Source of the DNA: Pseudodesulfovibrio sp. zrk46
GTDB lineage: Bacteria; Desulfobacterota; Desulfovibrionia; Desulfovibrionales; Desulfovibrionaceae
Assembly (NCBI RefSeq): GCF_012516435.1
Contig: NZ_CP051216.1
Span: 1,800,001-1,864,000, forward strand
Length of the DNA stretch: 64,000 bases
Reading direction: 5' to 3'
Positions 1 to 64,000 of the stretch are shown piece by piece. The notes beneath the pieces were generated by a model. The model made no database searches. It was not told the origin of the DNA and worked only from the letters and a program-made list of their open reading frames with translations. The number at the start of each line of letters is the position of its first letter. Position 1 is the stretch's first letter. A program made the position numbers and the translations under genes.

Positions 1-689
1 ACGTCGCCGTCCTCCAGATCGTGCCAGATGGCGCCGGTGGTGTAGTGACTGTAAGGGTAGTTGTGGTTGTGCAGCACCATCTTGGGCAGACCGGTGGTGC
101 CGGAGGAGAAGAAGATCACCATGGGGTCGTCGCCACCGGGAGAATCGGCAGTGCGAGGACATTCGACGTCGCCCGAGGCAAGGAGCTCCCTGTAGTCGAG
201 CCAGCCGTCCTTGAGCAGACCGTCTACCTGCACGAGCAGGTTCAGGCCGGGACATTCCGGTTTGGCCTCGTCCACGCGGTCGCAGATGGTGTCTTCGCAG
301 ATGATGGCGGAGACGTTGGCGTAGTTGACGCGCTGGGAGATATCTTTCTTGGTCAGCAGGGAAGGAGACGGGATCGGGATGGCGCCGATGCGGTGCATGG
401 CGAGCATGACGGTCCAGTATTCCACGCGGCGATAGAGCACCAGCATGACGCGGTCGCCCTTTTTTACGCCCTTTTCCATGAGGGAATTGGCGAGCTGTGC
501 GGACTCTTCCTGGAAGAATTTGAAGTCGAATTCGCGGCGTTTGCCTTCATCGTCAACATGGATCAGCGCAGTCTTTGCGGGGTCCATTTTGTCCAGAACA
601 TCGTAGGCGAAGTTGAAATTCTCGGGTGCTTCGAGTTTATAGTTTGCGCAGAAGTCCGCGAAGTCTTCGTAAGTTCCTTTGGTAAACAT
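1..689 (-). CDS. Acyl-CoA synthetase / AMP-binding protein, C-terminus cut by window edge
   Basis: Only the first 229 codons are inside the window; the gene continues past base 1. The protein starts MFTKGTYEDFADFC and has the N-terminal fold of ANL-superfamily acyl-CoA synthetases. The adenylation P-loop motif FFSSGTTGLPKMV lies near residue 205. The family activates a carboxylic acid with ATP and transfers it to CoA; the N-terminal layout looks most like medium-chain/benzoate-type ligases, but the substrate cannot be read. The start is set by GGAGAAAACC just upstream. It lies about 100 bp downstream of an XRE-cupin regulator, repeating the regulator/ligase order seen at 1653-3854. Confidence 0.9.
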   Translation of the reverse strand, partial: MFTKGTYEDFADFCANYKLEAPENFNFAYDVLDKMDPAKTALIHVDDEGKRREFDFKFFQEESAQLANSLMEKGVKKGDRVMLVLYRRVEYWTVMLAMHRIGAIPIPSPSLLTKKDISQRVNYANVSAIICEDTICDRVDEAKPECPGLNLLVQVDGLLKDGWLDYRELLASGDVECPRTADSPGGDDPMVIFFSSGTTGLPKMVLHNHNYPYSHYTTGAIWHDLEDGD

Positions 690-788
690 GGTCGGTTTTC
701 TCCGTAATTCCGTGGTGTTTTTTCGGTTTTCCAGTGTAAAAAATCGTCAAAAACTTTGTCCGGGCGGAGCGCCTCACAGCGCCCGGCC

Positions 789-1337
789 CTACAGAATTAC
801 GTCGAGGAACGTTACTTCTTTGCCGTCCAAACCACGCAGAGCGTGAGGCGTTTCCGAGTTGAAGTAGAGCGAATCGCCTTCTTCAACAATGATGGGTTCG
901 CCACCCATGCGGACCTCCAAACGGCCCTTGAGTACGTAAATAAATTCCTGTCCGCGGTGGGAAGTTTCCGTCATTTCCTCACCGGATTTGGCTGGAACCG
1001 TGATCAAAAATGGCTCCATCTCGCGGCCCGCGAACTTGTAACCGAGGCTTTTGTAGTCGTAATCCTTGCGACGATCGACAGAAAAACCTTCGTTTTTGCG
1101 CACCAGCGAGTACGATTTCAGGTGCGGTTCGCGACCGGAAATCAGCGTGGTCAGGTCCACGCGACACAGACGGGAAACGTCCAGCATGTATCCCACAGGG
1201 ATCTCGACTTCGCCGGATTCGTATTCCGCCACCTTCTCTTCCGGCAGACCGAGCAGGTCCGCCATCTCCTTGACCGTCCAGCCGATGCCCTCGCGAACAC
1301 CGATCAGACGAGGAGCAATGTCTTTGTACTGTTCCAC
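789..1337 (-). CDS. XRE-family HTH regulator with C-terminal cupin domain
   Basis: 182 aa, GTG start preceded by AAGGAGAG. An N-terminal helix-turn-helix of XRE type (residues about 8-65, with DLLGLPEEKVAEYESGEVE as helix 2/3) is followed by a linker and a cupin_2 domain (about 105-180) ending in EGDSLYFNSETPHALRGL. Proteins of this design are one-component regulators whose cupin is thought to sense a small ligand. It is followed downstream by the edge-truncated acyl-CoA ligase, which it probably controls. The ligand is unknown; control by a fatty or aromatic acid, or its CoA ester, is inference from the neighbour. Confidence 0.9.
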   Translation of the reverse strand: MEQYKDIAPRLIGVREGIGWTVKEMADLLGLPEEKVAEYESGEVEIPVGYMLDVSRLCRVDLTTLISGREPHLKSYSLVRKNEGFSVDRRKDYDYKSLGYKFAGREMEPFLITVPAKSGEEMTETSHRGQEFIYVLKGRLEVRMGGEPIIVEEGDSLYFNSETPHALRGLDGKEVTFLDVIL

Positions 1338-1356
1338 AATCTCTCTCCTTGTCTAT

Positions 1357-1430
1357 TTGCCTCCGGCGGCCCTGCCGGGGGCCTTAAGAACCCTTTGGAA
1401 AGGGTTCTTAAGAATCTCCTAAACTTTTTA
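1357..1430 (+). repeat. Hairpin repeat family R3, copy 1
   Basis: The unit starts TTGCCTCCGGCGGCC, continues into a perfect 14-bp hairpin at 1383-1412 (CTTAAGAACCCTTT arm) and ends with CCTAAACTTTTTATAGC. The same start and end motifs surround an unrelated hairpin at 43431-43556, so the flanks are conserved while the stem sequence is free. Confidence 0.6.
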
Positions 1431-1575
1431 TAGCGGCGCAGGTGTATTGTGCGGAAGTCACAAGACCGTATGCGCCGAGGCGGTGTTTTGGGCGTGAATT
1501 CGAGGTGTGACTATGGGGATCGTGCGCCCTAACGCGGCCATCTATTCTTCAATTATCCTTTTGAATTTGTTGGCA

Positions 1576-1636
1576 GCGAAGCCAAAAAGTTCAGAAAGGA
1601 CGCTTGGGGAAACCTTTTTCAAGAGGTTCCCCCAAG
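1576..1636 (-). repeat. Hairpin repeat family R3, copy 2 (inverted), probable terminator
   Basis: Read on the minus strand, a hairpin (arms 1603-1615 and 1624-1636) is followed by CTGAACTTTTTGGC, close to the CCTAAACTTTTT tail of the other copies. It lies just after the stop of the ligase at 1653, where it would act as its transcription terminator. Confidence 0.5.
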
Positions 1637-1652
1637 GCTTATTTCTTCAATT

Positions 1653-3290
1653 CTACGCGTCAGGCCACAGTTCGGCGGCGAGGTCGCGGAGCTTGTATTT
1701 CTGGATTTTGCCCGAAGCGGTCATGGGATATTCCTTGAGGAACGTGACGTATTTCGGGATTTTGTAGTGGGAGATCTGGCCGCGGCAGTAGTCGGTGACA
1801 TCTTCCGGCTGGAGGTCTACGCCTTCCTTGAGGATGATGAATGCGCCGACCTGCTCGCCGAACTTTGCACTGGGAACGCCTGCCACCTGCACGTCGAGGA
1901 CGCCGTCCATGGTGTAAAGGAACTCTTCGATCTCGCGCGGGTAGATGTTCTCACCGCCGCGAATGATCATGTCCTTGAGGCGGCCGGTGATGGTCAGATA
2001 GCCGTCTTCGTCCATGACGCCGAGGTCGCCGGAGTGGAGCCAGCCGTCTGCGTCGATGGCTTCTTCGGTGGCCTTGGCGTTGTTGTAGTAGCCTTTCATG
2101 ACCAGATAGCCGCGAGTGCAGACCTCACCCTGAACGCCGGTGGGACATTCCTCTCCCGTTTCCGGGTCGGTGATCTTGATCTCCACCTCGGGCATGGCGG
2201 TGCCGACGGTCTCGGTCATGTGCTCGATGGTGTCACCGATCTTGGTCTGGGACATAACCGGTGAAGACTCGGTCAGGCCGTAACAGATGGTGATTTCCTT
2301 CATGTTCATCTTGTCCATGACGCGCTTCATGACTTCCACCGGACAGGGCGAGCCGGCCATGATGCCGGTGCGCAGGGTGGAGAAGTCGAAGCGGGGGAAC
2401 ATGGGGTGGTCCAGCATGGCGATGTACATGGTGGGCACGCCGTAGACGGCGGTACAGTTCTCCACGTCGATGGCGTTCATGACCTCGAGCGGGACAAAGT
2501 CTTCCATGATGACCATGGTCACGCCGTGGTTGATGCAGGCGAGTACGCCGAGCACGCAGCCGAAGCAGTGGAACAGCGGTACGGTCAGACACAGGCGATC
2601 GCCGGGCTGAAAGTTCTGGTTCTTGCCGATCCAGTAGCCGTTGTTGCCGATGTTGTAATGGGTCAGCTGTACGCCCTTGGGGAACCCGGTGGTTCCTGAA
2701 GTGTACTGCATGTTGACCACGTCATGCGGGTCCAGGGAATCCTGACGGGCCTGGTACTCCTCGTCCGAGACCATGGCGGCCATGGCCTGCAGTTCGGGCA
2801 CGGAGTAGAGGCCGCGGTGCTTTTCGTGGCCGAGGAAGAAGACGCGCTCCAGCTTGGGGAACTTGTTGGTCTTGAGCTGACCGCGTTCCTGAACTTTCAG
2901 TTCCGGGATCAGTTCGTAGACCGTGTTCAGGTAGTCATGGCCGCGGTAATCGCCGATGATGAACAGGTTCTCGGTCTCCGAGTGTTCCAGCAGATACTTG
3001 AGCTCATGCGACTGGTAATGTGTATTGACCGTGAGCAGGATGGCGCCGATTTTGGCCGTGGCGAACTGGAGCGTGACCCAGTAAGGGACGTTGTTGGCCC
3101 ATACGGCCACCTTGTCGCCTTTCTTTACGCCCAATGCCATGAGGCCTTTGGCCACGGTGTCCACGAGTTCGCCGAATTCCTTGTAGGTCAGGCGGAAGTC
3201 GCGGTCCACGTATACCACTGCCTCGGTATCGGGATACTTCTCGATAGTCTCGTCCAGCAACTGGCCGAGTGTTTTGTTACGCAATGCCAT
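1653..3290 (-). CDS. AMP-binding acyl-CoA synthetase (fatty acid--CoA ligase type)
   Basis: 545 aa, full length for an ANL-superfamily ligase. The P-loop YTSGTTGFPKGV is near residue 200, the A5-like YGLTESSP near 340, the ATP/ribose Asp motif GWLHSGDLGVMDEDGY near 418, and the hinge plus A8 motif GRLKDMIIRGGENIYP near 436; the catalytic Lys of A10 lies in TASGKIQKYKL near the C-terminus. It should form an acyl-adenylate and then an acyl-CoA; the closest type is the FadD-like medium/long-chain group. The ATG is 3 bp from the stop of the upstream XRE-cupin gene, whose last codons carry the ribosome site, so the two are translationally coupled. Confidence 0.92.
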   Translation of the reverse strand: MALRNKTLGQLLDETIEKYPDTEAVVYVDRDFRLTYKEFGELVDTVAKGLMALGVKKGDKVAVWANNVPYWVTLQFATAKIGAILLTVNTHYQSHELKYLLEHSETENLFIIGDYRGHDYLNTVYELIPELKVQERGQLKTNKFPKLERVFFLGHEKHRGLYSVPELQAMAAMVSDEEYQARQDSLDPHDVVNMQYTSGTTGFPKGVQLTHYNIGNNGYWIGKNQNFQPGDRLCLTVPLFHCFGCVLGVLACINHGVTMVIMEDFVPLEVMNAIDVENCTAVYGVPTMYIAMLDHPMFPRFDFSTLRTGIMAGSPCPVEVMKRVMDKMNMKEITICYGLTESSPVMSQTKIGDTIEHMTETVGTAMPEVEIKITDPETGEECPTGVQGEVCTRGYLVMKGYYNNAKATEEAIDADGWLHSGDLGVMDEDGYLTITGRLKDMIIRGGENIYPREIEEFLYTMDGVLDVQVAGVPSAKFGEQVGAFIILKEGVDLQPEDVTDYCRGQISHYKIPKYVTFLKEYPMTASGKIQKYKLRDLAAELWPDA

Positions 3291-3293
3291 GGA

Positions 3294-3854
3294 CTACTCC
3301 GGGAAATAGAGAACGGCGTAAATTTCGGCTTTTTCGTCACCGTAGCAGGCCACGTTGTGGGGGACTACGGAGTTGAAGTAGACGGAGTCGCCGGGAGAAA
3401 GAACGGATTCTTCCTTGCCGTACAGAATGCGAACCTGACCGGACTGGACCACGATGAATTCTTCACCCTCGTGGGAGGAGAGAGAGTCGTCCTTGCCGGA
3501 TTCAGGCAGCAGCTCGATGAAAAATGGTTCCATGTGGCGGTCGGTCTTGCCTTTGCCCAGGGAATGGAAGACCACGCCGGGCTCCTTGCCGCCCATGTGA
3601 GTGGTAAGTTCTTCTTCACGGTCGGCCAGGCGAGTGATGAGCGGATCACTGGAAACCTGATCGTCGAGGAATGTGCCCAGGCGCACCCCGAGCGCGCGGG
3701 CCAGTTTCACCAGAGGCTGCAGGGACGGGTACTGATCGTCCTCTTCCACTGCGCGAATGAAATCTTCAGGCAGAACCGTACGGTTTGCCAGGTCCTCGAT
3801 GGTCAGGTTCTGTTTTTCACGGTAGGATTTAATCCTTGTACCGATGCTACTCAT
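3294..3854 (-). CDS. XRE-family HTH regulator with C-terminal cupin domain
   Basis: 186 aa. The start MSSIGTRIKSYREKQNL is chosen because AAGGAGAAACG lies at the right distance; an in-frame ATG eight codons upstream has no ribosome site. The HTH covers residues about 5-60 (NRTVLPEDFIRAVEEDDQYP) and the cupin about 110-185 (LSSHEGEEFIVVQSGQVRI, then PGDSVYFNSVVPHNV). It is paralogous to the regulator at 789-1337 and forms a coupled pair with the acyl-CoA ligase downstream. It probably regulates its own transcription unit in response to the ligase substrate or product, which is inferred. Confidence 0.9.
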   Translation of the reverse strand: MSSIGTRIKSYREKQNLTIEDLANRTVLPEDFIRAVEEDDQYPSLQPLVKLARALGVRLGTFLDDQVSSDPLITRLADREEELTTHMGGKEPGVVFHSLGKGKTDRHMEPFFIELLPESGKDDSLSSHEGEEFIVVQSGQVRILYGKEESVLSPGDSVYFNSVVPHNVACYGDEKAEIYAVLYFPE

Positions 3855-4016
3855 TGATCGTTTCTCCTTAGGGAACATCTGCTTGTTTAATCATATGTAA
3901 AATCTTCTGAAAGCCCCCTTTCAAGAAGACATTAATTCGCCGTCAACGGATGTACATGAAATAGACTCGGATGTCACCAGTATGAGAGAACAGTCCTCAT
4001 CGGTGGACCCTTGGGG

Positions 4017-5636
4017 TTACTTGGTCAGCAGCCCCTGATTGCGTTCCGCCTGCCATGTGCGAAGCGTTCCCAGTTTGTCGGCGAACCGGTAGTAGAATTT
4101 GACGTCGTTGCCCATGGCGTTGCCGTGGCTTCGCGTGTTCGTGGTTTTGAATCCGGTTGCCCGATGATGAACACACGCTATCTGTCCAATATATCGTACT
4201 TTGAACCCGGCAAGGCGAAGGTCCAGATGGAAAGAAACGTCATCCAGCTGTGTGGGCGTGAAGAGGATGTCGAACTCGGGAACCTTGTCAAAGCACTCCT
4301 TGCGCATGACATGGCAGCAGCCCATGACGCAGTCCGTGTCGCGTCTGACAGAGTAGAGGCCGAAGTCCCGGGCCTTGAAGGGGGCACCAAGGCTCAAGCG
4401 GAACACGCCGGGTTTTGCAATGGCCACATCGCGGTAGAGGTATTGCAGGTCTTCACCGCCCGGATCGAGCACCCGGCACCCCACCGCGCCCACGGAAGGA
4501 TCGTCTTCCAGCTCCGTCAACATCCCTTGCAGCCAGTTCCCCGGCAGGGTGACGTCGTCGTCGAGGAAGGCGATGAACTCGCTGCCGAGTTCGTTCAGTG
4601 CATGGTGGACCAGCATGTTGCGGGCCGCAGGGGCGCCAATGTTGACGGGCTGCTCCAGAAGAGTCATTCGAACGTCGGGAAATACTTCCTTCACCTTGAG
4701 CACCATGTCGCGGCTGTTGTCGGAGCAGCCGTTGAGGAGGACCAGTACGTCGCTCTCGCCGATTTCTGTGGCGCACAGGCTGCGCAGGGTCATCTCAAGG
4801 AGGTCGGCGCGATTGTATGAGTAAAGGCAGATGGCGGCCCGTCCGGCGGAAAGGTCGACGTCCCGAACAGTAAACGGGTTATCCAGTTCCTGTCTGGCCA
4901 ATGCTGCATGAAATTGCTTTGGATCGATGGCGAGGGAGCGGTCGAACAGGGCCTTGGCCGTATCAGGCTGGCCGGTGGAAAGGCAGAGTGCGCCCATATA
5001 AGTGTATATGGATTCCCAGTCTTCATGGCGACGACCATCTGTGGCGTTCCATAATTCCATGGCGCTATCATTTTGCCCGTTGTGGACGTATTGCCCGATC
5101 AGCCATGTGTTCCAGTCTTTGTCAAAGACATCGGGAACCGTGAACCCATCCAGCCAGCTCATGTCCAGTCCGAACTCCAAATCAACGGCTGCCAGTCGGC
5201 TTGCCACCACCACATTGCCGGGGCTCTTGTTTAGATCGTTCAGCAGGAGGTCGTGCGCCTGCTCTGCTTTTCCCTGTACGCACAGGGTGTCCGCCATGTC
5301 GTCGAGATCTGGACGCAGGGTGAATTTCTCCAGCAGGGAGGCGGTGACCTTCCCCTCTGGAGAGGGGGCGATCTGATTCATTACCTGCCTCAGGGCGAGG
5401 TTGAACGGGACCGTCTGCTGCATCTTGCGCACCAGATGAAGGAAGCAGTTGGTCAGAGCCTGATCCTTTCCCAAGGTAGTGTCTGAAGCGAAACGGTTGA
5501 AGTAGGCAGAACCCAGATCCTCGTCCAAAACATAGTTGCGCATGTATGTCATGTAATGCTGGCAGAGTTCCTCGCCGTTCAGGCATCCGAGTTCGCTGGA
5601 GATACCAGGCTTGATGTAACTGAATTCGGCGGTCAT
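4017..5636 (-). CDS. TPR-like protein with family 2 glycosyltransferase domain
   Basis: 539 aa. The start MTAEFSYIKPG follows GGAGGAG; an upstream in-frame ATG is ignored. The N-terminal 240 residues are helical and TPR-like (SIYTYMGALCLSTGQPDTA, then DRSLAIDPKQFHAALARQ). The C-terminal half is a GT-A glycosyltransferase 2 domain: AAICLYSYNRADLLEMTLRS at its start, NIGAPAARN, and the metal-binding DDD in FIAFLDDDVTLP. It would transfer a sugar from a nucleotide donor onto a glycan or protein. TPR-GT2 fusions in flagellated bacteria often act on flagellin or surface polysaccharide, but the acceptor cannot be read here. Confidence 0.85.
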   Translation of the reverse strand: MTAEFSYIKPGISSELGCLNGEELCQHYMTYMRNYVLDEDLGSAYFNRFASDTTLGKDQALTNCFLHLVRKMQQTVPFNLALRQVMNQIAPSPEGKVTASLLEKFTLRPDLDDMADTLCVQGKAEQAHDLLLNDLNKSPGNVVVASRLAAVDLEFGLDMSWLDGFTVPDVFDKDWNTWLIGQYVHNGQNDSAMELWNATDGRRHEDWESIYTYMGALCLSTGQPDTAKALFDRSLAIDPKQFHAALARQELDNPFTVRDVDLSAGRAAICLYSYNRADLLEMTLRSLCATEIGESDVLVLLNGCSDNSRDMVLKVKEVFPDVRMTLLEQPVNIGAPAARNMLVHHALNELGSEFIAFLDDDVTLPGNWLQGMLTELEDDPSVGAVGCRVLDPGGEDLQYLYRDVAIAKPGVFRLSLGAPFKARDFGLYSVRRDTDCVMGCCHVMRKECFDKVPEFDILFTPTQLDDVSFHLDLRLAGFKVRYIGQIACVHHRATGFKTTNTRSHGNAMGNDVKFYYRFADKLGTLRTWQAERNQGLLTK

Positions 5637-5951
5637 GGACTCCTCCCTGCTCATTGGGGACCGGGTTGGGCGGTCGTTGGCGAAAGACAATGATTTCTAG
5701 ATACTGCGTGTACATGAATCAGCCATGGAAGTCATCCGGTGCCCTGAAAATCAGCCAGTATGCAAATGGAGAGGCCAGCCTCTTTCATGGGGCGATCCTG
5801 TGACTTTTGCGATGAAAACAAAATCACTGGCTTGTCGAAGATGCATGAAGGTTTTATTATCTTTACAGAACCGCATACGCCAGGTTGCAAACCCGGTCGA
5901 CGCGGTGTATTTTCCAAAAACTCATCATAACTGTGAACAGGACGACCTGAA
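5637..5951. other. Divergent intergenic region, no gene seen
   Basis: These 315 bases separate the divergent glycosyltransferase and TPR genes and must hold both promoters. I cannot pick out a convincing -35/-10 pair, and the only open frame (5725-5955, plus) has no ribosome site and no recognisable fold. Confidence 0.5.
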
Positions 5952-6773
5952 GTGACCCAAGAAGAAGCCAAGACGAACAAAGCCGAGCAAGACGCCAACA
6001 TGCCTGAAGATGTGACTATTCCCAAGGACGTGAAGCGCGAAAAAATCTCCGGCGTGTTCTCCACCCAGACCGTCGCCAAGGTCGGTACCGGAACGACATC
6101 CAGAAAGACCATCCAGAAGGCCTACTGGTTTGCCGAGCAGCCTGAGATGGATGATGACGCCGTGCCGGTTGTTGCTGTCCAGCCCCTGAACCGGAACAAC
6201 ATCCCGTCCGGTCCCAAGGAGCAGGTGCCGCTTCCCGATTTCCTGGAGCGGTTCAGTCCTGAAGTGGAATTCTATCAGCAGGAAGTCTTCCCCCGCATGA
6301 AAGAGTTGGACTCTACCGTCAAGCGTGCCGAGGAACAGCGCGATCAGGGTGCGCTCTATTCAGCGGAATTCGAATACAACGCCGCGCTGACCGTGGACGA
6401 GAACAATGTCCGCGCCAACTTCGGATTGGGCCTGACCTTCATGGAACGCGGTGAGCCGGAAAAGGCCGCCGACCTGTTTGAGCGCATCGTCGGGCTGGAT
6501 GCCGCGTTCGATCCCGAGCACAAGCACCTTTTCAACGAGTTCGGCATCAATCTGCGCAAGTCCCAGCTGCTGGATCAGGCCGTGGACTACTACACCCGTG
6601 CTCTAGAGATGGCCCCGCATGACGAGAACCTCTTCTACAACATCGCCCGCGCCTACTTCGAGCGGGGCGACAAGGAGGACTGTGTGACCAATCTGCAGAA
6701 GGCGCTTGAGATCAATCCCTATTTCGAGGAAGCCAAGGCCTTCCTCGCCTACATGGAAAAGCAGGAAGGCTAA
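5952..6773 (+). CDS. Tetratricopeptide repeat protein
   Basis: 273 aa with GTG start (MTQEEAKTNKAEQDANMPED). The first 100 residues are polar and low in structure. TPR units follow from about residue 125: FEYNAALTVDENNVRANFGLG, EPEKAADLFERIVGLDAAF, QAVDYYTRALEMAPHDENLF and a last one ending QKALEINPYFEEAKAFLAYM. TPRs mediate protein-protein contacts; no signal peptide is visible, so it is probably cytoplasmic. Its stop is 3 bp before fetA, so the three genes 5952-8215 form one operon. No known link to iron export explains this. The start is uncertain because the GTG has only a weak ribosome site. Confidence 0.8.
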   Translation: MTQEEAKTNKAEQDANMPEDVTIPKDVKREKISGVFSTQTVAKVGTGTTSRKTIQKAYWFAEQPEMDDDAVPVVAVQPLNRNNIPSGPKEQVPLPDFLERFSPEVEFYQQEVFPRMKELDSTVKRAEEQRDQGALYSAEFEYNAALTVDENNVRANFGLGLTFMERGEPEKAADLFERIVGLDAAFDPEHKHLFNEFGINLRKSQLLDQAVDYYTRALEMAPHDENLFYNIARAYFERGDKEDCVTNLQKALEINPYFEEAKAFLAYMEKQEG

Positions 6774-6776
6774 ACC

Positions 6777-7433
6777 ATGTCCCTCGCGCTGGAGCGGCTT
6801 TCCTTTGCTTACGAAGGCGGCCCCATCATTCTCGATGACGCTTCGCTCGTCATTGAGCAGGGTACCTATTGTCTCGTTCGTGGTCCGTCCGGTGCGGGCA
6901 AGTCCACACTGCTGCGCCTGCTCTGTCTGCTGGAGGAGCCCCAGTCCGGCCACGTCGTGATCAATGGTACGGCCACGGACGCCATGGTTCCGGCCCAGCT
7001 TCGTCGTAATGTTGCCTATGTGCAGCAGATGCCGACCCTGCTTCCCGGCACTGTTCGCGAGAATCTGCTCCTGCCGTTTTCCTTCAAGTCCAACGAGGGT
7101 CTGCTACAGCCGACAGACGAGGTCCTGCTCAGCTATCTGTCGTCGTTTTTGCTGGACTGTATTACTCTGGAGACTCGCGCCGACACTCTGTCCGTGGGCC
7201 AGTCCCAGCGCGTCTGTCTCATTCGCAGTCTGCTTTTGGAGCCGGAGGTCATCCTCATGGACGAGCCCACCGCCTCCCTTGATGCGGACAGCGCCAGGGT
7301 CGTCCTCGACAAGGCCGCCGAGCTGGCCGCTTCCGGCATGACCGTGATCATGATTTCCCATTCCGAGGTCACGCCTCCCGGTGTAACCCACACCATCCGC
7401 ATCAATGCCGGAAAACTGGAGTATGCATCATGA
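6777..7433 (+). CDS. fetA: ABC transporter ATP-binding protein, FetA/YbbL type
   Basis: 218 aa. Walker A GPSGAGKST (residue about 38), Q-loop region QQMPTLLPG, signature LSVGQSQRVCLIRSLL, Walker B VILMDEPTAS and the switch His in MISHSE are all present. Small ATPases of this type pair with a FetB/YbbM permease; in E. coli the pair exports iron and helps resist oxidative stress. The next gene overlaps by 4 bp and encodes that permease. The substrate here is inferred from the family. Confidence 0.85.
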   Translation: MSLALERLSFAYEGGPIILDDASLVIEQGTYCLVRGPSGAGKSTLLRLLCLLEEPQSGHVVINGTATDAMVPAQLRRNVAYVQQMPTLLPGTVRENLLLPFSFKSNEGLLQPTDEVLLSYLSSFLLDCITLETRADTLSVGQSQRVCLIRSLLLEPEVILMDEPTASLDADSARVVLDKAAELAASGMTVIMISHSEVTPPGVTHTIRINAGKLEYAS

Positions 7434-8215
7434 CCGCCCAGCCCATCATCGAGATCGGACCGCTCCAGCTTTCCCTCTGTCTCGGCTTTGTGCTGTTGGC
7501 TGGTGGCGCTTCCGTTTATCACAAGCTCGGTCTTGGCAAGGATTTGCTTGTCGGCACCATCCGCACTTTTGCCCAGTTGTTCATCATGGGCTACGTGCTC
7601 AAGTTCATTTTCGATGTTCATTACATGTGGCTCGTGCTCGGCATGTTCACCTTTATGGTGGCCGCGGCTGTCCATATCATCAGGGGCCGAGTCTCCGAGC
7701 GTTCCGTCCCGTTCGTCATTCCCACATTCATTTCCATGCTTCTGTCCTACACGCTGGTTTCCTATTTGGTCACTGCCGTCATTGTGGGGGCCAAGCCGTG
7801 GTGGACGCCGCAGTATTTCATTCCCCTTGCCGGGATGATCGTGGGTAATTCCATGACCGCCATTTCCATTTCCCTTGAGCGGCTTTTTTCTGATCTGAAG
7901 TCTCGTCGCGCCGAGGTGGAGATGCGATTGGCGTTGGGTGCCGATTACCGCGAGGCGTCGCAGGATATTCTGCGTGGCGCGATCAAGGCGGGCATGATCC
8001 CGTCCATCAACTCGCTCATGGCCGTGGGGTTGGTTTCCCTGCCGGGGATGATGACCGGTCAGATATTGTCGGGGACTGATCCGTTGATCGCCATTCGCTA
8101 TCAGATTGTCGTGATGTTGATGATTGTGGCGGCGACGTCGCTGGGGGCGTTGTTGGTGACGGGGTTGGTGAGGAGGAAGTGTTTTTCTGAGGTTCAACGA
8201 CTTGTTGTTCGATAA
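7430..8215 (+). CDS. fetB: FetB/YbbM-family iron export permease
   Basis: 261 aa, the usual length for the UPF0014/FetB family. About seven hydrophobic segments are visible (for example LSLCLGFVLLAGGASVYHKLG at the start and IVVMLMIVAATSLGALLVTG at the end), together with the family motifs GMIVGNSMTAISISLERL and ALGADYREA. The start ATG overlaps the fetA stop (ATGA), so the two are coupled. It should form an inner-membrane metal exporter with the FetA ATPase. Confidence 0.88.
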   Translation: MTAQPIIEIGPLQLSLCLGFVLLAGGASVYHKLGLGKDLLVGTIRTFAQLFIMGYVLKFIFDVHYMWLVLGMFTFMVAAAVHIIRGRVSERSVPFVIPTFISMLLSYTLVSYLVTAVIVGAKPWWTPQYFIPLAGMIVGNSMTAISISLERLFSDLKSRRAEVEMRLALGADYREASQDILRGAIKAGMIPSINSLMAVGLVSLPGMMTGQILSGTDPLIAIRYQIVVMLMIVAATSLGALLVTGLVRRKCFSEVQRLVVR

Positions 8216-8237
8216 GATTTAAAGGCAGATAAGGAAG

Positions 8238-8265
8238 GCCGCCCTTTTGGGGCGGCTTTTTTGTT
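8238..8265 (+). terminator. Rho-independent terminator of the TPR-fetAB operon
   Basis: A perfect 7-bp stem GCCGCCC/GGGCGGC with loop TTTTG is followed by a T-rich tail (TTTTTTGTT), 22 bp after the fetB stop. Confidence 0.85.
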
Positions 8266-8290
8266 GGAAAGATGCGCGCTTTGCAAGCGC

Positions 8291-8762
8291 GAGAGCCGTC
8301 GCTTTCGCTCCTCCATGCCCTCCCGGCGGGGTTCTTTCTATCTCTGCTGTCCTCATCCGTAAGTCTCGAAGACTCGACAACGGCTGAAGGCTGGCTGAGC
8401 CGCCCCAAGAAAGAACCAAAGAAACTCGGCTTTGTGTGCTCGGCCGCCTCGTGCTCACTCGCCAAGAATCTGATCCAAATAGAATGCCTTGAGGTGTACT
8501 ACGCGACTATAGTCGCTGCCGAGATGCTTTTTGTTTTTGGCGGCATTCGATTTGGTCAGCTTCTATGCTTCGTGTTCAAGGGCTGGTGCAGGTCTTCGTT
8601 TGTAGGAGGTGAGAATAGGCTGTCGCATTCAGGAACTCTATTCATCAACCCGCGATAAAAGCCGAACGGGCTATCTGAAAAGAACAAGCGAAGCGCGAGT
8701 TCGTTCAGATAGCCCGTTCGGCTTTTATCGCCAATGGGATTCCAAAGGCCCTCGGCCTTTGG
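8291..8762 (+). repeat. Dispersed intergenic repeat family R1, copy A
   Basis: This noncoding stretch fills the convergent gap between fetB and rsmG. It matches 53098-53447 block by block: CGCTCCTCCATGCCCTCCC, then GGTTCTTTCT and its complement AGAAAGAACC, then ACTCGGCTTTGTGTGCT, then a long imperfect stem (arms 8465-8488 and 8542-8564) with a near-palindromic GCGACTATAGTCGC at 8503-8516 in its loop, then CGTGTTCAAGGGCTGGTG, and finally CCAATGGGATTCCAAAGGCC. Copy A has about 50 extra bases between the GGTTCTTTCT arms and an extra long hairpin at 8652-8731. The shared stem arms point to a structured element. Confidence 0.7.
8652..8731. repeat. Perfect 28-bp inverted repeat with 24-nt loop
   Basis: Arms 8652-8679 and 8704-8731 are exact reverse complements (core AAAGCCGAACGGGCTATCTG). 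There is no U-tract directly after either side. It is followed at 8742-8762 by a second perfect hairpin, CCAAAGGCC-CTC-GGCCTTTGG. Confidence 0.85.
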
Positions 8763-8804
8763 GCCCCGCTGGCAAGCGTCCCCGAAGGGCCGCCGGAGGC
8801 ACCT

Positions 8805-9470
8805 TTAGTTCTTTCTCAGTGACCAGAAATAGTGTTCTTTGCCGGCTGCGGGGTAGGCGGCCACGTCGCCGAGGGTCCAGCCTTCGGGGAGTTCGTCTTC
8901 GTTGGGGGCGGGGTCGTTGGACAGGATGACGAGCACGCCGGTGGGATGGAGCATAGGGGTGACGAAATCGAGCAGCTTGGGCCAGGGCATGAAGGCCTTG
9001 GAGAGGATGAGGTCGGCGGTGGCGGCGTTGCCGGACTCGGCGAGGCGGTCGAGGGCATCTTCTGCCTTGCCGTGAAAAACGTTGGTGTCGGCGAGTTTAA
9101 GACGGCCGAGGACCGAGCGCATGAACAGGGAGCGTTTCTCGCGCACTTCGACAAGCCAGTAGGAGCCGTCGTGCCAGAGGGCGCGGAGCGGGATGCCGGG
9201 GAGGCCTGCGCCAGCGCCGAGATCGAGGGAGAGGGGCGCGTCGTTGAGCTTCAGGCCGGAGAGAAAATCGGCGAGATAGAGGGAGTCGACCATGAGGGTT
9301 TCGAATACGTCGCGCCAGTGGGACGGGCCGACGAGGTTCATCTTCTTGTTCCACTTGATGAGCTGATCGAGATAACCCGCGAGGGAATCGGCCTCGGTGG
9401 CGGATACGGGACGGCCAAGTTCATTGGCGACCTTGATGACTTCTTGTGATGTAGGTTTTGTCTGCGGCAT
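8805..9470 (-). CDS. rsmG: 16S rRNA (guanine-N7) methyltransferase RsmG (GidB)
   Basis: 221 aa from MPQTKPTSQEV; the open frame extends 44 codons further upstream but that part is not family-like. The SAM-binding motif I is LDLGAGAGLPGIPLRAL (about residue 85), and NKKMNLVGPSHWRDVF near residue 35 matches the conserved 'NLV/NLT' segment that precedes the fold. The enzyme methylates N7 of G527 in the 530 loop of 16S rRNA; loss gives low-level streptomycin resistance in other bacteria. The usual parAB/mnmG neighbours are absent. The ribosome site is weak, so the start is a best estimate. Confidence 0.9.
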   Translation of the reverse strand: MPQTKPTSQEVIKVANELGRPVSATEADSLAGYLDQLIKWNKKMNLVGPSHWRDVFETLMVDSLYLADFLSGLKLNDAPLSLDLGAGAGLPGIPLRALWHDGSYWLVEVREKRSLFMRSVLGRLKLADTNVFHGKAEDALDRLAESGNAATADLILSKAFMPWPKLLDFVTPMLHPTGVLVILSNDPAPNEDELPEGWTLGDVAAYPAAGKEHYFWSLRKN

Positions 9471-9789
9471 GGGCTGGGGATAAAATGTTTTGGGGGAAGA
9501 ATCCAGTATAACGTGTGTACCCTGAAAATCCGAAAGCCCCCTGGGGTACAGGGGGCTTCCTATGGAGGAGGTGTGATCGGTAGATGGCTGATACCGATAC
9601 AAGAGTGTGCAAGGCGTACTTGGTAAGGGCAGGTCGTACGCCTTGATTACGCTTATAGGGGATACGCCGTATAGATGCTTTGACTTAGGTCAAGAACGGG
9701 AAATTTATTCCCCCTTGATGACAACGAGGGTCAAATCATCCTCTTGGGCGAGGTCGCCCGTGAAGGCGTGAACGGTTGGCGAAAGATTG
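9471..9789. other. Intergenic gap with two hairpins and a gene relic
   Basis: The 319 bases upstream of rsmG hold a hairpin at 9534-9558 (AAGCCCCCT/AGGGGGCTT), a 10-bp inverted repeat CAAGGCGTAC/GTACGCCTTG at 9610-9645, and the phosphatase relic at 9699-9773. No U-tract follows the first hairpin, so it may be an attenuator or simply the end of the upstream transcript. Confidence 0.5.
9699..9773 (-). pseudogene. Relic of the 3' end of the SpoIIE/RsbU-type phosphatase gene
   Basis: 72 of 75 bases match 10953-11027, the end of the phosphatase gene including its stop codon and flank. Translated in the same frame it still reads VHAFTGDLAQEDDLTLVVIKGE then stop. With the intact copy it forms direct repeats around the A+T-rich gene at 9790-10905. 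Confidence 0.9.
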
Positions 9790-10905
9790 TTAGTCGATAA
9801 AATCAGGAACAAAGTATGTGTCGTTGCCATAAGCACTATAATATATAGTGCCATTTTTGGGCATATAAATTATGAACTGCTCATTTGGTGGACATATGAA
9901 GACTTCGCCATCTAATTCTATTTCAAATTTCTCAAGATGCTGTTTTGATTCTACAAAAGCAGAGTATGGAATGCTCTTCTTATAAAAGTAAGTTTTGGCT
10001 CCCTGTCGATTCCAATCAATAGTCCACTGGCCATTCTGTTTTTTTCCCAAAGCTCGTTCGCCGATAACCTTCCCACCAAAAGTTACTTCCCCACACTTTG
10101 CGCGGTTAAATAGCTCCCAATCCTGGCTCATGCTTTTTCGGACTTTTTCGATTATGAATGGATCTACGTCTCTCGTAATTATTGAATTCGAATGTATTCG
10201 CTCAAATACTTTGCGTAATTCACTAAACTGAGACCAATACTCCTTTGGAAGTATTGTTAGAGAAGAGTTTTCATAAATTTTTAAAGAATCAAAATCTGTC
10301 TTATAAGTGTCCTTAATGTCTTCGTAGAGTTTCTTGTAGACTAAAACACTATTGTACTGTGATATGTCATATTTAGCGGTGTCTGCCTTAATATAGTTAT
10401 ACTTTCCTTCAACCTCTTTTATAGACACAGATAGTTTGATTTGTGGTTGAGAGGCTGGACAGTCGGAATCAAAATGATACTCAGTAGCCACTCCCTCCTT
10501 TTCGTTCCAATAAGTAATAGCTTTTGAGTCGATGTTGTAAAGAAACCAATCTCCGGATTGGAATTTATTATGAATCCAATCAGTCGCAAGAGTTGAAAAC
10601 TCTTCTGAGTAGTACAGGAAGTATCCTGCAAGATAAGTATGGGAACGAACGAACCATTCATTGTTCTCTTTGTTCCCATTGACATCGATATCCAACGATA
10701 CCTTTATCCCTTTGTCACTGCGTGATCGAAGGGGGACATCATAGCGGTAGGTTTCGTCGAAGAATAAATTTCTGTAGGCATTGTCGATAGTTGATACAAT
10801 GAATGGATGATAAAAGAAGTACACGATGGCCAGCAAGATAGCCAATAGGCCCACTGCAAGTGTCCCCCGAAAAAGGGTACGTATTATCCGATGCATTGTG
10901 TTCAT
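9790..10905 (-). CDS. Membrane-anchored protein of unknown function (inserted, A+T-rich)
   Basis: 371 aa. One N-terminal membrane segment (TLAVGLLAILLAIVYFFYHP) is followed by a large polar region rich in Tyr, Lys and Asp, probably outside the inner membrane. I recognise no domain. Base composition and codon use are clearly more A+T-rich than in all neighbours, and the gene sits between 75-bp direct repeats made from the phosphatase gene end (9699-9773 and 10953-11027). It was therefore most likely acquired horizontally and inserted at that gene's 3' end. It is read in the same direction as the phosphatase, about 50 bp downstream. Confidence 0.75.
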   Translation of the reverse strand: MNTMHRIIRTLFRGTLAVGLLAILLAIVYFFYHPFIVSTIDNAYRNLFFDETYRYDVPLRSRSDKGIKVSLDIDVNGNKENNEWFVRSHTYLAGYFLYYSEEFSTLATDWIHNKFQSGDWFLYNIDSKAITYWNEKEGVATEYHFDSDCPASQPQIKLSVSIKEVEGKYNYIKADTAKYDISQYNSVLVYKKLYEDIKDTYKTDFDSLKIYENSSLTILPKEYWSQFSELRKVFERIHSNSIITRDVDPFIIEKVRKSMSQDWELFNRAKCGEVTFGGKVIGERALGKKQNGQWTIDWNRQGAKTYFYKKSIPYSAFVESKQHLEKFEIELDGEVFICPPNEQFIIYMPKNGTIYYSAYGNDTYFVPDFID

Positions 10906-10958
10906 GATCTGGTGTTTTGCTCTGGGCTGATTCGTTATTCGGCGTCCGAAAAGGAAAT

Positions 10959-12431
10959 TTATTTCCCCTTGATCACAACGAGGGTCAAATCATCCTCTTG
11001 GGCGAGGTCGCCGGTGAAGGCGTGAACCGCGTCCTCAACAGCCTTGAGCACGTCCTGCGCCGTGCCGCTGGCGTTGTCGCGAATGACCTGCTGGAGGCGG
11101 TCATTGCCGAACATTTCATTGTCGCGATTGTGCGCTTCCCACGCGCCGTCGGTGCCGATGAGCAATACCTGTCCCGGTCCGGGCAGGGGGATTTCATCCT
11201 GCATGTACTCCCAGTCTTCGGTCACGCCGAGGGGGATGTTCGGGGTGCGCAGTTCGGTGAAGGTGTCACTGGCGCTGTCATATAACACGGGCGGTTGATG
11301 GCCAGCGTTGACCCATGTGGCGATCTGCTCAACGGGGTCGAGTTCCATGTAAAAGAGGGTCAGGAAACGGCCGGTGCCTTCGATATCCCGGGAGAGGTGA
11401 CGGTTAGCCATGTTGATGGCCTCGGCCGGAGAGTCTGCCACGCTGGCAGCCTGTCGGATATGAGCGCGTCCGGCAGCCATGAGCAGGGCTGCGCCGATGC
11501 CGTGGCCGGAGACGTCGCCTACAGCCACAGCCGTGCGGCTGCATGCGTCGCGTTCGCATTCAATGAAATCATAGAAGTCACCGCCGGTCTCGTCGGAGAA
11601 ACGGGCGCTTCCGGCCAGTTCGAGGCCCGGGAATTCGGGCGCGCTGTCGGGTAGGAAATGTTGCTGGATTTCCTGTGCGATGAGCAGCCCCTCGCGCATG
11701 CGTACGCCTTCGCGCAGGGCTGTGATCATGTTGTTGGTGTGGCCTGCGATAACGCCCATTTCGTCGCGGGTGGCCACGGGCACCTTGCGCGTGAGGTCGC
11801 CCCGGCTGACCCGTTCCAGCACCACGGTCTCGTTGTCAAAGAGGATGCGCAGGTTGCGGGCGTAGGAGAGGACGAGGTTGATGACCATGAGCAACAGGAA
11901 GCCCATGACAAAGATGATCTCTACCAGCACAGAGCGGCCGAGGATGGCCACGGAATCCATGGAGAGGTCCTGCTCGGCCAGCCAGTGCACGTCGCGGATG
12001 ATCACCAGCATGATGATGCCGGTGATGAGCAGCAGGATGCTGGTGGCGACCAGTGAAAACTTGCGCGTCATGGGACTGAGTTCGCGGGGCGGCTCAAAGG
12101 AGGCCCTGCCGGACAAGGCATCGCCGATGACAATGCGTTCGCGGGCAAGGGCGAGGTCCAGTGCCGCAAACATGCCCACGGTGACGATACCGAGCACCAG
12201 CTTCATGCCGCTCTGGAACAGGGGGAAATGATAGATGAGGAGCAGGATGAGGGCCATGCCCAGACCTGCGCCGAGGAACAGGCCCAGCTCCAGCCGAAAT
12301 TGCATGAGGGATTGGCGGATGGCGGGGACGGAATCCACCAGCCGCTTTTCCAGCATGCCTCGCAGCCCCATGGCGATGAGCATGGGGAAGAGGATGATCA
12401 GACCGAGCTCCCAGACCGGGAGCCGTACCAT
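10959..12431 (-). CDS. Membrane-bound PP2C/SpoIIE (RsbU-type) serine phosphatase with HAMP domain
   Basis: 490 aa. About four membrane segments lie within the first 200 residues (LGLIILFPMLIAMGL; GLFLGAGLGMALILLLIYHF; ATSILLLITGIIMLVII; EIIFVMGFLLLMVINLVL). A HAMP linker follows (about 195-250, ERVSRGDLTRKVPVATRDEM) and then a SpoIIE phosphatase domain from about 265: metal-binding GGDFYDF, VGDVSGHGIGAALLMA, GHQPPVL, GTDGAWEA and the C-terminal QEDDLTLVVI. Such proteins dephosphorylate anti-anti-sigma factors, or otherwise pass a membrane signal to partner switching. No STAS or RsbW-like partner is in the window. Its 3' end is duplicated downstream (9699-9773). Confidence 0.9.
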   Translation of the reverse strand: MVRLPVWELGLIILFPMLIAMGLRGMLEKRLVDSVPAIRQSLMQFRLELGLFLGAGLGMALILLLIYHFPLFQSGMKLVLGIVTVGMFAALDLALARERIVIGDALSGRASFEPPRELSPMTRKFSLVATSILLLITGIIMLVIIRDVHWLAEQDLSMDSVAILGRSVLVEIIFVMGFLLLMVINLVLSYARNLRILFDNETVVLERVSRGDLTRKVPVATRDEMGVIAGHTNNMITALREGVRMREGLLIAQEIQQHFLPDSAPEFPGLELAGSARFSDETGGDFYDFIECERDACSRTAVAVGDVSGHGIGAALLMAAGRAHIRQAASVADSPAEAINMANRHLSRDIEGTGRFLTLFYMELDPVEQIATWVNAGHQPPVLYDSASDTFTELRTPNIPLGVTEDWEYMQDEIPLPGPGQVLLIGTDGAWEAHNRDNEMFGNDRLQQVIRDNASGTAQDVLKAVEDAVHAFTGDLAQEDDLTLVVIKGK

Positions 12432-12437
12432 GAGCGG

Positions 12438-12521
12438 TCAGACCTGTCCGCCGTAAACGGCGCCCCCTGCCACAGCGAGCATGAAATATGTCAGCGCCCG
12501 TATGGGCGAGCTGCCTATCAT
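12438..12521 (-). CDS. 27-residue hydrophobic micropeptide upstream of the phosphatase
   Basis: The short frame begins MIGSSPIRALTYFMLAVAGG and ends AVYGGQV. It has AAGGAAACG eight bases before its ATG, better than the ribosome site of the next gene. Its stop lies only six bases before the phosphatase ATG. It could be a small membrane peptide or a leader for translational coupling. No homologue is known to me. Confidence 0.5.
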   Translation of the reverse strand: MIGSSPIRALTYFMLAVAGGAVYGGQV

Positions 12522-12633
12522 TGTATCGTTTCCTTTTTGTGGCTAATTCTTTGCCAATAGTTCTGAACTCGTTTAATGATAAGTCACCACGTCCCGGCGG
12601 GACAAGTCTTTTTCATCAAGGTGGTTTTTGAAT

Positions 12634-13239
12634 ATGAAACGAATCGTTGCTCTCGCGTTGTTGCTCCTGTTGTTCTCCGTTTCCGCAGCCATGGCCGGAA
12701 ATGGTCTGCCCATGTCCGTGGCCGGCATTACTCTGGGCAAGGATATCAAAGGATATGCCAAGTGCTGCAATATGCAGTTGGCCAGCCCCATGCCGGATGC
12801 CCCGTTCCTGAGCGAGGTTCATCTTGATGGCGATTATCTCCCTGGTGTGCGCGGCGGCAGTCTGACCTATGGCAACTGTGACAACGCGGGTAAGGTTGTT
12901 CGTATCAAATTGAAGTTTCATGATCGCAGCATGCGACTGTTCGATAAACTGCTCGCCAAGTACAAGAAGGCGTACGGCAATCCTGACAGCTATGAAGGCG
13001 ACGCCTTCAAGAACGTCATCGCCTGGCGCTGGAATTTTTCGCAGGATGGCCAGAAGGTCAGCGTCATCCTCATGTGGAGTCGCGTCAAGGAGCTGCGCCC
13101 GGGCGTATCAATCAAGATGTCGCTCGATTCCATGATCGAAAGTGAATACGAGTGCTACCGGGTACAGGTTGATCGTCTGAAGGCCAAGAAAGGTGGCGTG
13201 ACCAAGATCGAAAATCTGGACGAGTTTGTGGCCAAATAA
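12634..13239 (+). CDS. Exported protein of unknown function
   Basis: 201 aa. Signal peptide MKRIVALALLLLLFSVSAAMA with cleavage after AMA. AAGGTGG lies nine bases before this ATG, which is preferred over a TTG two codons earlier. The mature part contains GLPMSVAGITLGKDIKGYAK, a Cys pair CC at about residue 48, and two further Cys. The opening is typical of small periplasmic proteins that compare curve-like repeats, but I do not recognise the family. It is the first gene of a tight operon with 13241 and 14139. Confidence 0.75.
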   Translation: MKRIVALALLLLLFSVSAAMAGNGLPMSVAGITLGKDIKGYAKCCNMQLASPMPDAPFLSEVHLDGDYLPGVRGGSLTYGNCDNAGKVVRIKLKFHDRSMRLFDKLLAKYKKAYGNPDSYEGDAFKNVIAWRWNFSQDGQKVSVILMWSRVKELRPGVSIKMSLDSMIESEYECYRVQVDRLKAKKGGVTKIENLDEFVAK

Positions 13240-13240
13240 T

Positions 13241-14152
13241 ATGCCCCGTTTTGTATGGAACGGCGTTGGCCTGACCGCGCCTGATAATTGGGAGCCCGCC
13301 GCCATTGAGCGCGACGGGCTCTTTCTCGAGTCCGACGGTGTGCCGGTGTGTGAACTCAAGTGGAATAGTGTTCAGGGCTCCTTTTCCTTTGAGAAGCACC
13401 TCAAGCGGCTGACCAAATCCCATAAGCAGGCCGATCTGCGCGGGGTGCCCGAGTCCGAGACTCCGGAAGTATGGCAGGCGTCATTGGCCTCGCTGGCCGA
13501 GTCCGGCATCCGACACCAGAGCTTTATCTGGCAGACCGAAGTGCATCGCGGCATCGGCGCGGCCCTGCATAATCCGGCCACCGGACTGGCCGCGCTGGTT
13601 CAGTTTTTTATTCACCGCAAGGACGATGAAGCCGTGGCTGCCGAGGTCCTGGCTTCCTTTCGCGACCATTCCGCGGGCAAGACCATCCCGTGGGCCATGT
13701 TCGGCCTGACCGGGCGTATCCCGACGGGATTTCAGCTGCATACGTTTACTTTTCAGCCGGGCCACTACACGATCAAATACTGGCTTCCCAAATCGGTCCG
13801 TCAGGCGAAATTGCCGCCCGGCAAAGGGGCAGGAACCACGCTGATTTTCGAACGCTTTGCCCCGGCCAGCGTCCTGCTCAATGGGACCGATCTCGAGGCA
13901 TGGCTTCGCGCCAATCTCAAGGATGGACCATCGGAGGAAATGCCGTTTGCCTCGTCTCCGGGGCTTGTCTCGTGGGAGGGCGTCAGCAAAGGCTCGCTTC
14001 TGCGTCGTGCGCTGCGTCGCGAGGTCCATTCTTCAGGCCGCGCATGGGTTACCGATACTGGTAATTCCATCCTCTCGGTTCGCGCATCAGGCGTGATTCC
14101 CGTGGACGAACGGCAACTTATCGATATATGCGAGGCCTATGAGCTTGTTTAA
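13241..14152 (+). CDS. Conserved protein of unknown function, paired with PqqD-like protein
   Basis: 303 aa, from ATG at 13241 (MPRFVWNGVGLTAPDNWEPA), directly after the upstream stop. There is no signal peptide, membrane segment or recognisable catalytic motif. The opening 'W-x-GVGLTAPDNWEP' and the repeated aromatic and basic residues suggest a beta-rich cytoplasmic protein. It overlaps the PqqD-like gene by 14 bp, so the two are surely co-translated and probably work together. No function is assigned. Confidence 0.75.
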   Translation: MPRFVWNGVGLTAPDNWEPAAIERDGLFLESDGVPVCELKWNSVQGSFSFEKHLKRLTKSHKQADLRGVPESETPEVWQASLASLAESGIRHQSFIWQTEVHRGIGAALHNPATGLAALVQFFIHRKDDEAVAAEVLASFRDHSAGKTIPWAMFGLTGRIPTGFQLHTFTFQPGHYTIKYWLPKSVRQAKLPPGKGAGTTLIFERFAPASVLLNGTDLEAWLRANLKDGPSEEMPFASSPGLVSWEGVSKGSLLRRALRREVHSSGRAWVTDTGNSILSVRASGVIPVDERQLIDICEAYELV

Positions 14153-14522
14153 GAAACGTCCGCCAGAGCCGATAATCTCCCGCGCCGAGGCCCTCAAGAT
14201 GGTGCCCGTGCGCAACAGTGAAGTCAGGGAAAAGCCCGTGGCTGGCGGCTTGGTGCAGCTTTCCTATCCCTTGGCCGTGAAACCGTGGTTCGGTCGCATG
14301 GCCGAGAAGGTCGGCCTGTGGGACAAGCGGCCGATGATTAAGCATCTGGAGCTGGACGAGATGGGCACCTTTGTCTGGGATATCATTGACGGCGAGCATT
14401 CCGTGCAGGACATCGCCGACGCCTTCGTCGAGAAGTACGAGGTGCAGAGCCGGGAAGCCGAATTGAGCGTGACGGCGTTTATCAAGACCATCGGTCAGCG
14501 CGGCATCATCGGTTTGAAATAG
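14139..14522 (+). CDS. PqqD-like peptide-chaperone-type protein
   Basis: 127 aa. The C-terminal half has the PqqD fold signature: HLELDEMGTFVWDIIDGEHS, then VQDIADAFVEKYEVQ and a closing helix. PqqD proteins bind precursor peptides (RiPPs) and deliver them to radical-SAM or other modifying enzymes. No radical-SAM gene or obvious precursor peptide is nearby, so this is an orphan copy with about 40 extra N-terminal residues. The partner may instead be the 303-aa protein it overlaps. Confidence 0.8.
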   Translation: MSLFKKRPPEPIISRAEALKMVPVRNSEVREKPVAGGLVQLSYPLAVKPWFGRMAEKVGLWDKRPMIKHLELDEMGTFVWDIIDGEHSVQDIADAFVEKYEVQSREAELSVTAFIKTIGQRGIIGLK

Positions 14523-14543
14523 GGCGGTCAGACTGACTGGTTG

Positions 14544-15278
14544 CTATTGGGGATTCTCAATATCAGGAAGAATCCTGTCCATCGTGCCGTCGGCTTTCAT
14601 CGAATCAATAGCCACAGAGAGCTTCCGGGCAAGTTCTTTCCCCTCTTCGGTTGGCTGACAGGCAATGTATGCGAATTGTTCGTGCAGGATTTTTGATAGA
14701 TCATAATCAAAGCCGGTCAATCCCATCTTCTTGATAGCTGAGAGAGCCGTATATCCATCAGCCACCACGATATCGACTCTTCCCTCCAGAAGTTTTTTTA
14801 AGCTTCCATCAGTGGTATCAGCGTAGTCGATTTCAATGTCTTCGTTGACTGTAATGGAACGGGGGAAAGAGAACCCCCTCGTCAAACCTACACGCTTTCC
14901 TTCCAGCTCACTGATCGCCGCAGGGACCGGGTCTCCCTGCCTGACAAAGGCATGGATTTGTTTGGTGAAGATGGATGAGGTAAGTGCGCTGTCCTTGACC
15001 AAAGTCGCCAGTAAGGCGGGGATAATGGCAATAACTTCGTTGTCTTCAAAATAGCGCATGGCTCTTTTGGGGGGAGCCATAATGATCTTGTATTGAACGT
15101 CCGCTCTTTTGGTTGCTTCTTGAAGCAGTTCCATGAACGCGCCGCTTTCGCTGTCATCAACGAGTAGCGGGATGTAATAGCTTGCAATTCGATATGTCTT
15201 GGATTCTTGGTCTTTTCCTAAAGAAAGCGATGTGAAAACGAGCAAGACTACAAATAGAGAAATCGTGATTCTACGCAT
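14544..15278 (-). CDS. Extracellular solute-binding protein, family 3 (orphan)
   Basis: 244 aa. Signal peptide MRRITISLFVVLLVFTSLSLG; the mature protein has the type II periplasmic binding fold (SBP_bac_3): IASYYIPLLVDDSESGAFME, a PPKRAMRYFED segment, ELEGKRVGLTRGFSFPRS at the second lobe, and GRVDIVVADGYTALSAI. The family binds polar amino acids or similar small solutes. No permease or ATPase is adjacent. It lies downstream of a sensor kinase in the same direction, so a role in signalling is possible. Confidence 0.85.
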   Translation of the reverse strand: MRRITISLFVVLLVFTSLSLGKDQESKTYRIASYYIPLLVDDSESGAFMELLQEATKRADVQYKIIMAPPKRAMRYFEDNEVIAIIPALLATLVKDSALTSSIFTKQIHAFVRQGDPVPAAISELEGKRVGLTRGFSFPRSITVNEDIEIDYADTTDGSLKKLLEGRVDIVVADGYTALSAIKKMGLTGFDYDLSKILHEQFAYIACQPTEEGKELARKLSVAIDSMKADGTMDRILPDIENPQ

Positions 15279-15300
15279 GGCCTGTCCTTATTAGACGCAG

Positions 15301-15477
15301 TTAATTACTTTGGTCTAAACATAGCACATTAGGGGGGTGATGCAATAGAGGGAACACAGGCATCATGCGAGGGCATGGTCCATCCCAAGGATGCTTTCCG
15401 TACTCGGTGCAACTCGGTGTGTCGTTGTAGAAGCAGGGCAGCTGGATGTCGCCGCTGACGGTATGGTGGTGGGCCAT
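15301..15477 (-). CDS. Small Cys-containing protein, 58 aa
   Basis: The frame starts MAHHHTVSGDIQLPCFYN and continues DTPSCTEYGKHPWDGPCPRM, with three Cys and a compact, non-random composition; GAAGG lies upstream. It starts 25 bp after the sensor-kinase stop and ends 22 bp before the solute-binding gene, so it fills this operon gap. I know no family. The last 15 residues look less protein-like. Confidence 0.5.
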   Translation of the reverse strand: MAHHHTVSGDIQLPCFYNDTPSCTEYGKHPWDGPCPRMMPVFPLLHHPPNVLCLDQSN

Positions 15478-15502
15478 CAGCGATAGCCTTCAAGAGGTGC
15501 GT

Positions 15503-16684
15503 CTAACTGGAGACGCTCTCGATCGGGAGTGTGATGGAGAAGACGCTTCCGCTTCCCGATTTTGATTCGACCGATATATCGCCGCCATAGTGTTCGACGA
15601 TTTCCTTGCAGATGGGCAGTCCCAAGCCGGTTCCCAGCCGGGGAGCGCCCAGCGTGTTGCCGCTGCGGGCAGTGTAGTATTTGTCAAAAATACTGTTGAT
15701 GTCATCGGGGCCGATGCCGACGCCTTCGTCGCTGACGGAGATGGTAATGCTCTTGTCATCCGTTTTGGCGCTCAGCATGACGATGCCGTCATCTGAAAAT
15801 TTGATCGCATTGCTGAGCACGTTCACAAGCACCTGCGTCATCAGGTCTGCATCGGCCGTGATGGTGGGCAGATTGGCCGGGAGATCGCACTCAATGCTCA
15901 CGGCCTCCTTTTCATGAATGAGTCCCTCGACTGCGGTGAGTGAAGATTTGATGACATCCCGTAGTGAGATAGGCTTGTCATCCCATGTGGTTTGACCGGA
16001 TTCAATCTTTGCCAGATCAAGCACGTTGGTGACCATCCTGGTGAGGCGGCTGCACTCATGTGAGACGATTTCCAGATTGTTGTTGATTCTGTCTATCTTC
16101 TTGGGATGTGTTTCTTGAATATTTGCGCCTGAAACTATGGAATCGAAATCCTTTTTGATGAGCTTGGTGAATCCGTAAATCGAGGTGAGCGGGGTGCGCA
16201 ATTCATGGGAGACCTGAGAGAGAAAATCCGACTTCAATTGTTCGGACTTTTGCGCCATTTCCCTTTGTTCCGTCTCTCGCTTCAATTCCTCATAGAGGGC
16301 GATCAACTGCTCTTGTTTTGTTTCCAATACATCAGTGTGCTTTCGCAATTCCGCGTTGGAATCGTTCAGCATGTCCACTGATTTGTGTTGGATGAAAATG
16401 CCGATGTAAACGAAGATCGCTCCAAAGAGAAAAATGAGTCCGGTAAACAGATTGCCGATGACATCGATGTCGGCAATGAGGCAGGCGCTGACTCCCAGGT
16501 AGGCAAAAAAGAAGAATACCATGAAGACCATATGGGCACGGACGAGCACAGACGTCTTGCCAGAGAATCCGGAAGTGGATCCCTTGATAATAGTCATAAG
16601 CCGCTTGTGATTGATGATGCTCATCAGCATCACAATCGCGCCTATGAAAATTAAAAAGCATGGTAGCCAGATGCCCCAGCTCAT
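15503..16684 (-). CDS. Membrane sensor histidine kinase
   Basis: 393 aa. Three hydrophobic segments lie in the first 110 residues (WLPCFLIFIGAIVMLMSII; VFMVFFFFAYLGVSACLIA; IGNLFTGLIFLFGAIFVYIG), then a coiled coil (about 110-150). HisKA carries the phospho-acceptor in QVSHELRTPLTS (His about 160), and the HATPase_c domain has NVLSNAIKFSDDG (N box), DEGVGIG (G1) and GTGLGLPICKEIVEHYGG (G2). It would autophosphorylate in response to a membrane or redox cue. No response regulator is adjacent. It is followed by the 58-aa protein and an orphan solute-binding protein. Confidence 0.92.
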   Translation of the reverse strand: MSWGIWLPCFLIFIGAIVMLMSIINHKRLMTIIKGSTSGFSGKTSVLVRAHMVFMVFFFFAYLGVSACLIADIDVIGNLFTGLIFLFGAIFVYIGIFIQHKSVDMLNDSNAELRKHTDVLETKQEQLIALYEELKRETEQREMAQKSEQLKSDFLSQVSHELRTPLTSIYGFTKLIKKDFDSIVSGANIQETHPKKIDRINNNLEIVSHECSRLTRMVTNVLDLAKIESGQTTWDDKPISLRDVIKSSLTAVEGLIHEKEAVSIECDLPANLPTITADADLMTQVLVNVLSNAIKFSDDGIVMLSAKTDDKSITISVSDEGVGIGPDDINSIFDKYYTARSGNTLGAPRLGTGLGLPICKEIVEHYGGDISVESKSGSGSVFSITLPIESVSS

Positions 16685-16910
16685 ACATTCCCCTTACGTG
16701 TGAGTATTCATTCCTAGATCGCAATGAGATTACAGGGTTGTTCGCTGCTGTCCAGTATTAAAATTGAGATTAAATGCTCATTTATTCATATGTTGTGAAA
16801 TAAAACCCCAAAGAGGCCGTTTGTTATGAATGGATTTTGGCCATTTAAGACTGATTCATTTTATCAGTAATAATTGCTATGATCGGGAAAAGACCCCAAA
16901 GAGGAATAGT

Positions 16911-18611
16911 ATGACTACTTACCTCCTTATTATTGCACTCGTCGTGATCCTGATTCTGATGGCGCTGGTTATTGCCAATCGTCAGAGAGCGGCACGGGCA
17001 TTCAATAGTAAGCTCCGTCTTCTCCAAACATTAATGAATAGTATCCCCAGCCCGATCTTCTACAAGGACAAGAACGGGGTATATCAGGGATGCAACTCGG
17101 CCTTCCTGGAAATGCTCGGCCGTACAGAGGAAGAGGTTGTCGGCAAGACGGTCTATGATATTTCCCCACGCGATCTGGCCGAAGTGTATGAGAAGGCGGA
17201 TAATGATCTTTTTGCCCAGGGGGGCGAGCAGCGATACGAAACCAAGGTCAAGTTTGCCGATGGTTCCCGGCATGACATCTTCTTTACCAAGGCGGTTATC
17301 CGCGATGGTGCGGGGAAGGTCGCTGGATTGCTGGGCGTTATGCTCGATATCTCGGAACGCAAGCGAGCCGAAGAGGAGCTTCGGAGTGCTCATTCATTGC
17401 TGGAGCAGAAGGTTCAGGAGCGAACCAAGGAGCTCAACGAGTCCAATATCAGGCTTGAGCAGACAGAGAAGGCGAGCAGGGCACAGAAGGAGTTCCTTGA
17501 GAAGGTCATCAACTCCATTGATTACGGCATTGTTGTCGTGAATGCCGATGACTATACCGTGAAGCATGCCAACGCTTCTGCCAGCGGGGGTGAATTCCGG
17601 GAAGGCATCCGATGCTATGAGCTGCTGCACAAGCGCCTCAGGCCATGCGCCAAGGACGATGATATTTGTCCGCTGCATTTGGTGAAGGAGTCAGGCGAAC
17701 CTGCCGTCACGCAACATGAGCACATCGGCGAAGACGGGGAGATTCATTATCTTGAGACGCACACGTATCCGGTCTTTGATGAGTCCGGCAATATGCCGCA
17801 AATCATCATCAGCATTATGGATGTTTCCGAACGGAAGCGCGCCGAAATTGCCATTGTAGAGGCAAAGGAGATGGCAGAGGCCACCAGCAGCCTCATGTCC
17901 GAGTTTCTTGAGACCACATCCCATGAGTTGCGAACGCCAATGACTTCGGTTCAGGGGTTTGCCAAGCTTTCCCTCAAGTCATTCCAGAACACCTTTGTCC
18001 CTATGGTTGATAACAATCCGTCATTGGCGAGTTCGGCTGAACGCATCGAAGAAAACCTGAGTATCATTATCTCGGAATCTGACCGAATGACGGCTTTGAT
18101 CAACAATCAGCTTGATCTGTCCAAGCTGCAATCCGGAACAGTGGAGTGGCATCAGTCAGCCGTGCTGCCCATGGATTTGCTGGAGAAGACGGAAAACATT
18201 ACGTCGTCCCTTTTTATCCATTCCCCTGTGGAGTTCGTGGTCGAGTGCGACGAAGGGTTGCCCATGCTGATTGCCGATGGAGACAAGTTGCTTCAGGTGA
18301 TGCTCAATCTGGTGTCCAATGCCGTGAAGTTCACGGAGCAGGGCACCATTGTGTGCAAGGCAGCCCTTGGACAAGGCGCAGTCGTCTTTTCCGTGAGCGA
18401 CACCGGAAAGGGAATTCCGCTCGATCAGCAGGATGCGGTTTTTGACAAGTTCAAGCAGATCAAGACCAAGGAAACAGGCAAGCCCGCCGGCACAGGTTTG
18501 GGACTCGCCATCACCAAGAAGATTGTAGAACACCACGGCGGTGAAATCTGGATCGAAAGCGAGGAAGGCAAGGGAAGTACGTTTTTCTTCACCATCCCGC
18601 TTGGCATGTAG
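16911..18611 (+). CDS. Sensor histidine kinase with two PAS domains
   Basis: 566 aa from MTTYLLIIALVVIL (GAGGAAT upstream); an open frame extending 27 codons further has no ribosome site. One membrane segment is followed by PAS 1 (about 30-150, MNSIPSPIFYKDKNGVYQGC), a coiled coil, PAS 2 (about 195-305, INSIDYGIVVVNADDYT with several Cys: CYELL, RPCAKDDDICPLH), HisKA with LETTSHELRTPMTS, and HATPase_c with NLVSNAVKFTEQG, DTGKGIP and GTGLGLAITKKIVEHHGG. The Cys cluster in PAS 2 could bind a metal or heme, which is a guess. It is divergent from the kinase at 15503-16684, with no response regulator beside it. Confidence 0.92.
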   Translation: MTTYLLIIALVVILILMALVIANRQRAARAFNSKLRLLQTLMNSIPSPIFYKDKNGVYQGCNSAFLEMLGRTEEEVVGKTVYDISPRDLAEVYEKADNDLFAQGGEQRYETKVKFADGSRHDIFFTKAVIRDGAGKVAGLLGVMLDISERKRAEEELRSAHSLLEQKVQERTKELNESNIRLEQTEKASRAQKEFLEKVINSIDYGIVVVNADDYTVKHANASASGGEFREGIRCYELLHKRLRPCAKDDDICPLHLVKESGEPAVTQHEHIGEDGEIHYLETHTYPVFDESGNMPQIIISIMDVSERKRAEIAIVEAKEMAEATSSLMSEFLETTSHELRTPMTSVQGFAKLSLKSFQNTFVPMVDNNPSLASSAERIEENLSIIISESDRMTALINNQLDLSKLQSGTVEWHQSAVLPMDLLEKTENITSSLFIHSPVEFVVECDEGLPMLIADGDKLLQVMLNLVSNAVKFTEQGTIVCKAALGQGAVVFSVSDTGKGIPLDQQDAVFDKFKQIKTKETGKPAGTGLGLAITKKIVEHHGGEIWIESEEGKGSTFFFTIPLGM

Positions 18612-18635
18612 TCGAGAATCTTTTCTCTGCTTGTC

Positions 18636-19376
18636 TTATCCTTTCATCCTGCGGCGAATGCCCACCAGTCCGAGAATTCCGGACCCCAGCAGCCATATCG
18701 CGCCCGGCAACGGGGTGGCTGTCATTTTCATATTGATGCCTTCAAGGTTTAACCCTGAGATTTCATCTGCATACTCCATCAACATGATGTGTTCGACTTT
18801 GAATTGCGCCCACATCTCTTCTCCGCCTTCCATCCACTTCACATTTTGAAAGAGATCGAATTTGTTGGAGTCAACAAAGTAGTGTTCCCAATTGGGAACA
18901 GTAGGATAGGGGTGCATGTGGGTCTCGTATGCGCTGGTGGAGAGGGTGATCAGATTAGACGCGGTTTCGGTATTAACTCGTGCAGAATAGTCTGAAAAAT
19001 ATGGCGTTTTGTTGAGTTTTGTCGTGGCTACATTGTATTCCCAGTTATCGTCATCGGCTAATGTGGCCTTATAGTTCTGATCGTAATTGAGTATCGCATC
19101 CCCGCCTAAATACTCGGCATAATAGAAACCTGAAGTGTAGAACGTACTCAGGGAGGCCCGGTCTCCATCCACCTGCGTGACATATCCGGTGTTGGGGGCG
19201 TCTGCGTCTATCCGGAAAACAAAGTCAACATTGTTGCCTACTCGATACTTGCTGCTCAGGGATTCCTGATTCCAGGTGTAAGTGATGTCCCCTGAAAATT
19301 TGTAATACCCGGCATTTGCAACCGAGGCACACGTCAACATGCTCAAGACCAGCAACATGGAAAGGCTCTTTTTCAT
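18636..19376 (-). CDS. Exported protein with VPLPA-type CTERM sorting signal
   Basis: 246 aa from MKKSLSMLLVLSML (GGAGGAAGCC upstream). An N-terminal signal peptide ends at ANA. The C-terminus is a PEP-CTERM-like tripartite signal: TPLPGAIWLLGSGILGLVG then basic IRRRMKG. Such proteins are exported, processed by an exosortase and linked to the cell surface or matrix. The central part is beta-rich and unrecognised. The exosortase is not in the window. A sigma-54-like site lies upstream (19407-19422). Confidence 0.88.
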   Translation of the reverse strand: MKKSLSMLLVLSMLTCASVANAGYYKFSGDITYTWNQESLSSKYRVGNNVDFVFRIDADAPNTGYVTQVDGDRASLSTFYTSGFYYAEYLGGDAILNYDQNYKATLADDDNWEYNVATTKLNKTPYFSDYSARVNTETASNLITLSTSAYETHMHPYPTVPNWEHYFVDSNKFDLFQNVKWMEGGEEMWAQFKVEHIMLMEYADEISGLNLEGINMKMTATPLPGAIWLLGSGILGLVGIRRRMKG

Positions 19377-19406
19377 GGCTTCCTCCCGATTTGTTGTGGT
19401 CAATGA

Positions 19407-19422
19407 TGCAAATGTGTGCCCA
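19407..19422 (-). promoter_or_regulatory. Candidate sigma-54 (-24/-12) promoter
   Basis: TGGGCACACATTTGCA on the minus strand has GG-N10-GC spacing and the TTGCA box. The -12 element is about 30 bases before the start of the CTERM gene at 19376. Confidence 0.45.
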
Positions 19423-19545
19423 CCGCAATTATCCTGTTGGGTTAGCTCTCAGGAGTGATTTCCCTACGAACTATTCTGTTTATGTCGGACAACGGAGTGA
19501 ATATTTATCTCGGAAGAGGCATGTAAAAATCGTCGTAAATGAAAT

Positions 19546-19575
19546 GGCCTCCCACTGAAATCTCAGTGGGAGGCC
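19546..19575 (-). terminator. Hairpin terminator after the CTERM gene at 19600
   Basis: Perfect 13-bp stem GGCCTCCCACTGA/TCAGTGGGAGGCC with a 4-nt loop; on the minus strand ATTTCATTT follows, a weak U-tract. Confidence 0.6.
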
Positions 19576-19599
19576 GTGTTTCTTGCAGTTGAAAAGGGT

Positions 19600-20235
19600 C
19601 TAACCTTGCATCCTGCGACGAATGCCTACCAGCCCGATCAATCCGGACCCGAGCAAGAGGAAAGCACCGGGAACCGGGGTGGGAGACATCTCCGAAGAGG
19701 TGACATGCAGCGTGGTCTCCCAGTTGTTTATGGCGATGCTGTTCAGTTGGGAAACATCGCCGGAAAACAAGAACGAATAGATCGTGTTCGTCAACAGATT
19801 CAGGTTGAACACATTGATGATCTTTGAACTGTTGATAATCCCGGGAAGGGCAATTGTATCTAAGGAATAAGAGTCTGTTAGCTTAGCTTCATCTTGATAG
19901 GAGATGTCGATGTTGTAGTTAGCCGAAGCACTCTGGGGAGCAGGGACCGAACCAGGAGCAAAGCCGAAAGCCGACAAAGTCATGGAAGATGACAAGGAAA
20001 CCGTTACGTCTTCGATGGCATTAGGGTCACGGTCCGATATGACCCTAAACGCTCCATTGACCCTAAATTCATCCACCGCGCCTGTGGACATGCTCAGAAT
20101 TGATTGTGTGCTTTGTTCGCTCCACGAGATTTGCGTTTGATATGCTGTATCTACAATCGGCTGAATGGTATAGGCGAAAGCAAAGCCGGGCATAGCAAGC
20201 ATGAGCGTAACAATCGATATGATGAGTCGTTTCAT
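19600..20235 (-). CDS. Exported protein with VPLPA-type CTERM sorting signal
   Basis: 211 aa from MKRLIISIVTLMLAMPGFAFA (signal peptide; GAGGACACC upstream). The C-terminal signal is TPVPGAFLLLGSGLIGLVG followed by IRRRMQG. The middle is Ser/Thr-rich and beta-rich, as is common for exosortase substrates, without a known domain. It lies next to a second CTERM gene in the same orientation, each with its own spacing and terminator. Confidence 0.88.
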   Translation of the reverse strand: MKRLIISIVTLMLAMPGFAFAYTIQPIVDTAYQTQISWSEQSTQSILSMSTGAVDEFRVNGAFRVISDRDPNAIEDVTVSLSSSMTLSAFGFAPGSVPAPQSASANYNIDISYQDEAKLTDSYSLDTIALPGIINSSKIINVFNLNLLTNTIYSFLFSGDVSQLNSIAINNWETTLHVTSSEMSPTPVPGAFLLLGSGLIGLVGIRRRMQG

Positions 20236-20270
20236 GGTGTCCTCTCGGTTGGTGTTCAGGGGAATTACAT

Positions 20271-20286
20271 TGCAAGAGGTGTTCAA
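20271..20286 (-). promoter_or_regulatory. Weak candidate sigma-54 promoter
   Basis: TTGAACACCTCTTGCA (minus) has a perfect -12 TTGCA but TG instead of GG at -24. It lies at nearly the same distance (about 36 bases) from the CTERM start as the sites of the other two CTERM genes. Confidence 0.25.
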
Positions 20287-20385
20287 TGACAATGATTACG
20301 AACTGTTGGGGAGTCCCGTTTATGTGCAAAGTGCTGGGTCAGAAAAAGTCCCGTTTTTTCGGACAGAATAATTAAGCGCCAATAA

Positions 20386-20420
20386 AAAAAGGCCGCTCCA
20401 AACGGAGCGGCCTTTTTGTT
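20386..20420. terminator. Bidirectional terminator downstream of cysS
   Basis: Stem GGCCGCTCC/GGAGCGGCC with loop AAAC; both strands carry a U-run after the stem. It closes the minus-strand ispDF-cysS operon, so repeat C1 (20435-20554) would be part of the cysS 3' UTR. Confidence 0.85.
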
Positions 20421-20434
20421 TTCTTTGAATGTAA

Positions 20435-20554
20435 GGCCTGTCAGAGTGGTGCAACTGCAAGGCGACGGGGGTAATTGAAGCGGAGGCGTAGCAGCGCTAC
20501 GTCGAGCATTCAATAGTTCCCGGCAACGCAGCAGGTGTGCCGCTATCGCAAGCC
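20435..20554 (+). repeat. 120-nt palindromic element C1
   Basis: Outer arms GGCCTGTCAGAGTGG and CCGCTATCGCAAGCC pair (with G.U); conserved blocks are GCAAGGCGACG, GGAGGCGTAGCAGCGCTACG and CAACGCAGCA. The inner arm is GGGGGTAATTGAA paired with TTCAATAGTTCCC, unlike any other copy. It lies between the cysS stop and its terminator. Confidence 0.75.
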
Positions 20555-20565
20555 GGGGAGCGAGC

Positions 20566-22023
20566 TTACAGAACGTCCCAGGTGGCACCCTGCGGGGTAT
20601 CCTTGACCTCGACCTTCATCTCAACCAGCTCGTCGCGGATGGCGTCGGACTTTTCAAAGTCCTTGTTCGCGCGGGCTTCCTTGCGGGCGTCGAGGAGCTC
20701 CTGCACTTTGGCGGGATCGATGCCGGCGCGGGAGGCGCGGTTGTCGCGGAGTTCAGTGAGGAACTCGGCGGGGACGCGCTCGAAGATGCCGAGGACAGAG
20801 CCCCAGACCTTGATGTCTTCCTTGATACGGTTGAACAGGTCGCGGCCGCCTTCGGACTTGCGCAGGTTCTTGTCTTCGCAGATACGACCGGCAAGGCGGA
20901 TGGCGGAGAAGACGTGGCCCAGAGCACCGGCGGTGTTCATGTCGTCTTCCATGGCCTCGTTCCAGTGCTTCTCGATCTCGTCCAGTTCAGTGACGAGCTC
21001 TTCCGGGAACGGAGACTTCTTCCACTTGGACTTGGACAGCTCCACATCCACCTGAGCCAGTGCGGAGTACACGCGCTTGATGCCCTTTTCGGCTTCTTCG
21101 AGAGCGTCGAAGGAGAAATCGAGGGGGCTGCGGTAGTGCATGGTCAGCAGGAAGTAGCGCAGGGTTTCGGGCAGGAACTTGTCCAGAATGTCGCGGATGG
21201 TGAAGAAGTTGCCAAGAGACTTGGACATCTTCTCGGAGTTGATCTGTACGAAGCCGTTGTGCACCCAGTAGTTGGCGAACGGCTTGTCGGTCGCAGCTTC
21301 GGACTGGGCGATCTCGTTCTCGTGGTGCGGGAAGGAGAGATCCTGACCACCGCCGTGGATATCCAGCGGCAGGCTCACGTACTTCTCGGACATGGCGGAG
21401 CACTCCAGGTGCCAGCCGGGACGGCCTTCGCCCCACGGGGAGGTCCAGGACGGCTCGCCGGGCTTGGCAGCCTTCCACAGTGCGAAGTCCAGCGGGTCCT
21501 GCTTTTCTTCGCCCGGTGCGATGCGTGCGCCGGAATCCAGCTCGTCGATGTTGCGGCCGGACAGCTTGCCGTAGCCTTCAAAAGAACGGACCTTGAAATA
21601 TACGTCGCCGGACGGAGTGGCGTAGGCGTGGTCCTTGTCGATGAGGTGCTGAGTCAGCTCGATCATCTCACCGATGTGCTCGGTGCACTTGGGCTCCACG
21701 TCGGGACGCAGCACAGCGAGGTTGTCCATGTCCACATAGAACTCTTTGATGAACTTCTCGGCGATGTCGCCGGCGTCTTTGCCCACCTCGTTGGCGCGCT
21801 TGATGATCTTGTCGTCGATGTCCGTGAAGTTACGGATAAAGGTGACGTCCAGACCCTTGTGACGCAGGTAACGGTAGAGCACGTCGAAGACCACACTGGA
21901 GCGAGCGTGGCCGATGTGACAGTAATCGTAGGCGGTGATGCCGCATACGTACATGTTGACCTTACCTTCGTTCACCGGGGTGAATTCCTGCTTCTGCCGT
22001 GCCAGGGTGTTGTAGAGTCTCAT
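20566..22023 (-). CDS. cysS: Cysteinyl-tRNA synthetase
   Basis: 485 aa, standard length. HIGH motif in YCHIGHARSSVV, KMSKS motif in SEKMSKSLGNF, and the zinc ligands Cys (MYVCGITAYD, LECSAM) and His (SFPHHENEIAQSE) are all present; the C-terminal anticodon-binding part ends VKDTPQGATWDVL. It charges tRNA-Cys in the cytosol. It is the last gene of a three-gene operon with ispDF and the 293-aa protein, an order common in Desulfovibrio relatives. GGAG lies eight bases before the ATG. Confidence 0.97.
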   Translation of the reverse strand: MRLYNTLARQKQEFTPVNEGKVNMYVCGITAYDYCHIGHARSSVVFDVLYRYLRHKGLDVTFIRNFTDIDDKIIKRANEVGKDAGDIAEKFIKEFYVDMDNLAVLRPDVEPKCTEHIGEMIELTQHLIDKDHAYATPSGDVYFKVRSFEGYGKLSGRNIDELDSGARIAPGEEKQDPLDFALWKAAKPGEPSWTSPWGEGRPGWHLECSAMSEKYVSLPLDIHGGGQDLSFPHHENEIAQSEAATDKPFANYWVHNGFVQINSEKMSKSLGNFFTIRDILDKFLPETLRYFLLTMHYRSPLDFSFDALEEAEKGIKRVYSALAQVDVELSKSKWKKSPFPEELVTELDEIEKHWNEAMEDDMNTAGALGHVFSAIRLAGRICEDKNLRKSEGGRDLFNRIKEDIKVWGSVLGIFERVPAEFLTELRDNRASRAGIDPAKVQELLDARKEARANKDFEKSDAIRDELVEMKVEVKDTPQGATWDVL

Positions 22024-22063
22024 TAAAATGCTCCGATAGTATTAATTCGAAATTATTACCGTT

Positions 22064-22945
22064 TTATTGAACGCCTTGGGCCGGGGCCGCTTTCACGGTC
22101 AGGTTCATAAGGCGCATATTTTCGTACACGTCCCGCCCCATGAATAAATAGAGGTAGGGAACCGGTTCTGCCGGGGTGGCCGAAATGACGATGCTGCCGG
22201 GATCGGCCACGAAATCCTTCAGGCCGAGCAGGGCGTTTTCCGCCACTTTGTTATCGCTGTTGCCAGCCATCTGAGCCTGCTTGTTCAGCTCAGAGATCAG
22301 TTCCTCAGTGGCCTGTGCCTCGGGGATTCGCATGGTCTCTGCCGCCCGCTGCATGAAGGTGCTGAAGAACGACCTGTTCATGAAGGTAAGTTCGGCATTG
22401 GCGATGCGCAACCCGACGAGTTTTTCCATACGGAACTGGTCGAGGTCAAGGTCGGTCATGGTGCCGGACAGCTCCAGCTTGCCGATCTTTTGGTCGTCAA
22501 AGGAAAAGTTGTTCAGTGTCAGTGAGTTGGCATTGGTGTCGTAGCGGTAGTCCACATACATGTCACCATTGAGGCGCTCCAGTCCGAACATGGCGGAGCC
22601 GAGGGCCAATGCGCCACCCATCTGGGTGGGAGCGTACTGCATGCCCTTGACCTGAGCGCGGATGAAGTGCGGCACCGGATTGCGTTCGTCAAAGGCGTGG
22701 ACGACGATCTCTTTGGCTGCCATCTGTTGGCCGTCGGGCAGGGTGGCGTCCACAGCGGTCAGGGTTACGGTCTGGTCGGTGATACTGACCCAGATGTCGT
22801 CGTAGGCCACTTTCAGACCATCCACTCCGGCCACGGCCTCGTTGAAGCCCTTCTCCACTTCGTGGTTCACGAACCAGACAAGGCCGCCGTAGCAGACGAT
22901 AACGAACAGGACGAAGGAGAAAACAAATTTACCAAGACGGGGCAT
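22064..22945 (-). CDS. Membrane-anchored protein of unknown function
   Basis: 293 aa. One N-terminal membrane anchor (FVFSFVLFVIVCYGGLVWFV), then a mixed alpha/beta periplasmic domain that resembles AsmA/DUF945-like proteins in its repeated short beta segments (VKVAYDDIWVSITDQTVTLT, GTMTDLDLDQF). It starts 3 bp after the ispDF stop and precedes cysS, so it belongs to that operon. The AsmA-like description is an impression; no function is assigned. Confidence 0.7.
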   Translation of the reverse strand: MPRLGKFVFSFVLFVIVCYGGLVWFVNHEVEKGFNEAVAGVDGLKVAYDDIWVSITDQTVTLTAVDATLPDGQQMAAKEIVVHAFDERNPVPHFIRAQVKGMQYAPTQMGGALALGSAMFGLERLNGDMYVDYRYDTNANSLTLNNFSFDDQKIGKLELSGTMTDLDLDQFRMEKLVGLRIANAELTFMNRSFFSTFMQRAAETMRIPEAQATEELISELNKQAQMAGNSDNKVAENALLGLKDFVADPGSIVISATPAEPVPYLYLFMGRDVYENMRLMNLTVKAAPAQGVQ

Positions 22946-22948
22946 GGG

Positions 22949-24145
22949 TTACATCTCCCTCAGTGCCGTGACGCTGGCCACGGCCTTGATGCCTTTCTTC
23001 TCGCCGGTAAAGCCGAGCTTCTCCTCGGTGGTGGCTTTGAAGTTCACCTGATGCGGCTCCAGTCCCAGCAGGCGGCAGATGTTTTTCTTGATCTGCGCAG
23101 CATGGGGAGAGAGACGCGGCACCTGTGTAATGACGGTCAGGTCCACATGGGCGATGCGTGCTTTGGCCTTGCTTGCCATGGCAAGCACTTCCTTCAGCAG
23201 CACGCCGGAGTCCGCGCCGGAAAATTTCTTGTCGGTATCCGGGAAATGGGTGCCGATGTCGCCGCCGCCAAAGGTGCCGAGTACGGCGTCGGCCAGTGCG
23301 TGCAGCAGCACATCGCCATCCGAATGGGCGATGATGGTGGGGGCACCCTGAATGGGCACGCCGCCCAGCACGAACGGACGATCGTTTTCTCGACCGAAGC
23401 GGTGCACGTCGTATCCCCAGCCCACGCACGGAACAATGGTCTTGGTCTCGGCCAGACGTTCCAGATCTTCGGGGTTGGTGATCTTGATGTTGCCCTGTTC
23501 GCCGGGGATGACTGCCACGTCGGCCAGTCGTTCCACCATGGAGGCGTCGTCCGTAACTTCCCAGCCCTCGGCCACGGCCTTTTCATGGGCCTCGATCAGG
23601 AGCTTGGTTTCGAACGCCTGCGGAGTCTGTACGCCGCGCAGTTCGGAACGCTTCAGGGTCTCGGTGACGGTGTCGCCGTCCACGCGCTTGATGGTGTCCG
23701 TTACCTTGACGGCTGGGATCACGCCGCGTGCGCCTTCATTGATGGCGTCGATGAGGCCGGTGATCAGGCTGGCGGAAACAAAGGGGCGGGCAGAGTCGTG
23801 GACCATGACTGCCTGGCATTCGCGGGGCAGTTCCTTGAGGCCGTTGAAGACCGAGTCCTGTCGGCGTTCGCCGCCGGCACAGACGGTCCACTTGATGCCC
23901 AGATCTTCGGACTTGAAGTACTGGCGCACCTGCTTTTCCATGGCAGGGGCATCATCGGGCGGGAATACGAACACCACACCCTTGACTCCGGCTACGCGGG
24001 AGAATGTTCGGGCAGAGTGCCAGAACAGGGGGGCGGATTTGTATTCCAGATACTGCTTGCGCACGCCACCGGCGGCTTCTGCCAACCGGGTGCCGGAACC
24101 TGCGGCGAGGATGATTCCCCAACAATTGTTCAACGGACGGTCCAT
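22949..24145 (-). CDS. ispDF: Bifunctional IspD/IspF of the MEP isoprenoid pathway
   Basis: 398 aa from MDRPLNNCWGIILAAGSG, preceded by GAGGAATCC; 20 in-frame codons upstream run into rnpB and are excluded. Residues 1-235 are IspD (nucleotide-binding LAAGSGTRL, VHDSARPF): 2-C-methyl-D-erythritol 4-phosphate cytidylyltransferase. Residues from about 240 are IspF (GWGYDVHRF, HSDGDVLLHALADAVLG, DIGTHFPDTD): the cyclodiphosphate synthase, with metal-binding Asp and His in DVH. The fusion skips the IspE step between them, as in many alpha/delta/epsilon bacteria. First gene of the operon with the 293-aa protein and cysS. Confidence 0.96.
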   Translation of the reverse strand: MDRPLNNCWGIILAAGSGTRLAEAAGGVRKQYLEYKSAPLFWHSARTFSRVAGVKGVVFVFPPDDAPAMEKQVRQYFKSEDLGIKWTVCAGGERRQDSVFNGLKELPRECQAVMVHDSARPFVSASLITGLIDAINEGARGVIPAVKVTDTIKRVDGDTVTETLKRSELRGVQTPQAFETKLLIEAHEKAVAEGWEVTDDASMVERLADVAVIPGEQGNIKITNPEDLERLAETKTIVPCVGWGYDVHRFGRENDRPFVLGGVPIQGAPTIIAHSDGDVLLHALADAVLGTFGGGDIGTHFPDTDKKFSGADSGVLLKEVLAMASKAKARIAHVDLTVITQVPRLSPHAAQIKKNICRLLGLEPHQVNFKATTEEKLGFTGEKKGIKAVASVTALREM

Positions 24146-24164
24146 GGATTCCTCTATGTAGATG

Positions 24165-24196
24165 TAACCGGGAGGACGTCTGTCCTCCCGGTTACC
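24165..24196 (-). terminator. Hairpin between rnpB and ispDF
   Basis: Perfect 14-bp stem GTAACCGGGAGGAC/GTCCTCCCGGTTAC with loop GTCT, starting 10 bases after the rnpB 3' end. No U-run follows, so it may end rnpB by pausing or protect its 3' end from processing. Confidence 0.55.
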
Positions 24197-24205
24197 AATA
24201 TTCAA

Positions 24206-24566
24206 TTGGAGTCGGCCGATAAGCCGGGTCTTGTTCCCCTTACGGGGCGACTGTCATTCATCTAGGACGACTGTTACCAGCCGCCTCAAGCAACCTACCC
24301 GGTAGCTCGGTCGGGTCGACCTACAGCGCTACCCTATTTGGTCTTGCTCCGGACGGAGTTCACCTGGCCTGCCATGTCACCATGACAGCCGGTGGGCTCT
24401 TACCCCACCCTTTCACCCTTACCGCCGGGCCGAAACCCGGAGGCGGTCTACTCTCTGTTGCACGTGACGGGAATCGCTCCCCCTGGGAGTTACCCAGCGT
24501 CCTACCCTGCGGAGCCCGGACTTTCCTCCCCGAGACAAGCTCGCGGCGACAGTCTGGCCAACTCCA
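24206..24566 (-). ncRNA. rnpB: RNase P RNA (type A)
   Basis: Bacterial RNase P RNA landmarks occur in order on the minus strand: GAGGAAAGTCCGGGCTCC, a P10/11 region with AGGGTGAAAGGGTG, GGTAAGAGCCCACC, GGAGCAAGACCAAATAGG, GGGTAGGTTGCTTGAGG and CTAGATGAATGACAGTC. The ends pair as P1: GGAGTTGGCC at the 5' end and GGCCGACTCC at the 3' end. About 361 nt. It is the catalytic RNA that removes 5' leaders from tRNA precursors. Repeat C2 lies only about 16 bases upstream. Confidence 0.97.
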
Positions 24567-24582
24567 AATTTTCGTGTGCCCC

Positions 24583-24702
24583 GGCTTGCGATAGCGGCGC
24601 ATCTGCTGCGTTGGCTGAATTGAGTCTGTCCTCGGCGAATCGGGGTACGCCTGTGGGAAACTCAAATTCATCCGCCTTGCAGATGCGTCACTCTCCCAAG
24701 CC
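24583..24702 (-). repeat. 120-nt palindromic element C2 (just upstream of rnpB)
   Basis: Minus strand: GGCTTGGGAGAGTGACG pairs with the end CGCCGCTATCGCAAGCC. Conserved blocks GCAAGGCG and CAACGCAGCAGATG are intact; the inner arms are GATGAATTTGAGTTT and GACTCAATTCAGCC. The apical GGCGTAGC hairpin is degraded to AGGCGTACCCC. Confidence 0.7.
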
Positions 24703-24868
24703 TCACGTCGGTATTACCGACGGGCTATATTTCAATCATGTTCCTCTTGCGTGAAGCGGCTCGTTTGTACTCGCCTTTCGGTCACAAAGAGGATTTTGTG
24801 AGATTACACGGACAATGTCTTCGTAATCTCCATACGCACCAGCAGCCGTACTCCTGCGCCCGCACTTA

Positions 24869-24989
24869 GGCTTCCAAGAGTGGTGCAGCTGCTAGGCGAC
24901 AGGCACGATTCATCCGGAGGCGTAGCCCAGCTACGTCGAGTGATTGAATCGCGCCTGGCAACGACGCAGATGCGCCGCTATTGGAAGCC
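24869..24989 (+). repeat. 121-nt palindromic element C3
   Basis: The outer arm GGCTTCCAAGAGTGG pairs with CCGCTATTGGAAGCC; the CCA/TGG here replaces GTG/CGC of C5, a compensatory change. Inner arms: CAGGCACGATTCA and TGAATCGCGCCTG. Apical CCGGAGGCGTAGC..GCTACGTCGAG. It ends one base before the stop codon of the zinc-ribbon gene. Confidence 0.75.
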
Positions 24990-24990
24990 G

Positions 24991-25713
24991 CTATTCAGCT
25001 TCTTCGGCACGCACCCAGTGAATGAGGCGCTGACAGTTGGGGCAGCTGAGGATCTGCTGGCCTTTCTGCAGGTCATTGTAAATCTGGGGCGGAATCATGA
25101 TGTGGCAACCATGGCAAACGCCGTTGGTCACAGGTACGATAACCGGGTTCTCCATGCGCTCACGGATGAACTCGTAGCGACCGAGGATCGGCGGCGGAAC
25201 GACCTTGCAGGCCTTCTTGCGCTTGCGGTTCAGAGAATCGAGCTTCTTGTTGGCAGCGGCCAGACGCTCTTCCAAGGTGGTCTTCAGAGCTTGGTACTGC
25301 TCCTTCACACCGCTCATCTCTTCGTTGAGATCTTCGGTGGCGCCGGTCTGGCGTTCCATCTCTTCCTTGACTGCAACCTGCTCTTCTTCGCGCATGCGGT
25401 TGAGCTTTTCCAGGGAATCCATCTCACGCATCATTGCGTGGTATTCCTTGGTGTTGCCCACGAGCATCAGCTTGTTCTTGGCCTTCTTGATCTTGGAGTC
25501 GTCTTCCTCGATTTCGACGCCCAGCTTCTTCTGCTGGTCCTTGAGGATGTCCATGCGCTCGTCGATCTGAATGCGACGTTCCTTGAACTCTTCCAGCTGC
25601 TCTTCGAGGCCGACCAGCTCCTTGGGAGCCTGTTCGATCTCTTCCTGGAGAACGATGATCTCGTCATCCACCTGCTGCAGGATGATCAGCTGCTCAATCT
25701 GTTTCTCGTACAT
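24991..25713 (-). CDS. Coiled-coil protein with C4 zinc ribbon
   Basis: 240 aa. Residues about 1-170 are a long coiled coil (QQKKLGVEIEEDDSKIKKAK, NRMREEEQVAVKEEMERQ). The C-terminal domain has the C4 zinc ribbon: CHGCHIMIPPQIYNDL and CPNCQRLIHW. Proteins of this family (zf-RING_7, CT398 type) are conserved in delta- and epsilon-proteobacteria and chlamydiae; CT398 interacts with sigma-54 and the secretion machinery. The function here is unproven. It is followed by the Nif3-like gene on its 5' side. Confidence 0.85.
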   Translation of the reverse strand: MYEKQIEQLIILQQVDDEIIVLQEEIEQAPKELVGLEEQLEEFKERRIQIDERMDILKDQQKKLGVEIEEDDSKIKKAKNKLMLVGNTKEYHAMMREMDSLEKLNRMREEEQVAVKEEMERQTGATEDLNEEMSGVKEQYQALKTTLEERLAAANKKLDSLNRKRKKACKVVPPPILGRYEFIRERMENPVIVPVTNGVCHGCHIMIPPQIYNDLQKGQQILSCPNCQRLIHWVRAEEAE

Positions 25714-25763
25714 AATGGTTACCTCACTAATTTATTAACTCACGCCTTGGGCGCGGTTCCTTC

Positions 25764-26762
25764 CTACTGTTTGACGTGGAACTGGAACGGATCCACGCCT
25801 TGGAAAAATTTTACTTCCACACCATCCAGTTCGCCGTCCAACTCGGCAGCGAACCGACGCATCATCTCTTCTTCCAGAGAAAAGTGTCCTACATCGACCA
25901 GGCAGATGGGCGTCTCAACGGCCCCGTGGTACTTCACGTCGCCGGTCACGAGCACGTCTGCGCCTGCTTTGGCCGCCTTGCCAACCAGAGAAGAGCCGGA
26001 GCCTCCGCAGTACGCCACACGTGTGACTGTCTCGGGCTGCTTGCCGGAGAAAGAGAACACTTCGCAGCCGGTCAGCTCGGCCAGCTTGTCGGCGAAGTCT
26101 TCCCACTGCATGGGCTCGGGCAGGGTGCCTACCTCGCCAAATCCCACGTCGGAGCGCGGGCCGGTCAGGGAGCGGATGTAGAAGAGCGGGCGTTTGCCCA
26201 GTGAAAATTCAATGCCCGAGGCTATCTCGCCCCAAGCCGATTCGTCGCAGATCACGCGAACCTCGCCCGCGTTGCTCTGGGAGACAGAGTGGATACCTGC
26301 GTGGTTGGCCCATACATTGGCGGTCTCGCGCTCGATGGGCTCGTTCACATGGAACGATACTTCGATGGGCGTGGCGCTGTGCTCCACTTCCAGAAAACGG
26401 GTGTCTGTCAGACCCAGGTCCTGTCCCAGCCAGAAGGCCGGGCCGCCGGGACGGGTATCCAGAGAGGTATGTGCCGAGTAGAGAACTGCGCCTGCGTTCA
26501 TGACGCTGCGGACCACTTCCCAGTACATCCCGGTGCTGTCGAGTGGCTTGGGCTTCATGTAGAGCGGGTGGTGGGTCAGGATTGCGCCTGCGCCCCAATC
26601 GAGGCATTTATCCACCATCTCAGGGGTCGGTTCCAGGCAGACGGCAACCTTGTCCGTCTCCTCCAGAGCCGCTGCGATCTGTACGCCGCAGTTGTCCCAG
26701 GATGACTGATTCTCTTCAGGAGCCAATTTCCTGAAAAATGGCAAAATATCCTTAATTTTCAT
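25764..26762 (-). CDS. Nif3-like dinuclear metal-centre protein
   Basis: 332 aa. Nif3/YbgI/YqfO family landmarks: N-terminal QSSWDNCGVQI, metal-binding ILTHHPLYMKP (His pair), SAHTSLD and GGSGSSLVGKAAKAGADVLVTGDVKYHG near the C-terminus, and a final Glu/His metal region DVGHFSLEEEMM. The family forms hexamers with two metal ions in a channel. Suggested roles include GTP cyclohydrolase or metal chaperone, none settled. About 50 bp upstream of the zinc-ribbon gene, so probably one operon. Confidence 0.88.
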   Translation of the reverse strand: MKIKDILPFFRKLAPEENQSSWDNCGVQIAAALEETDKVAVCLEPTPEMVDKCLDWGAGAILTHHPLYMKPKPLDSTGMYWEVVRSVMNAGAVLYSAHTSLDTRPGGPAFWLGQDLGLTDTRFLEVEHSATPIEVSFHVNEPIERETANVWANHAGIHSVSQSNAGEVRVICDESAWGEIASGIEFSLGKRPLFYIRSLTGPRSDVGFGEVGTLPEPMQWEDFADKLAELTGCEVFSFSGKQPETVTRVAYCGGSGSSLVGKAAKAGADVLVTGDVKYHGAVETPICLVDVGHFSLEEEMMRRFAAELDGELDGVEVKFFQGVDPFQFHVKQ

Positions 26763-26941
26763 ACGTTTACTCTACTTCACCTGAAAGAGAATGCTCCCGT
26801 ACGGTGAACCCGGCGGGAGCATTGTATTCCTCATCTATATCCCAGCCATTTTTGGCCTTCGCGGGATACTTCAGGATATATGCGTTGAACAGCGTTCCTG
26901 TATCGTATGGTATCAATAACATCTCCCGTCACGGGGAAAAA
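26763..26941 (-). other. Leader of the Nif3-like gene with hairpin
   Basis: A hairpin AATGCTCCCG/CGGGAGCATT (26790-26823) is followed by TTCTCTTT on the minus strand. It may end the tRNA transcript or act as an attenuator in front of the Nif3-like gene. Confidence 0.4.
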
Positions 26942-27017
26942 TGGTAGGCCAGGCAGGATTCGAACCTACGACCGACCGGTTATGAGCCGGTGGCTCTGCC
27001 AACTGAGCTACTGGCCC
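26942..27017 (-). tRNA. tRNA with CAT anticodon (elongator Met, or Ile2)
   Basis: 76 nt with encoded CCA. Acceptor GGGCCAG/CTGGCCT, D-arm GCTCAGTTGGCAGAGC, anticodon stem CCGGCT-CAT-AACCGG, T-arm GTAGGTTCGAATCCTGC. The acceptor begins with G1.U72, so it is not an initiator. CAT fits elongator Met most likely; an Ile2 tRNA with lysidine is possible. Confidence 0.9.
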
Positions 27018-27070
27018 AAGTTACGAGCTCGACACTGTAGACGTGCTTAGTGCGCTTTGTCAAGTGCTTC

Positions 27071-27192
27071 GGCTTGCGATAGTGGGCCATCTGCGCATTT
27101 TTCGTGCACCGCCCGGTCCTCACCGCAGCTGGGCTACGCCTCCGGCCGGTCGGCACCCGAGAAAATGCACAGCTGCCCCACTCTCACAAGCC
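27071..27192 (-). repeat. 122-nt palindromic element C4
   Basis: Minus strand: GGCTTGTGAGAGTGGGGCAG pairs with CCCACTATCGCAAGCC. Inner arms GCATTTTCTCGGGTGC and GTGCACGAAAAATGC differ completely from the other copies but pair with each other. Apical CCGGAGGCGTAGCCCAGC is intact. It lies between a 73-aa membrane protein gene and the tRNA. Confidence 0.75.
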
Positions 27193-27272
27193 TCACGGCG
27201 TGGGGGAAAGAGGGGGGGGCTTCGTTTGGGGGAGCGGTGAAGGGCGCTTCGCTGCTTCACCTTTTGGGGGAA

Positions 27273-27494
27273 CTATTTGGTGATGAGGTAGGCGAGGATT
27301 AGGACGAAGATGATCCAGAAGAGGGTGCGGAAGATGGAGCCGAGGAGGTTGTTGATGCTTTTGAAGGCGAGTGAGGTGATGGATTGGGGTTCATAAGTAA
27401 TCTCGATGCGAACGTCTTCGTCATCGGGAATGGAGATGCGTTTCTCCTCACCGTCTCTGAGGGTGATATGGATGTGGTTGGGATCGGTGGACAT
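27273..27494 (-). CDS. Small tail-anchored membrane protein
   Basis: 73 aa from MSTDPNHIHITLRDGEEKRI; a second ATG lies six codons upstream. The N-terminal half is acidic and polar, and a single C-terminal segment (FRTLFWIIFVLILAYLITK) would span the membrane. No family recognised. Start not certain. Confidence 0.6.
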   Translation of the reverse strand: MSTDPNHIHITLRDGEEKRISIPDDEDVRIEITYEPQSITSLAFKSINNLLGSIFRTLFWIIFVLILAYLITK

Positions 27495-27536
27495 GATCCC
27501 ATGGTAGTTCAAGAGCGGGGTTGTATCAACCGTGGG

Positions 27537-27818
27537 CTAGTTTGGGGTGACGTCTTTGACGTCGATCTCGGTGCGCACGGCGTCGAGGAACTGTTTGATC
27601 TCGCGACGCTGGTGGGGAGAGTAGCGAAGCTGGAGCAGGCCGGTGAACTTATTGGTGACCGTGAAGATGCCGATGTTGTCGTATCCTTCGAGCAGGAAAC
27701 GGAACAGGGCAATCTTTGAGGGATTGATCTGGATGTAGATGCGCTCGGACGTGACGGGCGGTGGCGGGCAGATGCGTTTGCGCGGACGTCGGCGGGATGA
27801 TTTCTTGGCCTTGCTCAT
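27537..27818 (-). CDS. Small basic protein of DUF4911-like type
   Basis: 93 aa from MSKAKKSSRRRPRKRICPPP, after AGGAG; 70 further in-frame codons upstream are not family-like. The body is PVTSERIYIQINPSKIALFRFLLEGYDNIGIFTV, ending SPHQRREIKQFLDAVRTEID. The pattern looks like DUF4911, small proteins conserved in delta-proteobacteria without known function. Divergent from the methyltransferase gene at 27967. The DUF assignment is from memory and unsure. Confidence 0.6.
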   Translation of the reverse strand: MSKAKKSSRRRPRKRICPPPPVTSERIYIQINPSKIALFRFLLEGYDNIGIFTVTNKFTGLLQLRYSPHQRREIKQFLDAVRTEIDVKDVTPN

Positions 27819-27966
27819 GGGGTGGCTCCTAACTGGTGCTGTCGGAAATGGCAATGGGCAACTTTGTTTGCGTTTTGGTTGTTTTGAGATATAATTGGTC
27901 GCAAGCGTCGAATTTTCGTGTTGTTTTGGCTGTATATGATGGCGCTTTGCTTCAAAGGAGGCGGTT

Positions 27967-29172
27967 ATGTCCCATATTGCGCAGGATTCACTGGTTACGA
28001 TATATTTTACCTTCACATGGTCAAGCACCCATGCCCGCCATGTGGAGCACTATCTGGCCAAGGACGTCAATTTCACCAGAGATATTTTACCGTTGGGCGT
28101 GAAGAGCCGAATGATCGGCTTGAAAGTAGGCGATTCCGTAGATCTGGTCATGGACAAGTCTGAAGTGCCCGAGTTCAAGCCGGGCAAGGTGCTGGATATG
28201 CCCAGAGCCCGGTTTCAGGCCGAGGTCGACGGCAAGGCCATCAGGCCGAGGATCGGGCGTTACTATCCCAAGCACTTTATCGAGCAGGTACCGGGTACCC
28301 GTCCGGATTCCGATACGCCGTTCCGCATCGCCGATTGCGACGTGGCCGGGTTCAAGGCTGACCTCAATCATCCCATGGCTGGTCGCGAAGTGACCATTCA
28401 TGCCACGGTAATGGAAATCAAGCCGCCGGCAACCGAGGCGGGCAGCCTCAAGCGCTGGCCCGATATCTTCTTCAGTGGGCCGGGAATGCAGGCGCGCTTG
28501 CCGGAGACGCCTACCGATTATCTGGGCGACAGCCCGTTCCAGCGTAATGACGAGACCGGCGACGCCGAATTCTATGGCAAGCCTCGCATGGTCTATCATC
28601 TCGATAAGCAGGCTGTATCCAACGTGGAAGGTGTGTACGGCGAGGTGTTAAAGGACGGCATGGCCGTGCTTGACCTCATGGCCGGGCATGTTTCTCATAT
28701 CCCGGGCGATATCAAGCCTGCTTCCGTAGTGGGGCTCGGCATGAACATGGAAGAACTGGAGGCGAACCCCGTCCTGACGGAGCGGGTGGTACGCAACCTC
28801 AATGACGACCCCCTCTTGCCGTTTGAAGATGAGAGCTTTGATGCCGTGATCTGCACAGTGAGTGTGGAATATCTGACCAAGCCGTTTGAAATCTTTGCCG
28901 AAGCGGCGCGGGTGTTGAGGCGCGGCGGCGTGTTCGCCCTGACCTTCTCCAACCGCTGGTTCGAGGCCAAGGTCATCCGTGTATGGCGGAATCTGCACGA
29001 GTTCGAGCGTGTGGGGCTGGTCAGCCAGTACTTTGTGCGTACCGAGAAGTTCGAAGACCTGACCACTTGGTCAGAGCGCGGCTGGCCCCGTCCGGATGAT
29101 TCCGAAGACCGGTATGCCAAGGAGTTGTCCGAGAGCGACCCCGTGTATGCCGTGTGGGGTCGGAAGAAGTAA
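27967..29172 (+). CDS. FKBP-like N-terminal domain fused to SAM methyltransferase
   Basis: 401 aa, with AAAGGAGG before the ATG. The N-terminal 80 residues (VTIYFTFTWSSTHARHVEHY, then KVGDSVDLVMDKSE) read like an FKBP/SlyD-type domain. Residues from about 215 are a class I methyltransferase: VLDLMAGHVSHIPGDIKPASV with VGLGMNMEEL (motif I/II region), DDPLLPFEDESFDAVICTVS and the closing GGVFALTFSNRWF. Methyltransf_11 proteins of this kind act on small molecules or proteins. The FKBP-like call is weaker than the methyltransferase call. Confidence 0.75.
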   Translation: MSHIAQDSLVTIYFTFTWSSTHARHVEHYLAKDVNFTRDILPLGVKSRMIGLKVGDSVDLVMDKSEVPEFKPGKVLDMPRARFQAEVDGKAIRPRIGRYYPKHFIEQVPGTRPDSDTPFRIADCDVAGFKADLNHPMAGREVTIHATVMEIKPPATEAGSLKRWPDIFFSGPGMQARLPETPTDYLGDSPFQRNDETGDAEFYGKPRMVYHLDKQAVSNVEGVYGEVLKDGMAVLDLMAGHVSHIPGDIKPASVVGLGMNMEELEANPVLTERVVRNLNDDPLLPFEDESFDAVICTVSVEYLTKPFEIFAEAARVLRRGGVFALTFSNRWFEAKVIRVWRNLHEFERVGLVSQYFVRTEKFEDLTTWSERGWPRPDDSEDRYAKELSESDPVYAVWGRKK

Positions 29173-29196
29173 TTTGCTCCTTAAAATATTGAAAGA

Positions 29197-29230
29197 AAAA
29201 GCCCCGTGCAGTGATGCGCGGGGCTTTCTG
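29197..29230. terminator. Terminator shared by methyltransferase and HD-GYP genes
   Basis: Stem AAAGCCCCG/CGGGGCTTT with a 12-nt loop and TTTCTGTTT on the plus side; AAAAAGCCCCG gives a U-run on the minus side too. It sits 25 bp after one stop and 6 bp from the other. Confidence 0.8.
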
Positions 29231-29235
29231 TTTGC

Positions 29236-30243
29236 TTATGTCAGCTTTGCCTTGGAGAGAATCGCGATGAGCCGTGCGAGCATCTCCTTGTCAAAGCATC
29301 CGCGTCGGTTCTTGATGCGGGTGAGTGCCTCGAATGGCGTGAGCTTCTTGCGACCGTGCAGGCCACGAGTGAGGTTGTCGTATTCGTTGCACAGGGAAAG
29401 CACCTTGACGTAGGAGGGCAACATGTCTCCTTGTGCGCCGGAGGGATAGCCTGTGCCGTCATTGCATTCGTGGTGGAACAGGATGCACTGCAGGGTTTCC
29501 TGCGGCAGGGGGAGGGATGAACATACGCCCACACCCAGTGCCGGGTGGGAACGGATAAGGCCTTGCTCATCCATGGAAAGGGAGTCCCCGCGGCGGGAGA
29601 AAAGGTGGTCCGGCAGTTCCAGCTTACCGATGTCGTGGAGCAGGGCGCCCATCCCCACTGCCACCATGAGGTCGGAGTCGTCCTTCACATAGGAGGACAG
29701 CACGCTGATGGTCATGACCATGACGCCGATACCGTGGCGATACAGTTCACTGCCATCGGCAATGAAGCGGGCCAGCTCGCGCAGGGAGTCTTCGCGGGCG
29801 AGGAACCGCAGACTGGAATTGATCAGCTTGCGGATGCGGATGAACTGCCGCTTGTCCATGGTGGCGGGCAGCTTCTTGTCAAAGGCGTCCTTGGCCAGAG
29901 AAACCGTGGCGTCATTCCATGCACGGGCGCGCTCGCGGACCGGGATGATCTCGTCATCCAGCAGCTCCAGCAGGTTGTCGTGCAGGTAGGTGTTGTAAAA
30001 AGCGTAGTCTTCGGCCTTGATATAGACGTGCTTGACGTCCAGCTTGGTGAGGCGTTCGCGGTGTTCGTCGGTAAAGAGTACGCCGCGCTCGGCATAGAGC
30101 ACGAATTCCTCGCCCTGTTTGAGATACAGGGCGAAGCCGCCCACGCGGGACGGGATGACCATATACGGCGAGACTGGAAACAGTCCGCTGGATTTCTTCT
30201 TCATTGTGTTGTTGCCGTTTTCGGCTGGCGCTGTGTTGCCCAT
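29236..30243 (-). CDS. HD-GYP c-di-GMP phosphodiesterase
   Basis: 335 aa. GGGAGGGAG precedes the ATG. The N-terminal half is a DUF3391-like or sensor-like domain (SPYMVIPSRVGGFALYLKQG). From about residue 180 the HD-GYP domain has LLHDIGKLELPDHLF (HD motif) and HHECNDGTGYP (HHExxDGxGYP signature). It should hydrolyse c-di-GMP to pGpG/GMP, lowering the second messenger that favours sessile life. A c-di-GMP-I riboswitch in its leader (30318-30402) makes a feedback loop. Confidence 0.9.
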   Translation of the reverse strand: MGNTAPAENGNNTMKKKSSGLFPVSPYMVIPSRVGGFALYLKQGEEFVLYAERGVLFTDEHRERLTKLDVKHVYIKAEDYAFYNTYLHDNLLELLDDEIIPVRERARAWNDATVSLAKDAFDKKLPATMDKRQFIRIRKLINSSLRFLAREDSLRELARFIADGSELYRHGIGVMVMTISVLSSYVKDDSDLMVAVGMGALLHDIGKLELPDHLFSRRGDSLSMDEQGLIRSHPALGVGVCSSLPLPQETLQCILFHHECNDGTGYPSGAQGDMLPSYVKVLSLCNEYDNLTRGLHGRKKLTPFEALTRIKNRRGCFDKEMLARLIAILSKAKLT

Positions 30244-30642
30244 GACTCCCTCCCGGGTGTCGTAGCCATGTCGGAAACAAGCCGTTGACCGGAAACCGCG
30301 CGCTACGGTCCCGTTCAGTATACTCGGTAGCCCGGCTTTCTTGATGGTTAAGACCCGTGGCTTTCCGTCCCCGCCTCACGACGGGTTTGGCTTTGTCTTC
30401 ATCTATCCTTATACGCGCCCTGCGTCCGACTGTAAACGACCGCCGCGTACACCGTTATTGTCGGTTTAACCGGGGTTGGGCTTTAGTGGGAATCAGTCGA
30501 GACTGAATAGTTGTCGTACTGACACGTCAGGCGTGAATGCCGCCTCGTTCTTGAAGTTATTTGATACGAAACAGGGGGTTGCGTCAACTGTGGTTGCGCA
30601 TGACAGCTTTTTGCCGGTAGCCTACCGGCGGCGGGGACCACC
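30244..30642 (-). other. Leader of the HD-GYP gene, holds riboswitch and nothing else seen
   Basis: These 399 bases hold the c-di-GMP-I aptamer (30318-30402). Between aptamer and ATG no strong terminator is visible, so control may be translational. The part upstream of the aptamer (30403-30642) should hold the promoter, which I cannot place. Confidence 0.6.
30318..30402 (-). promoter_or_regulatory. c-di-GMP-I (GEMM-I) riboswitch aptamer
   Basis: On the minus strand the aptamer reads AAAGCCAAACC, then the P2 hairpin CCGTC-GTGA-GGCGG with a GNRA loop, GGACGGAAAGCC, a P3 stem ACGGGTCTTAACC, and AGCCGGGCTACCGAG. These are the conserved GEMM-I blocks: the GNRA tetraloop, the A-rich J segment, and the G+C closing GGCTACCG. 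It binds bis-(3'-5')-cyclic dimeric GMP. It sits 75 bases upstream of the HD-GYP start. Confidence 0.9.
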
Positions 30643-31158
30643 TCACGAGCTGCAGCCGAGGTAGTCCTTCAGCTCTTCGGCGATGATCTTTTCGAAGTTC
30701 TCGAAGCAGCACTGTCCCGAAGGGTTGTTGGTGGCACAGGAACACTTCATCTCGCCGTAATAGTGGTTGATGATCTCCTCGATGGTACGCAATCCCTTCT
30801 TGGCGATGGCGTCGCTGATCATCTGGCGGGTGATCTCGTGACAGTAGCAGACGTAGACCGGGTCGGCGTCTTCCTTGGTCCAGATCTGGGTCATGGTCTG
30901 GCTTGTCTTGAAATGATGGGTGCCATCCTGTGCATACCACGACACCATGCAGTCAGGTGTCAGGCAGAGGCCGTAAATCTTGTCCTTCACCTCGTCGCGG
31001 TAGGAGTCGAACAGCAGATAACGCACGGTGCCTGCCCGTACGCGCATGCCTTTCTGTCCGCAGTGGGGGCATTCGGTTTCGATGGTTTTGGGCGGACCGC
31101 CACAACCACAGGTTTCACTCTTGGTGTTCATGGGCAGGTCCATCATGGGCTTGGTCAT
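30643..31158 (-). CDS. CopZ-like protein with zinc-binding N-domain and BFD-like [2Fe-2S] domain
   Basis: 171 aa. The N-terminal half is Cys-rich: ETCGCGGPPKTIETECPHCG and CLTPDCMVSWY. The C-terminal half resembles the [2Fe-2S]-binding BFD domain: VYVCYCHEITRQMISDAIAK and MKCSCATNNPSGQCCFEN. Archaeal CopZ, which has this layout, delivers copper and reduces Cu(II). There is no copper ATPase nearby, so a copper role is not shown. AGGAGCG precedes the ATG. Confidence 0.8.
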   Translation of the reverse strand: MTKPMMDLPMNTKSETCGCGGPPKTIETECPHCGQKGMRVRAGTVRYLLFDSYRDEVKDKIYGLCLTPDCMVSWYAQDGTHHFKTSQTMTQIWTKEDADPVYVCYCHEITRQMISDAIAKKGLRTIEEIINHYYGEMKCSCATNNPSGQCCFENFEKIIAEELKDYLGCSS

Positions 31159-31244
31159 ATATCGCTCCTGGCGGTGAAATTCATTTTAATTTCCACTACC
31201 GAAGTAGGATAAGTTCGCCATAAACGAATGTCCATAGCCGGAAT

Positions 31245-31371
31245 CCGTTGGTGTCAAAAAGGTGCAAGTGCAAGGCGTGGCGGAAACGACAAGGCCGACG
31301 CGTATTAAATATACGCGAGGGTTTGTCGTTTCCGTTACAACGAAGCAATTGTGCTTTTTTCACACCAATGG
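31245..31371 (+). repeat. 127-nt palindromic element C6
   Basis: Outer arms TTGGTGTCAAAAAGGTGCAA and TTGTGCTTTTTTCACACCAA; inner arms GGAAACGACAA and TTGTCGTTTCC; apical hairpin GCGTATTAAATATACGC followed by GAGG. Conserved blocks GCAAGGCG and CAACGAAGCAA remain. It lies between the divergent copZ-like and uvrA genes. Confidence 0.7.
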
Positions 31372-31409
31372 TGTCTTGCCTTCTTAATAAGAATGGTTAC
31401 TCTCCCGGA

Positions 31410-34175
31410 ATGACCAAATCCGAAGACAAGAAATCTATTCATATAGAAGGTGCCCGTCACCATAATCTGAAAGACCTGACCCTTGATATCCCCCGCGACG
31501 AGCTCGTTGTGGTGTGTGGTCCCTCGGGGTCGGGCAAGTCCACCCTCGCGTTCGACATCGTCTACGCCGAGGGGCAGCGTCGTTACGTGGAATCCCTTTC
31601 CGCCTACGCCCGCCAGTTTCTTCCACAGATGGACAAGCCGGACGTGGACAAGGTGGAGGGCCTTTCTCCGGCCATCTCGCTGGAGCAGCAGACCGCCTCG
31701 CGCAACCCGCGTTCCACCGTGGGTACCGTGACCGAGGTCTACGACTTTCTGCGCGTGTTCTTTGCCCGCCTCGGCAAGTTCTACTGCCCCGAGTGCGGCA
31801 AGCCTATCGAAGCCCAGACCACGGACGAGATCGTCAACACCGTCCTCGAGATGGAGCAGGGCACCAAGTTCATGCTGCTCGCCCCGCTGGTGGAGAACCA
31901 GAAGGGCACGCACAAGGACCTGTTCGCCAAGCTCAAGAAGGACGGCTTCGTGCGTGTGCGCATCAACGGCAAAATGTACACGCTGGACGATGTGCCGGAG
32001 CTGGAGAAGAATACCAAGAAGACCATCGATCTGGTGGTGGACCGACTGGTCATCAAGGACGGCATCAAGAAGCGTCTGGCCGACTCGGTCGAGCTGGCGC
32101 TGGAACACGGCGACGAGCGCATGATCGTGTCCGTGGTGGGCGGCGACAACGCAGGCGACACCTTTATGTCGACCCTCTCCACCTGTCCGGCCTGCAAGAT
32201 TTCCATGCCGCGCCTCACGCCGCAGCTTTTCTCCTTCAACTCGCCGCAGGGCGCGTGTCAGACCTGTAACGGCATCGGCTCCGTGGAATATTTCGAGCCG
32301 GACCTCATCTCGCCCAACAAGGGCCTCTCCCTGAACGACGGTGGCGTGATCCCGTGGAAGTCCGCCTATCGGCAGGAGCAGTATGGCCCCAAGCTCAAGG
32401 CGCTCTGCAAACTGCACGGCGTGACGTTGGATACCCCGCTGGGCGATTTTTCGGCTGAGGCGTGGGATGATCTGTTCTTCGGTAACCCCAAGGTCAACTG
32501 GCAGGGCGTAGTCCCGATTCTGGAGTACGGGCAGCAGATGTCCGGCGTGTGGGATCACTGGACCGCCCGGTTCCAGCAGTCCCGCCCTTGTCCGGACTGC
32601 CACGGCGCACGTCTGCGTCCCGAGGCTCTGGCCGTGCGCGTGGGCGACGTCAATATGTTCGAGTTCGCCTGCATGTCCATCCAGCGAGCTTTGGAATGGC
32701 TCAACAGTCTGGAATTTACCGGGCAGGACAACCTCATTGCCGAGCCGCTCCTCAAGGAGCTGACCCATAAGCTCGGCTTCATGGTCAATGTTGGCCTCGA
32801 ATATCTTTCCCTCGGCCGTAACATGGGCACCCTGTCCGGTGGTGAGGCCCAGCGCATTCGTCTCGCATCCCAGCTCGGTTCAGGGCTGGTGGGTGTGACT
32901 TACGTGCTGGATGAACCGTCCATCGGCCTGCATCCCCGTGACAACCAGCGGCTCATCGATACCCTCCGTTCACTCCAGCGACGCGGCAACACCGTGTTGG
33001 TGGTAGAGCATGACGAGCCTACCATCCTTGAGGCAGACCATGTCATCGAGATCGGTCCTTCCTCGGGCTGGCTCGGCGGCGAGATCGTGTTTCAGGGGCC
33101 GGTGGACAAGCTGCTCAAGGCAGATACCCTGACCGGTAAGTATTTGCGCGGCGACCTGTGCGTGGAACCGCCTGAGGAGCGTCGCAAGCCCACGGATCAT
33201 GTGGTCATCAAGAACGTGGAGACCAATAACCTCAAGAATCTCGACGTGGATATTCCGCTGGGTGTCATGACCTGTGTCACCGGCGTGTCCGGTTCGGGCA
33301 AGTCCTCGCTGGTCATGGATTCGTTGTACAAGCATCTCCAGTTGCATCAGGGCAACAAGGCCAACAACCCCGGCAAGATCGGCGGCATCGAGGGGCTCGA
33401 CAAGATCGAGAAGGTCATCTCCATCGACCAGACACCCATCGGCCGTACGCCGAGGTCCAATCCGGCCACCTACACCAAGATCTTTGACGAGATCCGCAAG
33501 ATTTTTGCGGGCTCCAAGGAAGCGCGCACCCGTGGCTACCAGCCGGGCCGCTTCTCTTTCAACGTCAAGGGCGGTCGCTGCGAAGCGTGCAAGGGCGACG
33601 GCCAGATTCGCGTGGAAATGCACTTTCTGCCCGATGTCTACGTTACCTGTGAAACCTGTAAGGGCAAGCGCTACAACGCCCAGACCCTTGAGGTGGAATA
33701 CAAGGGCAAGAACATCGCGGACGTGCTGAACATGACCGTGCGTCAGGCGCGCGAGTTCTTCGCCAACCATCCGCCCCTCATGCGCCGTCTGGACGTCCTC
33801 GCGCAGGTCGGTCTGGAGTACATTCGCCTTGGTCAGGCAGCCACAACGCTGTCCGGCGGCGAGGCCCAGCGCATCAAAATATCCCGCGAGCTGGGCAAGC
33901 GAAACCTGCCCGGTGCGCTCTATATTCTCGACGAGCCCACCACCGGCCTGCATATGCACGAGGTCGGCAAGCTGATCCGCGTGCTGCATCAGTTGGTGGA
34001 AAAAGGGGCCACTGTCATCGTCATCGAACACAATACCGACGTCATTATGGCCTCCGACCATGTCATCGACCTCGGTCCGGGCGGTGGCGAACATGGCGGC
34101 CAGATCGTGGCGGCCGGAACTCCTGAGGAGATAATCGCCAATCCGGATTCGGCCACGGGGCAGTTCCTGAAATAG
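31410..34175 (+). CDS. uvrA: UvrABC excinuclease subunit A
   Basis: 921 aa from MTKSEDKKSIHIEGARHHN; an in-frame extension to 31248 translates element C6 and is rejected. Two ABC modules are present: Walker A GPSGSGKST (about residue 36) and GVSGSGKSS (about 628); signatures LSGGEAQRI twice; Walker B VLDEPSIGL and ILDEPTTGL; zinc fingers CPECGKPIE, CPACK and CEACKGDGQIRVEMH with CETCKGKRYN. UvrA dimers scan for bulky lesions and load UvrB. No SOS box was recognised upstream. Ribosome site weak. Confidence 0.96.
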   Translation: MTKSEDKKSIHIEGARHHNLKDLTLDIPRDELVVVCGPSGSGKSTLAFDIVYAEGQRRYVESLSAYARQFLPQMDKPDVDKVEGLSPAISLEQQTASRNPRSTVGTVTEVYDFLRVFFARLGKFYCPECGKPIEAQTTDEIVNTVLEMEQGTKFMLLAPLVENQKGTHKDLFAKLKKDGFVRVRINGKMYTLDDVPELEKNTKKTIDLVVDRLVIKDGIKKRLADSVELALEHGDERMIVSVVGGDNAGDTFMSTLSTCPACKISMPRLTPQLFSFNSPQGACQTCNGIGSVEYFEPDLISPNKGLSLNDGGVIPWKSAYRQEQYGPKLKALCKLHGVTLDTPLGDFSAEAWDDLFFGNPKVNWQGVVPILEYGQQMSGVWDHWTARFQQSRPCPDCHGARLRPEALAVRVGDVNMFEFACMSIQRALEWLNSLEFTGQDNLIAEPLLKELTHKLGFMVNVGLEYLSLGRNMGTLSGGEAQRIRLASQLGSGLVGVTYVLDEPSIGLHPRDNQRLIDTLRSLQRRGNTVLVVEHDEPTILEADHVIEIGPSSGWLGGEIVFQGPVDKLLKADTLTGKYLRGDLCVEPPEERRKPTDHVVIKNVETNNLKNLDVDIPLGVMTCVTGVSGSGKSSLVMDSLYKHLQLHQGNKANNPGKIGGIEGLDKIEKVISIDQTPIGRTPRSNPATYTKIFDEIRKIFAGSKEARTRGYQPGRFSFNVKGGRCEACKGDGQIRVEMHFLPDVYVTCETCKGKRYNAQTLEVEYKGKNIADVLNMTVRQAREFFANHPPLMRRLDVLAQVGLEYIRLGQAATTLSGGEAQRIKISRELGKRNLPGALYILDEPTTGLHMHEVGKLIRVLHQLVEKGATVIVIEHNTDVIMASDHVIDLGPGGGEHGGQIVAAGTPEEIIANPDSATGQFLK

Positions 34176-34195
34176 AATACCGTCATACAATGCAG

Positions 34196-34223
34196 AAAGG
34201 CCGTTCCGTCCGGGGCGGCCTTT
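34196..34223 (+). terminator. uvrA terminator
   Basis: Stem AAAGGCCGTTCC/GGGGCGGCCTTT (two G.U pairs) with loop GTCC, then TCTTGTTG. 20 bp after the uvrA stop. Confidence 0.75.
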
Positions 34224-34280
34224 CTTGTTGCGCCACGATAATAATTGCGAAGATCGGTGAAGTGGTGATTGATTGTAGAT

Positions 34281-35084
34281 ATGAAAAAAAGGCGGTTTTC
34301 TGTGTATAGCTATCGCACACTGGTATTGTGCATATTGTTCCTCGCCGGGGTGTTTTTCGCCTTGCCGGTGGTGGCCGAAGACAGTGTGGTCAGGGTTCAT
34401 AGCGATATCTGGATGCCATATAATGGAGTCCCCGGGTCCGATGAAGAAGGGTATGCCGTCGACATCCTGCGCGAGATATTCACCCCTCACGACATTCGGG
34501 TTGAGTATGCCGACAGGTCATGGAATCGATCGGTCCTGGGTCTGGAGCAGGGCGGGACAGATCTGGTCATTGGCGCGTTCAAATTCGAGGTGCCGAATTG
34601 CATCTTTCCTGAAACCACCATTGGCGAGACCGTAATGGGGCTCTATTCGACAAATCCCCATCTTAAAATAAATGATTACGATGGTCTACGAGATCTGAAG
34701 ATCGGCATCGTTAGCGGGTGGGGCTACCGGAAGTGGCTCCTGGAAGATGCAGAGAAGCATCCTGAGAATTACATACGCCTTTATGGGGATGAAGCCTTCC
34801 CGAAGCTGATGGAGTTACTGCTGGCTCACCGGGTGCAGTTGATCCCCGGTTCCTCGATGGTGATGAACTATCAGATCAAGCGCAATGGTCTACAGGACAA
34901 GGTCTTCTTTGTCGGGTACGGGCCGTCGCCGAAATCGGAAAAGTTGTATTATGCCTTCAGTCCATTGCACCCTGAGCGGTCACGGCGGCTTGCGAAGATT
35001 GTCGACGACGGCATGAAGAGGTTGCGAGAGTCAGGGAGACTGGCTGCAATACTCGCCAAATACGGCCTCAGCGATTGGGAGTGA
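34281..35084 (+). CDS. Extracellular solute-binding protein, family 3 (orphan)
   Basis: 267 aa from MKKRRFSVYSYRTLVLC. A signal peptide (LVLCILFLAGVFFALPVVAE) is followed by an SBP_bac_3 fold: VRVHSDIWMPYNGVPGSDEE, LREIFTPHDIRVEYADRSWN, LVIGAFKFEVPNCIFPETTI, GLRDLKIGIVSGWGYRKWLL. The WMPYNGVPG segment near the N-terminus forms the ligand pocket in related proteins. Orphan: no transporter genes near. It is the first of three solute-binding genes in a row (34281, 35224, 37113). Confidence 0.85.
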   Translation: MKKRRFSVYSYRTLVLCILFLAGVFFALPVVAEDSVVRVHSDIWMPYNGVPGSDEEGYAVDILREIFTPHDIRVEYADRSWNRSVLGLEQGGTDLVIGAFKFEVPNCIFPETTIGETVMGLYSTNPHLKINDYDGLRDLKIGIVSGWGYRKWLLEDAEKHPENYIRLYGDEAFPKLMELLLAHRVQLIPGSSMVMNYQIKRNGLQDKVFFVGYGPSPKSEKLYYAFSPLHPERSRRLAKIVDDGMKRLRESGRLAAILAKYGLSDWE

Positions 35085-35223
35085 AAATAGTCCATTCCAG
35101 TTGCTCTTTTCTTTCCCGGACAGTAGTAGCCATTATAAGGAGTGGATTATACGATTCTCATGTACCCTTGGTGGGAGAATGGATTGGATGTGTCATTTCC
35201 CCCGATCGAGTTAGGAGCTTCTT

Positions 35224-35940
35224 TTGCGCTACGTGGTAATCATTTTCTGTTTTCTGCTTTCATTAATTGCCGCTCGGCCTGCCTGTGCCGGGGAATCTCT
35301 CGTGCTGTCGACCGTCGAATGGTCCCCTTTGGCCACGGAGCATCTGGAGAGCAAGAGGCTGGTCGTTGAGATAGTCCAAGAGGCTTACCGAAGGGCCGGG
35401 ATAGAAACCAACGTTGTATTTGTGCCGTTCAAGCGAGCCTTGCAAATGGCTGAGACTGGCGAAGTCGATGGGCTGGTTGTTTCAAGTCTCACGCCGGAGC
35501 GTGCCGAGTATATGTTTTTCTCGAAGTGGAAATTCGAGAATGAAATAAGTTTCTGGGCGCTGGAAAGGCCCAAGACAACATACGAGGATATTCAAGAGCT
35601 CTGTCCGGGGAAAGTCGGTGTGCTTCGGGGTTCACATGTTGCGCGGAAAATCTCCTCCCTTGAATGCCTGGAACCGGTGCTGATCAATTCAAAGAAGTTC
35701 ATTGCCCAATTGCTGCAGGAGGGCAGAATTGATTATGCAATTGAAGGGAGACGTGAGCTTCGTTACTGGGTGAACAAGGATTGGGGCGGTGATTAAAGGA
35801 GGCAGGTCCTTCCGCTCTCTCCGCCCCTTTTTGTCGATAAATACCACACGACTCTTGCGAAGACGCGCCCTGACGCTTTAGTCCTTTTGAAAGCCTTTGA
35901 CACGGCAATCCGGGAGATGTGGGAGGATGGGGCCATGTAA
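35224..35940 (+). pseudogene. Solute-binding protein family 3 gene interrupted by an in-frame TAA
   Basis: A TTG start with AGGAG upstream leads a signal peptide (VVIIFCFLLSLIAARPACA) and an SBP_bac_3 domain: FKRALQMAETGEVDGLVVSS, CPGKVGVLRGSHVARKISSL. At 35794-35796 a TAA stops the frame after residue 190 (WVNKDWGGD). The same frame then stays open to 35940 and reads FVDKYHTTLAKTRPDALVLL and KAFDTAIREMWEDGAM, the C-terminal helix typical of the family. With it the protein would have the usual 238 residues. It is either a recent nonsense pseudogene or a sequencing error. Confidence 0.85.
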
Positions 35941-36099
35941 AAAATCATATCTTCCTACGATAAGTAGCATTGTTTGATCTTTCTCCCTGCATGATCGCAA
36001 GATACCAATGGATGGCATCTCATTTTCCCATCCCTCAAAGCAAGAAGCCTCCCTCCGGATGACCGGGGGGAGGCTTTTAAGAGAGCCGTGTTATGTCCG
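35941..36099 (-). other. Gap between an interrupted SBP gene and a CTERM gene
   Basis: Holds the terminator at 36045-36076 and no gene. Confidence 0.5.
36045..36076 (-). terminator. Terminator after the CTERM gene at 36100
   Basis: Stem AAGCCTCCCTCCGG/CCGGGGGGAGGCTT with a 4-nt loop; on the minus strand CTTCTTGCTTT follows. Confidence 0.75.
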
Positions 36100-36774
36100 T
36101 TACGCCTTGCTCATCCGGCGGCGGAACCCGAGCAGGCCGACCAGACCGGGCCCGAGCAGCAGGGCTGCACCCGGGAGGGGAGTGGGGGCAACCTGCATGT
36201 TGAAATTGGAAATGGCCGATGCAGCGGTATAGGTCCCATCTGTATGTGCAAATGCATCAGCGTATGACGCAATCATAAGGTAATAGGAAGCATCGGTCAT
36301 GAGCTGAAAAGTTCCTGATCCTCTGTGAAAGACGGAATCTCCGAGATTGCCGGAAAAAGATTCTCGGAAGATACTCTTGCTGCCGGATAGGTCCACTCCC
36401 CCTGCGTAAGAAGCCCCTTTGCTTCCATCTATGTGTGGGGCGTAATCTACGGCGACACCGGTAAAGTCGAAGTCGTAGTTAACCTGGACCGGGCCTGCCG
36501 GATTCTCTCCAGATACGAGCTTGAACTCCATAATAACATTCCGGCTTAGGGATTGTGATCCCTGACCAAATGGGTCCAGGGCGTTCATCGTGCTGTGATA
36601 AGAAGCGATGGTTTGCGTTCCTGCAGAAAGTGTTTCCCCTTCAGCCGCATAATTCCAACCGCTATTCTCATAAGGTTTATTAATAAAATCAATAATTTGA
36701 AATGAATATGCCTGTGCCATCTGCGGTATCAGCAGGAGGGCAAGCAACAATACGGCTAAGAATGATCTCTTCAT
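36100..36774 (-). CDS. Exported protein with VPLPA-type CTERM sorting signal
   Basis: 224 aa from MKRSFLAVLLLALLLIPQMA (signal peptide; GAGGTTGCC upstream). The C-terminus is TPLPGAALLLGPGLVGLLG followed by FRRRMSKA. The rest is a beta-rich exported protein (FDFTGVAVDYAPHIDGSKG) with no known domain. It is the third such protein in the window; the exosortase is elsewhere. The long open frame upstream (to 36972) is not translated, as its first codons lack a ribosome site. Confidence 0.88.
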   Translation of the reverse strand: MKRSFLAVLLLALLLIPQMAQAYSFQIIDFINKPYENSGWNYAAEGETLSAGTQTIASYHSTMNALDPFGQGSQSLSRNVIMEFKLVSGENPAGPVQVNYDFDFTGVAVDYAPHIDGSKGASYAGGVDLSGSKSIFRESFSGNLGDSVFHRGSGTFQLMTDASYYLMIASYADAFAHTDGTYTAASAISNFNMQVAPTPLPGAALLLGPGLVGLLGFRRRMSKA

Positions 36775-37112
36775 GGCAACCTCACTTTTGATATTTGATC
36801 GACTGTAAATACAAGAAGTACGCCAAGTGAAAGGAAGGTGAATCATTGCAGGTTGTAGTAGAGGGAGGGGGTAAACCTGCATGCTGGAATCTTGGTTTTT
36901 CGGAAAAAACCAGACGACGCAGGTGCAACAGCCCGAATTGAAATTCATGTTGATTGTCAATTTTTCACACAATCGTTGTATTGGGCTATCTTCTCACACA
37001 GTAATACGGCATTATTATACTATTCAGGTGGACTATGACGAGGCGGTTGCCGTAGCCAACCAAATGATGAGCTAATCGCGCCCATTGCTGTGGGGACAAA
37101 AGAAAGAGTGAG
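36775..37112. other. Divergent region between a CTERM gene and an SBP gene
   Basis: 338 bases. It holds a sigma-54-like site for the minus gene at 36810-36825 and the promoter for 37113, which I cannot see. Locally A+T-rich. Confidence 0.5.
36810..36825 (-). promoter_or_regulatory. Candidate sigma-54 (-24/-12) promoter
   Basis: TGGCGTACTTCTTGTA on the minus strand: TGGC at -24 and TTGTA at -12 with N10 spacing, one base off the GC of the -12 box. It lies 36 bases before the CTERM start. Confidence 0.4.
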
Positions 37113-37946
37113 ATGATCGTGGCATTGGCGGTATTGAATCCGGATCGGAACCATTATTCTGTTTGTAAAGCTCGCTTCACAAAGATCATTGCCATTGTTC
37201 TTTGTCTGGCCAGCCTTTGTTGTGTACACGTCGTACTTGCCCCTTCGGCATGGGCGCAGGATTCCAAGCCCGTGCGACTGGTCGGATTCGATTATCCCCC
37301 GTTCTATCAGGACGAGGATGGTGTGCTGGACGGCATCGCCGTAGAGCTGGGCAAGCAGTTGTTCGCTCGCCTGGAGATGCAGATGTCCCTTTCGGTGTTC
37401 CCGCTGAAGCGATCTCTTGAAATGCTCGAAAACGGGGAGGCGGACGCCACCCTCATTCTGATCAAGACCCCCGAGCGGTCGAAGTATCTACTCTTCTCCA
37501 ATGCGGTCATGACCGTGCGTGGATTGATATGGTCTGCCAGTGGTCTCCGGGAGCGGGCTGTTCATTTCGACAGGCTGGAAGATTTGAGGCGGTACAAGAT
37601 CGGCGTGACGCGTGGCTATAGCTATGGCCCGAAATTCGATGAGCTGCTCAAGTCCATGCACGTGGACGTGGCCAACAGCGATTACCTCAATTATGTCAAG
37701 CTGGTGGCTGGAAGAATCGAGATATTTCCCGGCAATGAGATCGTGGCGGCGGGGCTCTTCAAGAAGCACCCCGAACTGCGCGGCAAGGTCGTTCACTCCG
37801 ACAAGTCTTTCATCGAATGGGTGCTTCGCATCGCTGTGAGCAAGAAATCCAAGCTTGTCGACATGATGCCGCAGATCAATGAAGAGCTGGGAAAGATGAA
37901 GGTCGAAGGCGTGATCGACGCCATTATCAGGAAGTATACCGAGTAA
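37113..37946 (+). CDS. Extracellular solute-binding protein, family 3 (orphan)
   Basis: 277 aa. A long N-terminal region ends in a signal peptide (IIAIVLCLASLCCVHVVLA). SBP_bac_3 domain: VRLVGFDYPPFYQDEDGVLD with the Tyr-Pro-Pro-Phe pocket motif, GIAVELGKQLFARLEMQM, MLENGEADATLILIKTPERS, RRYKIGVTRGYSYGPKFDEL and the C-terminal KVEGVIDAIIRKYTE. Likely polar-solute binding. No permease or ATPase is near. Confidence 0.85.
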   Translation: MIVALAVLNPDRNHYSVCKARFTKIIAIVLCLASLCCVHVVLAPSAWAQDSKPVRLVGFDYPPFYQDEDGVLDGIAVELGKQLFARLEMQMSLSVFPLKRSLEMLENGEADATLILIKTPERSKYLLFSNAVMTVRGLIWSASGLRERAVHFDRLEDLRRYKIGVTRGYSYGPKFDELLKSMHVDVANSDYLNYVKLVAGRIEIFPGNEIVAAGLFKKHPELRGKVVHSDKSFIEWVLRIAVSKKSKLVDMMPQINEELGKMKVEGVIDAIIRKYTE

Positions 37947-37976
37947 TAGCTTTACCTATTGTCATTGGTGAAAAAA

Positions 37977-38003
37977 AGTCCCGGAAGCAGAACGCTTCCG
38001 GGA
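37977..38003 (-). terminator. Terminator of proX
   Basis: Perfect 11-bp stem GTCCCGGAAGC/GCTTCCGGGAC; on the minus strand it is followed by TTTTTTTCACC. Confidence 0.85.
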
Positions 38004-38029
38004 CGTTGTCTTTGTCAGGAATGGATAGG

Positions 38030-39052
38030 CTATTTTGCAGCCATGCGAGCTGCCTTGAGCCAGCTATTCCACTTCTCCTGGTTGTTGGCGATCCATTCGT
38101 CCACATGTTTGGCGATGTCCTTGTCGGACTTTTCACCTTCATTCATGCGGGTGTTCTGAGCGGAGATGTCATTGAGAGTGAGCTTGAACTCTTCCATGAA
38201 CTTGCGTGCGGCAGGATTGGCTGCGGTGAATTTCTTGTTGGCGACGATCTGGATGTCGGACACGACAAAGCCGAGTTTGATCGGGTCGGAAACTGCGCCC
38301 TCGACGTCGGAAACGGTCATGCGGTCTTCACCCGGAGCCTGTGCTGCTGTGGGCATGATCTCAGGGACGTTGATCCACATGACGTCCTTGCCGGGCTTCA
38401 GCTTGAAAACGGTCCAGTTGGGGGTCCAGGTGTAAAAGAAGACAGGGCCTCCGGCCTTGTATGCTCCGATGGCAGCAGCCATGCCTGCCTCGTAGGAAGC
38501 CTTGACCGGGGTGATGTGGTCTTCAAGGCCGTACACTTTCAGGTGATGGCCGATGACATTTTCACAACCCCAGCCCGGAGGGCAGGCAGTCAGGTCTGCC
38601 TTGCCGTCGCCGTTCTGGTCGAATGCTTTTTTCACTTCAGGGCGTTTAAAGTCTTCCAGAGATTTGATGTTGTACTTCTCCACGAGTTTCTTGGAGACCA
38701 GATATCCCTGCAGTCCGCCAGCCTTGACGACGTAACCGACCTTCTCGGCCTTGTCGTAAAAATTCTTGGGAAGCTGGCTGTCGTGGTTGGGGAACCAACC
38801 GTTTGCCCAGTAGTCCACATCACCGAGGGCTACGGATTTATAGAAAATCGGATTTTGCAGGTCTTTCGGTTTTTTTACCGTGTAGCCCAGTTCTTCCAAG
38901 CCTCGACGGATCAAAGCTTCCTGGAAGAAGCCGGTATTCCATGTGGCGCGGGCGGGCTTGACGGTAATGCCTTTGCCCGGGGTTTTGTCCATGGCCAGGC
39001 AGCTGGTCGTCATCAAAATGAAACAAAGCAGTACACCCAAAATACGTCGCAT
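38030..39052 (-). CDS. proX: Glycine betaine/proline-binding protein ProX (OpuAC fold)
   Basis: 340 aa. Signal peptide MRRILGVLLCFILMTTSCLA. The mature protein matches ProX: DVDYWANGWFPNHDSQLP, LTACPPGWGCENVIGHH (the pair of Cys seen in E. coli ProX), PVFFYTWTPNWTVFKLKPG. Trp residues in these segments form the aromatic cage for trimethylammonium groups. It binds glycine betaine or proline betaine in the periplasm for osmoprotection. The partner genes proV and proW are not next to it; a lone gene ended by its own terminator. Confidence 0.9.
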   Translation of the reverse strand: MRRILGVLLCFILMTTSCLAMDKTPGKGITVKPARATWNTGFFQEALIRRGLEELGYTVKKPKDLQNPIFYKSVALGDVDYWANGWFPNHDSQLPKNFYDKAEKVGYVVKAGGLQGYLVSKKLVEKYNIKSLEDFKRPEVKKAFDQNGDGKADLTACPPGWGCENVIGHHLKVYGLEDHITPVKASYEAGMAAAIGAYKAGGPVFFYTWTPNWTVFKLKPGKDVMWINVPEIMPTAAQAPGEDRMTVSDVEGAVSDPIKLGFVVSDIQIVANKKFTAANPAARKFMEEFKLTLNDISAQNTRMNEGEKSDKDIAKHVDEWIANNQEKWNSWLKAARMAAK

Positions 39053-39643
39053 AAACTCTCCTTGGTTATAGTTGACCCTGCCGCCTGATGCGCTTGGTGG
39101 CGGCGCTGTCCCTCCTCAGGAACTAAGGGCGATAAAAAAGAGCAACAAGATGTCGCTCCGTTTGTGGCTGCATTGCATGTCAGCCAATTGTACAATAATA
39201 ATAATGGGTTCTCCGCAACTCCGGCTGGAGCCTGCTGAAACCCTCTAGTTGAAATATTCTCCCGGGCTTATTCGGTGATTATATGCAGTAAAGAACATAA
39301 TTAATTAGTGTAGTGTGTACTTTTATGAAATAGTGTATTTTATCTTTACTATTTAATGTAACTTTTTAATGTTGCTTTAAATAGTACAGTAATAAACCGT
39401 ATACTACACTAGTATTAACTGTTGTGAGATGTTAGTCTTTGATGTTGTATTAAATTGAGATGTTGACACTATACAAAATAGTAAAGATTGTCAAATTCAC
39501 AAAATGCAATGGCTTTGGTTGATGAAGAGTCATTGATATATTATAAAATTGGTTGTGTCGAAATGCTGAGTTTTGATATTAAAATGAGACTCGTTTTGTG
39601 TGGTCGTATATTGTAAACGAGACTCAGGTTAAAGGGGAAAACT
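39053..39643. other. A+T-rich intergenic region with nested inverted repeats
   Basis: 591 bases without a gene. From about 39240 to 39640 the composition is extremely A+T-rich compared with the window. It holds imperfect inverted repeats TAGTGTAGTGTGTAC (39309 on) and GTATACTACACTAGTA (39399 on), inside which are ACTATTTAA and TTAAATAGT. The end is the promoter region of 39644, with CTCGTTT at 39590-39596 and AAACGAG at 39615-39621. It may be a regulatory island or a foreign segment. Confidence 0.6.
39590..39621 (+). promoter_or_regulatory. Candidate operator CTCGTTT-N18-AAACGAG
   Basis: Inverted half-sites stand 23 bases before the reductase ATG. The same half-sites, with 25 bases between them, occur upstream of the hydantoinase-like gene (40328-40366), suggesting one shared regulator. 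Confidence 0.4.
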
Positions 39644-40231
39644 ATGATCATTGGTTTTGAAGGAAGCCCCCGTCGTGGAGGGAACTCTCACAAAATTTTG
39701 GAAGCAATTCTGTTCGGTGCGGAGGGCGCCGGAGAGTCAGCAGAAGCAGTTCACCTTCGCGATTACGACTACAAGCCATGCCTCGGATGCGAGAAGTGTA
39801 GAAAAGATAAGATCTGTACAAGGATGAATGACGGCATGACGCTCCTCTACCCCAGGATCATTGATGCCAAAGGGCTTGTGCTGGTCACGCCCGTGCACAA
39901 CTACAACGTCACCGCCTGGGTGAAGGCCTTCATCGACAGGTTGTACTGTTTCTACGATTTCAACGACGAGCGCCCGAGAGGGTGGTCAAGCCGACTTGCC
40001 GGGCAGGGGCGCAAAGCCGTAATCGTGGCCATCGCCGAGCAGGAAAAGAAGTACGACATGGGCGTGGCTCTGGAGGCGATGCGCTTGCCCATGACCGCGC
40101 TGGGGTTTGATGTTGTGGAAGAGGTCGCGATCCTCAGGATGTTCGACAGAGGCATTGTGGTGAACCATGACGACATCATGGATCAAGCCAGGAATGCAGG
40201 GCAGACGTTGGCGAAGGCGCTGGGCAAGTAA
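39644..40231 (+). CDS. Flavodoxin-fold NADPH-dependent FMN reductase / iron-sulfur flavoprotein-like
   Basis: 195 aa. Phosphate loop GFEGSPRRGGNSHKILE at the N-terminus binds FMN; a Cys motif CLGCEKCRKDKICTR is at about residue 47, typical of iron-sulfur flavoproteins (ISF), and VTPVHNYNVTAWVKAFIDRL resembles the FMN-isoalloxazine segment. It should reduce a small substrate or shuttle electrons with NAD(P)H or ferredoxin. AAAGGGGAAA precedes the start. It is followed at 150 bp by the hydantoinase-like gene. Confidence 0.85.
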   Translation: MIIGFEGSPRRGGNSHKILEAILFGAEGAGESAEAVHLRDYDYKPCLGCEKCRKDKICTRMNDGMTLLYPRIIDAKGLVLVTPVHNYNVTAWVKAFIDRLYCFYDFNDERPRGWSSRLAGQGRKAVIVAIAEQEKKYDMGVALEAMRLPMTALGFDVVEEVAILRMFDRGIVVNHDDIMDQARNAGQTLAKALGK

Positions 40232-40327
40232 GGTGGACACTGGGCTGGTTCCAGCTTTCCATTCACCACCCGATTACAACCATTCACCTGATTCCATCTT
40301 GCGCCGTAGGCGCAACCCCTGCTAATT

Positions 40328-40366
40328 CTCGTTTACGCTTGAATATTGCGGTTCAGCTGAAACGAG
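40328..40366 (+). promoter_or_regulatory. Candidate operator CTCGTTT-N25-AAACGAG
   Basis: Same half-sites as at 39590-39621, 13 bases before the hydantoinase-like start. The spacing differs by seven bases, so the half-sites may bind separate dimers. Confidence 0.35.
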
Positions 40367-40379
40367 AGAGAAAAACCAT

Positions 40380-42080
40380 ATGTTACTTGGAATCGACGTA
40401 GGCGGCACGCATACCGATGCCGTCGCCATCGACCTTGACAAAGGCGTCGAGGTCGTCACCTCATGTAAAGTTCAGACGCGTCACGATGACCTGCTTTCAT
40501 CGGTCACCGAGGCGCTCGAAATCATTCTGAAAAGCGTAGACAAGGGGCAGGTATCGCAGCTTAACCTGTCCACCACGCTCTCCACCAACGCCATTGTGCA
40601 GGGCAAGACCGAAGACGTGGGTGTCATCATCTCGGCCGGTCCGGGAATCGACCCGCACAACTTCATGCCCTGCAAGGATTTCCATGTCATCGAAGGCTCC
40701 ATCGACCATCGCGGCAACGAGGTTCGTGCCTTGTCTTCACGTCAACTGACCAAGGCCATCGACTCCTGTCGCGACAACGGCGTGCGTGTGTTTGCGGCCG
40801 TGGGCAAGTTCTCCACGCGCAATCCGCGCCACGAGAACGTGATCCGCCGCATGGTCTGCCAGTGTCGCGAGGTGGAAGAGTGCGATCACGCCGACTTCGT
40901 CACCCTCGGCCACCAGCTTGGCGGGGCGCTTAATTTCCCGCGCCGCGTGGCCACGGCCTACTTCAATTGCGCGGTCTGGCGGCTCTACAATGACTTCGCC
41001 ACTGCCGTTGAAAAGGCGTTGGACGGCATGGGCCTGTCTCATGTGAAAGTGAACATCCTGAAAGCGGACGGCGGCACCATGCCGTTGCCCCAGTCGCGCA
41101 AGCTGCCGGTGCAGTCCATCTTCTCCGGTCCTGCGGCCTCGGTCATGGGCATCATCGCACTGACCGACATCTTCCACGACTCCGTGATTCTGGATATCGG
41201 CGGCACCACGACTGATATCGCGGTCTTCGCCGACGGCGCGCCCCTCATCGAGCGCGAAGGTATTTCCATTGGTTCACACCCGACGTTGGTCTCGGCCCTC
41301 AAGGTCCACTCCATCGGCATCGGCGGCGACTCGGCCATCTCCGTGGTGGGCGAGGAGGTCCGTGTGGGCCCCAACCGTCTCGGTCCGTCCGTGTGCATGG
41401 GCGGTGAGCGCGTTACCCTGACCGACGCCCTCAACTGCATGGGCGTCTGTGAAGTGGGCGACGTGGAGGCCTCCCGGGCTGCCATGGAGGCATTCGGGGC
41501 GCAGCACTCCATCGCTGGCGACAAGCTGGCCGAGGCTGCCGTTGATTACGCTTCGGATGCCATCCATACGGCCACGCGCGAGCTCATCGACCGGATCAAC
41601 TCCAAGCCCGTGTACACCATTCACGAACTGGTGGAGAACAAGCGGGTCATCCCCAAGAAGGTCTACCTCATGGGCGGTCCGGCAGAGGCCATGAAGATGC
41701 CGTTGTTCCGGCGCTTCCAGCTCTCCACCGAGGTGCCTGCCAACTTCGACGTTGCCAACGCCATCGGCGCGGCCCTGACACGTACTACATGGGAGCTGGA
41801 GCTCTTCGCCGACACTCAGCGGCATGTCCTGTTCATCCCGTCCCTGTCCTACCGCGAGAACGTACCCACCAGTTACGATCAGCAGGATGCGGAGAAGGAT
41901 GCGGTGAACCAGCTGACCATGCAGCTCGACTCCATGGGCGTATTCCTCCAGACCGAGGACGCCCAGATTACCCACACCTCCAGCTTCAACATGGTGGAAG
42001 GCATGGAGCAGGTGGGCAAGAACATTCGCGTGAAATGCCAGGTCCGCCCCGGCGTGATTTCGACCATGGGAGGACGCTAG
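40380..42080 (+). CDS. Hydantoinase A / oxoprolinase family protein (ASKHA fold)
   Basis: 566 aa. Phosphate loop GIDVGGTHTDAVAID at the start, NLSTTLSTNAIVQGK, a second ATP loop DIGGTTTDIAVFADG near residue 275, and SIGIGGDSAISVVG near 310 mark the Hydantoinase_A / 5-oxoprolinase family. These enzymes use ATP to open cyclic imides or 5-oxoproline, or carboxylate acetone/acetophenone. At 566 residues it has the A-type domain only; no HyuB-like subunit is nearby. It is 3 bp before the HDAC-like gene, so the two are coupled. Confidence 0.85.
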   Translation: MLLGIDVGGTHTDAVAIDLDKGVEVVTSCKVQTRHDDLLSSVTEALEIILKSVDKGQVSQLNLSTTLSTNAIVQGKTEDVGVIISAGPGIDPHNFMPCKDFHVIEGSIDHRGNEVRALSSRQLTKAIDSCRDNGVRVFAAVGKFSTRNPRHENVIRRMVCQCREVEECDHADFVTLGHQLGGALNFPRRVATAYFNCAVWRLYNDFATAVEKALDGMGLSHVKVNILKADGGTMPLPQSRKLPVQSIFSGPAASVMGIIALTDIFHDSVILDIGGTTTDIAVFADGAPLIEREGISIGSHPTLVSALKVHSIGIGGDSAISVVGEEVRVGPNRLGPSVCMGGERVTLTDALNCMGVCEVGDVEASRAAMEAFGAQHSIAGDKLAEAAVDYASDAIHTATRELIDRINSKPVYTIHELVENKRVIPKKVYLMGGPAEAMKMPLFRRFQLSTEVPANFDVANAIGAALTRTTWELELFADTQRHVLFIPSLSYRENVPTSYDQQDAEKDAVNQLTMQLDSMGVFLQTEDAQITHTSSFNMVEGMEQVGKNIRVKCQVRPGVISTMGGR

Positions 42081-42083
42081 GCC

Positions 42084-43418
42084 ATGCTCAAGGCAAACAA
42101 CAAACTCGGCATCATCTTTTTCCCGGCATTTGACTGGGCCATCTCACCGACCCATCCCGAACGGCAGGAGCGGCTCCTCTACACGCAGGACCAACTGCGC
42201 GAGGAAGGGCTCTTCGACATCGAAGGGGTGGGCGAATACAAGCCTGAAGTGGCGTCCATCGAGGACGTGGAGCGGGTTCATTTCTGCTTTCCGGATGTGA
42301 ACAGCGTGACCACGCGCTCTCATCGTATTTCTGCGGGCGGGGCCATGAAGGCCGCCGATCTCGTCATGACCGGCGAACGCGATTGCGCCTTTGCCATGGT
42401 GCGTCCCCCGGGCCACCACGCCATGAAGGTGGTTCACGGCTCTCGCGGGTTCTGCAATATCAACATCGAAGCGGTGATGATCGAGCATATCCGCGAGAAA
42501 TACGGTCACAAGCGGGTCGCCATCATCGACACCGACTGCCATCACGGTGACGGCACGCAGGATGTCTACTGGCATGACCCGGACACCCTGTTCATCTCCA
42601 TCCATCAGGATGGCCGCACGCTCTATCCCGGCTCCGGGTTCCCGCAGGAGTTGGGTGGCCCCAGTGCCATGGGCCGTACGCTCAACATCCCGCTGCCGCC
42701 CAATACGTCGGACGAGGGCTTTCTCATGGCCATGGAGCGGGTGGTCATGCCCATCCTTGAGGATTTCAAGCCAGACCTGATCATCAACTCCGCCGGGCAG
42801 GACAACCATTTCACCGATCCCATCACCAACATGAACTTCTCTGCGCAGGGCTACGCGGCCCTCAATGAGATGCTCAAGCCGGATATCGCGGTATTGGAAG
42901 GCGGCTATTCCATTCAGGGAGCGTTGCCCTACATCAATCTCGGTATCTGTCTCGCCATGGCTGGTGTCGATTACAGTCACGTTCGTGAGCCCAACTACAA
43001 GCCGGATCAGATTCGTCAGTCCGCCCAAACCACGGCCTACATCGAGGAGCTGTGCAGGCAGTTGCCCAAGCTCTACTTTGATCCGCCCAAGTTTGACGGC
43101 TCCGGCGATTCTCGACAGGGCGTCATTTCCGGCGGCATGTTCGTGCGTCACAAGCAGGTCTACTACGATACCGACGGCATCAACGAGGTGCAGCAGGAAA
43201 CCCTGACCCTTTGCGATAAGTGTCGCGGGCTGTTCAAGGTCGAGACCCGCGCCGATTCCGGGCCGCTCTGTCTTGGTGTCGAGATTCCCATTGATGCCTG
43301 TCCCGACTGTCGGTCCAAGGGCTATCAGATCGTGGAAGAAGGGCAGCTCAAGGGTAACTATCGGTACATTCAGCTTATCAACCGGTTCGATAAGGACTAC
43401 CTGCGATACGGATTTTAG
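42084..43418 (+). CDS. Histone-deacetylase-family amidohydrolase with C-terminal zinc ribbon
   Basis: 444 aa. HDAC-fold catalytic residues: RPPGHHAM (His pair), DTDCHHGDGTQD (zinc Asp/His), NSAGQDNH (zinc Asp) and LEGGYSIQ (active-site Tyr). Bacterial relatives deacylate acetylpolyamines or acetyl-lysine in proteins. After residue about 345 a tail carries CDKCRGLF and CPDCRSKGYQ, a zinc-ribbon-like addition not usual in the family. Its partnership with a hydantoinase-type ATPase suggests a pathway acting on an N-acyl or cyclic amide substrate, which is inferred. Confidence 0.88.
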   Translation: MLKANNKLGIIFFPAFDWAISPTHPERQERLLYTQDQLREEGLFDIEGVGEYKPEVASIEDVERVHFCFPDVNSVTTRSHRISAGGAMKAADLVMTGERDCAFAMVRPPGHHAMKVVHGSRGFCNINIEAVMIEHIREKYGHKRVAIIDTDCHHGDGTQDVYWHDPDTLFISIHQDGRTLYPGSGFPQELGGPSAMGRTLNIPLPPNTSDEGFLMAMERVVMPILEDFKPDLIINSAGQDNHFTDPITNMNFSAQGYAALNEMLKPDIAVLEGGYSIQGALPYINLGICLAMAGVDYSHVREPNYKPDQIRQSAQTTAYIEELCRQLPKLYFDPPKFDGSGDSRQGVISGGMFVRHKQVYYDTDGINEVQQETLTLCDKCRGLFKVETRADSGPLCLGVEIPIDACPDCRSKGYQIVEEGQLKGNYRYIQLINRFDKDYLRYGF

Positions 43419-43723
43419 AATCCGCTTTGCGGTTGCCTCCGGCGGCCAAGGGGGAAAGGGGAGAGAAGGGACCATTTGAAAATGGTCGCCCTCTCTCCCC
43501 TTTCCCCCTTGGATCCCCCTATCCCCTCCTCCCCCCTAAACTTTTTGTATGCGCATCCGCGCGGGCGAGGCAGCTTGTGAAGTTGTGCCTCTTACTCGTT
43601 GCGTCTGCTGGTTGAGATAGGGGGAGATAAGTGGAAGGGGTTGTGTCTGCGATCACCCAAAAAAGAACCCATCACCCGAGCGAAGCGAGCAATGGGATTC
43701 CAAAGGCCGACCTAATATTGTCC
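43419..43723. other. Convergent gap with hairpin repeat and repeat fragment
   Basis: 305 bases between the HDAC-like and Cys-rich genes. It holds R3 copy 3 (43431-43556) and near its end CAATGGGATTCCAAAGGCC, a piece shared with repeat family R1 (8291-8762, 53098-53447). No gene seen. Confidence 0.6.
43431..43556 (+). repeat. Hairpin repeat family R3, copy 3
   Basis: Begins TTGCCTCCGGCGGCC, then a 67-nt hairpin at 43446-43512 with a perfect outer 20-bp stem (arms CCAAGGGGGAAAGGGGAGAG and its complement) and inner ACCATT/AATGGT, then CCTAAACTTTTTGTATGCG. Same boundaries as copy 1 (1357-1430), different stem. Confidence 0.7.
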
Positions 43724-44035
43724 TTAATCGTCGTCGCGGTTGCGCACATCGTCGCGCCACTTGTTGAGGGGCGCGTAGCAGCCTTGTCCGGCGTGCTGTG
43801 ATTTGCGGACTTCTTCGCCGTATTCGGGGTCGAGCATGAGCTTGCAGATGTAGCGGGTGAGTTTTTCGTCCCAGAGCAGCTCGGGGCAGCGGCGGGTGTA
43901 ACCATGACGGCGGTGCGCTTCGGAACAGGGATCGCGCAGACAGCACCAGCCGCAGCCCACACAGGGCTCGTTCTCTTCGGTGAGAGCTTCAATGGCGGGC
44001 GCGTCGCTGAATATGTCGAAATCCGAATCAGACAT
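43724..44035 (-). CDS. Small Cys-rich protein
   Basis: 103 aa from MSDSDFDIFSDAPAIEAL (ACGGAGAAACC upstream). Cys pattern: CVGCGWCCLRDPC, then RRCPEL, YICKL and GQGCYAPL, eight Cys, some in CxxCxxCC arrangement. It looks like a metal- or cluster-binding protein, somewhat like the YkgJ/Fe-S 'zinc cluster' family, but I cannot name it. It ends near the R1-type fragment. Confidence 0.65.
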   Translation of the reverse strand: MSDSDFDIFSDAPAIEALTEENEPCVGCGWCCLRDPCSEAHRRHGYTRRCPELLWDEKLTRYICKLMLDPEYGEEVRKSQHAGQGCYAPLNKWRDDVRNRDDD

Positions 44036-44092
44036 GGTTTCTCCGTTGGTTGGGAACCACCGGATACCGTCCGTTCGGATAAAAGGCAATGC

Positions 44093-44515
44093 CTAGAGAA
44101 TGAAATCGCGGATCACGTGCCAGCCGGTGACTATCTGATAGAGAGCGAGGGTGAGGGCGATGAGATTACAGGCCCCGTGCAGCAGCGGCAGGATGGTGCG
44201 TCGTGCTTTTCGCCGATCCATGTAAATGCCGGTGATGAGGCCGACGATGAGGAACGGGAACATGATGAATGCCGTCCGGTAATGGTCGCCGGTGACGAAA
44301 TTGACCTGCCACTTGAGGCGCGCCACGGTCATGCCGCCGACCATGCCGAGCAGCCAGAGGGTGATGGCGACGCGGCCCATCAGGACATGGCGCTGCCAGA
44401 GAAATTGGGTGCGTTTACCGAGATGCTGGGACAGAAACCGCTCCATGCCAAGATATCCGGCATAAATGCCGAACATGGTGGCAATGACCTGTAACACAGG
44501 ATGAAACCAGACCAT
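44093..44515 (-). CDS. DUF4079-like membrane protein
   Basis: 140 aa from MVWFHPVLQVIATMFGIY; GGGAGG lies upstream, and the open frame upstream is not part of it. Four hydrophobic segments: LQVIATMFGIYAGYLGM, VAITLWLLGMVGGMTVA, FIMFPFLIVGLITGIYMD and ACNLIALTLALYQIVTG. The pattern resembles DUF4079, small membrane proteins of unknown function in photosynthetic and sulfate-reducing bacteria. Possible heme ligands (His) lie in the helices. Family call moderately sure. Confidence 0.6.
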   Translation of the reverse strand: MVWFHPVLQVIATMFGIYAGYLGMERFLSQHLGKRTQFLWQRHVLMGRVAITLWLLGMVGGMTVARLKWQVNFVTGDHYRTAFIMFPFLIVGLITGIYMDRRKARRTILPLLHGACNLIALTLALYQIVTGWHVIRDFIL

Positions 44516-44583
44516 GAGACCTCCCGTACCGCCAATAGGTATTGCCGGAAGTGTACACCAAAACCTGGTTTGGTCAAAGGCGG

Positions 44584-45621
44584 CTAGAGGTGGAGCTTGC
44601 CCCTGAGTTCCTGCCAGACAATGTCCGGGGTGAGCTTGCGCATGCAGTCGTGGTGATCTTTGGGACACTTGCGCGGGCCATGCAGACCGCAGGGACGGCA
44701 ATCGAGTTTGGTCTCGGCCACGGTGGAATTGTCTCCACGCGGGAAGAATCCGAGCTTTTTCACCGTGGGGCCGAAGAGTGCCACCAGGGGGACGTCCTGC
44801 GTCCATGCCAGATGCATGGGCCCGGAGTCGTTGGTGAGGTATGCGTCGAGCTTGCCGAGATACGCGGCCAACTGCGGCAGAGAGAGTTTACCGGACAGAT
44901 CAATGACGTCTTTGGAGTCGGCGGTTACACGAGACATGACGTCGCGGGCCACTTCTTTCTCGTCTGGTCCGGCAAAGAGCAGCACCTGAGCGCCTGAATT
45001 GGCGGCGTGGCTGATGATCTGGCTGAAATATTCTACGGGCCAGCATTTGGTGGGCCATGTGGAGCCGGGATGTACGCCGAGCACCGGGCGATTGGAGCAG
45101 TGGATCTTCCAGAAGAGGTCGGCATCGGCTCGAACGGAATCCGCCAGCACGAGATGGGCCTTGGGCGCTGGGGTGTCAATGCCCAGCGGCTTCAGGAGTT
45201 GATGCAGGCGCTCGATCTCTTCCAACTCGTCGAAACGGCGGGGTACGGTGTCGGTATAGGCAAAGCGATTGAACCACGGGGAGTCATAGCCGATACGGCG
45301 CTTGATGCCCGTGGCTCCGGCCACCAGTGCAGAGCGGAGGCTTTTGTGGGTGGAAATCCAGAGGTCGAAACCTTCCTGTCCGATCTCCCAGCCCAGACGC
45401 ACGGCAGCGTTGAGCGATTTCTGTTTGCCGCGCTTGGCAAAAGGACGCACGGAAGTGATCTCGGGTTGGCCCTGGAAAATGGATTCCACACCAGCCCGTA
45501 CAAAGAAGTGTATTTCCGCGTCCGGATACCGCTCCTTGAGCGCCGTCAACAACGGCAACGTCAGGACGGCATCGCCCAGAAACGCGGTCTGCCACACGCC
45601 TATTTTTCGGTAGTCGCTCAT
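44584..45621 (-). CDS. waaF: ADP-heptose--LPS heptosyltransferase (WaaF/GT9)
   Basis: 345 aa from MSDYRKIGVWQTAFLGDAVL; the long open frame upstream is spurious. GT9 landmarks: the start GVWQTAFLGDAVLTLPLLTAL, VLGVHPGSTWPTKCWPVEYF, and TNDSGPMHLAWTQDVPLVAL. The enzyme adds an L,D-heptose to the LPS inner core on the cytoplasmic face of the inner membrane. WaaC/WaaF are hard to tell apart; the C-terminal CRPCGLHGPRKCPKDHHDCM segment favours a WaaF-like type. Confidence 0.88.
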   Translation of the reverse strand: MSDYRKIGVWQTAFLGDAVLTLPLLTALKERYPDAEIHFFVRAGVESIFQGQPEITSVRPFAKRGKQKSLNAAVRLGWEIGQEGFDLWISTHKSLRSALVAGATGIKRRIGYDSPWFNRFAYTDTVPRRFDELEEIERLHQLLKPLGIDTPAPKAHLVLADSVRADADLFWKIHCSNRPVLGVHPGSTWPTKCWPVEYFSQIISHAANSGAQVLLFAGPDEKEVARDVMSRVTADSKDVIDLSGKLSLPQLAAYLGKLDAYLTNDSGPMHLAWTQDVPLVALFGPTVKKLGFFPRGDNSTVAETKLDCRPCGLHGPRKCPKDHHDCMRKLTPDIVWQELRGKLHL

Positions 45622-45726
45622 CGCCTCATTCTCTATCCTGTAACCCGGTTTCAGGCAATGGTTGAAATAACCGGCCCAAGACCGTATTCTGCGCCAAGCA
45701 ATACAAGCAAAAAAGAGGTACGACCC

Positions 45727-45966
45727 GTGAAATACATCATCTTTGAAGACTTCTCCGGTGCCCCCACGCCCATTATTTTCCCCAACCGCATCGATCACGC
45801 AGACATGCGCGAGCAGATGCCCTACACCAAAGCGTTGAGCGCAGGCTATGTCTCCCATGGCCCGGCCGGCTTCAGCTGTCATGGCAAATCCAAGACCCTC
45901 GGGTTGGAAGCCAAGGCTTCTGACGCTGAGATCATCAGGGAAAAATTTGAGGACGCCGAGAGCTAG
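45727..45966 (+). CDS. Small conserved hypothetical protein
   Basis: 79 aa with GTG start (AGAGG upstream): MKYIIFEDFSGAPTPIIFPN, then RIDHADMREQMPYTKALSAG. It looks like a cytoplasmic small protein with no Cys cluster and no membrane segment. No family recognised. It lies alone between two minus-strand genes and ends in its own terminator. Confidence 0.65.
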   Translation: MKYIIFEDFSGAPTPIIFPNRIDHADMREQMPYTKALSAGYVSHGPAGFSCHGKSKTLGLEAKASDAEIIREKFEDAES

Positions 45967-45987
45967 AACGCTGTTCGATCATGCAAT

Positions 45988-46020
45988 GAAAAAGGCCGCC
46001 CCGATTGGAGCGGCCTTTTT
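45988..46020. terminator. Bidirectional terminator
   Basis: AGGCCGCCCC-GATT-GGAGCGGCCT stem with one mismatch and U-runs on both strands; it serves the small gene at 45727 and the P-loop/methyltransferase gene at 46041. Confidence 0.8.
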
Positions 46021-46040
46021 TGTTTGCGGTATTGTGCCGT

Positions 46041-47276
46041 CTAACTGGCAGTTGCCTGCGCAGCTGTTTCCTTTTGTTCGACGGGGACCAGCTTTGTCTG
46101 CGGCAGACGAACGTAGCGGAATACGTAGCGCTGACCGATCTTCTTGTCGGGACGGTGGGACTTTTCCACGCACACGGGCTTGAAGCCCTTGGGCCGAATG
46201 GCCTTGGAGATTTGTTGGATCTGGGTTTCGCCCACTTCCATGATGATCTCGTCTGCCGCATCGGTGAGCTTCTCAAGAAATGCTTCCAGATCAGGAATCC
46301 AGTGGAGCATGTTCATGACGAGATAGATGTCCCGCTTGGGCAGCTCGTCCGTGGTCACATCGCATACCTCGAAGGTGCACTTCGACTTGCGGTACTTGGC
46401 GATCTCCCGGGCGACCTCCACGGAGCTCGGGTTGACCTCCAGACCAAGCACCTCTTTCGCACCGAGTTCTTCGGCCCGGAAACAGAAGTAGCCGTGCATG
46501 GCGCCGAGATCGGCTACGGTCTTGCCGGTGAAATCAAAGTTGAGGCGCATCACGTTGGCCCATGACTGGTCAGAGGCAAAGATGCCCTTGATGATGCGAA
46601 GATTGTCCACTTCCACGGATTGGTAGAAGGGGGTGTATGTCTCGGAGTCGGCCACGAACTTGATGAGGTCCGCGTATTTCTCGGGCAGGCTGGGATGACG
46701 GGTGTTCTCGTTGTCTTTGGCCCACTGCACGATAACGTCGGCGTCGCTGATGCGCTCGAAACCCGGAGGGTCCGGTACCATGTTGAGGTCAAAGCTGCGG
46801 ACGCGCTTGTCCCCCTCGTGTTCTTCCTTGGGCTTGCCGGCGTTCTGCTTGATGTATGCCTTGATGCGCTGAATCTCTCGCAGCATGTACTGTTCATGGC
46901 GGTTCCCCATGTGGGGATCGAGTGAGAATGCCTTGTATACTGCGTAGTCGCCGTAATAGTTGGCGATGAGATTCATGAAAATTTCATAGATGTACAGGGA
47001 GCGGATGGCGTCGCCTTCAAAGACGATGTTCTTGTACCGGACGCCCTTGATCTCGTCTATGAGGTGCTTCTTGTAGCACTCATAGTTTTCGGGCGTGTAG
47101 TGGTACATGTCGTTGACCTCGATGCCGAGCTCTCGGCGCACCTTGCCGTTGATACCGTCCAGCCAGATGTGGTGGTAATCCAGTTCGTCCCTGAGGCGCC
47201 ACGCAACCGTGGTTTTACCGGCTGCCCGCGGGCCCGTGATGAGTATGACTTTGGGACTGTGTTGGTATTCGTGCAT
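46041..47276 (-). CDS. P-loop kinase-like domain fused to SAM methyltransferase
   Basis: 411 aa. Residues about 1-180 form a P-loop fold: Walker A in LITGPRAAGKTTVAWRLRD, HIWLDGINGKVRRELGI (an adenylylsulfate-kinase-like second motif) and NIVFEGDAIRSLYIYE. From about 205 the methyltransferase domain: VADLGAMHGYFCFRAEELGA (motif I), LGLEVNPSSVEVAREIAKYR, VCDVTTDELPKRDIYLVMN. The final segment QRYVFRYVRLPQ is basic. The fusion suggests that a phosphorylated or adenylylated substrate is methylated, but neither substrate nor pathway is known to me. Confidence 0.8.
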   Translation of the reverse strand: MHEYQHSPKVILITGPRAAGKTTVAWRLRDELDYHHIWLDGINGKVRRELGIEVNDMYHYTPENYECYKKHLIDEIKGVRYKNIVFEGDAIRSLYIYEIFMNLIANYYGDYAVYKAFSLDPHMGNRHEQYMLREIQRIKAYIKQNAGKPKEEHEGDKRVRSFDLNMVPDPPGFERISDADVIVQWAKDNENTRHPSLPEKYADLIKFVADSETYTPFYQSVEVDNLRIIKGIFASDQSWANVMRLNFDFTGKTVADLGAMHGYFCFRAEELGAKEVLGLEVNPSSVEVAREIAKYRKSKCTFEVCDVTTDELPKRDIYLVMNMLHWIPDLEAFLEKLTDAADEIIMEVGETQIQQISKAIRPKGFKPVCVEKSHRPDKKIGQRYVFRYVRLPQTKLVPVEQKETAAQATAS

Positions 47277-47447
47277 TGTTCCGCTCCATCAACGTTGTTC
47301 GTCTTTCCGAGTGGCAATAGCGCACGTCTCCGTGTCATTAATATGACGGGAAAAGGGCACGAATTGCCGAGCACAGGCAAAATTGCACGTTGTATGCCAA
47401 TATAGGAATCTTAATACGGTGTGAGAGCGGTAACGTTGCGGAACTGG

Positions 47448-48812
47448 CTATGATGATTGCGCTTGTTCGGCTTCCATCTGTCCGAGAACCTTGTTCGCAT
47501 ACCAGAACGCCACGATGGCCGAGGTCCAGACTATTCCGGCAATGGACAGCCAGAGGGCGCGTGTGCCGTAGCCCAGGCTGGTGGTGAACAAGGTGAAGAG
47601 CGCATAGGGCGCGAGCACCTGTCTGCTGATGCCCATCCAGATGGCGAACATCGGGCGCTTCATCCCCTGCAGGACAGAGGTGGAGACAAAGATGATGACG
47701 TAGCCGAACAGGGTGAAGGCATCGATGCGCAGGTACTCTGCGCCGACGCGCACGACGTTTGGGTCATCAGTGAAAAAGCGCATGAGCGGTTCGGCAAGGA
47801 GGAAAATCGGCACGGACAGCGGCAGGAGCAGGGTCGCACCGTACCGGAGGTTTTTGTGGAACGCCTCCCGCACGCGATCGAGCCGCTGGGCACCGAAGTT
47901 CTGGGCGGAGATGGTCAGGGAGGCCACGTTGAGGCCGATAGTGGGCAAGAGCACGATCTGGTCGATTCGGGTCGCGATGCCGTAGGCGGCCGAGGCTTCC
48001 GGGCCGAACTGGGAGACAAAGCGGAAGATGACGAAGAACCCGAGGGCGATGGTCATGGCGTTGAGGGCTGCCGGGAACCCCTGATGGGCGATGTCTGCAT
48101 AAATCTTGAGCCGCGGGATGAGGTTGCGGCCGCTGTCGGTCTTGATCAGCCCGGTCTTTCGGGCCTTGTAGCCGAGGTAGAGGGCGCTGCATCCCTGCAG
48201 GATAACCGTGGCCCACGCCACACCAGCCGTGCCCATGGCGGGCAGGCCGAAGCCGCCGTAGATGAACCATGGGTCGAGTATCACGTTGAGGGTCGCGCTG
48301 AACATGAGCATGTTGCGGAACGATTTGGTGTCGCCCTGCGCCTGCAGCACGGAATTGAACAGGAAGATGAACACCGCGGTGAAGTTGCAGGCGAAAATCG
48401 GGTTCATGTAGGAGAGACAGATTTCGAGATACTCGCCTTCTGCCCCGAGCCATCCGAAAATGTCAGGGGCGAACGTCAGGCCAAACCACGCCAGGAAGGC
48501 GGATAGAAAGAACCCGAAGCTGAGTGTCTGGATGGCGATGCGCGCCGCCTGTTTGCGGTCTTTTGCTCCCAGCGCCGTCCCCATGAGGGCCGTGGAACCG
48601 GTGCCGATGCCGCTGGCCAGCGAGGAGATGATGAAATAGACGGGCAGTGACAAGGCCAGCGCAGCCACGGCCTGCGTGTCGATGCGCCCAGCCCACCAGG
48701 TGTCCACCACGTTGTACATGGTCTGGAAAAAGAATCCCGTGGAAGCGGGGACTGCCACCTGCCGGATTACTTCCGGGATTGGTCTGGATGTGAGGTCTGT
48801 CTTATCACTCAT
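47448..48812 (-). CDS. MATE-family multidrug/Na+ efflux transporter
   Basis: 454 aa from MSDKTDLTSRPIPEVIRQVA. Twelve hydrophobic segments in two halves, with the MATE signatures QTMYNVVDTWWAGRID in helix 1-2 and QNFGAQRLDRVREAF in the second half. It exports cationic drugs or metabolites against Na+ or H+. It starts opposite a phosphatase-like gene whose open frame begins at the very same bases (48812). Confidence 0.92.
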   Translation of the reverse strand: MSDKTDLTSRPIPEVIRQVAVPASTGFFFQTMYNVVDTWWAGRIDTQAVAALALSLPVYFIISSLASGIGTGSTALMGTALGAKDRKQAARIAIQTLSFGFFLSAFLAWFGLTFAPDIFGWLGAEGEYLEICLSYMNPIFACNFTAVFIFLFNSVLQAQGDTKSFRNMLMFSATLNVILDPWFIYGGFGLPAMGTAGVAWATVILQGCSALYLGYKARKTGLIKTDSGRNLIPRLKIYADIAHQGFPAALNAMTIALGFFVIFRFVSQFGPEASAAYGIATRIDQIVLLPTIGLNVASLTISAQNFGAQRLDRVREAFHKNLRYGATLLLPLSVPIFLLAEPLMRFFTDDPNVVRVGAEYLRIDAFTLFGYVIIFVSTSVLQGMKRPMFAIWMGISRQVLAPYALFTLFTTSLGYGTRALWLSIAGIVWTSAIVAFWYANKVLGQMEAEQAQSS

Positions 48813-48847
48813 TGTGGTCTCGTAGTTGGCAGTGTATATGTTTCCCC

Positions 48848-49690
48848 GTGCTTGATACACCCCTTTATATAACAACTCGAAAACGGTCGCTGGTTCAGAC
48901 GGTTGCGCTTGTTTCGGCAGTCCTGTTGCTGCTGATGTGCGGCCCGGTCCGCGCAGCGGATTTCTCCAGCGTTGTGGTGGTCTCCATCGACGCCCTGCAT
49001 CCCGACGCCCTTACCACGTCCTCTGCACCACAAACCATGCGTATGCTCGAACTGGGCAGCCTGACCCGGCGCGGCATGAGTACCAATCCTCCCAAAACGC
49101 TTATCGCCCATGCCGCCATGGTGACAGGGAAACGTCCCGAGGACGGTGGACGACAGTCCAATGTCTGGAATGATGGCGAGCCAACCGTTACTGGACGCAC
49201 CATCTTCCATGATGCGCAGGAGCGCGGGTATCGTACGGGCTTTTTTTATTCCAAGGCCAAGCTCGGCTACTTGAATAATCCCGGCATCGATGTCGTGGCC
49301 CTTGCGCCGGAAAACGCCATTGGCAAGGCGGTCCGTTTCCTCAAGGAAGACGGTCCCGGCTTTGCCTTTATCCATGTCAGCGGTCTGGATATCGTAGGCC
49401 CCCAGTCGGGTTGGCTGTCCAAGGCGTACCTCGAAGAGATGACGTATATCGATTACTATCTCAGCGTATTGTACGACTACCTCAAGGGCACGGGCGACTA
49501 TCTGCTCATCGTGACCAGCGACCATGCGGGCTACGGCAAAGAACATGGCGGAACCACACCGGAAGAGGCGCGGTTGCCCTTTGGCGTGGTGTCCGATGTC
49601 TGCGATTTCCCGACCATGGATGACGCGCCATACTCCGTCGAGGAGTTGCCCGTTTTTCTCAGCCGCGCCCTTATGTGCCGGGCTAGATAA
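48848..49690 (+). CDS. Exported alkaline phosphatase / type I phosphodiesterase-like protein
   Basis: About 280 aa, GTG start, uncertain (the open frame reaches back to a TTG at 48812). Signal region TVALVSAVLLLLMCGPVRA. The alkaline-phosphatase superfamily core starts with VVVVSIDALHPDALTTSSA (metal Asp) and PKTLIAHAAMVTGKRPED, where Thr is the likely nucleophile; IHVSGLDIVGP and LLIVTSDHAGYGKEHGG carry the His/Asp metal ligands. Probably a periplasmic phosphodiester- or phosphoester-cleaving enzyme; substrate unknown. It directly abuts the asparaginase relic at 49691. Confidence 0.8.
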   Translation: MLDTPLYITTRKRSLVQTVALVSAVLLLLMCGPVRAADFSSVVVVSIDALHPDALTTSSAPQTMRMLELGSLTRRGMSTNPPKTLIAHAAMVTGKRPEDGGRQSNVWNDGEPTVTGRTIFHDAQERGYRTGFFYSKAKLGYLNNPGIDVVALAPENAIGKAVRFLKEDGPGFAFIHVSGLDIVGPQSGWLSKAYLEEMTYIDYYLSVLYDYLKGTGDYLLIVTSDHAGYGKEHGGTTPEEARLPFGVVSDVCDFPTMDDAPYSVEELPVFLSRALMCRAR

Positions 49691-49897
49691 TTATCCGATG
49701 GCGATCTGCGCCTGCGTGGTGCCGTCCTCGTCTGCAAAGGCGAAGGCCATGCGCGGGGTGTTGTGGGCAAAGCCGTAGTACCCTTCAGGCGAGATCATGA
49801 TGACGCCGCCGTATCCTTTGCCGCGAATCCTGAGCACATCCATGGATTCCCATGCCGCTTCCATGGGCGACAGGTCACGCAGGAAGTCGCAGGCGGT
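49691..49897 (-). pseudogene. Relic of the 3' end of the asparaginase gene
   Basis: 69 codons including the stop, in one open frame: TACDFLRDLSPMEAAWESMD, GKGYGGVIMISPEGYYGFAH, NTPRMAFAFADEDGTTQAQI, AIG. This is the normal C-terminus of a type 2 asparaginase, in G+C-rich codons like the rest of the window. The functional gene immediately upstream (49901-51049) has a different, A+T-rich C-terminus that repeats this region. Confidence 0.9.
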
Positions 49898-49900
49898 AAA

Positions 49901-51049
49901 TTATTCATACATTGAGGCTGCATGAATTAGTTGAGTAAGATCTTCCCAAGTGATTGATTCGGGAGAATCAGTATCAAAATCAAAAGAAGAGCCTCCTTTA
50001 GTGCTTATTAACCAAGCGTTCATTGCTTCTAAAAAGTCGACAGTTTTTATGTTCTCGATGGGAAATGAAGGGTCTTTTAAAAGAAGATGGATTTTGGCAC
50101 AAAAGTCTTTGTAGTCTTTGCACGGACGGGTATTTACATCCTCCTCAAGTCGAATATGCGCGTTAATGTTACCATTGTCATCGGCATAGGCGAAGGCCAT
50201 GCGGGGGGTATTATGAGCAATCCCATAATCTCCAAAATGGTCGATCAGGATAATGCCTCCATAACCTTGACCTCTATTCTTCAACACACATATAGAATTG
50301 TCTGCTGCTTGCATGGGAGCTTCGTGCCTCAGAAAGTCGCAGGCTGTTCTGCATAGCATGACGCGGAGCAGTGACTCACCGTAGCCGGTGGCCGAAGCTG
50401 CGCCGAGGCAATTGTCGGCATAGCCGCCGGAACCGATGATGGGGGAATCCCCGATACGGCCGGGGTGCTTGCGCGGGGTGCCGCCAGTGGAGGTGGCGCA
50501 GGCGAGGTTGCCGTCCTTGTCCATGGCTACCGCGCCGACAGTGTCGGACGGGCCTTGGCCGCTGAAGGCATCAATGGGAGTGAATTGCTCGTCGTTCTTG
50601 ATCTTCTCGTAGAAGTCGAGTTCCCGTTCGGTCATCAACTCTCGTGGGTCCAATTCTTCAAAACCACACGTTTTGGCAAACTCCATGGCTCCGGCCCCGG
50701 CGAGGATGCGGAAGTCCTTGGCACCCATGACCTTGCGGGCAAGAGAAACCGGATGCATCAGATTGGCCACGGCACAGACCGCGCCGAAGTCCAGCTCCTT
50801 GCCGTCCATGATCAAGGCGTCCAGCTCAATGTCGCCGCGAGCGTTCAGGAATGCACCGCGCCCGGCATCAAAGGTGGGGTCCAGTTCCAGAATGTTGACC
50901 GCCTTTTCCACGGCGTCCAGCGCGGACATGCCGTCTTCCAGCAACGGATATATCTCTTCCACGGCGCGGTGTACGCCTTTGATGTGGTCATCCACGAACT
51001 TGTCGGGGATATCCCATGCGCCGCCGTGTACGATGAGTCTTGGTTTCAT
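49901..51049 (-). CDS. Isoaspartyl peptidase / L-asparaginase (type 2) with replaced C-terminus
   Basis: 382 aa from MKPRLIVHGGAWDIPDKFVD. N-terminal nucleophile fold; autocleavage before Thr in SDTVGAVAMDKDGNLACATS, then STGGTPRKHPGRIGDSPIIG and GSGGYADNCLGAASATGYGE. Up to residue about 239 (TACDFLR) the gene is G+C-rich; after that it turns A+T-rich, matches the family for 60 residues (GYGGIILIDHFGDYGIAHNT), and then has about 80 extra residues (KDYKDFCAKIHLLLKDPSFP). Family members usually end near 310. The native end survives as a relic just downstream. Confidence 0.9.
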   Translation of the reverse strand: MKPRLIVHGGAWDIPDKFVDDHIKGVHRAVEEIYPLLEDGMSALDAVEKAVNILELDPTFDAGRGAFLNARGDIELDALIMDGKELDFGAVCAVANLMHPVSLARKVMGAKDFRILAGAGAMEFAKTCGFEELDPRELMTERELDFYEKIKNDEQFTPIDAFSGQGPSDTVGAVAMDKDGNLACATSTGGTPRKHPGRIGDSPIIGSGGYADNCLGAASATGYGESLLRVMLCRTACDFLRHEAPMQAADNSICVLKNRGQGYGGIILIDHFGDYGIAHNTPRMAFAYADDNGNINAHIRLEEDVNTRPCKDYKDFCAKIHLLLKDPSFPIENIKTVDFLEAMNAWLISTKGGSSFDFDTDSPESITWEDLTQLIHAASMYE

Positions 51050-51180
51050 AATATTTATACCTGTCTGATTAAGGGTTTGGCGGTGGGAGTATGCCAGAAC
51101 CACAGGGTGGAGTATAGTAGGCTTTTCACGCAACATTGACGCGGCACGACTTGATGCCTACGCTCTGGAGCATGGGAAAA

Positions 51181-52011
51181 ATGCCGTCCAATACCAACGT
51201 CAAGTTCTGGCGCGACCCGGATCTGCCGGGCGTGGAAGTGCGTCACGCCTCCTACCTTGAGGAGACCTTTCGCAAGCACACCCATGCCGAATATTCCATC
51301 GGGCTCATCGTATCGGGCCGAACAACGTTTTTTCTGGAAGACACCATGCATGAGGCCGTGGCCGGACAGATTGCACTGATCGCTCCGAATGTGGTGCATG
51401 TCTGCAATCCCGAGCTTGATGGGGAATGGACCTATCGCATGTTCTATGTGACCCCGGCGCTGCTGGAGGCCGTGGCAGAGGAGTTGTTCGGGCCAAACGC
51501 CGGACTCCCTGTTTTCCCTTCTCCGGTGGTGGAGGACGCTGATCTTTTTGACCACTTGTTCGAATTGCACGAAGCCATCAAGGAAGGGCGCGGCAAGCTG
51601 GAGAAGGAGACACTCCTTGTTCAGGGACTGGCCGATCTGTTGACCCGTCACGCTGAGGCCGGAGAGGCCGGGGCACTTTCTGACGAGTCCGCCGCAGTTC
51701 GTCGCGTGAAGGATCATCTGGCCGCCAACCTGAGCGACAAGGTGAGCCTCGATCAGCTTTCCGAAGTGGCGCATCTGAGCCGCTATCATCTGCTGCGCGT
51801 CTTTCAGAACGAGGTGGGGTTGCCGCCCCATGCCTACCAGAATCAGTTGCGTGTCGACCTCGGCAAGCAGCTCCTTGCCGATGGCAAACCCATCAGTGAA
51901 GCGGCGCAGGAATCCGGTTTCGTGGATCAGAGCCACTTCTCCCGTGTCTTCAAACAGTACACTGGCGCCACGCCGAAGCAGTACCAGGCCGAGCACAGCT
52001 CCCGCTCCTGA
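51181..52011 (+). CDS. AraC-family transcriptional regulator with cupin domain
   Basis: 276 aa from MPSNTNVKFWRDPDLPG, chosen because GGAG lies ten bases upstream; starts at 51154 or 51172 are alternatives. N-terminal AraC_binding cupin (HTHAEYSIGLIVSGRTTFFL) and C-terminal two-HTH domain: SLDQLSEVAHLSRYHLLRVF and SEAAQESGFVDQSHFSRVFK followed by TGATPKQYQ. Members of this type often control a neighbouring exporter in response to amino acids. The DMT transporter that follows about 80 bp later on the same strand is the likely target. Confidence 0.9.
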   Translation: MPSNTNVKFWRDPDLPGVEVRHASYLEETFRKHTHAEYSIGLIVSGRTTFFLEDTMHEAVAGQIALIAPNVVHVCNPELDGEWTYRMFYVTPALLEAVAEELFGPNAGLPVFPSPVVEDADLFDHLFELHEAIKEGRGKLEKETLLVQGLADLLTRHAEAGEAGALSDESAAVRRVKDHLAANLSDKVSLDQLSEVAHLSRYHLLRVFQNEVGLPPHAYQNQLRVDLGKQLLADGKPISEAAQESGFVDQSHFSRVFKQYTGATPKQYQAEHSSRS

Positions 52012-52091
52012 TTCAGTTCCGCAATAAAATACAATATCGGTCGGCCCGGTTCATCCATACTCCTCCCAGATAATTGAGAGGAGAGTATTTC

Positions 52092-53030
52092 ATGACCAAA
52101 GAAATGGGGCCGGGCGCAACTGCCGTGGCCGAAACATCGTTGATGCAGCGGACCGTTGACCGTTTGGGGTCCGGCCTGCTCGCCGCCCTGTGCCTGACCG
52201 GAGCTGTTTTGCTCTGGGGTACATCCTTCATGGCTACCAAGTCCGCCTTGGCCGGATTTGCACCCATGATCGTCATCTGGCTGCGCATGTTCTTGGCCTC
52301 GCTCATCGTGGCCGTGATCTGGAGGCGTATCCCAGCGCCCGACTATCGCGCCGGGGATTGGAAGGTGCTTGCCTTCCTCTGTCTGATGCAGCCGTGTTGC
52401 TATTTCTTACTGGAGGGCTACGCCATCAGCCTGACCACCTCATCGCAGGCCGGGATGATCTCCGCGCTCGTGCCGCTGTTGGTGGCGGTAGGAGCATGGG
52501 CAATATTGAAAGAACCCATGTCCGCACGCGGTGTGGTCGGCCTGCTCGTTTCCATCGGTGGTGTCGTCTGGCTTTCCATGGGCGGGGCTTCCGGCGAGAA
52601 TGCACCTAATCCTGCCCTCGGCAATCTGATGGAAGTGGGTGCCATGATCTGTGCCGCCATCTATATGGTGGTGCTCAAGCGGCTGTCCGTGCGCTACTCC
52701 ACATGGTGGCTGACCTCCATGCAGTGTGTGGTGGGCGCGGTGTTTTTCCTGCCGTGGGCGTTGATGACGGGCGGGTTCCCGTTTGGTTCGGTGCCCATGT
52801 CGGCATGGTTGGCGGTGGGATATTTGGGGCTGTTCGTGTCGCTGGGCGCATTCGGGCTCTATAATATGGCCATGACATTCATGCCTGCCGGGAAGGCGGC
52901 CTTGTCGATTAATCTTGTTTCGCCAGTGGCGTTGATTGCTGGTTGGTTGATGTTGGGGGAGACACTGACTTTTGCTCAGATCGCAGCGTGTTGTGTGGTT
53001 GGGGGTGGGGTGTTTGTGGGGAGGAAGTAG
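52092..53030 (+). CDS. DMT/EamA-family transporter
   Basis: 312 aa from MTKEMGPGATAVAE (AGGAGAG upstream). Ten hydrophobic segments form two EamA repeats: CLTGAVLLWGTSFMATKSAL at the start and NLMEVGAMICAAIYMVVLKR after the middle. Typical of metabolite or amino-acid exporters such as RhaT/YdcZ-like proteins. Probably regulated by the adjacent AraC protein. Confidence 0.9.
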   Translation: MTKEMGPGATAVAETSLMQRTVDRLGSGLLAALCLTGAVLLWGTSFMATKSALAGFAPMIVIWLRMFLASLIVAVIWRRIPAPDYRAGDWKVLAFLCLMQPCCYFLLEGYAISLTTSSQAGMISALVPLLVAVGAWAILKEPMSARGVVGLLVSIGGVVWLSMGGASGENAPNPALGNLMEVGAMICAAIYMVVLKRLSVRYSTWWLTSMQCVVGAVFFLPWALMTGGFPFGSVPMSAWLAVGYLGLFVSLGAFGLYNMAMTFMPAGKAALSINLVSPVALIAGWLMLGETLTFAQIAACCVVGGGVFVGRK

Positions 53031-53097
53031 GAAAGGCAGAAGTGGAGGCGGCTTATCAGCCGCGATTTGATGAGGAGTAGCGCGTCTTCGACGCTTG

Positions 53098-53447
53098 AGA
53101 GTCGTCGCTTTGCTCCTCCATGCCCTCCCGGCGGGGTTCTTTCTTGGCTGAGCCGCCCCAAGAAAGAACCAAAGAAACTCGGCTTTGTGTGCTTGGCCGC
53201 CTTCTGCTCACTCGCTAAGAATCTGATCCAAATAGAATACCTTTAATCATTATTCGCGACTATCGTCGCTGCCTAACGTATAGTTGATCAGCGGCATTCT
53301 ATTTGGTCAGCTTCTAGGCTCGTGTTCAAGGGCTGGTGTAGGGCTTCGTTTGGATAGGATGAAAATTTATTGGGCTCTGAGATTTATCTTTTTCTAGTAA
53401 CTTCGCGCGTAAGCGCCAATGGGATTCCAAAGGCCCTCGGCCTTTGG
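53098..53447 (+). repeat. Dispersed intergenic repeat family R1, copy B
   Basis: Same order of blocks as copy A (8291-8762): GCTCCTCCATGCCCTCCC, a perfect 13-bp hairpin GGTTCTTTCTTGG/CCAAGAAAGAACC (10-nt loop), ACTCGGCTTTGTGTGCT, ATCTGATCCAAATAGAATAC with its inverted partner GCATTCTATTTGGTCAGC, CGTGTTCAAGGGCTGGTG and CCAATGGGATTCCAAAGGCC. It fills the convergent gap between the DMT gene and the phosphotransacetylase-like gene. No gene is seen in 53031-53575. Confidence 0.7.
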
Positions 53448-53527
53448 TCGGGTGCAGGGGTGAAAACCCTGCTAGTCCATTCTTCATCCCGCTCGTCAGA
53501 GCGGTTTCAAGACCTGATTTCATAAAA

Positions 53528-53555
53528 AAAGGCCGCCTCGGTTGAGACGGCCTTT
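53528..53555 (-). terminator. Terminator of the acetate-metabolism operon
   Basis: AAAGGCCGCCTC-GGTT-GAGACGGCCTTT with one mismatch; minus-strand U-run TTTTTTT. It lies 21 bp after the stop of the gene at 53576. Confidence 0.8.
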
Positions 53556-53575
53556 GGGATTGTATTGCTTGTGCC

Positions 53576-54640
53576 TTACTTCAGGCCCAGCTCGCTGCGG
53601 AGGTGGTGGAAGTCGATGTTGTCGGCAACGAGTTCGGCACCCTGCTTGATCTTGATGGCGTCGCGCAGCTTGTGGCGGGAGAGGATGTCGTCCATCTTCT
53701 TTGCCACGGTGAAGGTGTCTTCGCGGACCATGATGATGGGCGTTTCGAGCACCTCGGAGCGGGTGAGGATGATGTCGTTGGGGTAAAGATTACCGGTCAG
53801 AACGAGACAGGGGCAGTCGCCTTCGAGGGCGACGAGCTGTACGTCGGAACGGTCACCGCCGACGATGATGGCGGAGTTCTTCTTCTTGCGGAAGTGGGTC
53901 ATGAAGTTTTCAACCTGCATGGTACCGATGAGGAAGGACTCGACCACGCGTTCGGACTTGTTGTGCGCGGAAATGATCTTGCCGCCGAGACGATCGGCCA
54001 GGTCGCCCACCTTGATGGCGCCCATGAGAGGATCGTGAGGGATGACACCGAGAATCTTGACGCCTTTGTTTTCGAGGGCGGGACCGAGCAGCTGCTTGAT
54101 CTCGTCCATGAAGTGGGGCGGCACGTCGTTGAGGATGACACCGGCGAGGAGATCGCCGAGGTGTTCCTTCATCATCATGAGGTAATCGTATTTCAGTTCT
54201 TTCTGGAAACGATCGATGATGATGGTCTTGATGCCGAGCTTCTTGATGACGGAGACGGCGTCGGTGTCACAGTACTTGCCGGAGTACATGGAGCCGGAAC
54301 CGGCCACGAGGGTGATGTCCTTGGACTCGGAGATGGCCTTGTAGCCGTCCACGATCTTGTCGAGGAGTCCTTCCATCTTGCCGGTGAAGGCCTTGACCTT
54401 GAAGTCCTGAGTGACGACCACGGGGGTGACGAGCTCGGGGTCTTCGGATACGCCGAGGACGTCCTGCACAAAGGCAGCGTCTTCATCGCCCAGCTTGCCG
54501 TCGATCTCCATGGGCATGGCGCCGACCGGTTTCATGTAGCCGACGTTGAAGCCTTCTTTCTGAAGACGAAGCCCCAGACCCATGACGATCATGTTCTTGC
54601 CTGAGTACCCGGTTGTCGAGCCTATGTAGAGTCCTGCCAT
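53576..54640 (-). CDS. BioD-like/DRTGG phosphotransacetylase-associated protein
   Basis: 354 aa, AGGAGGAAC before the start. N-terminal P-loop NTPase fold (BioD/AAA_26): GLYIGSTTGYSGKNMIVMGL; DRTGG domain from about residue 205 (KILGVIPHDPLMGAIKVGDL, IISAHNKSERVVESF, IIVGGDRSDVQLVALEGDC). This is the N-terminal region of long Pta enzymes, without the catalytic acetyltransferase domain. It is found in front of or behind ADP-forming acetyl-CoA synthetases in delta-proteobacteria, where it probably regulates acetyl-CoA/acetyl-phosphate use. Confidence 0.85.
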   Translation of the reverse strand: MAGLYIGSTTGYSGKNMIVMGLGLRLQKEGFNVGYMKPVGAMPMEIDGKLGDEDAAFVQDVLGVSEDPELVTPVVVTQDFKVKAFTGKMEGLLDKIVDGYKAISESKDITLVAGSGSMYSGKYCDTDAVSVIKKLGIKTIIIDRFQKELKYDYLMMMKEHLGDLLAGVILNDVPPHFMDEIKQLLGPALENKGVKILGVIPHDPLMGAIKVGDLADRLGGKIISAHNKSERVVESFLIGTMQVENFMTHFRKKKNSAIIVGGDRSDVQLVALEGDCPCLVLTGNLYPNDIILTRSEVLETPIIMVREDTFTVAKKMDDILSRHKLRDAIKIKQGAELVADNIDFHHLRSELGLK

Positions 54641-54711
54641 GCCTATGTTCCTCCTGAGTATGAAGCGTCGGATATGTCTGCGCTACCCAACTGTATAACA
54701 TTGCGAAAAAA

Positions 54712-56814
54712 TCAGCCTATGGTCAAGCGAAGGTCGGTGACCAATGCGCCTTCGGCGTTTACCAGGATCGGATTGAGCTCCGCCTCCTGAATGTCCGGGA
54801 AGTCCGATGCCATCTGTGACATGGACAATAAAATATCTTCGATGGCTGCTAAATCCACCGGGTCTTCGCCGCGCGCACCGCGCAACAGCGGGAAAGATTT
54901 GATCTCGCGCACGATGTCCTGCGCGTCTTGCAGGGTCAGCGGCGCGAGGCGGTAACTGATGTCCTTGAGCACTTCGGCGGACGGCCCTGCCAGCGAGAAA
55001 GAGATGAGGGGACCGAACTGCGGATCCTGCGTGAACTTGACCACCACTTCACGTGCCTTGGTCGGGCCCATGGTCTGGACAAGACAACCGGCGAGATACG
55101 CGTCGGGGCGTTTGCGCTGGGTGCGGGTGGTGATATCGAGCCATGCGTCACGCACTTCACGCGGGGTGTGCAGGTCGAGGGCCACGCCGTCCACGTCGCT
55201 GCGATTGGCGATGTGGGGCGAAACGATCTTGAGCGCCACGGGGTAGCCGAGCTTCTTGGCTGCGCGCACTGCCTGATCACTGGTACGAACAAGGCGTGTC
55301 TCCGGGATGGGCAGCTCGTAGGCCATGGCCATGTCCATGGCGTCGGCAAAGGGAAGCTCCTTGAGCCCGATCTTGCGAGACTTGCGGATGAGACGTTCGG
55401 CCTTGCCCTTGTCACGGCGGAAACACACTTCCACTGGGAAGGGGCGATGGCGCCAGCTGTACTGGGCGTGCATGGCCGAGATGGCGCGGATGGCGGGCTC
55501 GGGATAACCGTAGCAGGGAATGCCTGCGGCCAGCAGCATGTCGCGGCCGGGGCCGATTCGCTCATCGCCCATGAAGCAGGCGAAGATCGGCTTGTCGCAA
55601 TCCTTGGCCACTTCGATGACGGCCTGGGCGGTCTCTTCGATCTCAGCCGATGCCGTGGGCGTCAGCAACACCATGATGGCGTTGGTAAATTCGTCGGTTG
55701 CCACTGCCTCGAGAGTGACGCGGTAGCGGTCTGCCTTGGCATCGCCGATGATGTCGATGGGATTGTATATGGCGGCAAAGGGCGGCAGGGCTTCGGACAG
55801 GATGTCCAAGGTCTTCTGCGCCGGACGGGCCAGATGCAATCCTGCGCCTTCACAGGCATCGGCAGCCAGAATGCCGGGACCACCGGAGTTGGTGACAACG
55901 GTCAGATTCGGGCCTTCGGGCAGGGGCTGGGTGGCAAAGGCGCGGGCAAGGTCGAACAGTGCTTCCAGATCGTGAACCTGAATGATGCCTGCCTGTCGCA
56001 GGGCAGCGGTGGAGGCCACCACGGAGCCAGCCATGGAGCCGGTATGGCTCGACGTGGCGCGTGCGCCGGACTGGGTGGTACCCGCCTTAATCATGATGAC
56101 CGGTTTCTTTTCGGTCACCAGTCGGGCCTTGCGGAGAAATTTTTCGCCATCGTCCACACTTTCGAGGTAGCCGATGATGACCTTGGTCTCGGGATCGTCG
56201 CCCAACGCTTCGAGGACGTCGGCCTCGGACAGGCCCGCCTTGTTGCCGAGGCTCACGAACTTGGAGAAACCGATGTTCTCGCCGTCGGCCCAATCCAGAA
56301 TGGCGGAACAGAGTGCGCCGGACTGGGAAAAAAATGCGATGGAGCCCTTGGCGGGAGATGCCTGCGCAATGGTGGCGTCCAGACCGTTCTCGGTATTAAC
56401 GAGGCCAAGAGAGTTGGGGCCGAGGAGCGTGATGCCCTTTCGGCGAGCGAGATCGGCCATGGCCATTTCCAGCTCAAAGCCGTCGCGACCGGTCTCACGG
56501 AAGCCCGCGGTGATGACGCAGATGGCCGAGACATTGGCCGCTGCCAGATCTTCCATGGCGGTCAGAACTTTCTCGCGTGGCAACGTGATGATGCCGAGGT
56601 CCGGCGGTACTGGCAGATTGTCGGTGGAGGTGGATACTTCCAGTCCGAGGATTTCACCGCCTGCGGGATTGACGGGAAACAATTTCCCCTTGTACCCTGC
56701 GCGCAGAATGTTGGACATGATGACATGGCCGAGTTTACCCGGATGTCTCGATGCACCGACAACGGCAATGGAGTCGGGATTGAAAAGGTGCTTTAGTTTC
56801 GCGTTTGATTGCAT
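54712..56814 (-). CDS. Acetate--CoA ligase (ADP-forming), fused alpha-beta subunits
   Basis: 700 aa. Order of domains: CoA-binding (LFNPDSIAVVGASRHPGKLG), the second CoA_binding/succinyl-CoA ligase-like domain (GPNSLGLVNTENGLDATIAQ, with the phospho-His region FSQSGALCSAILDWADGENI), then ATP-grasp from about 480 (KLGYPVALKIVSPHIANRSD) ending in the LNPILVNAEGALVTDLRL motif. It converts acetyl-CoA + ADP + Pi to acetate + ATP, or the reverse. ATP from acetyl-CoA is valuable for fermenting or sulfate-limited cells. The start has no ribosome site; its ATG is 17 bp from the divergent rnc ATG. Confidence 0.92.
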   Translation of the reverse strand: MQSNAKLKHLFNPDSIAVVGASRHPGKLGHVIMSNILRAGYKGKLFPVNPAGGEILGLEVSTSTDNLPVPPDLGIITLPREKVLTAMEDLAAANVSAICVITAGFRETGRDGFELEMAMADLARRKGITLLGPNSLGLVNTENGLDATIAQASPAKGSIAFFSQSGALCSAILDWADGENIGFSKFVSLGNKAGLSEADVLEALGDDPETKVIIGYLESVDDGEKFLRKARLVTEKKPVIMIKAGTTQSGARATSSHTGSMAGSVVASTAALRQAGIIQVHDLEALFDLARAFATQPLPEGPNLTVVTNSGGPGILAADACEGAGLHLARPAQKTLDILSEALPPFAAIYNPIDIIGDAKADRYRVTLEAVATDEFTNAIMVLLTPTASAEIEETAQAVIEVAKDCDKPIFACFMGDERIGPGRDMLLAAGIPCYGYPEPAIRAISAMHAQYSWRHRPFPVEVCFRRDKGKAERLIRKSRKIGLKELPFADAMDMAMAYELPIPETRLVRTSDQAVRAAKKLGYPVALKIVSPHIANRSDVDGVALDLHTPREVRDAWLDITTRTQRKRPDAYLAGCLVQTMGPTKAREVVVKFTQDPQFGPLISFSLAGPSAEVLKDISYRLAPLTLQDAQDIVREIKSFPLLRGARGEDPVDLAAIEDILLSMSQMASDFPDIQEAELNPILVNAEGALVTDLRLTIG

Positions 56815-56831
56815 AGACCGCAGGAGGTTGA

Positions 56832-57515
56832 ATGGATACAGGTGACCTTCAGGATTGTATTCACCATAGGTTTGACCAAGTCAAGCTTCTCACCACCGCG
56901 CTGACGCATAGTTCTTACGCCAACGAACAGGAGTGCAATGACGACAACGAGCGTCTTGAGTTCCTGGGCGATGCCGTATTGGAGCTGTGTATTTCCGAAG
57001 AAGGCTTTAAACGCTTTCCGGAAGCGCCCGAGGGGCAGCTGACACGGATCAGATCCCAGTTGGTTAAGGAAAAGAGCTTAGCAACCTTGGCTCGGGAAAT
57101 GAAATTAAACAAGTATATTCTGCTCGGCAAGGGTGAAGAATTGCAGGGCGGCCGTGAACGCGACGCGCTGCTGGCCGATGCTTTCGAGGCCGTGCTGGGC
57201 GCGGTTTTCCTCGACGGGGGGTTCGAAGCCGCCAAGCAGACCATACTGCATGTCTTCCGTGACAAATGGCCTGAGCAGGCCAAGGTGCCGGAAACAAAAG
57301 ACTATAAAAGTCGATTACAGGAAGTCTCGCAGGACCGTTTCAAGGACCGTCCCATTTATGCCCTTGTCGGGACCAGTGGCCCGGAACACGAAAAAGTCTT
57401 CGACGTGGACGCCACCCTGCCTACCGGCGAAGTTTTTCGCGGCAGCGGCTCCAGCGTGAAACGCGCTGAACAGGACTCTGCCATGAGGGCATTGGATTAT
57501 CTGTTTGATATGTAG
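56832..57515 (+). CDS. rnc: Ribonuclease III
   Basis: 227 aa, GCAGGAGGTTG before the ATG. RNase III domain with the signature [20 protein letters not shown] (catalytic Glu/Asp) near residue 40 and [20 protein letters not shown] near 115; C-terminal dsRNA-binding domain ([20 protein letters not shown], then [20 protein letters not shown]). It processes rRNA precursors and some mRNAs. Many of the long hairpin elements in this window would be its natural substrates if transcribed. Confidence 0.96.
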
Positions 57516-57544
57516 CTGACAAAGACTACACCGGAACCAAAAAG

Positions 57545-57580
57545 AAACTCCCCGGCTGCGAAAGCGTCCGGGGAGTTTTT
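57545..57580 (+). terminator. rnc terminator
   Basis: AAACTCCCCGG/CCGGGGAGTTT stem with 12-nt loop followed by TTTTT; ends one base before element C7. Confidence 0.85.
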
Positions 57581-57703
57581 CCTGTTGTGGAGATTGGTTC
57601 GAGTGCGAGGCGCAAGCAACATGATGGGCCGCCGCGTACGCCAGTACGCAAGGGGCAGCATGTTGCGCAGCAACGAAGCAATCGGGCCAATATCCGCAAC
57701 AGG
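57581..57703 (+). repeat. 123-nt palindromic element C7
   Basis: Outer arms CCTGTTGTGGAGATTGG and CCAATATCCGCAACAGG; inner arms GCAACATGATG and CAGCATGTTGC; apical GCGTACGCCAGTACGC followed by AAGG. Conserved blocks GTGCGAGGCG and CAACGAAGCAA remain. It lies between the rnc and flagellin terminators, in a convergent gap. Confidence 0.65.
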
Positions 57704-57710
57704 AAACAAC

Positions 57711-57752
57711 CGGAATCGAGCTCGGGGGTGTGTGCCCCCGAGCGGGATTCCG
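57711..57752 (-). terminator. Flagellin terminator
   Basis: Nested stem CGGAATC/GATTCCG outside CTCGGGGG/CCCCCGAG; minus strand continues GGTTGTTTCC. It is 32 bp after the flagellin stop. Confidence 0.65.
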
Positions 57753-57783
57753 ATTGTCTTCAGTCGTATGATGTGTCTTACGA

Positions 57784-58719
57784 CTAGCCGCCGATGAGCT
57801 GCATGGCCATTCTCGGCAGAGAGTTGGCCTGTGCCAGCATGGCAACAGCGGACTGGGTGAGGATCTGGTTGCGGACGAATTCCGTCATTTCAGTCGCCAC
57901 GTCGACGTCAGAAATACGGGATTCTGCAGCCTGCAGGTTCTCGGACTGGATTTCCAGGTTGGTGATGGTGTTTTCCAGTCGGTTCTGCATGGAACCAAGG
58001 TTAGCGCGGATCTTATCCTTGGAGATAATGGCGTTGTTAATCGCCGCCATGGCAGCCTGCGCCAGCGCCTGGGTGGAGATCGCCTTACCCGCATTGATCT
58101 CCTCGGTGGTGCTACCGGACTTGGCGGCAGCAGCGTGACCGAGGCCGAATGCGGATGCAGTCGATCCCTGAATGGCAATGTAGTAGTAATCCTCGGCAGA
58201 GTCGTTACCGGTACCGAAGTGAATCTTCAGCGGGCCAGTGGACGAAATGCCGCGACCATTGTGCGGGTTGGTCGCAGAGCCGAGGTCACCGGAAAGGTTA
58301 CCATTCAGGAGGTAAATTCCGTTGAAGTCGGTGGCAGTCGCGATACGATTGATTTCCGAGGACATAGCCTGGTACTCGGAGTCAATGATCAGACGCTGGT
58401 CGGAGTTGTAGGTACCGGTGGAAGCCTGCATCGCAAGTTCCTTCATGCGAATGAGCTTTTCATCGATAACCTGCAGCGCGCCGTCAGCGGTCTGAATCAG
58501 GGAGATCGCATCGGATGCGTTTCGGATGCCCTGGTGCAGAGAGCTGATTTCCGAACGCATGAGTTCGCGAATCGCCAATCCGGCAGCGTCATCAGCAGCC
58601 GTGCCGACACGCAGACCGGAAGACAAACGCCTGGTCGAGACACCCAGACGACCATAGTGGTCAGTCAGGTTTCTCTGGGCGTTCATCGCCATGAGGTTGT
58701 GGTTAATGACTAAAGACAT
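57784..58719 (-). CDS. fliC: Flagellin
   Basis: 311 aa. Standard N-terminal D0/D1 region MSLVINHNLMAMNAQRNLTD and SSGLRVGTAADDAAGLAIRE; short variable centre (about 150-200); C-terminal region AESRISDVDVATEMTEFVRN and QILTQSAVAMLAQANSLPRM ending LIGG. It polymerises into the flagellar filament after export by the type III apparatus. The protein is small, with little D2/D3. A sigma-54-like promoter lies upstream (58766-58781). Confidence 0.96.
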   Translation of the reverse strand: MSLVINHNLMAMNAQRNLTDHYGRLGVSTRRLSSGLRVGTAADDAAGLAIRELMRSEISSLHQGIRNASDAISLIQTADGALQVIDEKLIRMKELAMQASTGTYNSDQRLIIDSEYQAMSSEINRIATATDFNGIYLLNGNLSGDLGSATNPHNGRGISSTGPLKIHFGTGNDSAEDYYYIAIQGSTASAFGLGHAAAAKSGSTTEEINAGKAISTQALAQAAMAAINNAIISKDKIRANLGSMQNRLENTITNLEIQSENLQAAESRISDVDVATEMTEFVRNQILTQSAVAMLAQANSLPRMAMQLIGG

Positions 58720-58765
58720 CTGAACCCTCCTTGTTCGATCGTCAAATCCATTTGCGCTTTCTTAA

Positions 58766-58781
58766 GCAGCATGTGTGCCAA
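58766..58781 (-). promoter_or_regulatory. Candidate sigma-54 promoter of flagellin
   Basis: TTGGCACACATGCTGC on the minus strand: TGGCAC at -24, N10 between GG and GC. The expected start point is about 36 bases before the ATG. Confidence 0.6.
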
Positions 58782-58964
58782 CAATGTTTTATTAAGTAAT
58801 ATTAAGCCTGTATCCATCTAAATAAAGTCTAGAAAGGCCATATTTACCGGGGGGCGAAGGGGGCAGAAAGTGCCGATTGTCAAGGGTTTGGCAGCTTGGC
58901 AGCAAAAAATGCCTGTTTGAAAATGGCTGATAAAAGGTAAAGAAAGGCAAGGAGAGCTACGCTG

Positions 58965-59375
58965 ATGACTATTCAATATAAAGACACCAAGAGCATTGAT
59001 GCGGCAGCACTGGGCGCGCTCTATCAGGCCCAGGGGTGGAAGTCCGGCGACTTCCCCGAAACCATCGCCAAGGCCATGGAGGGCTCCGACTTGGTCATTT
59101 CAGCCTGGGACAAGGACAGACTCGTAGGATTGGCTGCAGTCCTGTCTGACGGCCATCTGGTGGCCTATCTGTCCTACCTGCTGGTGCACCCCGACTACCA
59201 CGGTCAGGGGATCGGCCACGGCATCATGGAACGGTTGGTAGAGCGTTACAAACACGTCCTGCGCAAAGTTCTCATCTCCTTCGATGAGAAATGCGGCTTC
59301 TACGAACGTTACGGCTTCAAAGGCAACAAAACCCGAACCCCCATGTACCGCCGCGAATACGACACGGACTACTGA
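58965..59375 (+). CDS. GNAT-family N-acetyltransferase
   Basis: 136 aa, AAGGAGAG upstream. GNAT fold with acetyl-CoA loop HPDYHGQGIGHGIMERLVER (Q-x-x-G-x-G/A) and the C-terminal FYERYGFKGN motif. Acceptor unknown. It lies alone between the divergently read flagellin and the flgE operon; a role in flagellar protein acetylation cannot be shown. Confidence 0.88.
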   Translation: MTIQYKDTKSIDAAALGALYQAQGWKSGDFPETIAKAMEGSDLVISAWDKDRLVGLAAVLSDGHLVAYLSYLLVHPDYHGQGIGHGIMERLVERYKHVLRKVLISFDEKCGFYERYGFKGNKTRTPMYRREYDTDY

Positions 59376-59490
59376 TTTTTGCGATAGCCCTTCCCCAAAA
59401 AAACACCCTGAGGGCCTTGGGTGCGCAGCACCCAACACCGGGTTAACGCCCACCGCCCCAAGCAAGATATTCTTATCCCCGACCACGTGA

Positions 59491-59610
59491 GGCTTGTGAG
59501 AGTGGTGCAGCTGCAAGGCGACGGGCACGATTCACCCGGAGGCGTAGCAACGCTACGGTGAGGATTGAATCGCGCCCGTCAACGCAGCAGATGCGCCGCT
59601 ATCGCAAGCC
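59491..59610 (+). repeat. 120-nt palindromic element C5
   Basis: Best-preserved copy. Outer arms GGCTTGTGAGAGTGG and CCGCTATCGCAAGCC; inner GACGGGCACGATTCA and TGAATCGCGCCCGTC; apical CCGGAGGCGTAGCAACGCTACG followed by GTGAGG. Between GNAT and the flgE terminator. Confidence 0.8.
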
Positions 59611-59622
59611 GGCGCACCATGC

Positions 59623-59665
59623 AAAACCAGAACGGCCCGCTCGTAAGAGCGGGCCGTCTGGTTTT
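59623..59665 (-). terminator. Terminator of the fliK-flgD-flgE operon
   Basis: Stem of AAAACCAG and ACGGCCCGCTC (arms 59623-59642) with GAGCGGGCCGT and CTGGTTTT (59647-59665), one bulge; minus-strand tail GGTTTTGC. Confidence 0.75.
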
Positions 59666-59747
59666 CGATGTCCCGGGCGGGTCAGACTCGGGACTGGAGA
59701 AGGAGTCTTATCAGTATGGGTTACACTTAAGACCTTGGGTTATTTGA

Positions 59748-61430
59748 CTAACGCTTCATGGCGATAACTTCGCCGAGCATGGAGTCCGTGGTTGTGATTA
59801 CCTTGGTGTTTGCCTGGAAACCGCGCTGGGTGGTGATCATTCGGACGAACTCGGTGGCCATGTCGACGTTGGACATTTCCAGTGAGTTGCCGTCAATGGT
59901 TCCCTTGCCAGAAGAGCCTGCCTGACCGGTCAGTGCCGGGCCGGATTCATTGGTTTCCGTGAAGAGATTACCGCCGTCACGACGCAGGCCGTGCTGGTTG
60001 GTAAAGGTTGCCAAGGTAATGGAGTAGAGCTCGAGGACCTGTCCGTTGGAATAGTTACCGGTCAGGATACCATCGCGGGAGACGGAGATGTTCTGCAGGA
60101 TACCTGCGGAGTAGCCGTCCTGGCTCTGGAACAGGGTGGAGGAGCCGCCGGTGTCGAAGCTCTGAGTGGACAGGGCGCTGACAGAGGGGTCCTTGAAGTT
60201 GGGCAGCCAACCAGTGTTACTGACGTAAGACATCTGAGCTGCGTTGGCGAAGGTGGGCAGGGTGCCGAGCTGTGAAGACCAGCCCTTGGTCACTGCGCCA
60301 CTGCCGTTACTGGACAGATCCTTGTTGGACAGGCCGAAGTTCAGCTGCAGAGGAGTCGCGTTCGTCGACTCAGCGGTACTGGCGTTGGACTTGCCCAGGA
60401 AGTTGGCGGTAAATACCGGATAGCCCGAGGTGGAGAAGTCGGCCAGATCCCAGTTGGAAAGGCTCTTGGGACCGAGGGAGCCACCATTGGACTTGAGCGT
60501 GTAGGCGCTCATGCCCGACAGGGTACCAGTGGTAAAAGTCATGGTGCCGATCATGAGGACGCCGGCTGCCGAGGTCTGGCCCTGGCCGATGGCGGTCAGG
60601 TTGCCGTCCGCACCGGAGAGGGTGCGCTTGTCAGCAGTGGGGTCAACAGTGATCATGTATTCCCATACGGTGTCGCCACCCGCGTTGGACAAGGTGACCG
60701 GATCAAAATAGGCGGTCACGTTGTGCGCGGTACCGATGTCGTCATATACCTTCAGGGTGGTGGCATATGCGTATGAGGTGGACGGGAGTGGGGTGTCCGC
60801 GGTGCCGTCCCAGTTCTGGAACATGGCGAAGTAGGGGTTGGTGGAACTGGTAGAGTTGTCCGATGCGTCGGGATCGAGGTTGGTCACCATCTCAACGGTA
60901 CTGGTTGCCTTGGGCGGCGACTGGAAGTTCTCCAGGCGGATGTCCGTGGGCGTGCCGATGATACGTGTGGTGTCGGAGCTGGTGTTGGTGGACGAGGACG
61001 TGGTGGAAACGGTGGTGGTGGACTGCTCCACTTCCCAACCCTGAACCACGTATCCGTGCGGATCTACCAGATAACCGTCGTCGTCGAAACGGAAGTTGCC
61101 GGCGCGGGTGTAGAACTTGTCTTCCTGTCCCTTGGGCGAGACGGTGAAGAACCCGTTACCGGAGATGGCCATATCCGTGGACTCGGTGGAGGACTCGAAG
61201 GACCCCTGGCCGTAGTCGGAGTAGATGGACGAGACGCGCACGCCGCGACCCACCTGGCCGATACCGTTGACTGTTGCAAAATCTTGGCTCAACAGGTCCT
61301 CGAAGTGCATTCGAGAGCCTTTGAAGCCTGTGGTGTTGACGTTGGCAAGGTTGTTGCCGATGACCGTCATTCGTTCGGAGTGCACCGTCAAACCGGTGAT
61401 GCCCGAATACAGTGATGAACCTAAACCCAT
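59748..61430 (-). CDS. flgE: Flagellar hook protein FlgE
   Basis: 560 aa. Conserved N-terminus MGLGSSLYSGITGLTVHSER and NTTGFKGSRMHFEDLLSQDF, then QGSFESSTESTDMAISGNGF; a large Ser/Thr-rich centre; and C-terminus NVDMATEFVRMITTQRGFQA with the final DSMLGEVIAMKR. It builds the hook, whose length is set by FliK. Last gene of the fliK-flgD-flgE operon. Confidence 0.96.
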   Translation of the reverse strand: MGLGSSLYSGITGLTVHSERMTVIGNNLANVNTTGFKGSRMHFEDLLSQDFATVNGIGQVGRGVRVSSIYSDYGQGSFESSTESTDMAISGNGFFTVSPKGQEDKFYTRAGNFRFDDDGYLVDPHGYVVQGWEVEQSTTTVSTTSSSTNTSSDTTRIIGTPTDIRLENFQSPPKATSTVEMVTNLDPDASDNSTSSTNPYFAMFQNWDGTADTPLPSTSYAYATTLKVYDDIGTAHNVTAYFDPVTLSNAGGDTVWEYMITVDPTADKRTLSGADGNLTAIGQGQTSAAGVLMIGTMTFTTGTLSGMSAYTLKSNGGSLGPKSLSNWDLADFSTSGYPVFTANFLGKSNASTAESTNATPLQLNFGLSNKDLSSNGSGAVTKGWSSQLGTLPTFANAAQMSYVSNTGWLPNFKDPSVSALSTQSFDTGGSSTLFQSQDGYSAGILQNISVSRDGILTGNYSNGQVLELYSITLATFTNQHGLRRDGGNLFTETNESGPALTGQAGSSGKGTIDGNSLEMSNVDMATEFVRMITTQRGFQANTKVITTTDSMLGEVIAMKR

Positions 61431-61497
61431 GATAACCTCCTATCTCTTCTCCAAGAGTCCGGGGCCATTCTTCCCCGGTCGGTATTGTGCCTGTTGA

Positions 61498-62226
61498 CTA
61501 TTCCGTTTCCGTGGTGGTCTCGGAGTCGGTGACCGGGGCGGTGCCCGGGTCAACGATTTCCTTGACGTTCAGGAAGCTCAGGAATCGTCCATCCTTGAGG
61601 CGCAGGTACTGTGTGCCGCTTTCGTTGACCACTGCGTCAACAGTACCGGAAATTTCTGTCTGGACCATGACGGGCTTACCGTCCACATCCGTACCCAGGA
61701 TGCCGATGCCGTACTGACCGTCAGGTACAGTCTGGCCGCCTTCGTTCTTGCCGTCCCATTCGTACTGGTAGGAACCGGCCTGCTTGCTGCCCAGATCGAT
61801 TGAACGGATGATGGCGCCTTCGTCGTCGTAGATGTTCATCATGATCTTCGAGACGGGCTCGCCAAAGCCGTAGTAGATGCTGGTTGCGTTGCCTTCGTTT
61901 ACACTGATCTTGTAACCTTCGGCCTTGACTTCCTTGCCGATGAAGCTGACGGCGGAGAGCATGTCGGTCTGCTGCATGTTGGTGCCCAGATCGTTGATGC
62001 CTTCGTTGATGTTGGTCAGCTGCTCAAGGCTTGAGAATTCCGCCAGCTGGGAGGTCATGTCGGTGTCCTCCATCGGGCTGAGCGGATCCTGGTGGGTAAG
62101 CTGTGCCACCAGGATGGTCAGGAAATCATCCCTGTCCATTTGTGTCTTGTGCTCGGGAGTATTGGATGCCGCCATTCGCGACTCCTGTGCTCCCAAGATT
62201 TGTCCAGTGCTGTCTACGTAACCCAT
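61498..62226 (-). CDS. flgD: Flagellar hook-assembly scaffolding protein FlgD
   Basis: 242 aa. N-terminal MDRDDFLTILVAQLTHQDPL and MEDTDMTSQLAEFSSLEQLT motifs of FlgD, then the FlgD Ig-like domain and VPDGQYGIGILGTD. It caps the growing hook and is needed for FlgE assembly. The last part ends in a Thr/Glu-rich tail (TDSETTTETE). Confidence 0.94.
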   Translation of the reverse strand: MGYVDSTGQILGAQESRMAASNTPEHKTQMDRDDFLTILVAQLTHQDPLSPMEDTDMTSQLAEFSSLEQLTNINEGINDLGTNMQQTDMLSAVSFIGKEVKAEGYKISVNEGNATSIYYGFGEPVSKIMMNIYDDEGAIIRSIDLGSKQAGSYQYEWDGKNEGGQTVPDGQYGIGILGTDVDGKPVMVQTEISGTVDAVVNESGTQYLRLKDGRFLSFLNVKEIVDPGTAPVTDSETTTETE

Positions 62227-62237
62227 GATAGACCTCG

Positions 62238-63935
62238 CTATGCAATAACGTGTAACCCTTGGTCGGCATGATTTGCCTGCCTATGTACGTTTTGCATTTC
62301 TTGAGCCAAGCTTGAGCTTTCTTCACGCATTTGCTTCATGTGGTTGCGCATTGCGACCATGGCTTCGCGATCGCGGGCGAGGTTGTGTTCATTGGATCCG
62401 AACCAGTTATCGAAACTCTGGTCACTTGCGAGCCCTGTCTGGACTTCCAGCTTATCGACCTTTAAGCCTTGGTTTTCTAAAGAACTCTTAAGAACATCAA
62501 TGTTCTCCATGATGACTCTGGCGGCGTCTGCATTCTCTGCCCGGATGGTGGCGCTGACTTCCTTGCCGTTGACCTGCAGCATGACATTCAGCTTGCCGAG
62601 ATTTTCCGGAGTGAGTTGCAGGGTGAGCTGCTTGGCACCATTTTCAAGGGTCTTGATGAAGCCGTTTTCCACCTGACGCATGACCTTGGGGGCGGAAATC
62701 TTTTCCCACGCCTGGGTCTTGGACTGGGTGTTGGCGTTGGCTTCGGCCAGGCCGGTCTTGAGCATGGACTCGATACCCTCGGTCTTGCCTGTGAAGTTGG
62801 CCGCAGGCTTGTGGGTGGAGTTTTCCTGAAGCTTGCCAAAGAAGTTGTTCCAGGTTTCGTCGGATTCACTCTGTCCGGCGTCCTGATCCATCACTTCCTG
62901 CTTGGTCTGCTCGGGCATGGACTTCTGCTCAGTCTTGGTGCGGACATTGGTGTCGGCCTGAGTGTCCCTGCGCTTCTCTACCGCTTCCTTGAGGTCTTCC
63001 TTGGTGGCGACCTTGGGGCCATCCTCAGCCACGCGAGGCTTGAGGTCCACCTGCTCGTTCAGATCCTTGGCTGCGGTGGTCTCCTTGTGGTTCTCCTTCA
63101 TGGCGGCGACAAAGGCCTTGCCGATGGAGCGAACCAGGTTCACGTCCTTCTGATCAAGATCAGCCATTTCCTGACGGATCATGGTGAAGGCTTCCTTCAC
63201 TTCCTTGGCCATCATGTTCTGGCCAAAGGCTTCCTTGATCTTGGAGGTGAACTCCTTGGAGAAATTCATGGCTGCGGAAAAGGCTTCCAGCTCTTCCTTG
63301 GAGAACAGCAGATTCTTGGTGTCCGGCATCTGATCGATCTTCGCCTGCAAGGCTTCCATCACGCTGGCGGTGTCGCCCTGTTCCAGCTGCTTGATCAGCT
63401 TGGCGGATTCCTTTTCGTTGAAGCCGAACTTGGAGAAGAAGGTGTTGAGATTTTCCTTTTGCTCGTCGGTCAGATCAACCTTGCGAAGCTCCTTCATCTT
63501 GTGAGCCACGGTGGAAACGAATTCGCCCCACGTCATGCCTTCTTCACTGTTGACCTTCTCTTCGATCTCGGCAATCTCCGCTTCGCTCATGCCATATTCC
63601 TCGAGGTCGTCCCTGACCTGATCGAGGTCTTCCTGCGTCATCTTCTGGTCGCGGTCACGCTCAACAGCATGCTGTGGGTCTTCCTTGACGGGAGCCTTGG
63701 TGTTGGCGGCGTTGACCGGGGCTTCCGTCTCGGTAGCGATTTCGGGAGCGCTCTCAAGCATTTGGTCCTCAGTAGAGACGGGCTTCAGGGCAAGCTCGTT
63801 CTCCATGCGGGTGGAATGCTGGTCGAACAATTCATTGAACAGCGTCTGCTGTTCGCTGCTCTTGGCACTGGAAAATTTTCCTGCCTTGTATTGTTCGGTA
63901 GCTGTCTCCAATGCGATGCCGGGAATATTCTGCAT
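62238..63935 (-). CDS. fliK: Flagellar hook-length control protein FliK
   Basis: 565 aa from MQNIPGIALETATEQYKAGK (AAGGAGAAAACC upstream). Long, polar, Glu/Lys-rich N-terminal part, as in other FliK proteins; C-terminal Flg_hook domain from about 410: GAKQLTLQLTPENLGKLNVM with the conserved L-x-P-x-x-LG core and LEVQTGLASDQSFD near the end. It measures the hook and switches export to filament proteins. First gene of the operon. Confidence 0.92.
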   Translation of the reverse strand: MQNIPGIALETATEQYKAGKFSSAKSSEQQTLFNELFDQHSTRMENELALKPVSTEDQMLESAPEIATETEAPVNAANTKAPVKEDPQHAVERDRDQKMTQEDLDQVRDDLEEYGMSEAEIAEIEEKVNSEEGMTWGEFVSTVAHKMKELRKVDLTDEQKENLNTFFSKFGFNEKESAKLIKQLEQGDTASVMEALQAKIDQMPDTKNLLFSKEELEAFSAAMNFSKEFTSKIKEAFGQNMMAKEVKEAFTMIRQEMADLDQKDVNLVRSIGKAFVAAMKENHKETTAAKDLNEQVDLKPRVAEDGPKVATKEDLKEAVEKRRDTQADTNVRTKTEQKSMPEQTKQEVMDQDAGQSESDETWNNFFGKLQENSTHKPAANFTGKTEGIESMLKTGLAEANANTQSKTQAWEKISAPKVMRQVENGFIKTLENGAKQLTLQLTPENLGKLNVMLQVNGKEVSATIRAENADAARVIMENIDVLKSSLENQGLKVDKLEVQTGLASDQSFDNWFGSNEHNLARDREAMVAMRNHMKQMREESSSLAQEMQNVHRQANHADQGLHVIA

Positions 63936-63960
63936 GGTTTTCTCCTTCGGTGCCTTTTCA

Positions 63961-63976
63961 ATCAAAAGGCGTGCCA
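63961..63976 (-). promoter_or_regulatory. Candidate sigma-54 promoter of the fliK operon
   Basis: TGGCACGCCTTTTGAT on the minus strand is one base away from the consensus TGGCACG-N4-TTGCW. The expected start point is about 15 bases before the fliK ATG. Confidence 0.7.
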
Positions 63977-64000
63977 AAAAGGAAACAGCTAAATTACAGC

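Follow-up and report, generated by a model that had tools for sequence, protein, structure and literature searches.

ERIC-type palindromic elements in Pseudodesulfovibrio sp. zrk46 and their relatives in other bacterial phyla

What are the seven long palindromes that lie, mostly between genes, in a 64,000-nucleotide stretch of the Pseudodesulfovibrio sp. zrk46 genome (NZ_CP051216.1, positions 1,800,001 to 1,864,000; hereafter the window), and how do stems that differ from copy to copy nevertheless stay paired? The first-pass annotation described them as intergenic, transposase-free elements of one design, ERIC-like and possibly undescribed, with a conserved structure of RNA or single-stranded DNA. 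The seven copies are ERIC-type mobile elements, and related hairpins occur in many bacterial phyla.

Seven hairpins and their neighbours

Each of the seven palindromes folds as a single long hairpin (119-125 bp) and the annotated coordinates match the stem ends. A covariance model, R1, built from an alignment of 16 rows from the genome itself (A3) finds all seven in the window with E-values of at most 3.9e-17, which are rough owing to a short calibration. Six of the seven are part of the R1 training set and C4, which was left out of A3, is therefore the sole independent test. The copies and the RNA gene next to C2 are as follows.

C1, 20435..20554, plus strand: subfamily A copy, folds as a hairpin (R1 118.5 bits)
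C2, 24583..24702, minus strand: subfamily A copy (R1 96.2 bits)
C3, 24869..24989, plus strand: subfamily A copy (R1 121.9 bits)
C4, 27071..27192, minus strand: copy with a replaced inner stem, without the AAGGCG/CAACG loop (R1 71.7 bits, untrained)
C5, 31246..31370, plus strand: subfamily B copy, folded (R1 93.4 bits)
C6, 57581..57703, plus strand: subfamily B copy (R1 75 bits)
C7, 59491..59610, plus strand: subfamily A copy (R1 131.4 bits)
rnpB, 24204..24565, minus strand: RNase P RNA gene, neighbour of C2 (Rfam RF00010, 312.5 bits)

C5 had been placed at 31245-31371; the element is there, but its ends are better set as listed. The shared design likewise stands for the hairpin architecture but not for the two conserved blocks, which are not universal. 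GCAAGGCG is exact only in C1, C2, C5 and C7, its place being taken by GCTAGGCG in C3 and GCGAGGCG in C6, and CAACGCAGCA is exact only in C1, C2 and C7, with CAACGACGCA in C3 and CAACGAAGCA in both C5 and C6. C4 lacks both loop blocks and has base pairs in the loop's place. GGCGTAGC is exact in C1, C3, C4 and C7, and GCGTA occurs in all seven. The inner arms, described for C1, C4, C6 and C7 as unrelated yet paired, are indeed paired, but that of C4 recurs at genome positions 687856, 694972 and 724349 and thus marks a sublineage rather than a one-off compensation.

C1 is flanked by a 230-aa ORF (19600-20292, minus strand) and by the gene for cysteinyl-tRNA synthetase, whose end is at 20566 (minus strand), and C2 lies 17 nt upstream of rnpB on the same strand. 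C3 adjoins the stop codon of a Zn-ribbon gene (24991-25713, minus strand; PF02591), a tRNA lies near C4 (26945-27017, minus strand), C6 is located between the RNase III and flagellin genes, and C7 has an acetyltransferase gene on one side and a flagellar hook gene on the other. The claim that all copies are intergenic is nearly right, the exceptions being overlaps with ORFs that have no Pfam match: C5 runs over roughly 36 nt at the 3' end of an ORF of 477 aa, and C3 overlaps one of 433 aa. The Pfam-supported neighbour of C3 lies on the opposite strand and ends immediately past the element. Every copy is too short to hold a transposase gene, in keeping with the annotation's remark that none carries one.

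Copy number, pairing and the probable folding of one strand

The genome of 4.08 Mb contains at least 67 distinct copies (86 covariance-model rows with opposite-strand doubles merged; 150 of 1,425 first-look candidates scored, the weakest copies being partial or carrying an insert), in line with the many genomic copies named in the annotation as support. They are mostly intergenic as judged with a crude ORF caller. The block pattern has 16 matches in the genome against none for the reversed pattern.

The co-variation of the stems around conserved blocks withstands the controls. In A3, 88.1% of the paired cells hold standard pairs, compared with 74.8% in shuffles and 29-40% when the partner is slid by 1-3 columns, and both sides have changed in 30 of 48 pairs as opposed to 15.6 in shuffles. 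A cross-phylum alignment, A4, comprises 103 rows, including three opposite-strand rows (L162, L184, L192) and one identical pair (L091/L138). Its search was given 96 of 119 pattern loci, 23 that were enterobacterial or had no early strong match being left out, so that A4 is selected for good matches. Here 46 of 48 pairs have changed on both sides, barely above shuffles (43.8), with a covariation score of 0.584 versus 0.157 shuffled and 0.05-0.10 slid. Eight loci linked to purH agree, with 31 of 48 pairs covarying. A control with mispaired arms, itself inflated by related loci, gave an outer score of 4.6 against 12.4 observed, with only 45 of the 117 loci lying above the 99% point.

The structure was attributed to RNA or single-stranded DNA, for which non-standard pairs provide a test of strand. 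G-T pairs outnumber A-C mismatches in the outer and apical stems: the outer stem of 35 own copies has 87 G-T against 7 A-C (34 to 7 without two inherited columns), and the purH loci (7 rows) have 36 against 1. The inner helix does not share this excess, A-C being as common there as G-T (17 to 9 in A3, 68 to 58 in A4). Given the excess in the outer and apical stems, selection probably acts on the fold of a single strand, be it RNA or single-stranded DNA.

Relation to ERIC and spread over bacteria

ERIC, the enterobacterial repetitive intergenic consensus, has served as a typing marker since the 1990s, and an internal insert of about 70 bp occurs in it at a fixed site. In the window family, 6 of the 67 own copies, from both subfamilies, have an insert of about 53 nt at the CA^ACG loop. 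ERIC (RU-1) is furthermore a single long palindrome of the same size, intergenic and multicopy, and its block order, AAGGCGG..CAGGAG-hairpin-GTGA..GCCAACGCA, is the same; it differs in host phyla, outer arms and inner stem sequence. TA at ERIC ends is mentioned in PMC2759123, and TA ends are seen in copies of two relatives, G545 and G557.

The likeness to ERIC was confirmed with a second model, R2, trained on 103 cross-phylum matches with no enterobacterial locus among them. At E-values as rough as those of R1, again from a short calibration, R2 recovers the E. coli ERIC (L072, 5.9e-7) and the Kosakonia and Enterobacter elements (1.5e-10 and 4.6e-12). Five of six enterobacterial sources are found in all, L072, L274, L117 and L144 at E-values of at most 1.6e-6, with the alignment of L274 out of register, and L276 at 0.0022. 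R1, trained on the own genome only, gives no match to L072 at E-values up to 10.

How far the family is new is a separate matter. ERIC itself is already described, but no Rfam family or paper was found that places the family beyond enterobacteria and vibrios, nor was its constant core with varied arms found in the literature searched. The comparison with Rfam returned no match at gathering score for the window copies or the non-enterobacterial elements scanned. Three Rfam sRNA models, V_AS5, Ysr49 and CssrA, coincide with ERIC sites of L072 and L144 at scores short of their gathering thresholds, and do not match the window copies or those non-enterobacterial elements. ERIC has been described as confined to Enterobacteriaceae and Vibrionaceae (PMC10969869), which does not hold in view of the ERIC-type matches outside these families.

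A search of other Desulfovibrionaceae, proposed in the first-pass annotation, gave R1 matches in 64 of 149 genomes and 25 of 44 genera; no match was found in the other 85 genomes, among them G116 and G128 from the host's genus. Matches were also obtained in 122 of 297 genomes of the host's phylum, in 82 of 299 of the phylum of a Pseudomonas and in 50 of 296 of that of a Porphyromonas. There are often many per genome, with tens to more than 100 copies in some and a range from 0 to more than 100 within one family. As genomes were drawn evenly from larger groups under strict filters and at most 24 candidates per genome were scored in the family and 12 elsewhere, survey copy numbers are lower bounds. 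Of 119 genome loci with the block pattern, 99 (63/80 and 36/39) match R1 at E ≤ 1e-3, compared with 3 of 45 block-pattern loci in viral controls. In G866 and G886, both from Bacteroidota, the hairpin is embedded in a larger unit whose end repeats are different, and it may be a passenger there.

Several other known systems invite comparison. REP/REPIN sequences with RAYTs, whose units have a GTAG or CGTC tag, are likewise palindromic, intergenic and multicopy. REP units are 20-40 bp long according to PMC3733652, a length that the window units of 119-125 bp exceed. Stem-loop families of Petrillo/Cozzuto 2008, such as Ppu-9 of P. putida (124 nt, intergenic), and R30/R178 of P. fluorescens are described with a similar size and an intergenic location. 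The P. gingivalis MITEs (MITE464/MITEPgRS, BrickBuilt) and the IS5-family ISPg4 have end repeats resembling those of Porphyromonas copies, although BrickBuilt contains 23-nt tandem repeats that the window family lacks. In integron attC sites the R-box core lies at the ends.

Mobility and competing explanations

Orthologous sites exist in filled and empty states. The rnpB site is filled in 4 of 30 genomes, where the gap measures 186-425 nt; without an element it measures 11-76 nt in 25 genomes of the genus and 184 nt in one. The C6 site is filled in the own genome and in two of seven relatives (G468, G091) and empty in five (G072, G128, G139, G148, G471). Fresh copies in G545 and G557 have arms that are constant within a genome (GGGCGTGTTGACAT...) and sharp ends at TA. 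The TA is present on both sides in all 4 loci from G545 and in 5 of the 6 from G557, and the flanks differ; no empty site was seen for these copies, so TA could be part of the element. Porphyromonas copies end in TGCAACAGTCTC, which agrees at 11 of 12 positions with the ISPg4 right repeat given in PMC4596501, in a comparison of one end.

A plasmid search for an annotated element with the G557 arms returned core matches only and no end-repeat match. Among the best 30 of 5,407 records no two-piece match indicated an E. coli empty site for ERIC, and the literature searched yielded no mover for ERIC. The own subfamily could be linked to no transposase, and its own-genome copies do not define exact ends or a target duplication. 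A mover of the IS630 type was rejected, DDE_3 (PF13358) being found in none of 12 same-genus genomes, the own included.

A mobile-element origin explains most of the observed pattern. The favoured reading, which we hold to be reasonably probable, is that of a family of short, non-autonomous MITE-type elements that includes ERIC, with arms mobilised in trans and a core fold selected on one strand. The elements are about 115-146 bp long, and their core (AAGGCG - inner stem - (G)GAG-hairpin-(T)GAG - inner stem - CAACGMA) lies between mutually pairing outer arms. The outer arms would act as terminal inverted repeats for transposases supplied by resident insertion sequences, and it is proposed that the arms differ between lineages because they serve whichever transposases are resident. 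Insertion would take place at TA-containing targets, from which copies just behind stop codons and in intergenic gaps would result. One strand of the core would fold, whether as RNA or as single-stranded DNA, and selection would maintain the fold; the preferred guess is that a structure-binding host or transposition factor binds the core.

A bolder version, somewhat less likely than not, makes ERIC one local offshoot of a pan-bacterial element. Several unrelated IS families would have adopted its constant core, a structured nucleic acid, and would mobilise it by means of their end repeats, while some copies, at purH and rnpB, would serve the host. If true, few structured mobile RNAs or single-stranded DNAs of bacteria would be more widespread than this core. 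With ERIC as one branch of a family present in many phyla, cross-phylum comparison distinguishes the essential parts (two conserved internal loops and an apical hairpin) from the parts free to vary (both stems). The family would then provide a defined motif for pull-down of binding proteins, fresh sharp-ended copies for transposition assays, natural filled and empty pairs at rnpB and rnc with which effects on gene expression can be measured, and an annotation model for thousands of unannotated intergenic elements.

Among the alternatives, a structured regulatory RNA spread by duplication, acting in cis on the stability, termination or processing of neighbouring transcripts with its stems under selection, survives best and is still unlikely. 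It would account for the strong covariation at orthologous sites, the one-strand G-T excess, the overlap of the sub-threshold V_AS5, Ysr49 and CssrA models with ERIC sites, and the recurrent positions, immediately 5' of rnpB and on its strand (all 4 upstream copies) and immediately 3' of purH (8 distinct loci). The many Pseudomonas loci that have kept a copy at purH hint that the host makes use of it, which speaks against simple mobility. Several findings weigh against the regulatory RNA: at purH the strand with the structure runs antisense to the mRNA of that gene; no cis-regulatory strand bias appears, orientation relative to flanking genes that agree with each other being 15 versus 18 (p 0.73, crude ORF caller); C6 lies downstream of a terminator T-run (seen by eye in its flanks); and copy number varies from 0 to more than 100 in one family. 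Convergent sites exceed divergent ones (19 versus 5, p 0.007), which fits insertion tolerance.

It is distinctly improbable that an undescribed structure-recognising system (a recombinase, a reverse transcriptase or another) moves the core itself, with each arm being copied from or repaired on the other during movement. Near-identical own-genome copies do differ at outer-stem positions 6-8 with the complements changing along, and the sole sequence constant across phyla is that of the core loops. Against this, the arms of fresh copies are constant per genome with sharp TA ends like ordinary terminal repeats, and no such enzyme was found in a search covering PF01797 and PF13358. Even less credible is a folded single-stranded DNA moved by a Y1 (HUH) transposase, as REPs are with RAYTs. 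Recognition of a hairpin by its structure and the G-T excess would both suit it, but many copies should then come with a Y1 transposase, whereas PF01797 is present in 51 of 149 genomes and absent from six element-rich genomes of the same genus with 15 to at least 24 matches each; a replication-strand bias, a sign of single-stranded transposition, is likewise not significant (27 versus 40, p 0.14). Palindromes arising by chance, or an artefact of aligning sequence with a high GC content, which the circular R1 scores of the six copies used to build that model might have suggested, are refuted by the slid and shuffled controls, by the absence of matches to the reversed pattern and by the 85 family genomes, G116 and G128 among them, that have no R1 match.

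Copies in the host genome

All seven palindromes that the first-pass annotation had claimed for the window (C1-C7) are recovered, each folding as one long hairpin, and the ends it gave hold for six copies, whereas C5 is better placed at 31246-31370. Its description of blocks common to all copies fails for C4, which lacks both loop blocks. The window spans bases 1,800,001-1,864,000 of a single contig of 4.08 Mb. The two-block pattern has 16 matches in this genome and none when it is written backwards. Sixteen insert-free copies aligned to a single structure of 48 pairs (alignment A3) pair in 88.1% of the paired cells, compared with 74.8% when shuffled and 29-40% when slid. The co-variation proposed for the stems is borne out, with both partners changed in 30 of the 48 pairs (15.6 in shuffled alignments). 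A genome search with a covariance model, which had been suggested as a check, was carried out with the model built from A3 (R1) and returns 86 rows that merge into 67 copies.

The copies form two main subfamilies, A (in the window C1, C2, C3 and C7, joined by C4 through its arms) and B (in the window C5 and C6), with mosaics, judged by eye, that combine an A-like core with B-like arms (for example at genome positions 757909, 565449 and 1721753). The C4 inner stem recurs in three other genomic copies. Among near-identical A copies, outer-stem positions 6-8 vary, and the matching complement changes along with them. Six of the 67 copies, from both subfamilies, carry an insert of ~53 nt (..CCTGAGGC.TAAGATCTTGTA..CACTTA) at one constant loop position. 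These six present a mobile sequence within a mobile sequence:

Genome 929873, 967558, 1036051, 1352391, 1595744 and 2526756: copies carrying the ~53-nt insert

Copies cluster on the origin side of the chromosome. The skew flip at ~1.3 Mb, which bears a DnaA gene, has 57 of the 67 no more than a quarter genome away, and none lies between 2.95 and 3.86 Mb on the AT-richer terminus side. Orientation is unbiased with respect to flanking genes (15 to 18), and the bias with respect to replication (27 to 40) is not significant. Two genes encode DnaA domains (genome 1315707 and 3870562); the GC-skew origin coincides with the weaker match, and the stronger is far off. One further RNA feature was located:

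Window 30322-30400, minus strand: c-di-GMP-I-GGC riboswitch, with a score exceeding the gathering threshold

Spread across bacteria and relation to ERIC

R1 matches 64 of 149 genomes (25 of 44 genera) in the host family and 122 of 297 genomes (84 of 199 genera) in the host phylum. The block pattern occurs at no fewer than 119 loci of the genome collection, and 99 of the 119 listed match R1 (E <= 1e-3). Among those listed, the record titles of matching loci name Desulfobacterota, Pseudomonas, Gallionella, Nitrosomonas, Geothermobacter, Acidobacteria, Nitrospirae, Chloroflexi, Myxococcales, Porphyromonas and other Bacteroidota, Selenomonadales, Bacillus sp. SG-1 and several candidate phyla. Only 3 of the 45 loci with this pattern in the viral collection match, so that the pattern does not by itself produce matches. 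Many of the matching loci come from metagenome bins, where misbinning is possible, but this objection does not apply to Porphyromonas somerae, Bacillus sp. SG-1, Desulfospira and several Pseudomonas, which are isolates.

The alignment of 103 cross-phylum matches (A4) has a covariation score of 0.584 compared with 0.157 when shuffled, and 1,323 doubly changed cells compared with 421. Its invariant stretches are GCAAGGCG and CAACG.AGC, both imposed by the search pattern, and, beyond that pattern, GGAG/GAG flanking the hairpin with a conserved TA step. R2, the covariance model built from A4, which contains no enterobacterial locus, has matches in all 21 genomes from which loci had been taken (between 1 and at least 150 each), in 82 of 299 genomes in the phylum of a Pseudomonas and in 50 of 296 in that of a Porphyromonas. 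One P. viridiflava genome (G438, locus L281) carries three tandem copies at a spacing of 149 bases, the intervening DNA being repeated as well.

The ERIC element of E. coli reads GGAAGGCGGC...CCAGGAGCTTACATAAGTAAGTGACTGGGGTGAG...GCCAACGCA; its blocks and their order are those of the window elements. The likeness to ERIC put forward earlier is upheld by R2, which in 22,928 bases recovers E. coli ERIC (L072, E 5.9e-7), an Enterobacter locus (E 4.6e-12) and a Kosakonia locus (E 1.5e-10) with no enterobacterial locus in its training. R2 also matches L274 (E 1.6e-6, out of register) and L276 (E 0.0022) and gave no match in L275; R1 alone misses E. coli ERIC. From these R2 matches and the common block order, we conclude that ERIC and the window elements form one family, of which ERIC is a distant branch.

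The Rfam sRNA models V_AS5, Ysr49 and CssrA, which were derived from transcript surveys, overlap ERIC sites (L072 1459-1582, L144 2635-2801) below their gathering scores. The models seem to contain ERIC sequence, so that transcripts of ERIC copies may be among the sRNAs already catalogued. ERIC is described for Enterobacteriaceae and Vibrionaceae (PMC10969869); the literature consulted also includes PMC2267715, PMC2718517 and PMC2864571. No report of ERIC in other phyla was found in a literature search whose coverage left out the primary ERIC papers and most subscription papers, so that the absence of reports is no proof of novelty. The family is real and large. It newly extends a known kind of element over a very wide range, around a core that stays constant, and its interest exceeds what the window alone reveals.

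Strand of the fold

A fold that matters on one strand only is expected to show more G-T pairs than A-C mismatches on that strand. The outer stem has 87 G-T and 7 A-C in 35 own-genome copies (34 and 7 once two inherited columns are removed), 39 and 4 in A3, and 128 and 33 in A4, where the apical stem has 87 and 13. The inner helix is without this excess (G-T 9 and A-C 17 in A3; 58 and 68 in A4).

An element follows the stop codon of purH, on the opposite strand, at eight distinct loci. Of these, seven are of Pseudomonas type and one lies in a Cryptobacteroides bin; purH was identified by Pfam for L364 and L106 and by a C-terminal motif for the others:

L103, L185, L283, L286, L364, L365, L366 and L106: purH-linked elements

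In their alignment (A5), which was fitted to R2 with three purH loci already in its training, 31 of 48 pairs covary, and seven purH rows contain 36 G-T and 1 A-C. In two genomes (G439 and G622) the purH-adjoining element is the sole match reported. As the strand present in purH mRNA would be the other one, the fold under selection is not part of that mRNA; it belongs to a separate transcript or to single-stranded DNA.

Element ends and insertion sites

Fresh copies with different surroundings are bounded by TA at both ends in 4 of 4 cases in genome G545 (142 bp) and 5 of 6 in G557 (140 bp), which would fit the TA duplication reported for ERIC (PMC2759123). The right end of the Porphyromonas copies, TGCAACAGTCTC, differs by one letter from the ISPg4 right repeat, CGCAACAGTCTC (PMC4596501). 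The combination of one core with differing arms and end repeats suggests a mechanism in which lineage-specific arms would serve as terminal repeats for resident transposases, with the constant core between them. Searches for a mover found no PF01797 in six genomes of the genus that have 15 to at least 24 element matches, and no PF13358 in 12 of 12 same-genus genomes.

In two Bacteroidota genomes (L387-L394 in G866 and L395-L404 in G886) the hairpin lies, possibly nested or captured, within a longer repeated unit with the ends CCCG[C/G]ATTATTCAC...GTGAATAAT[G/T]CGGG, which we take to be IS1380-like.

A Zn-ribbon gene precedes rnpB in all 30 genus genomes, and the gap between them measures 11-76 nt in 25 genomes and 184 nt in one more, all of them element-free. 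The other four, which have elements, show gaps of 186, 334, 380 and 425 nt, and in these 4 of 30 an element is found 16-22 nt ahead of rnpB on the same strand (window 24204-24990; L327, L330, L336, L339). Elements recur in the region 5' of rnpB in the genus, and G091 and G468 carry further ones directly after rnpB, on the strand opposite to the upstream element or in inverted order.

C6 has the RNase III gene on one side and a flagellin gene on the other (window 56832-58719). Its site is also filled in the relatives G468 and G091, and five other relatives have it empty; the arms of the G468 copy are different and still paired. The long hairpin of C6 adjoins the gene of a double-strand RNase, possibly by coincidence.
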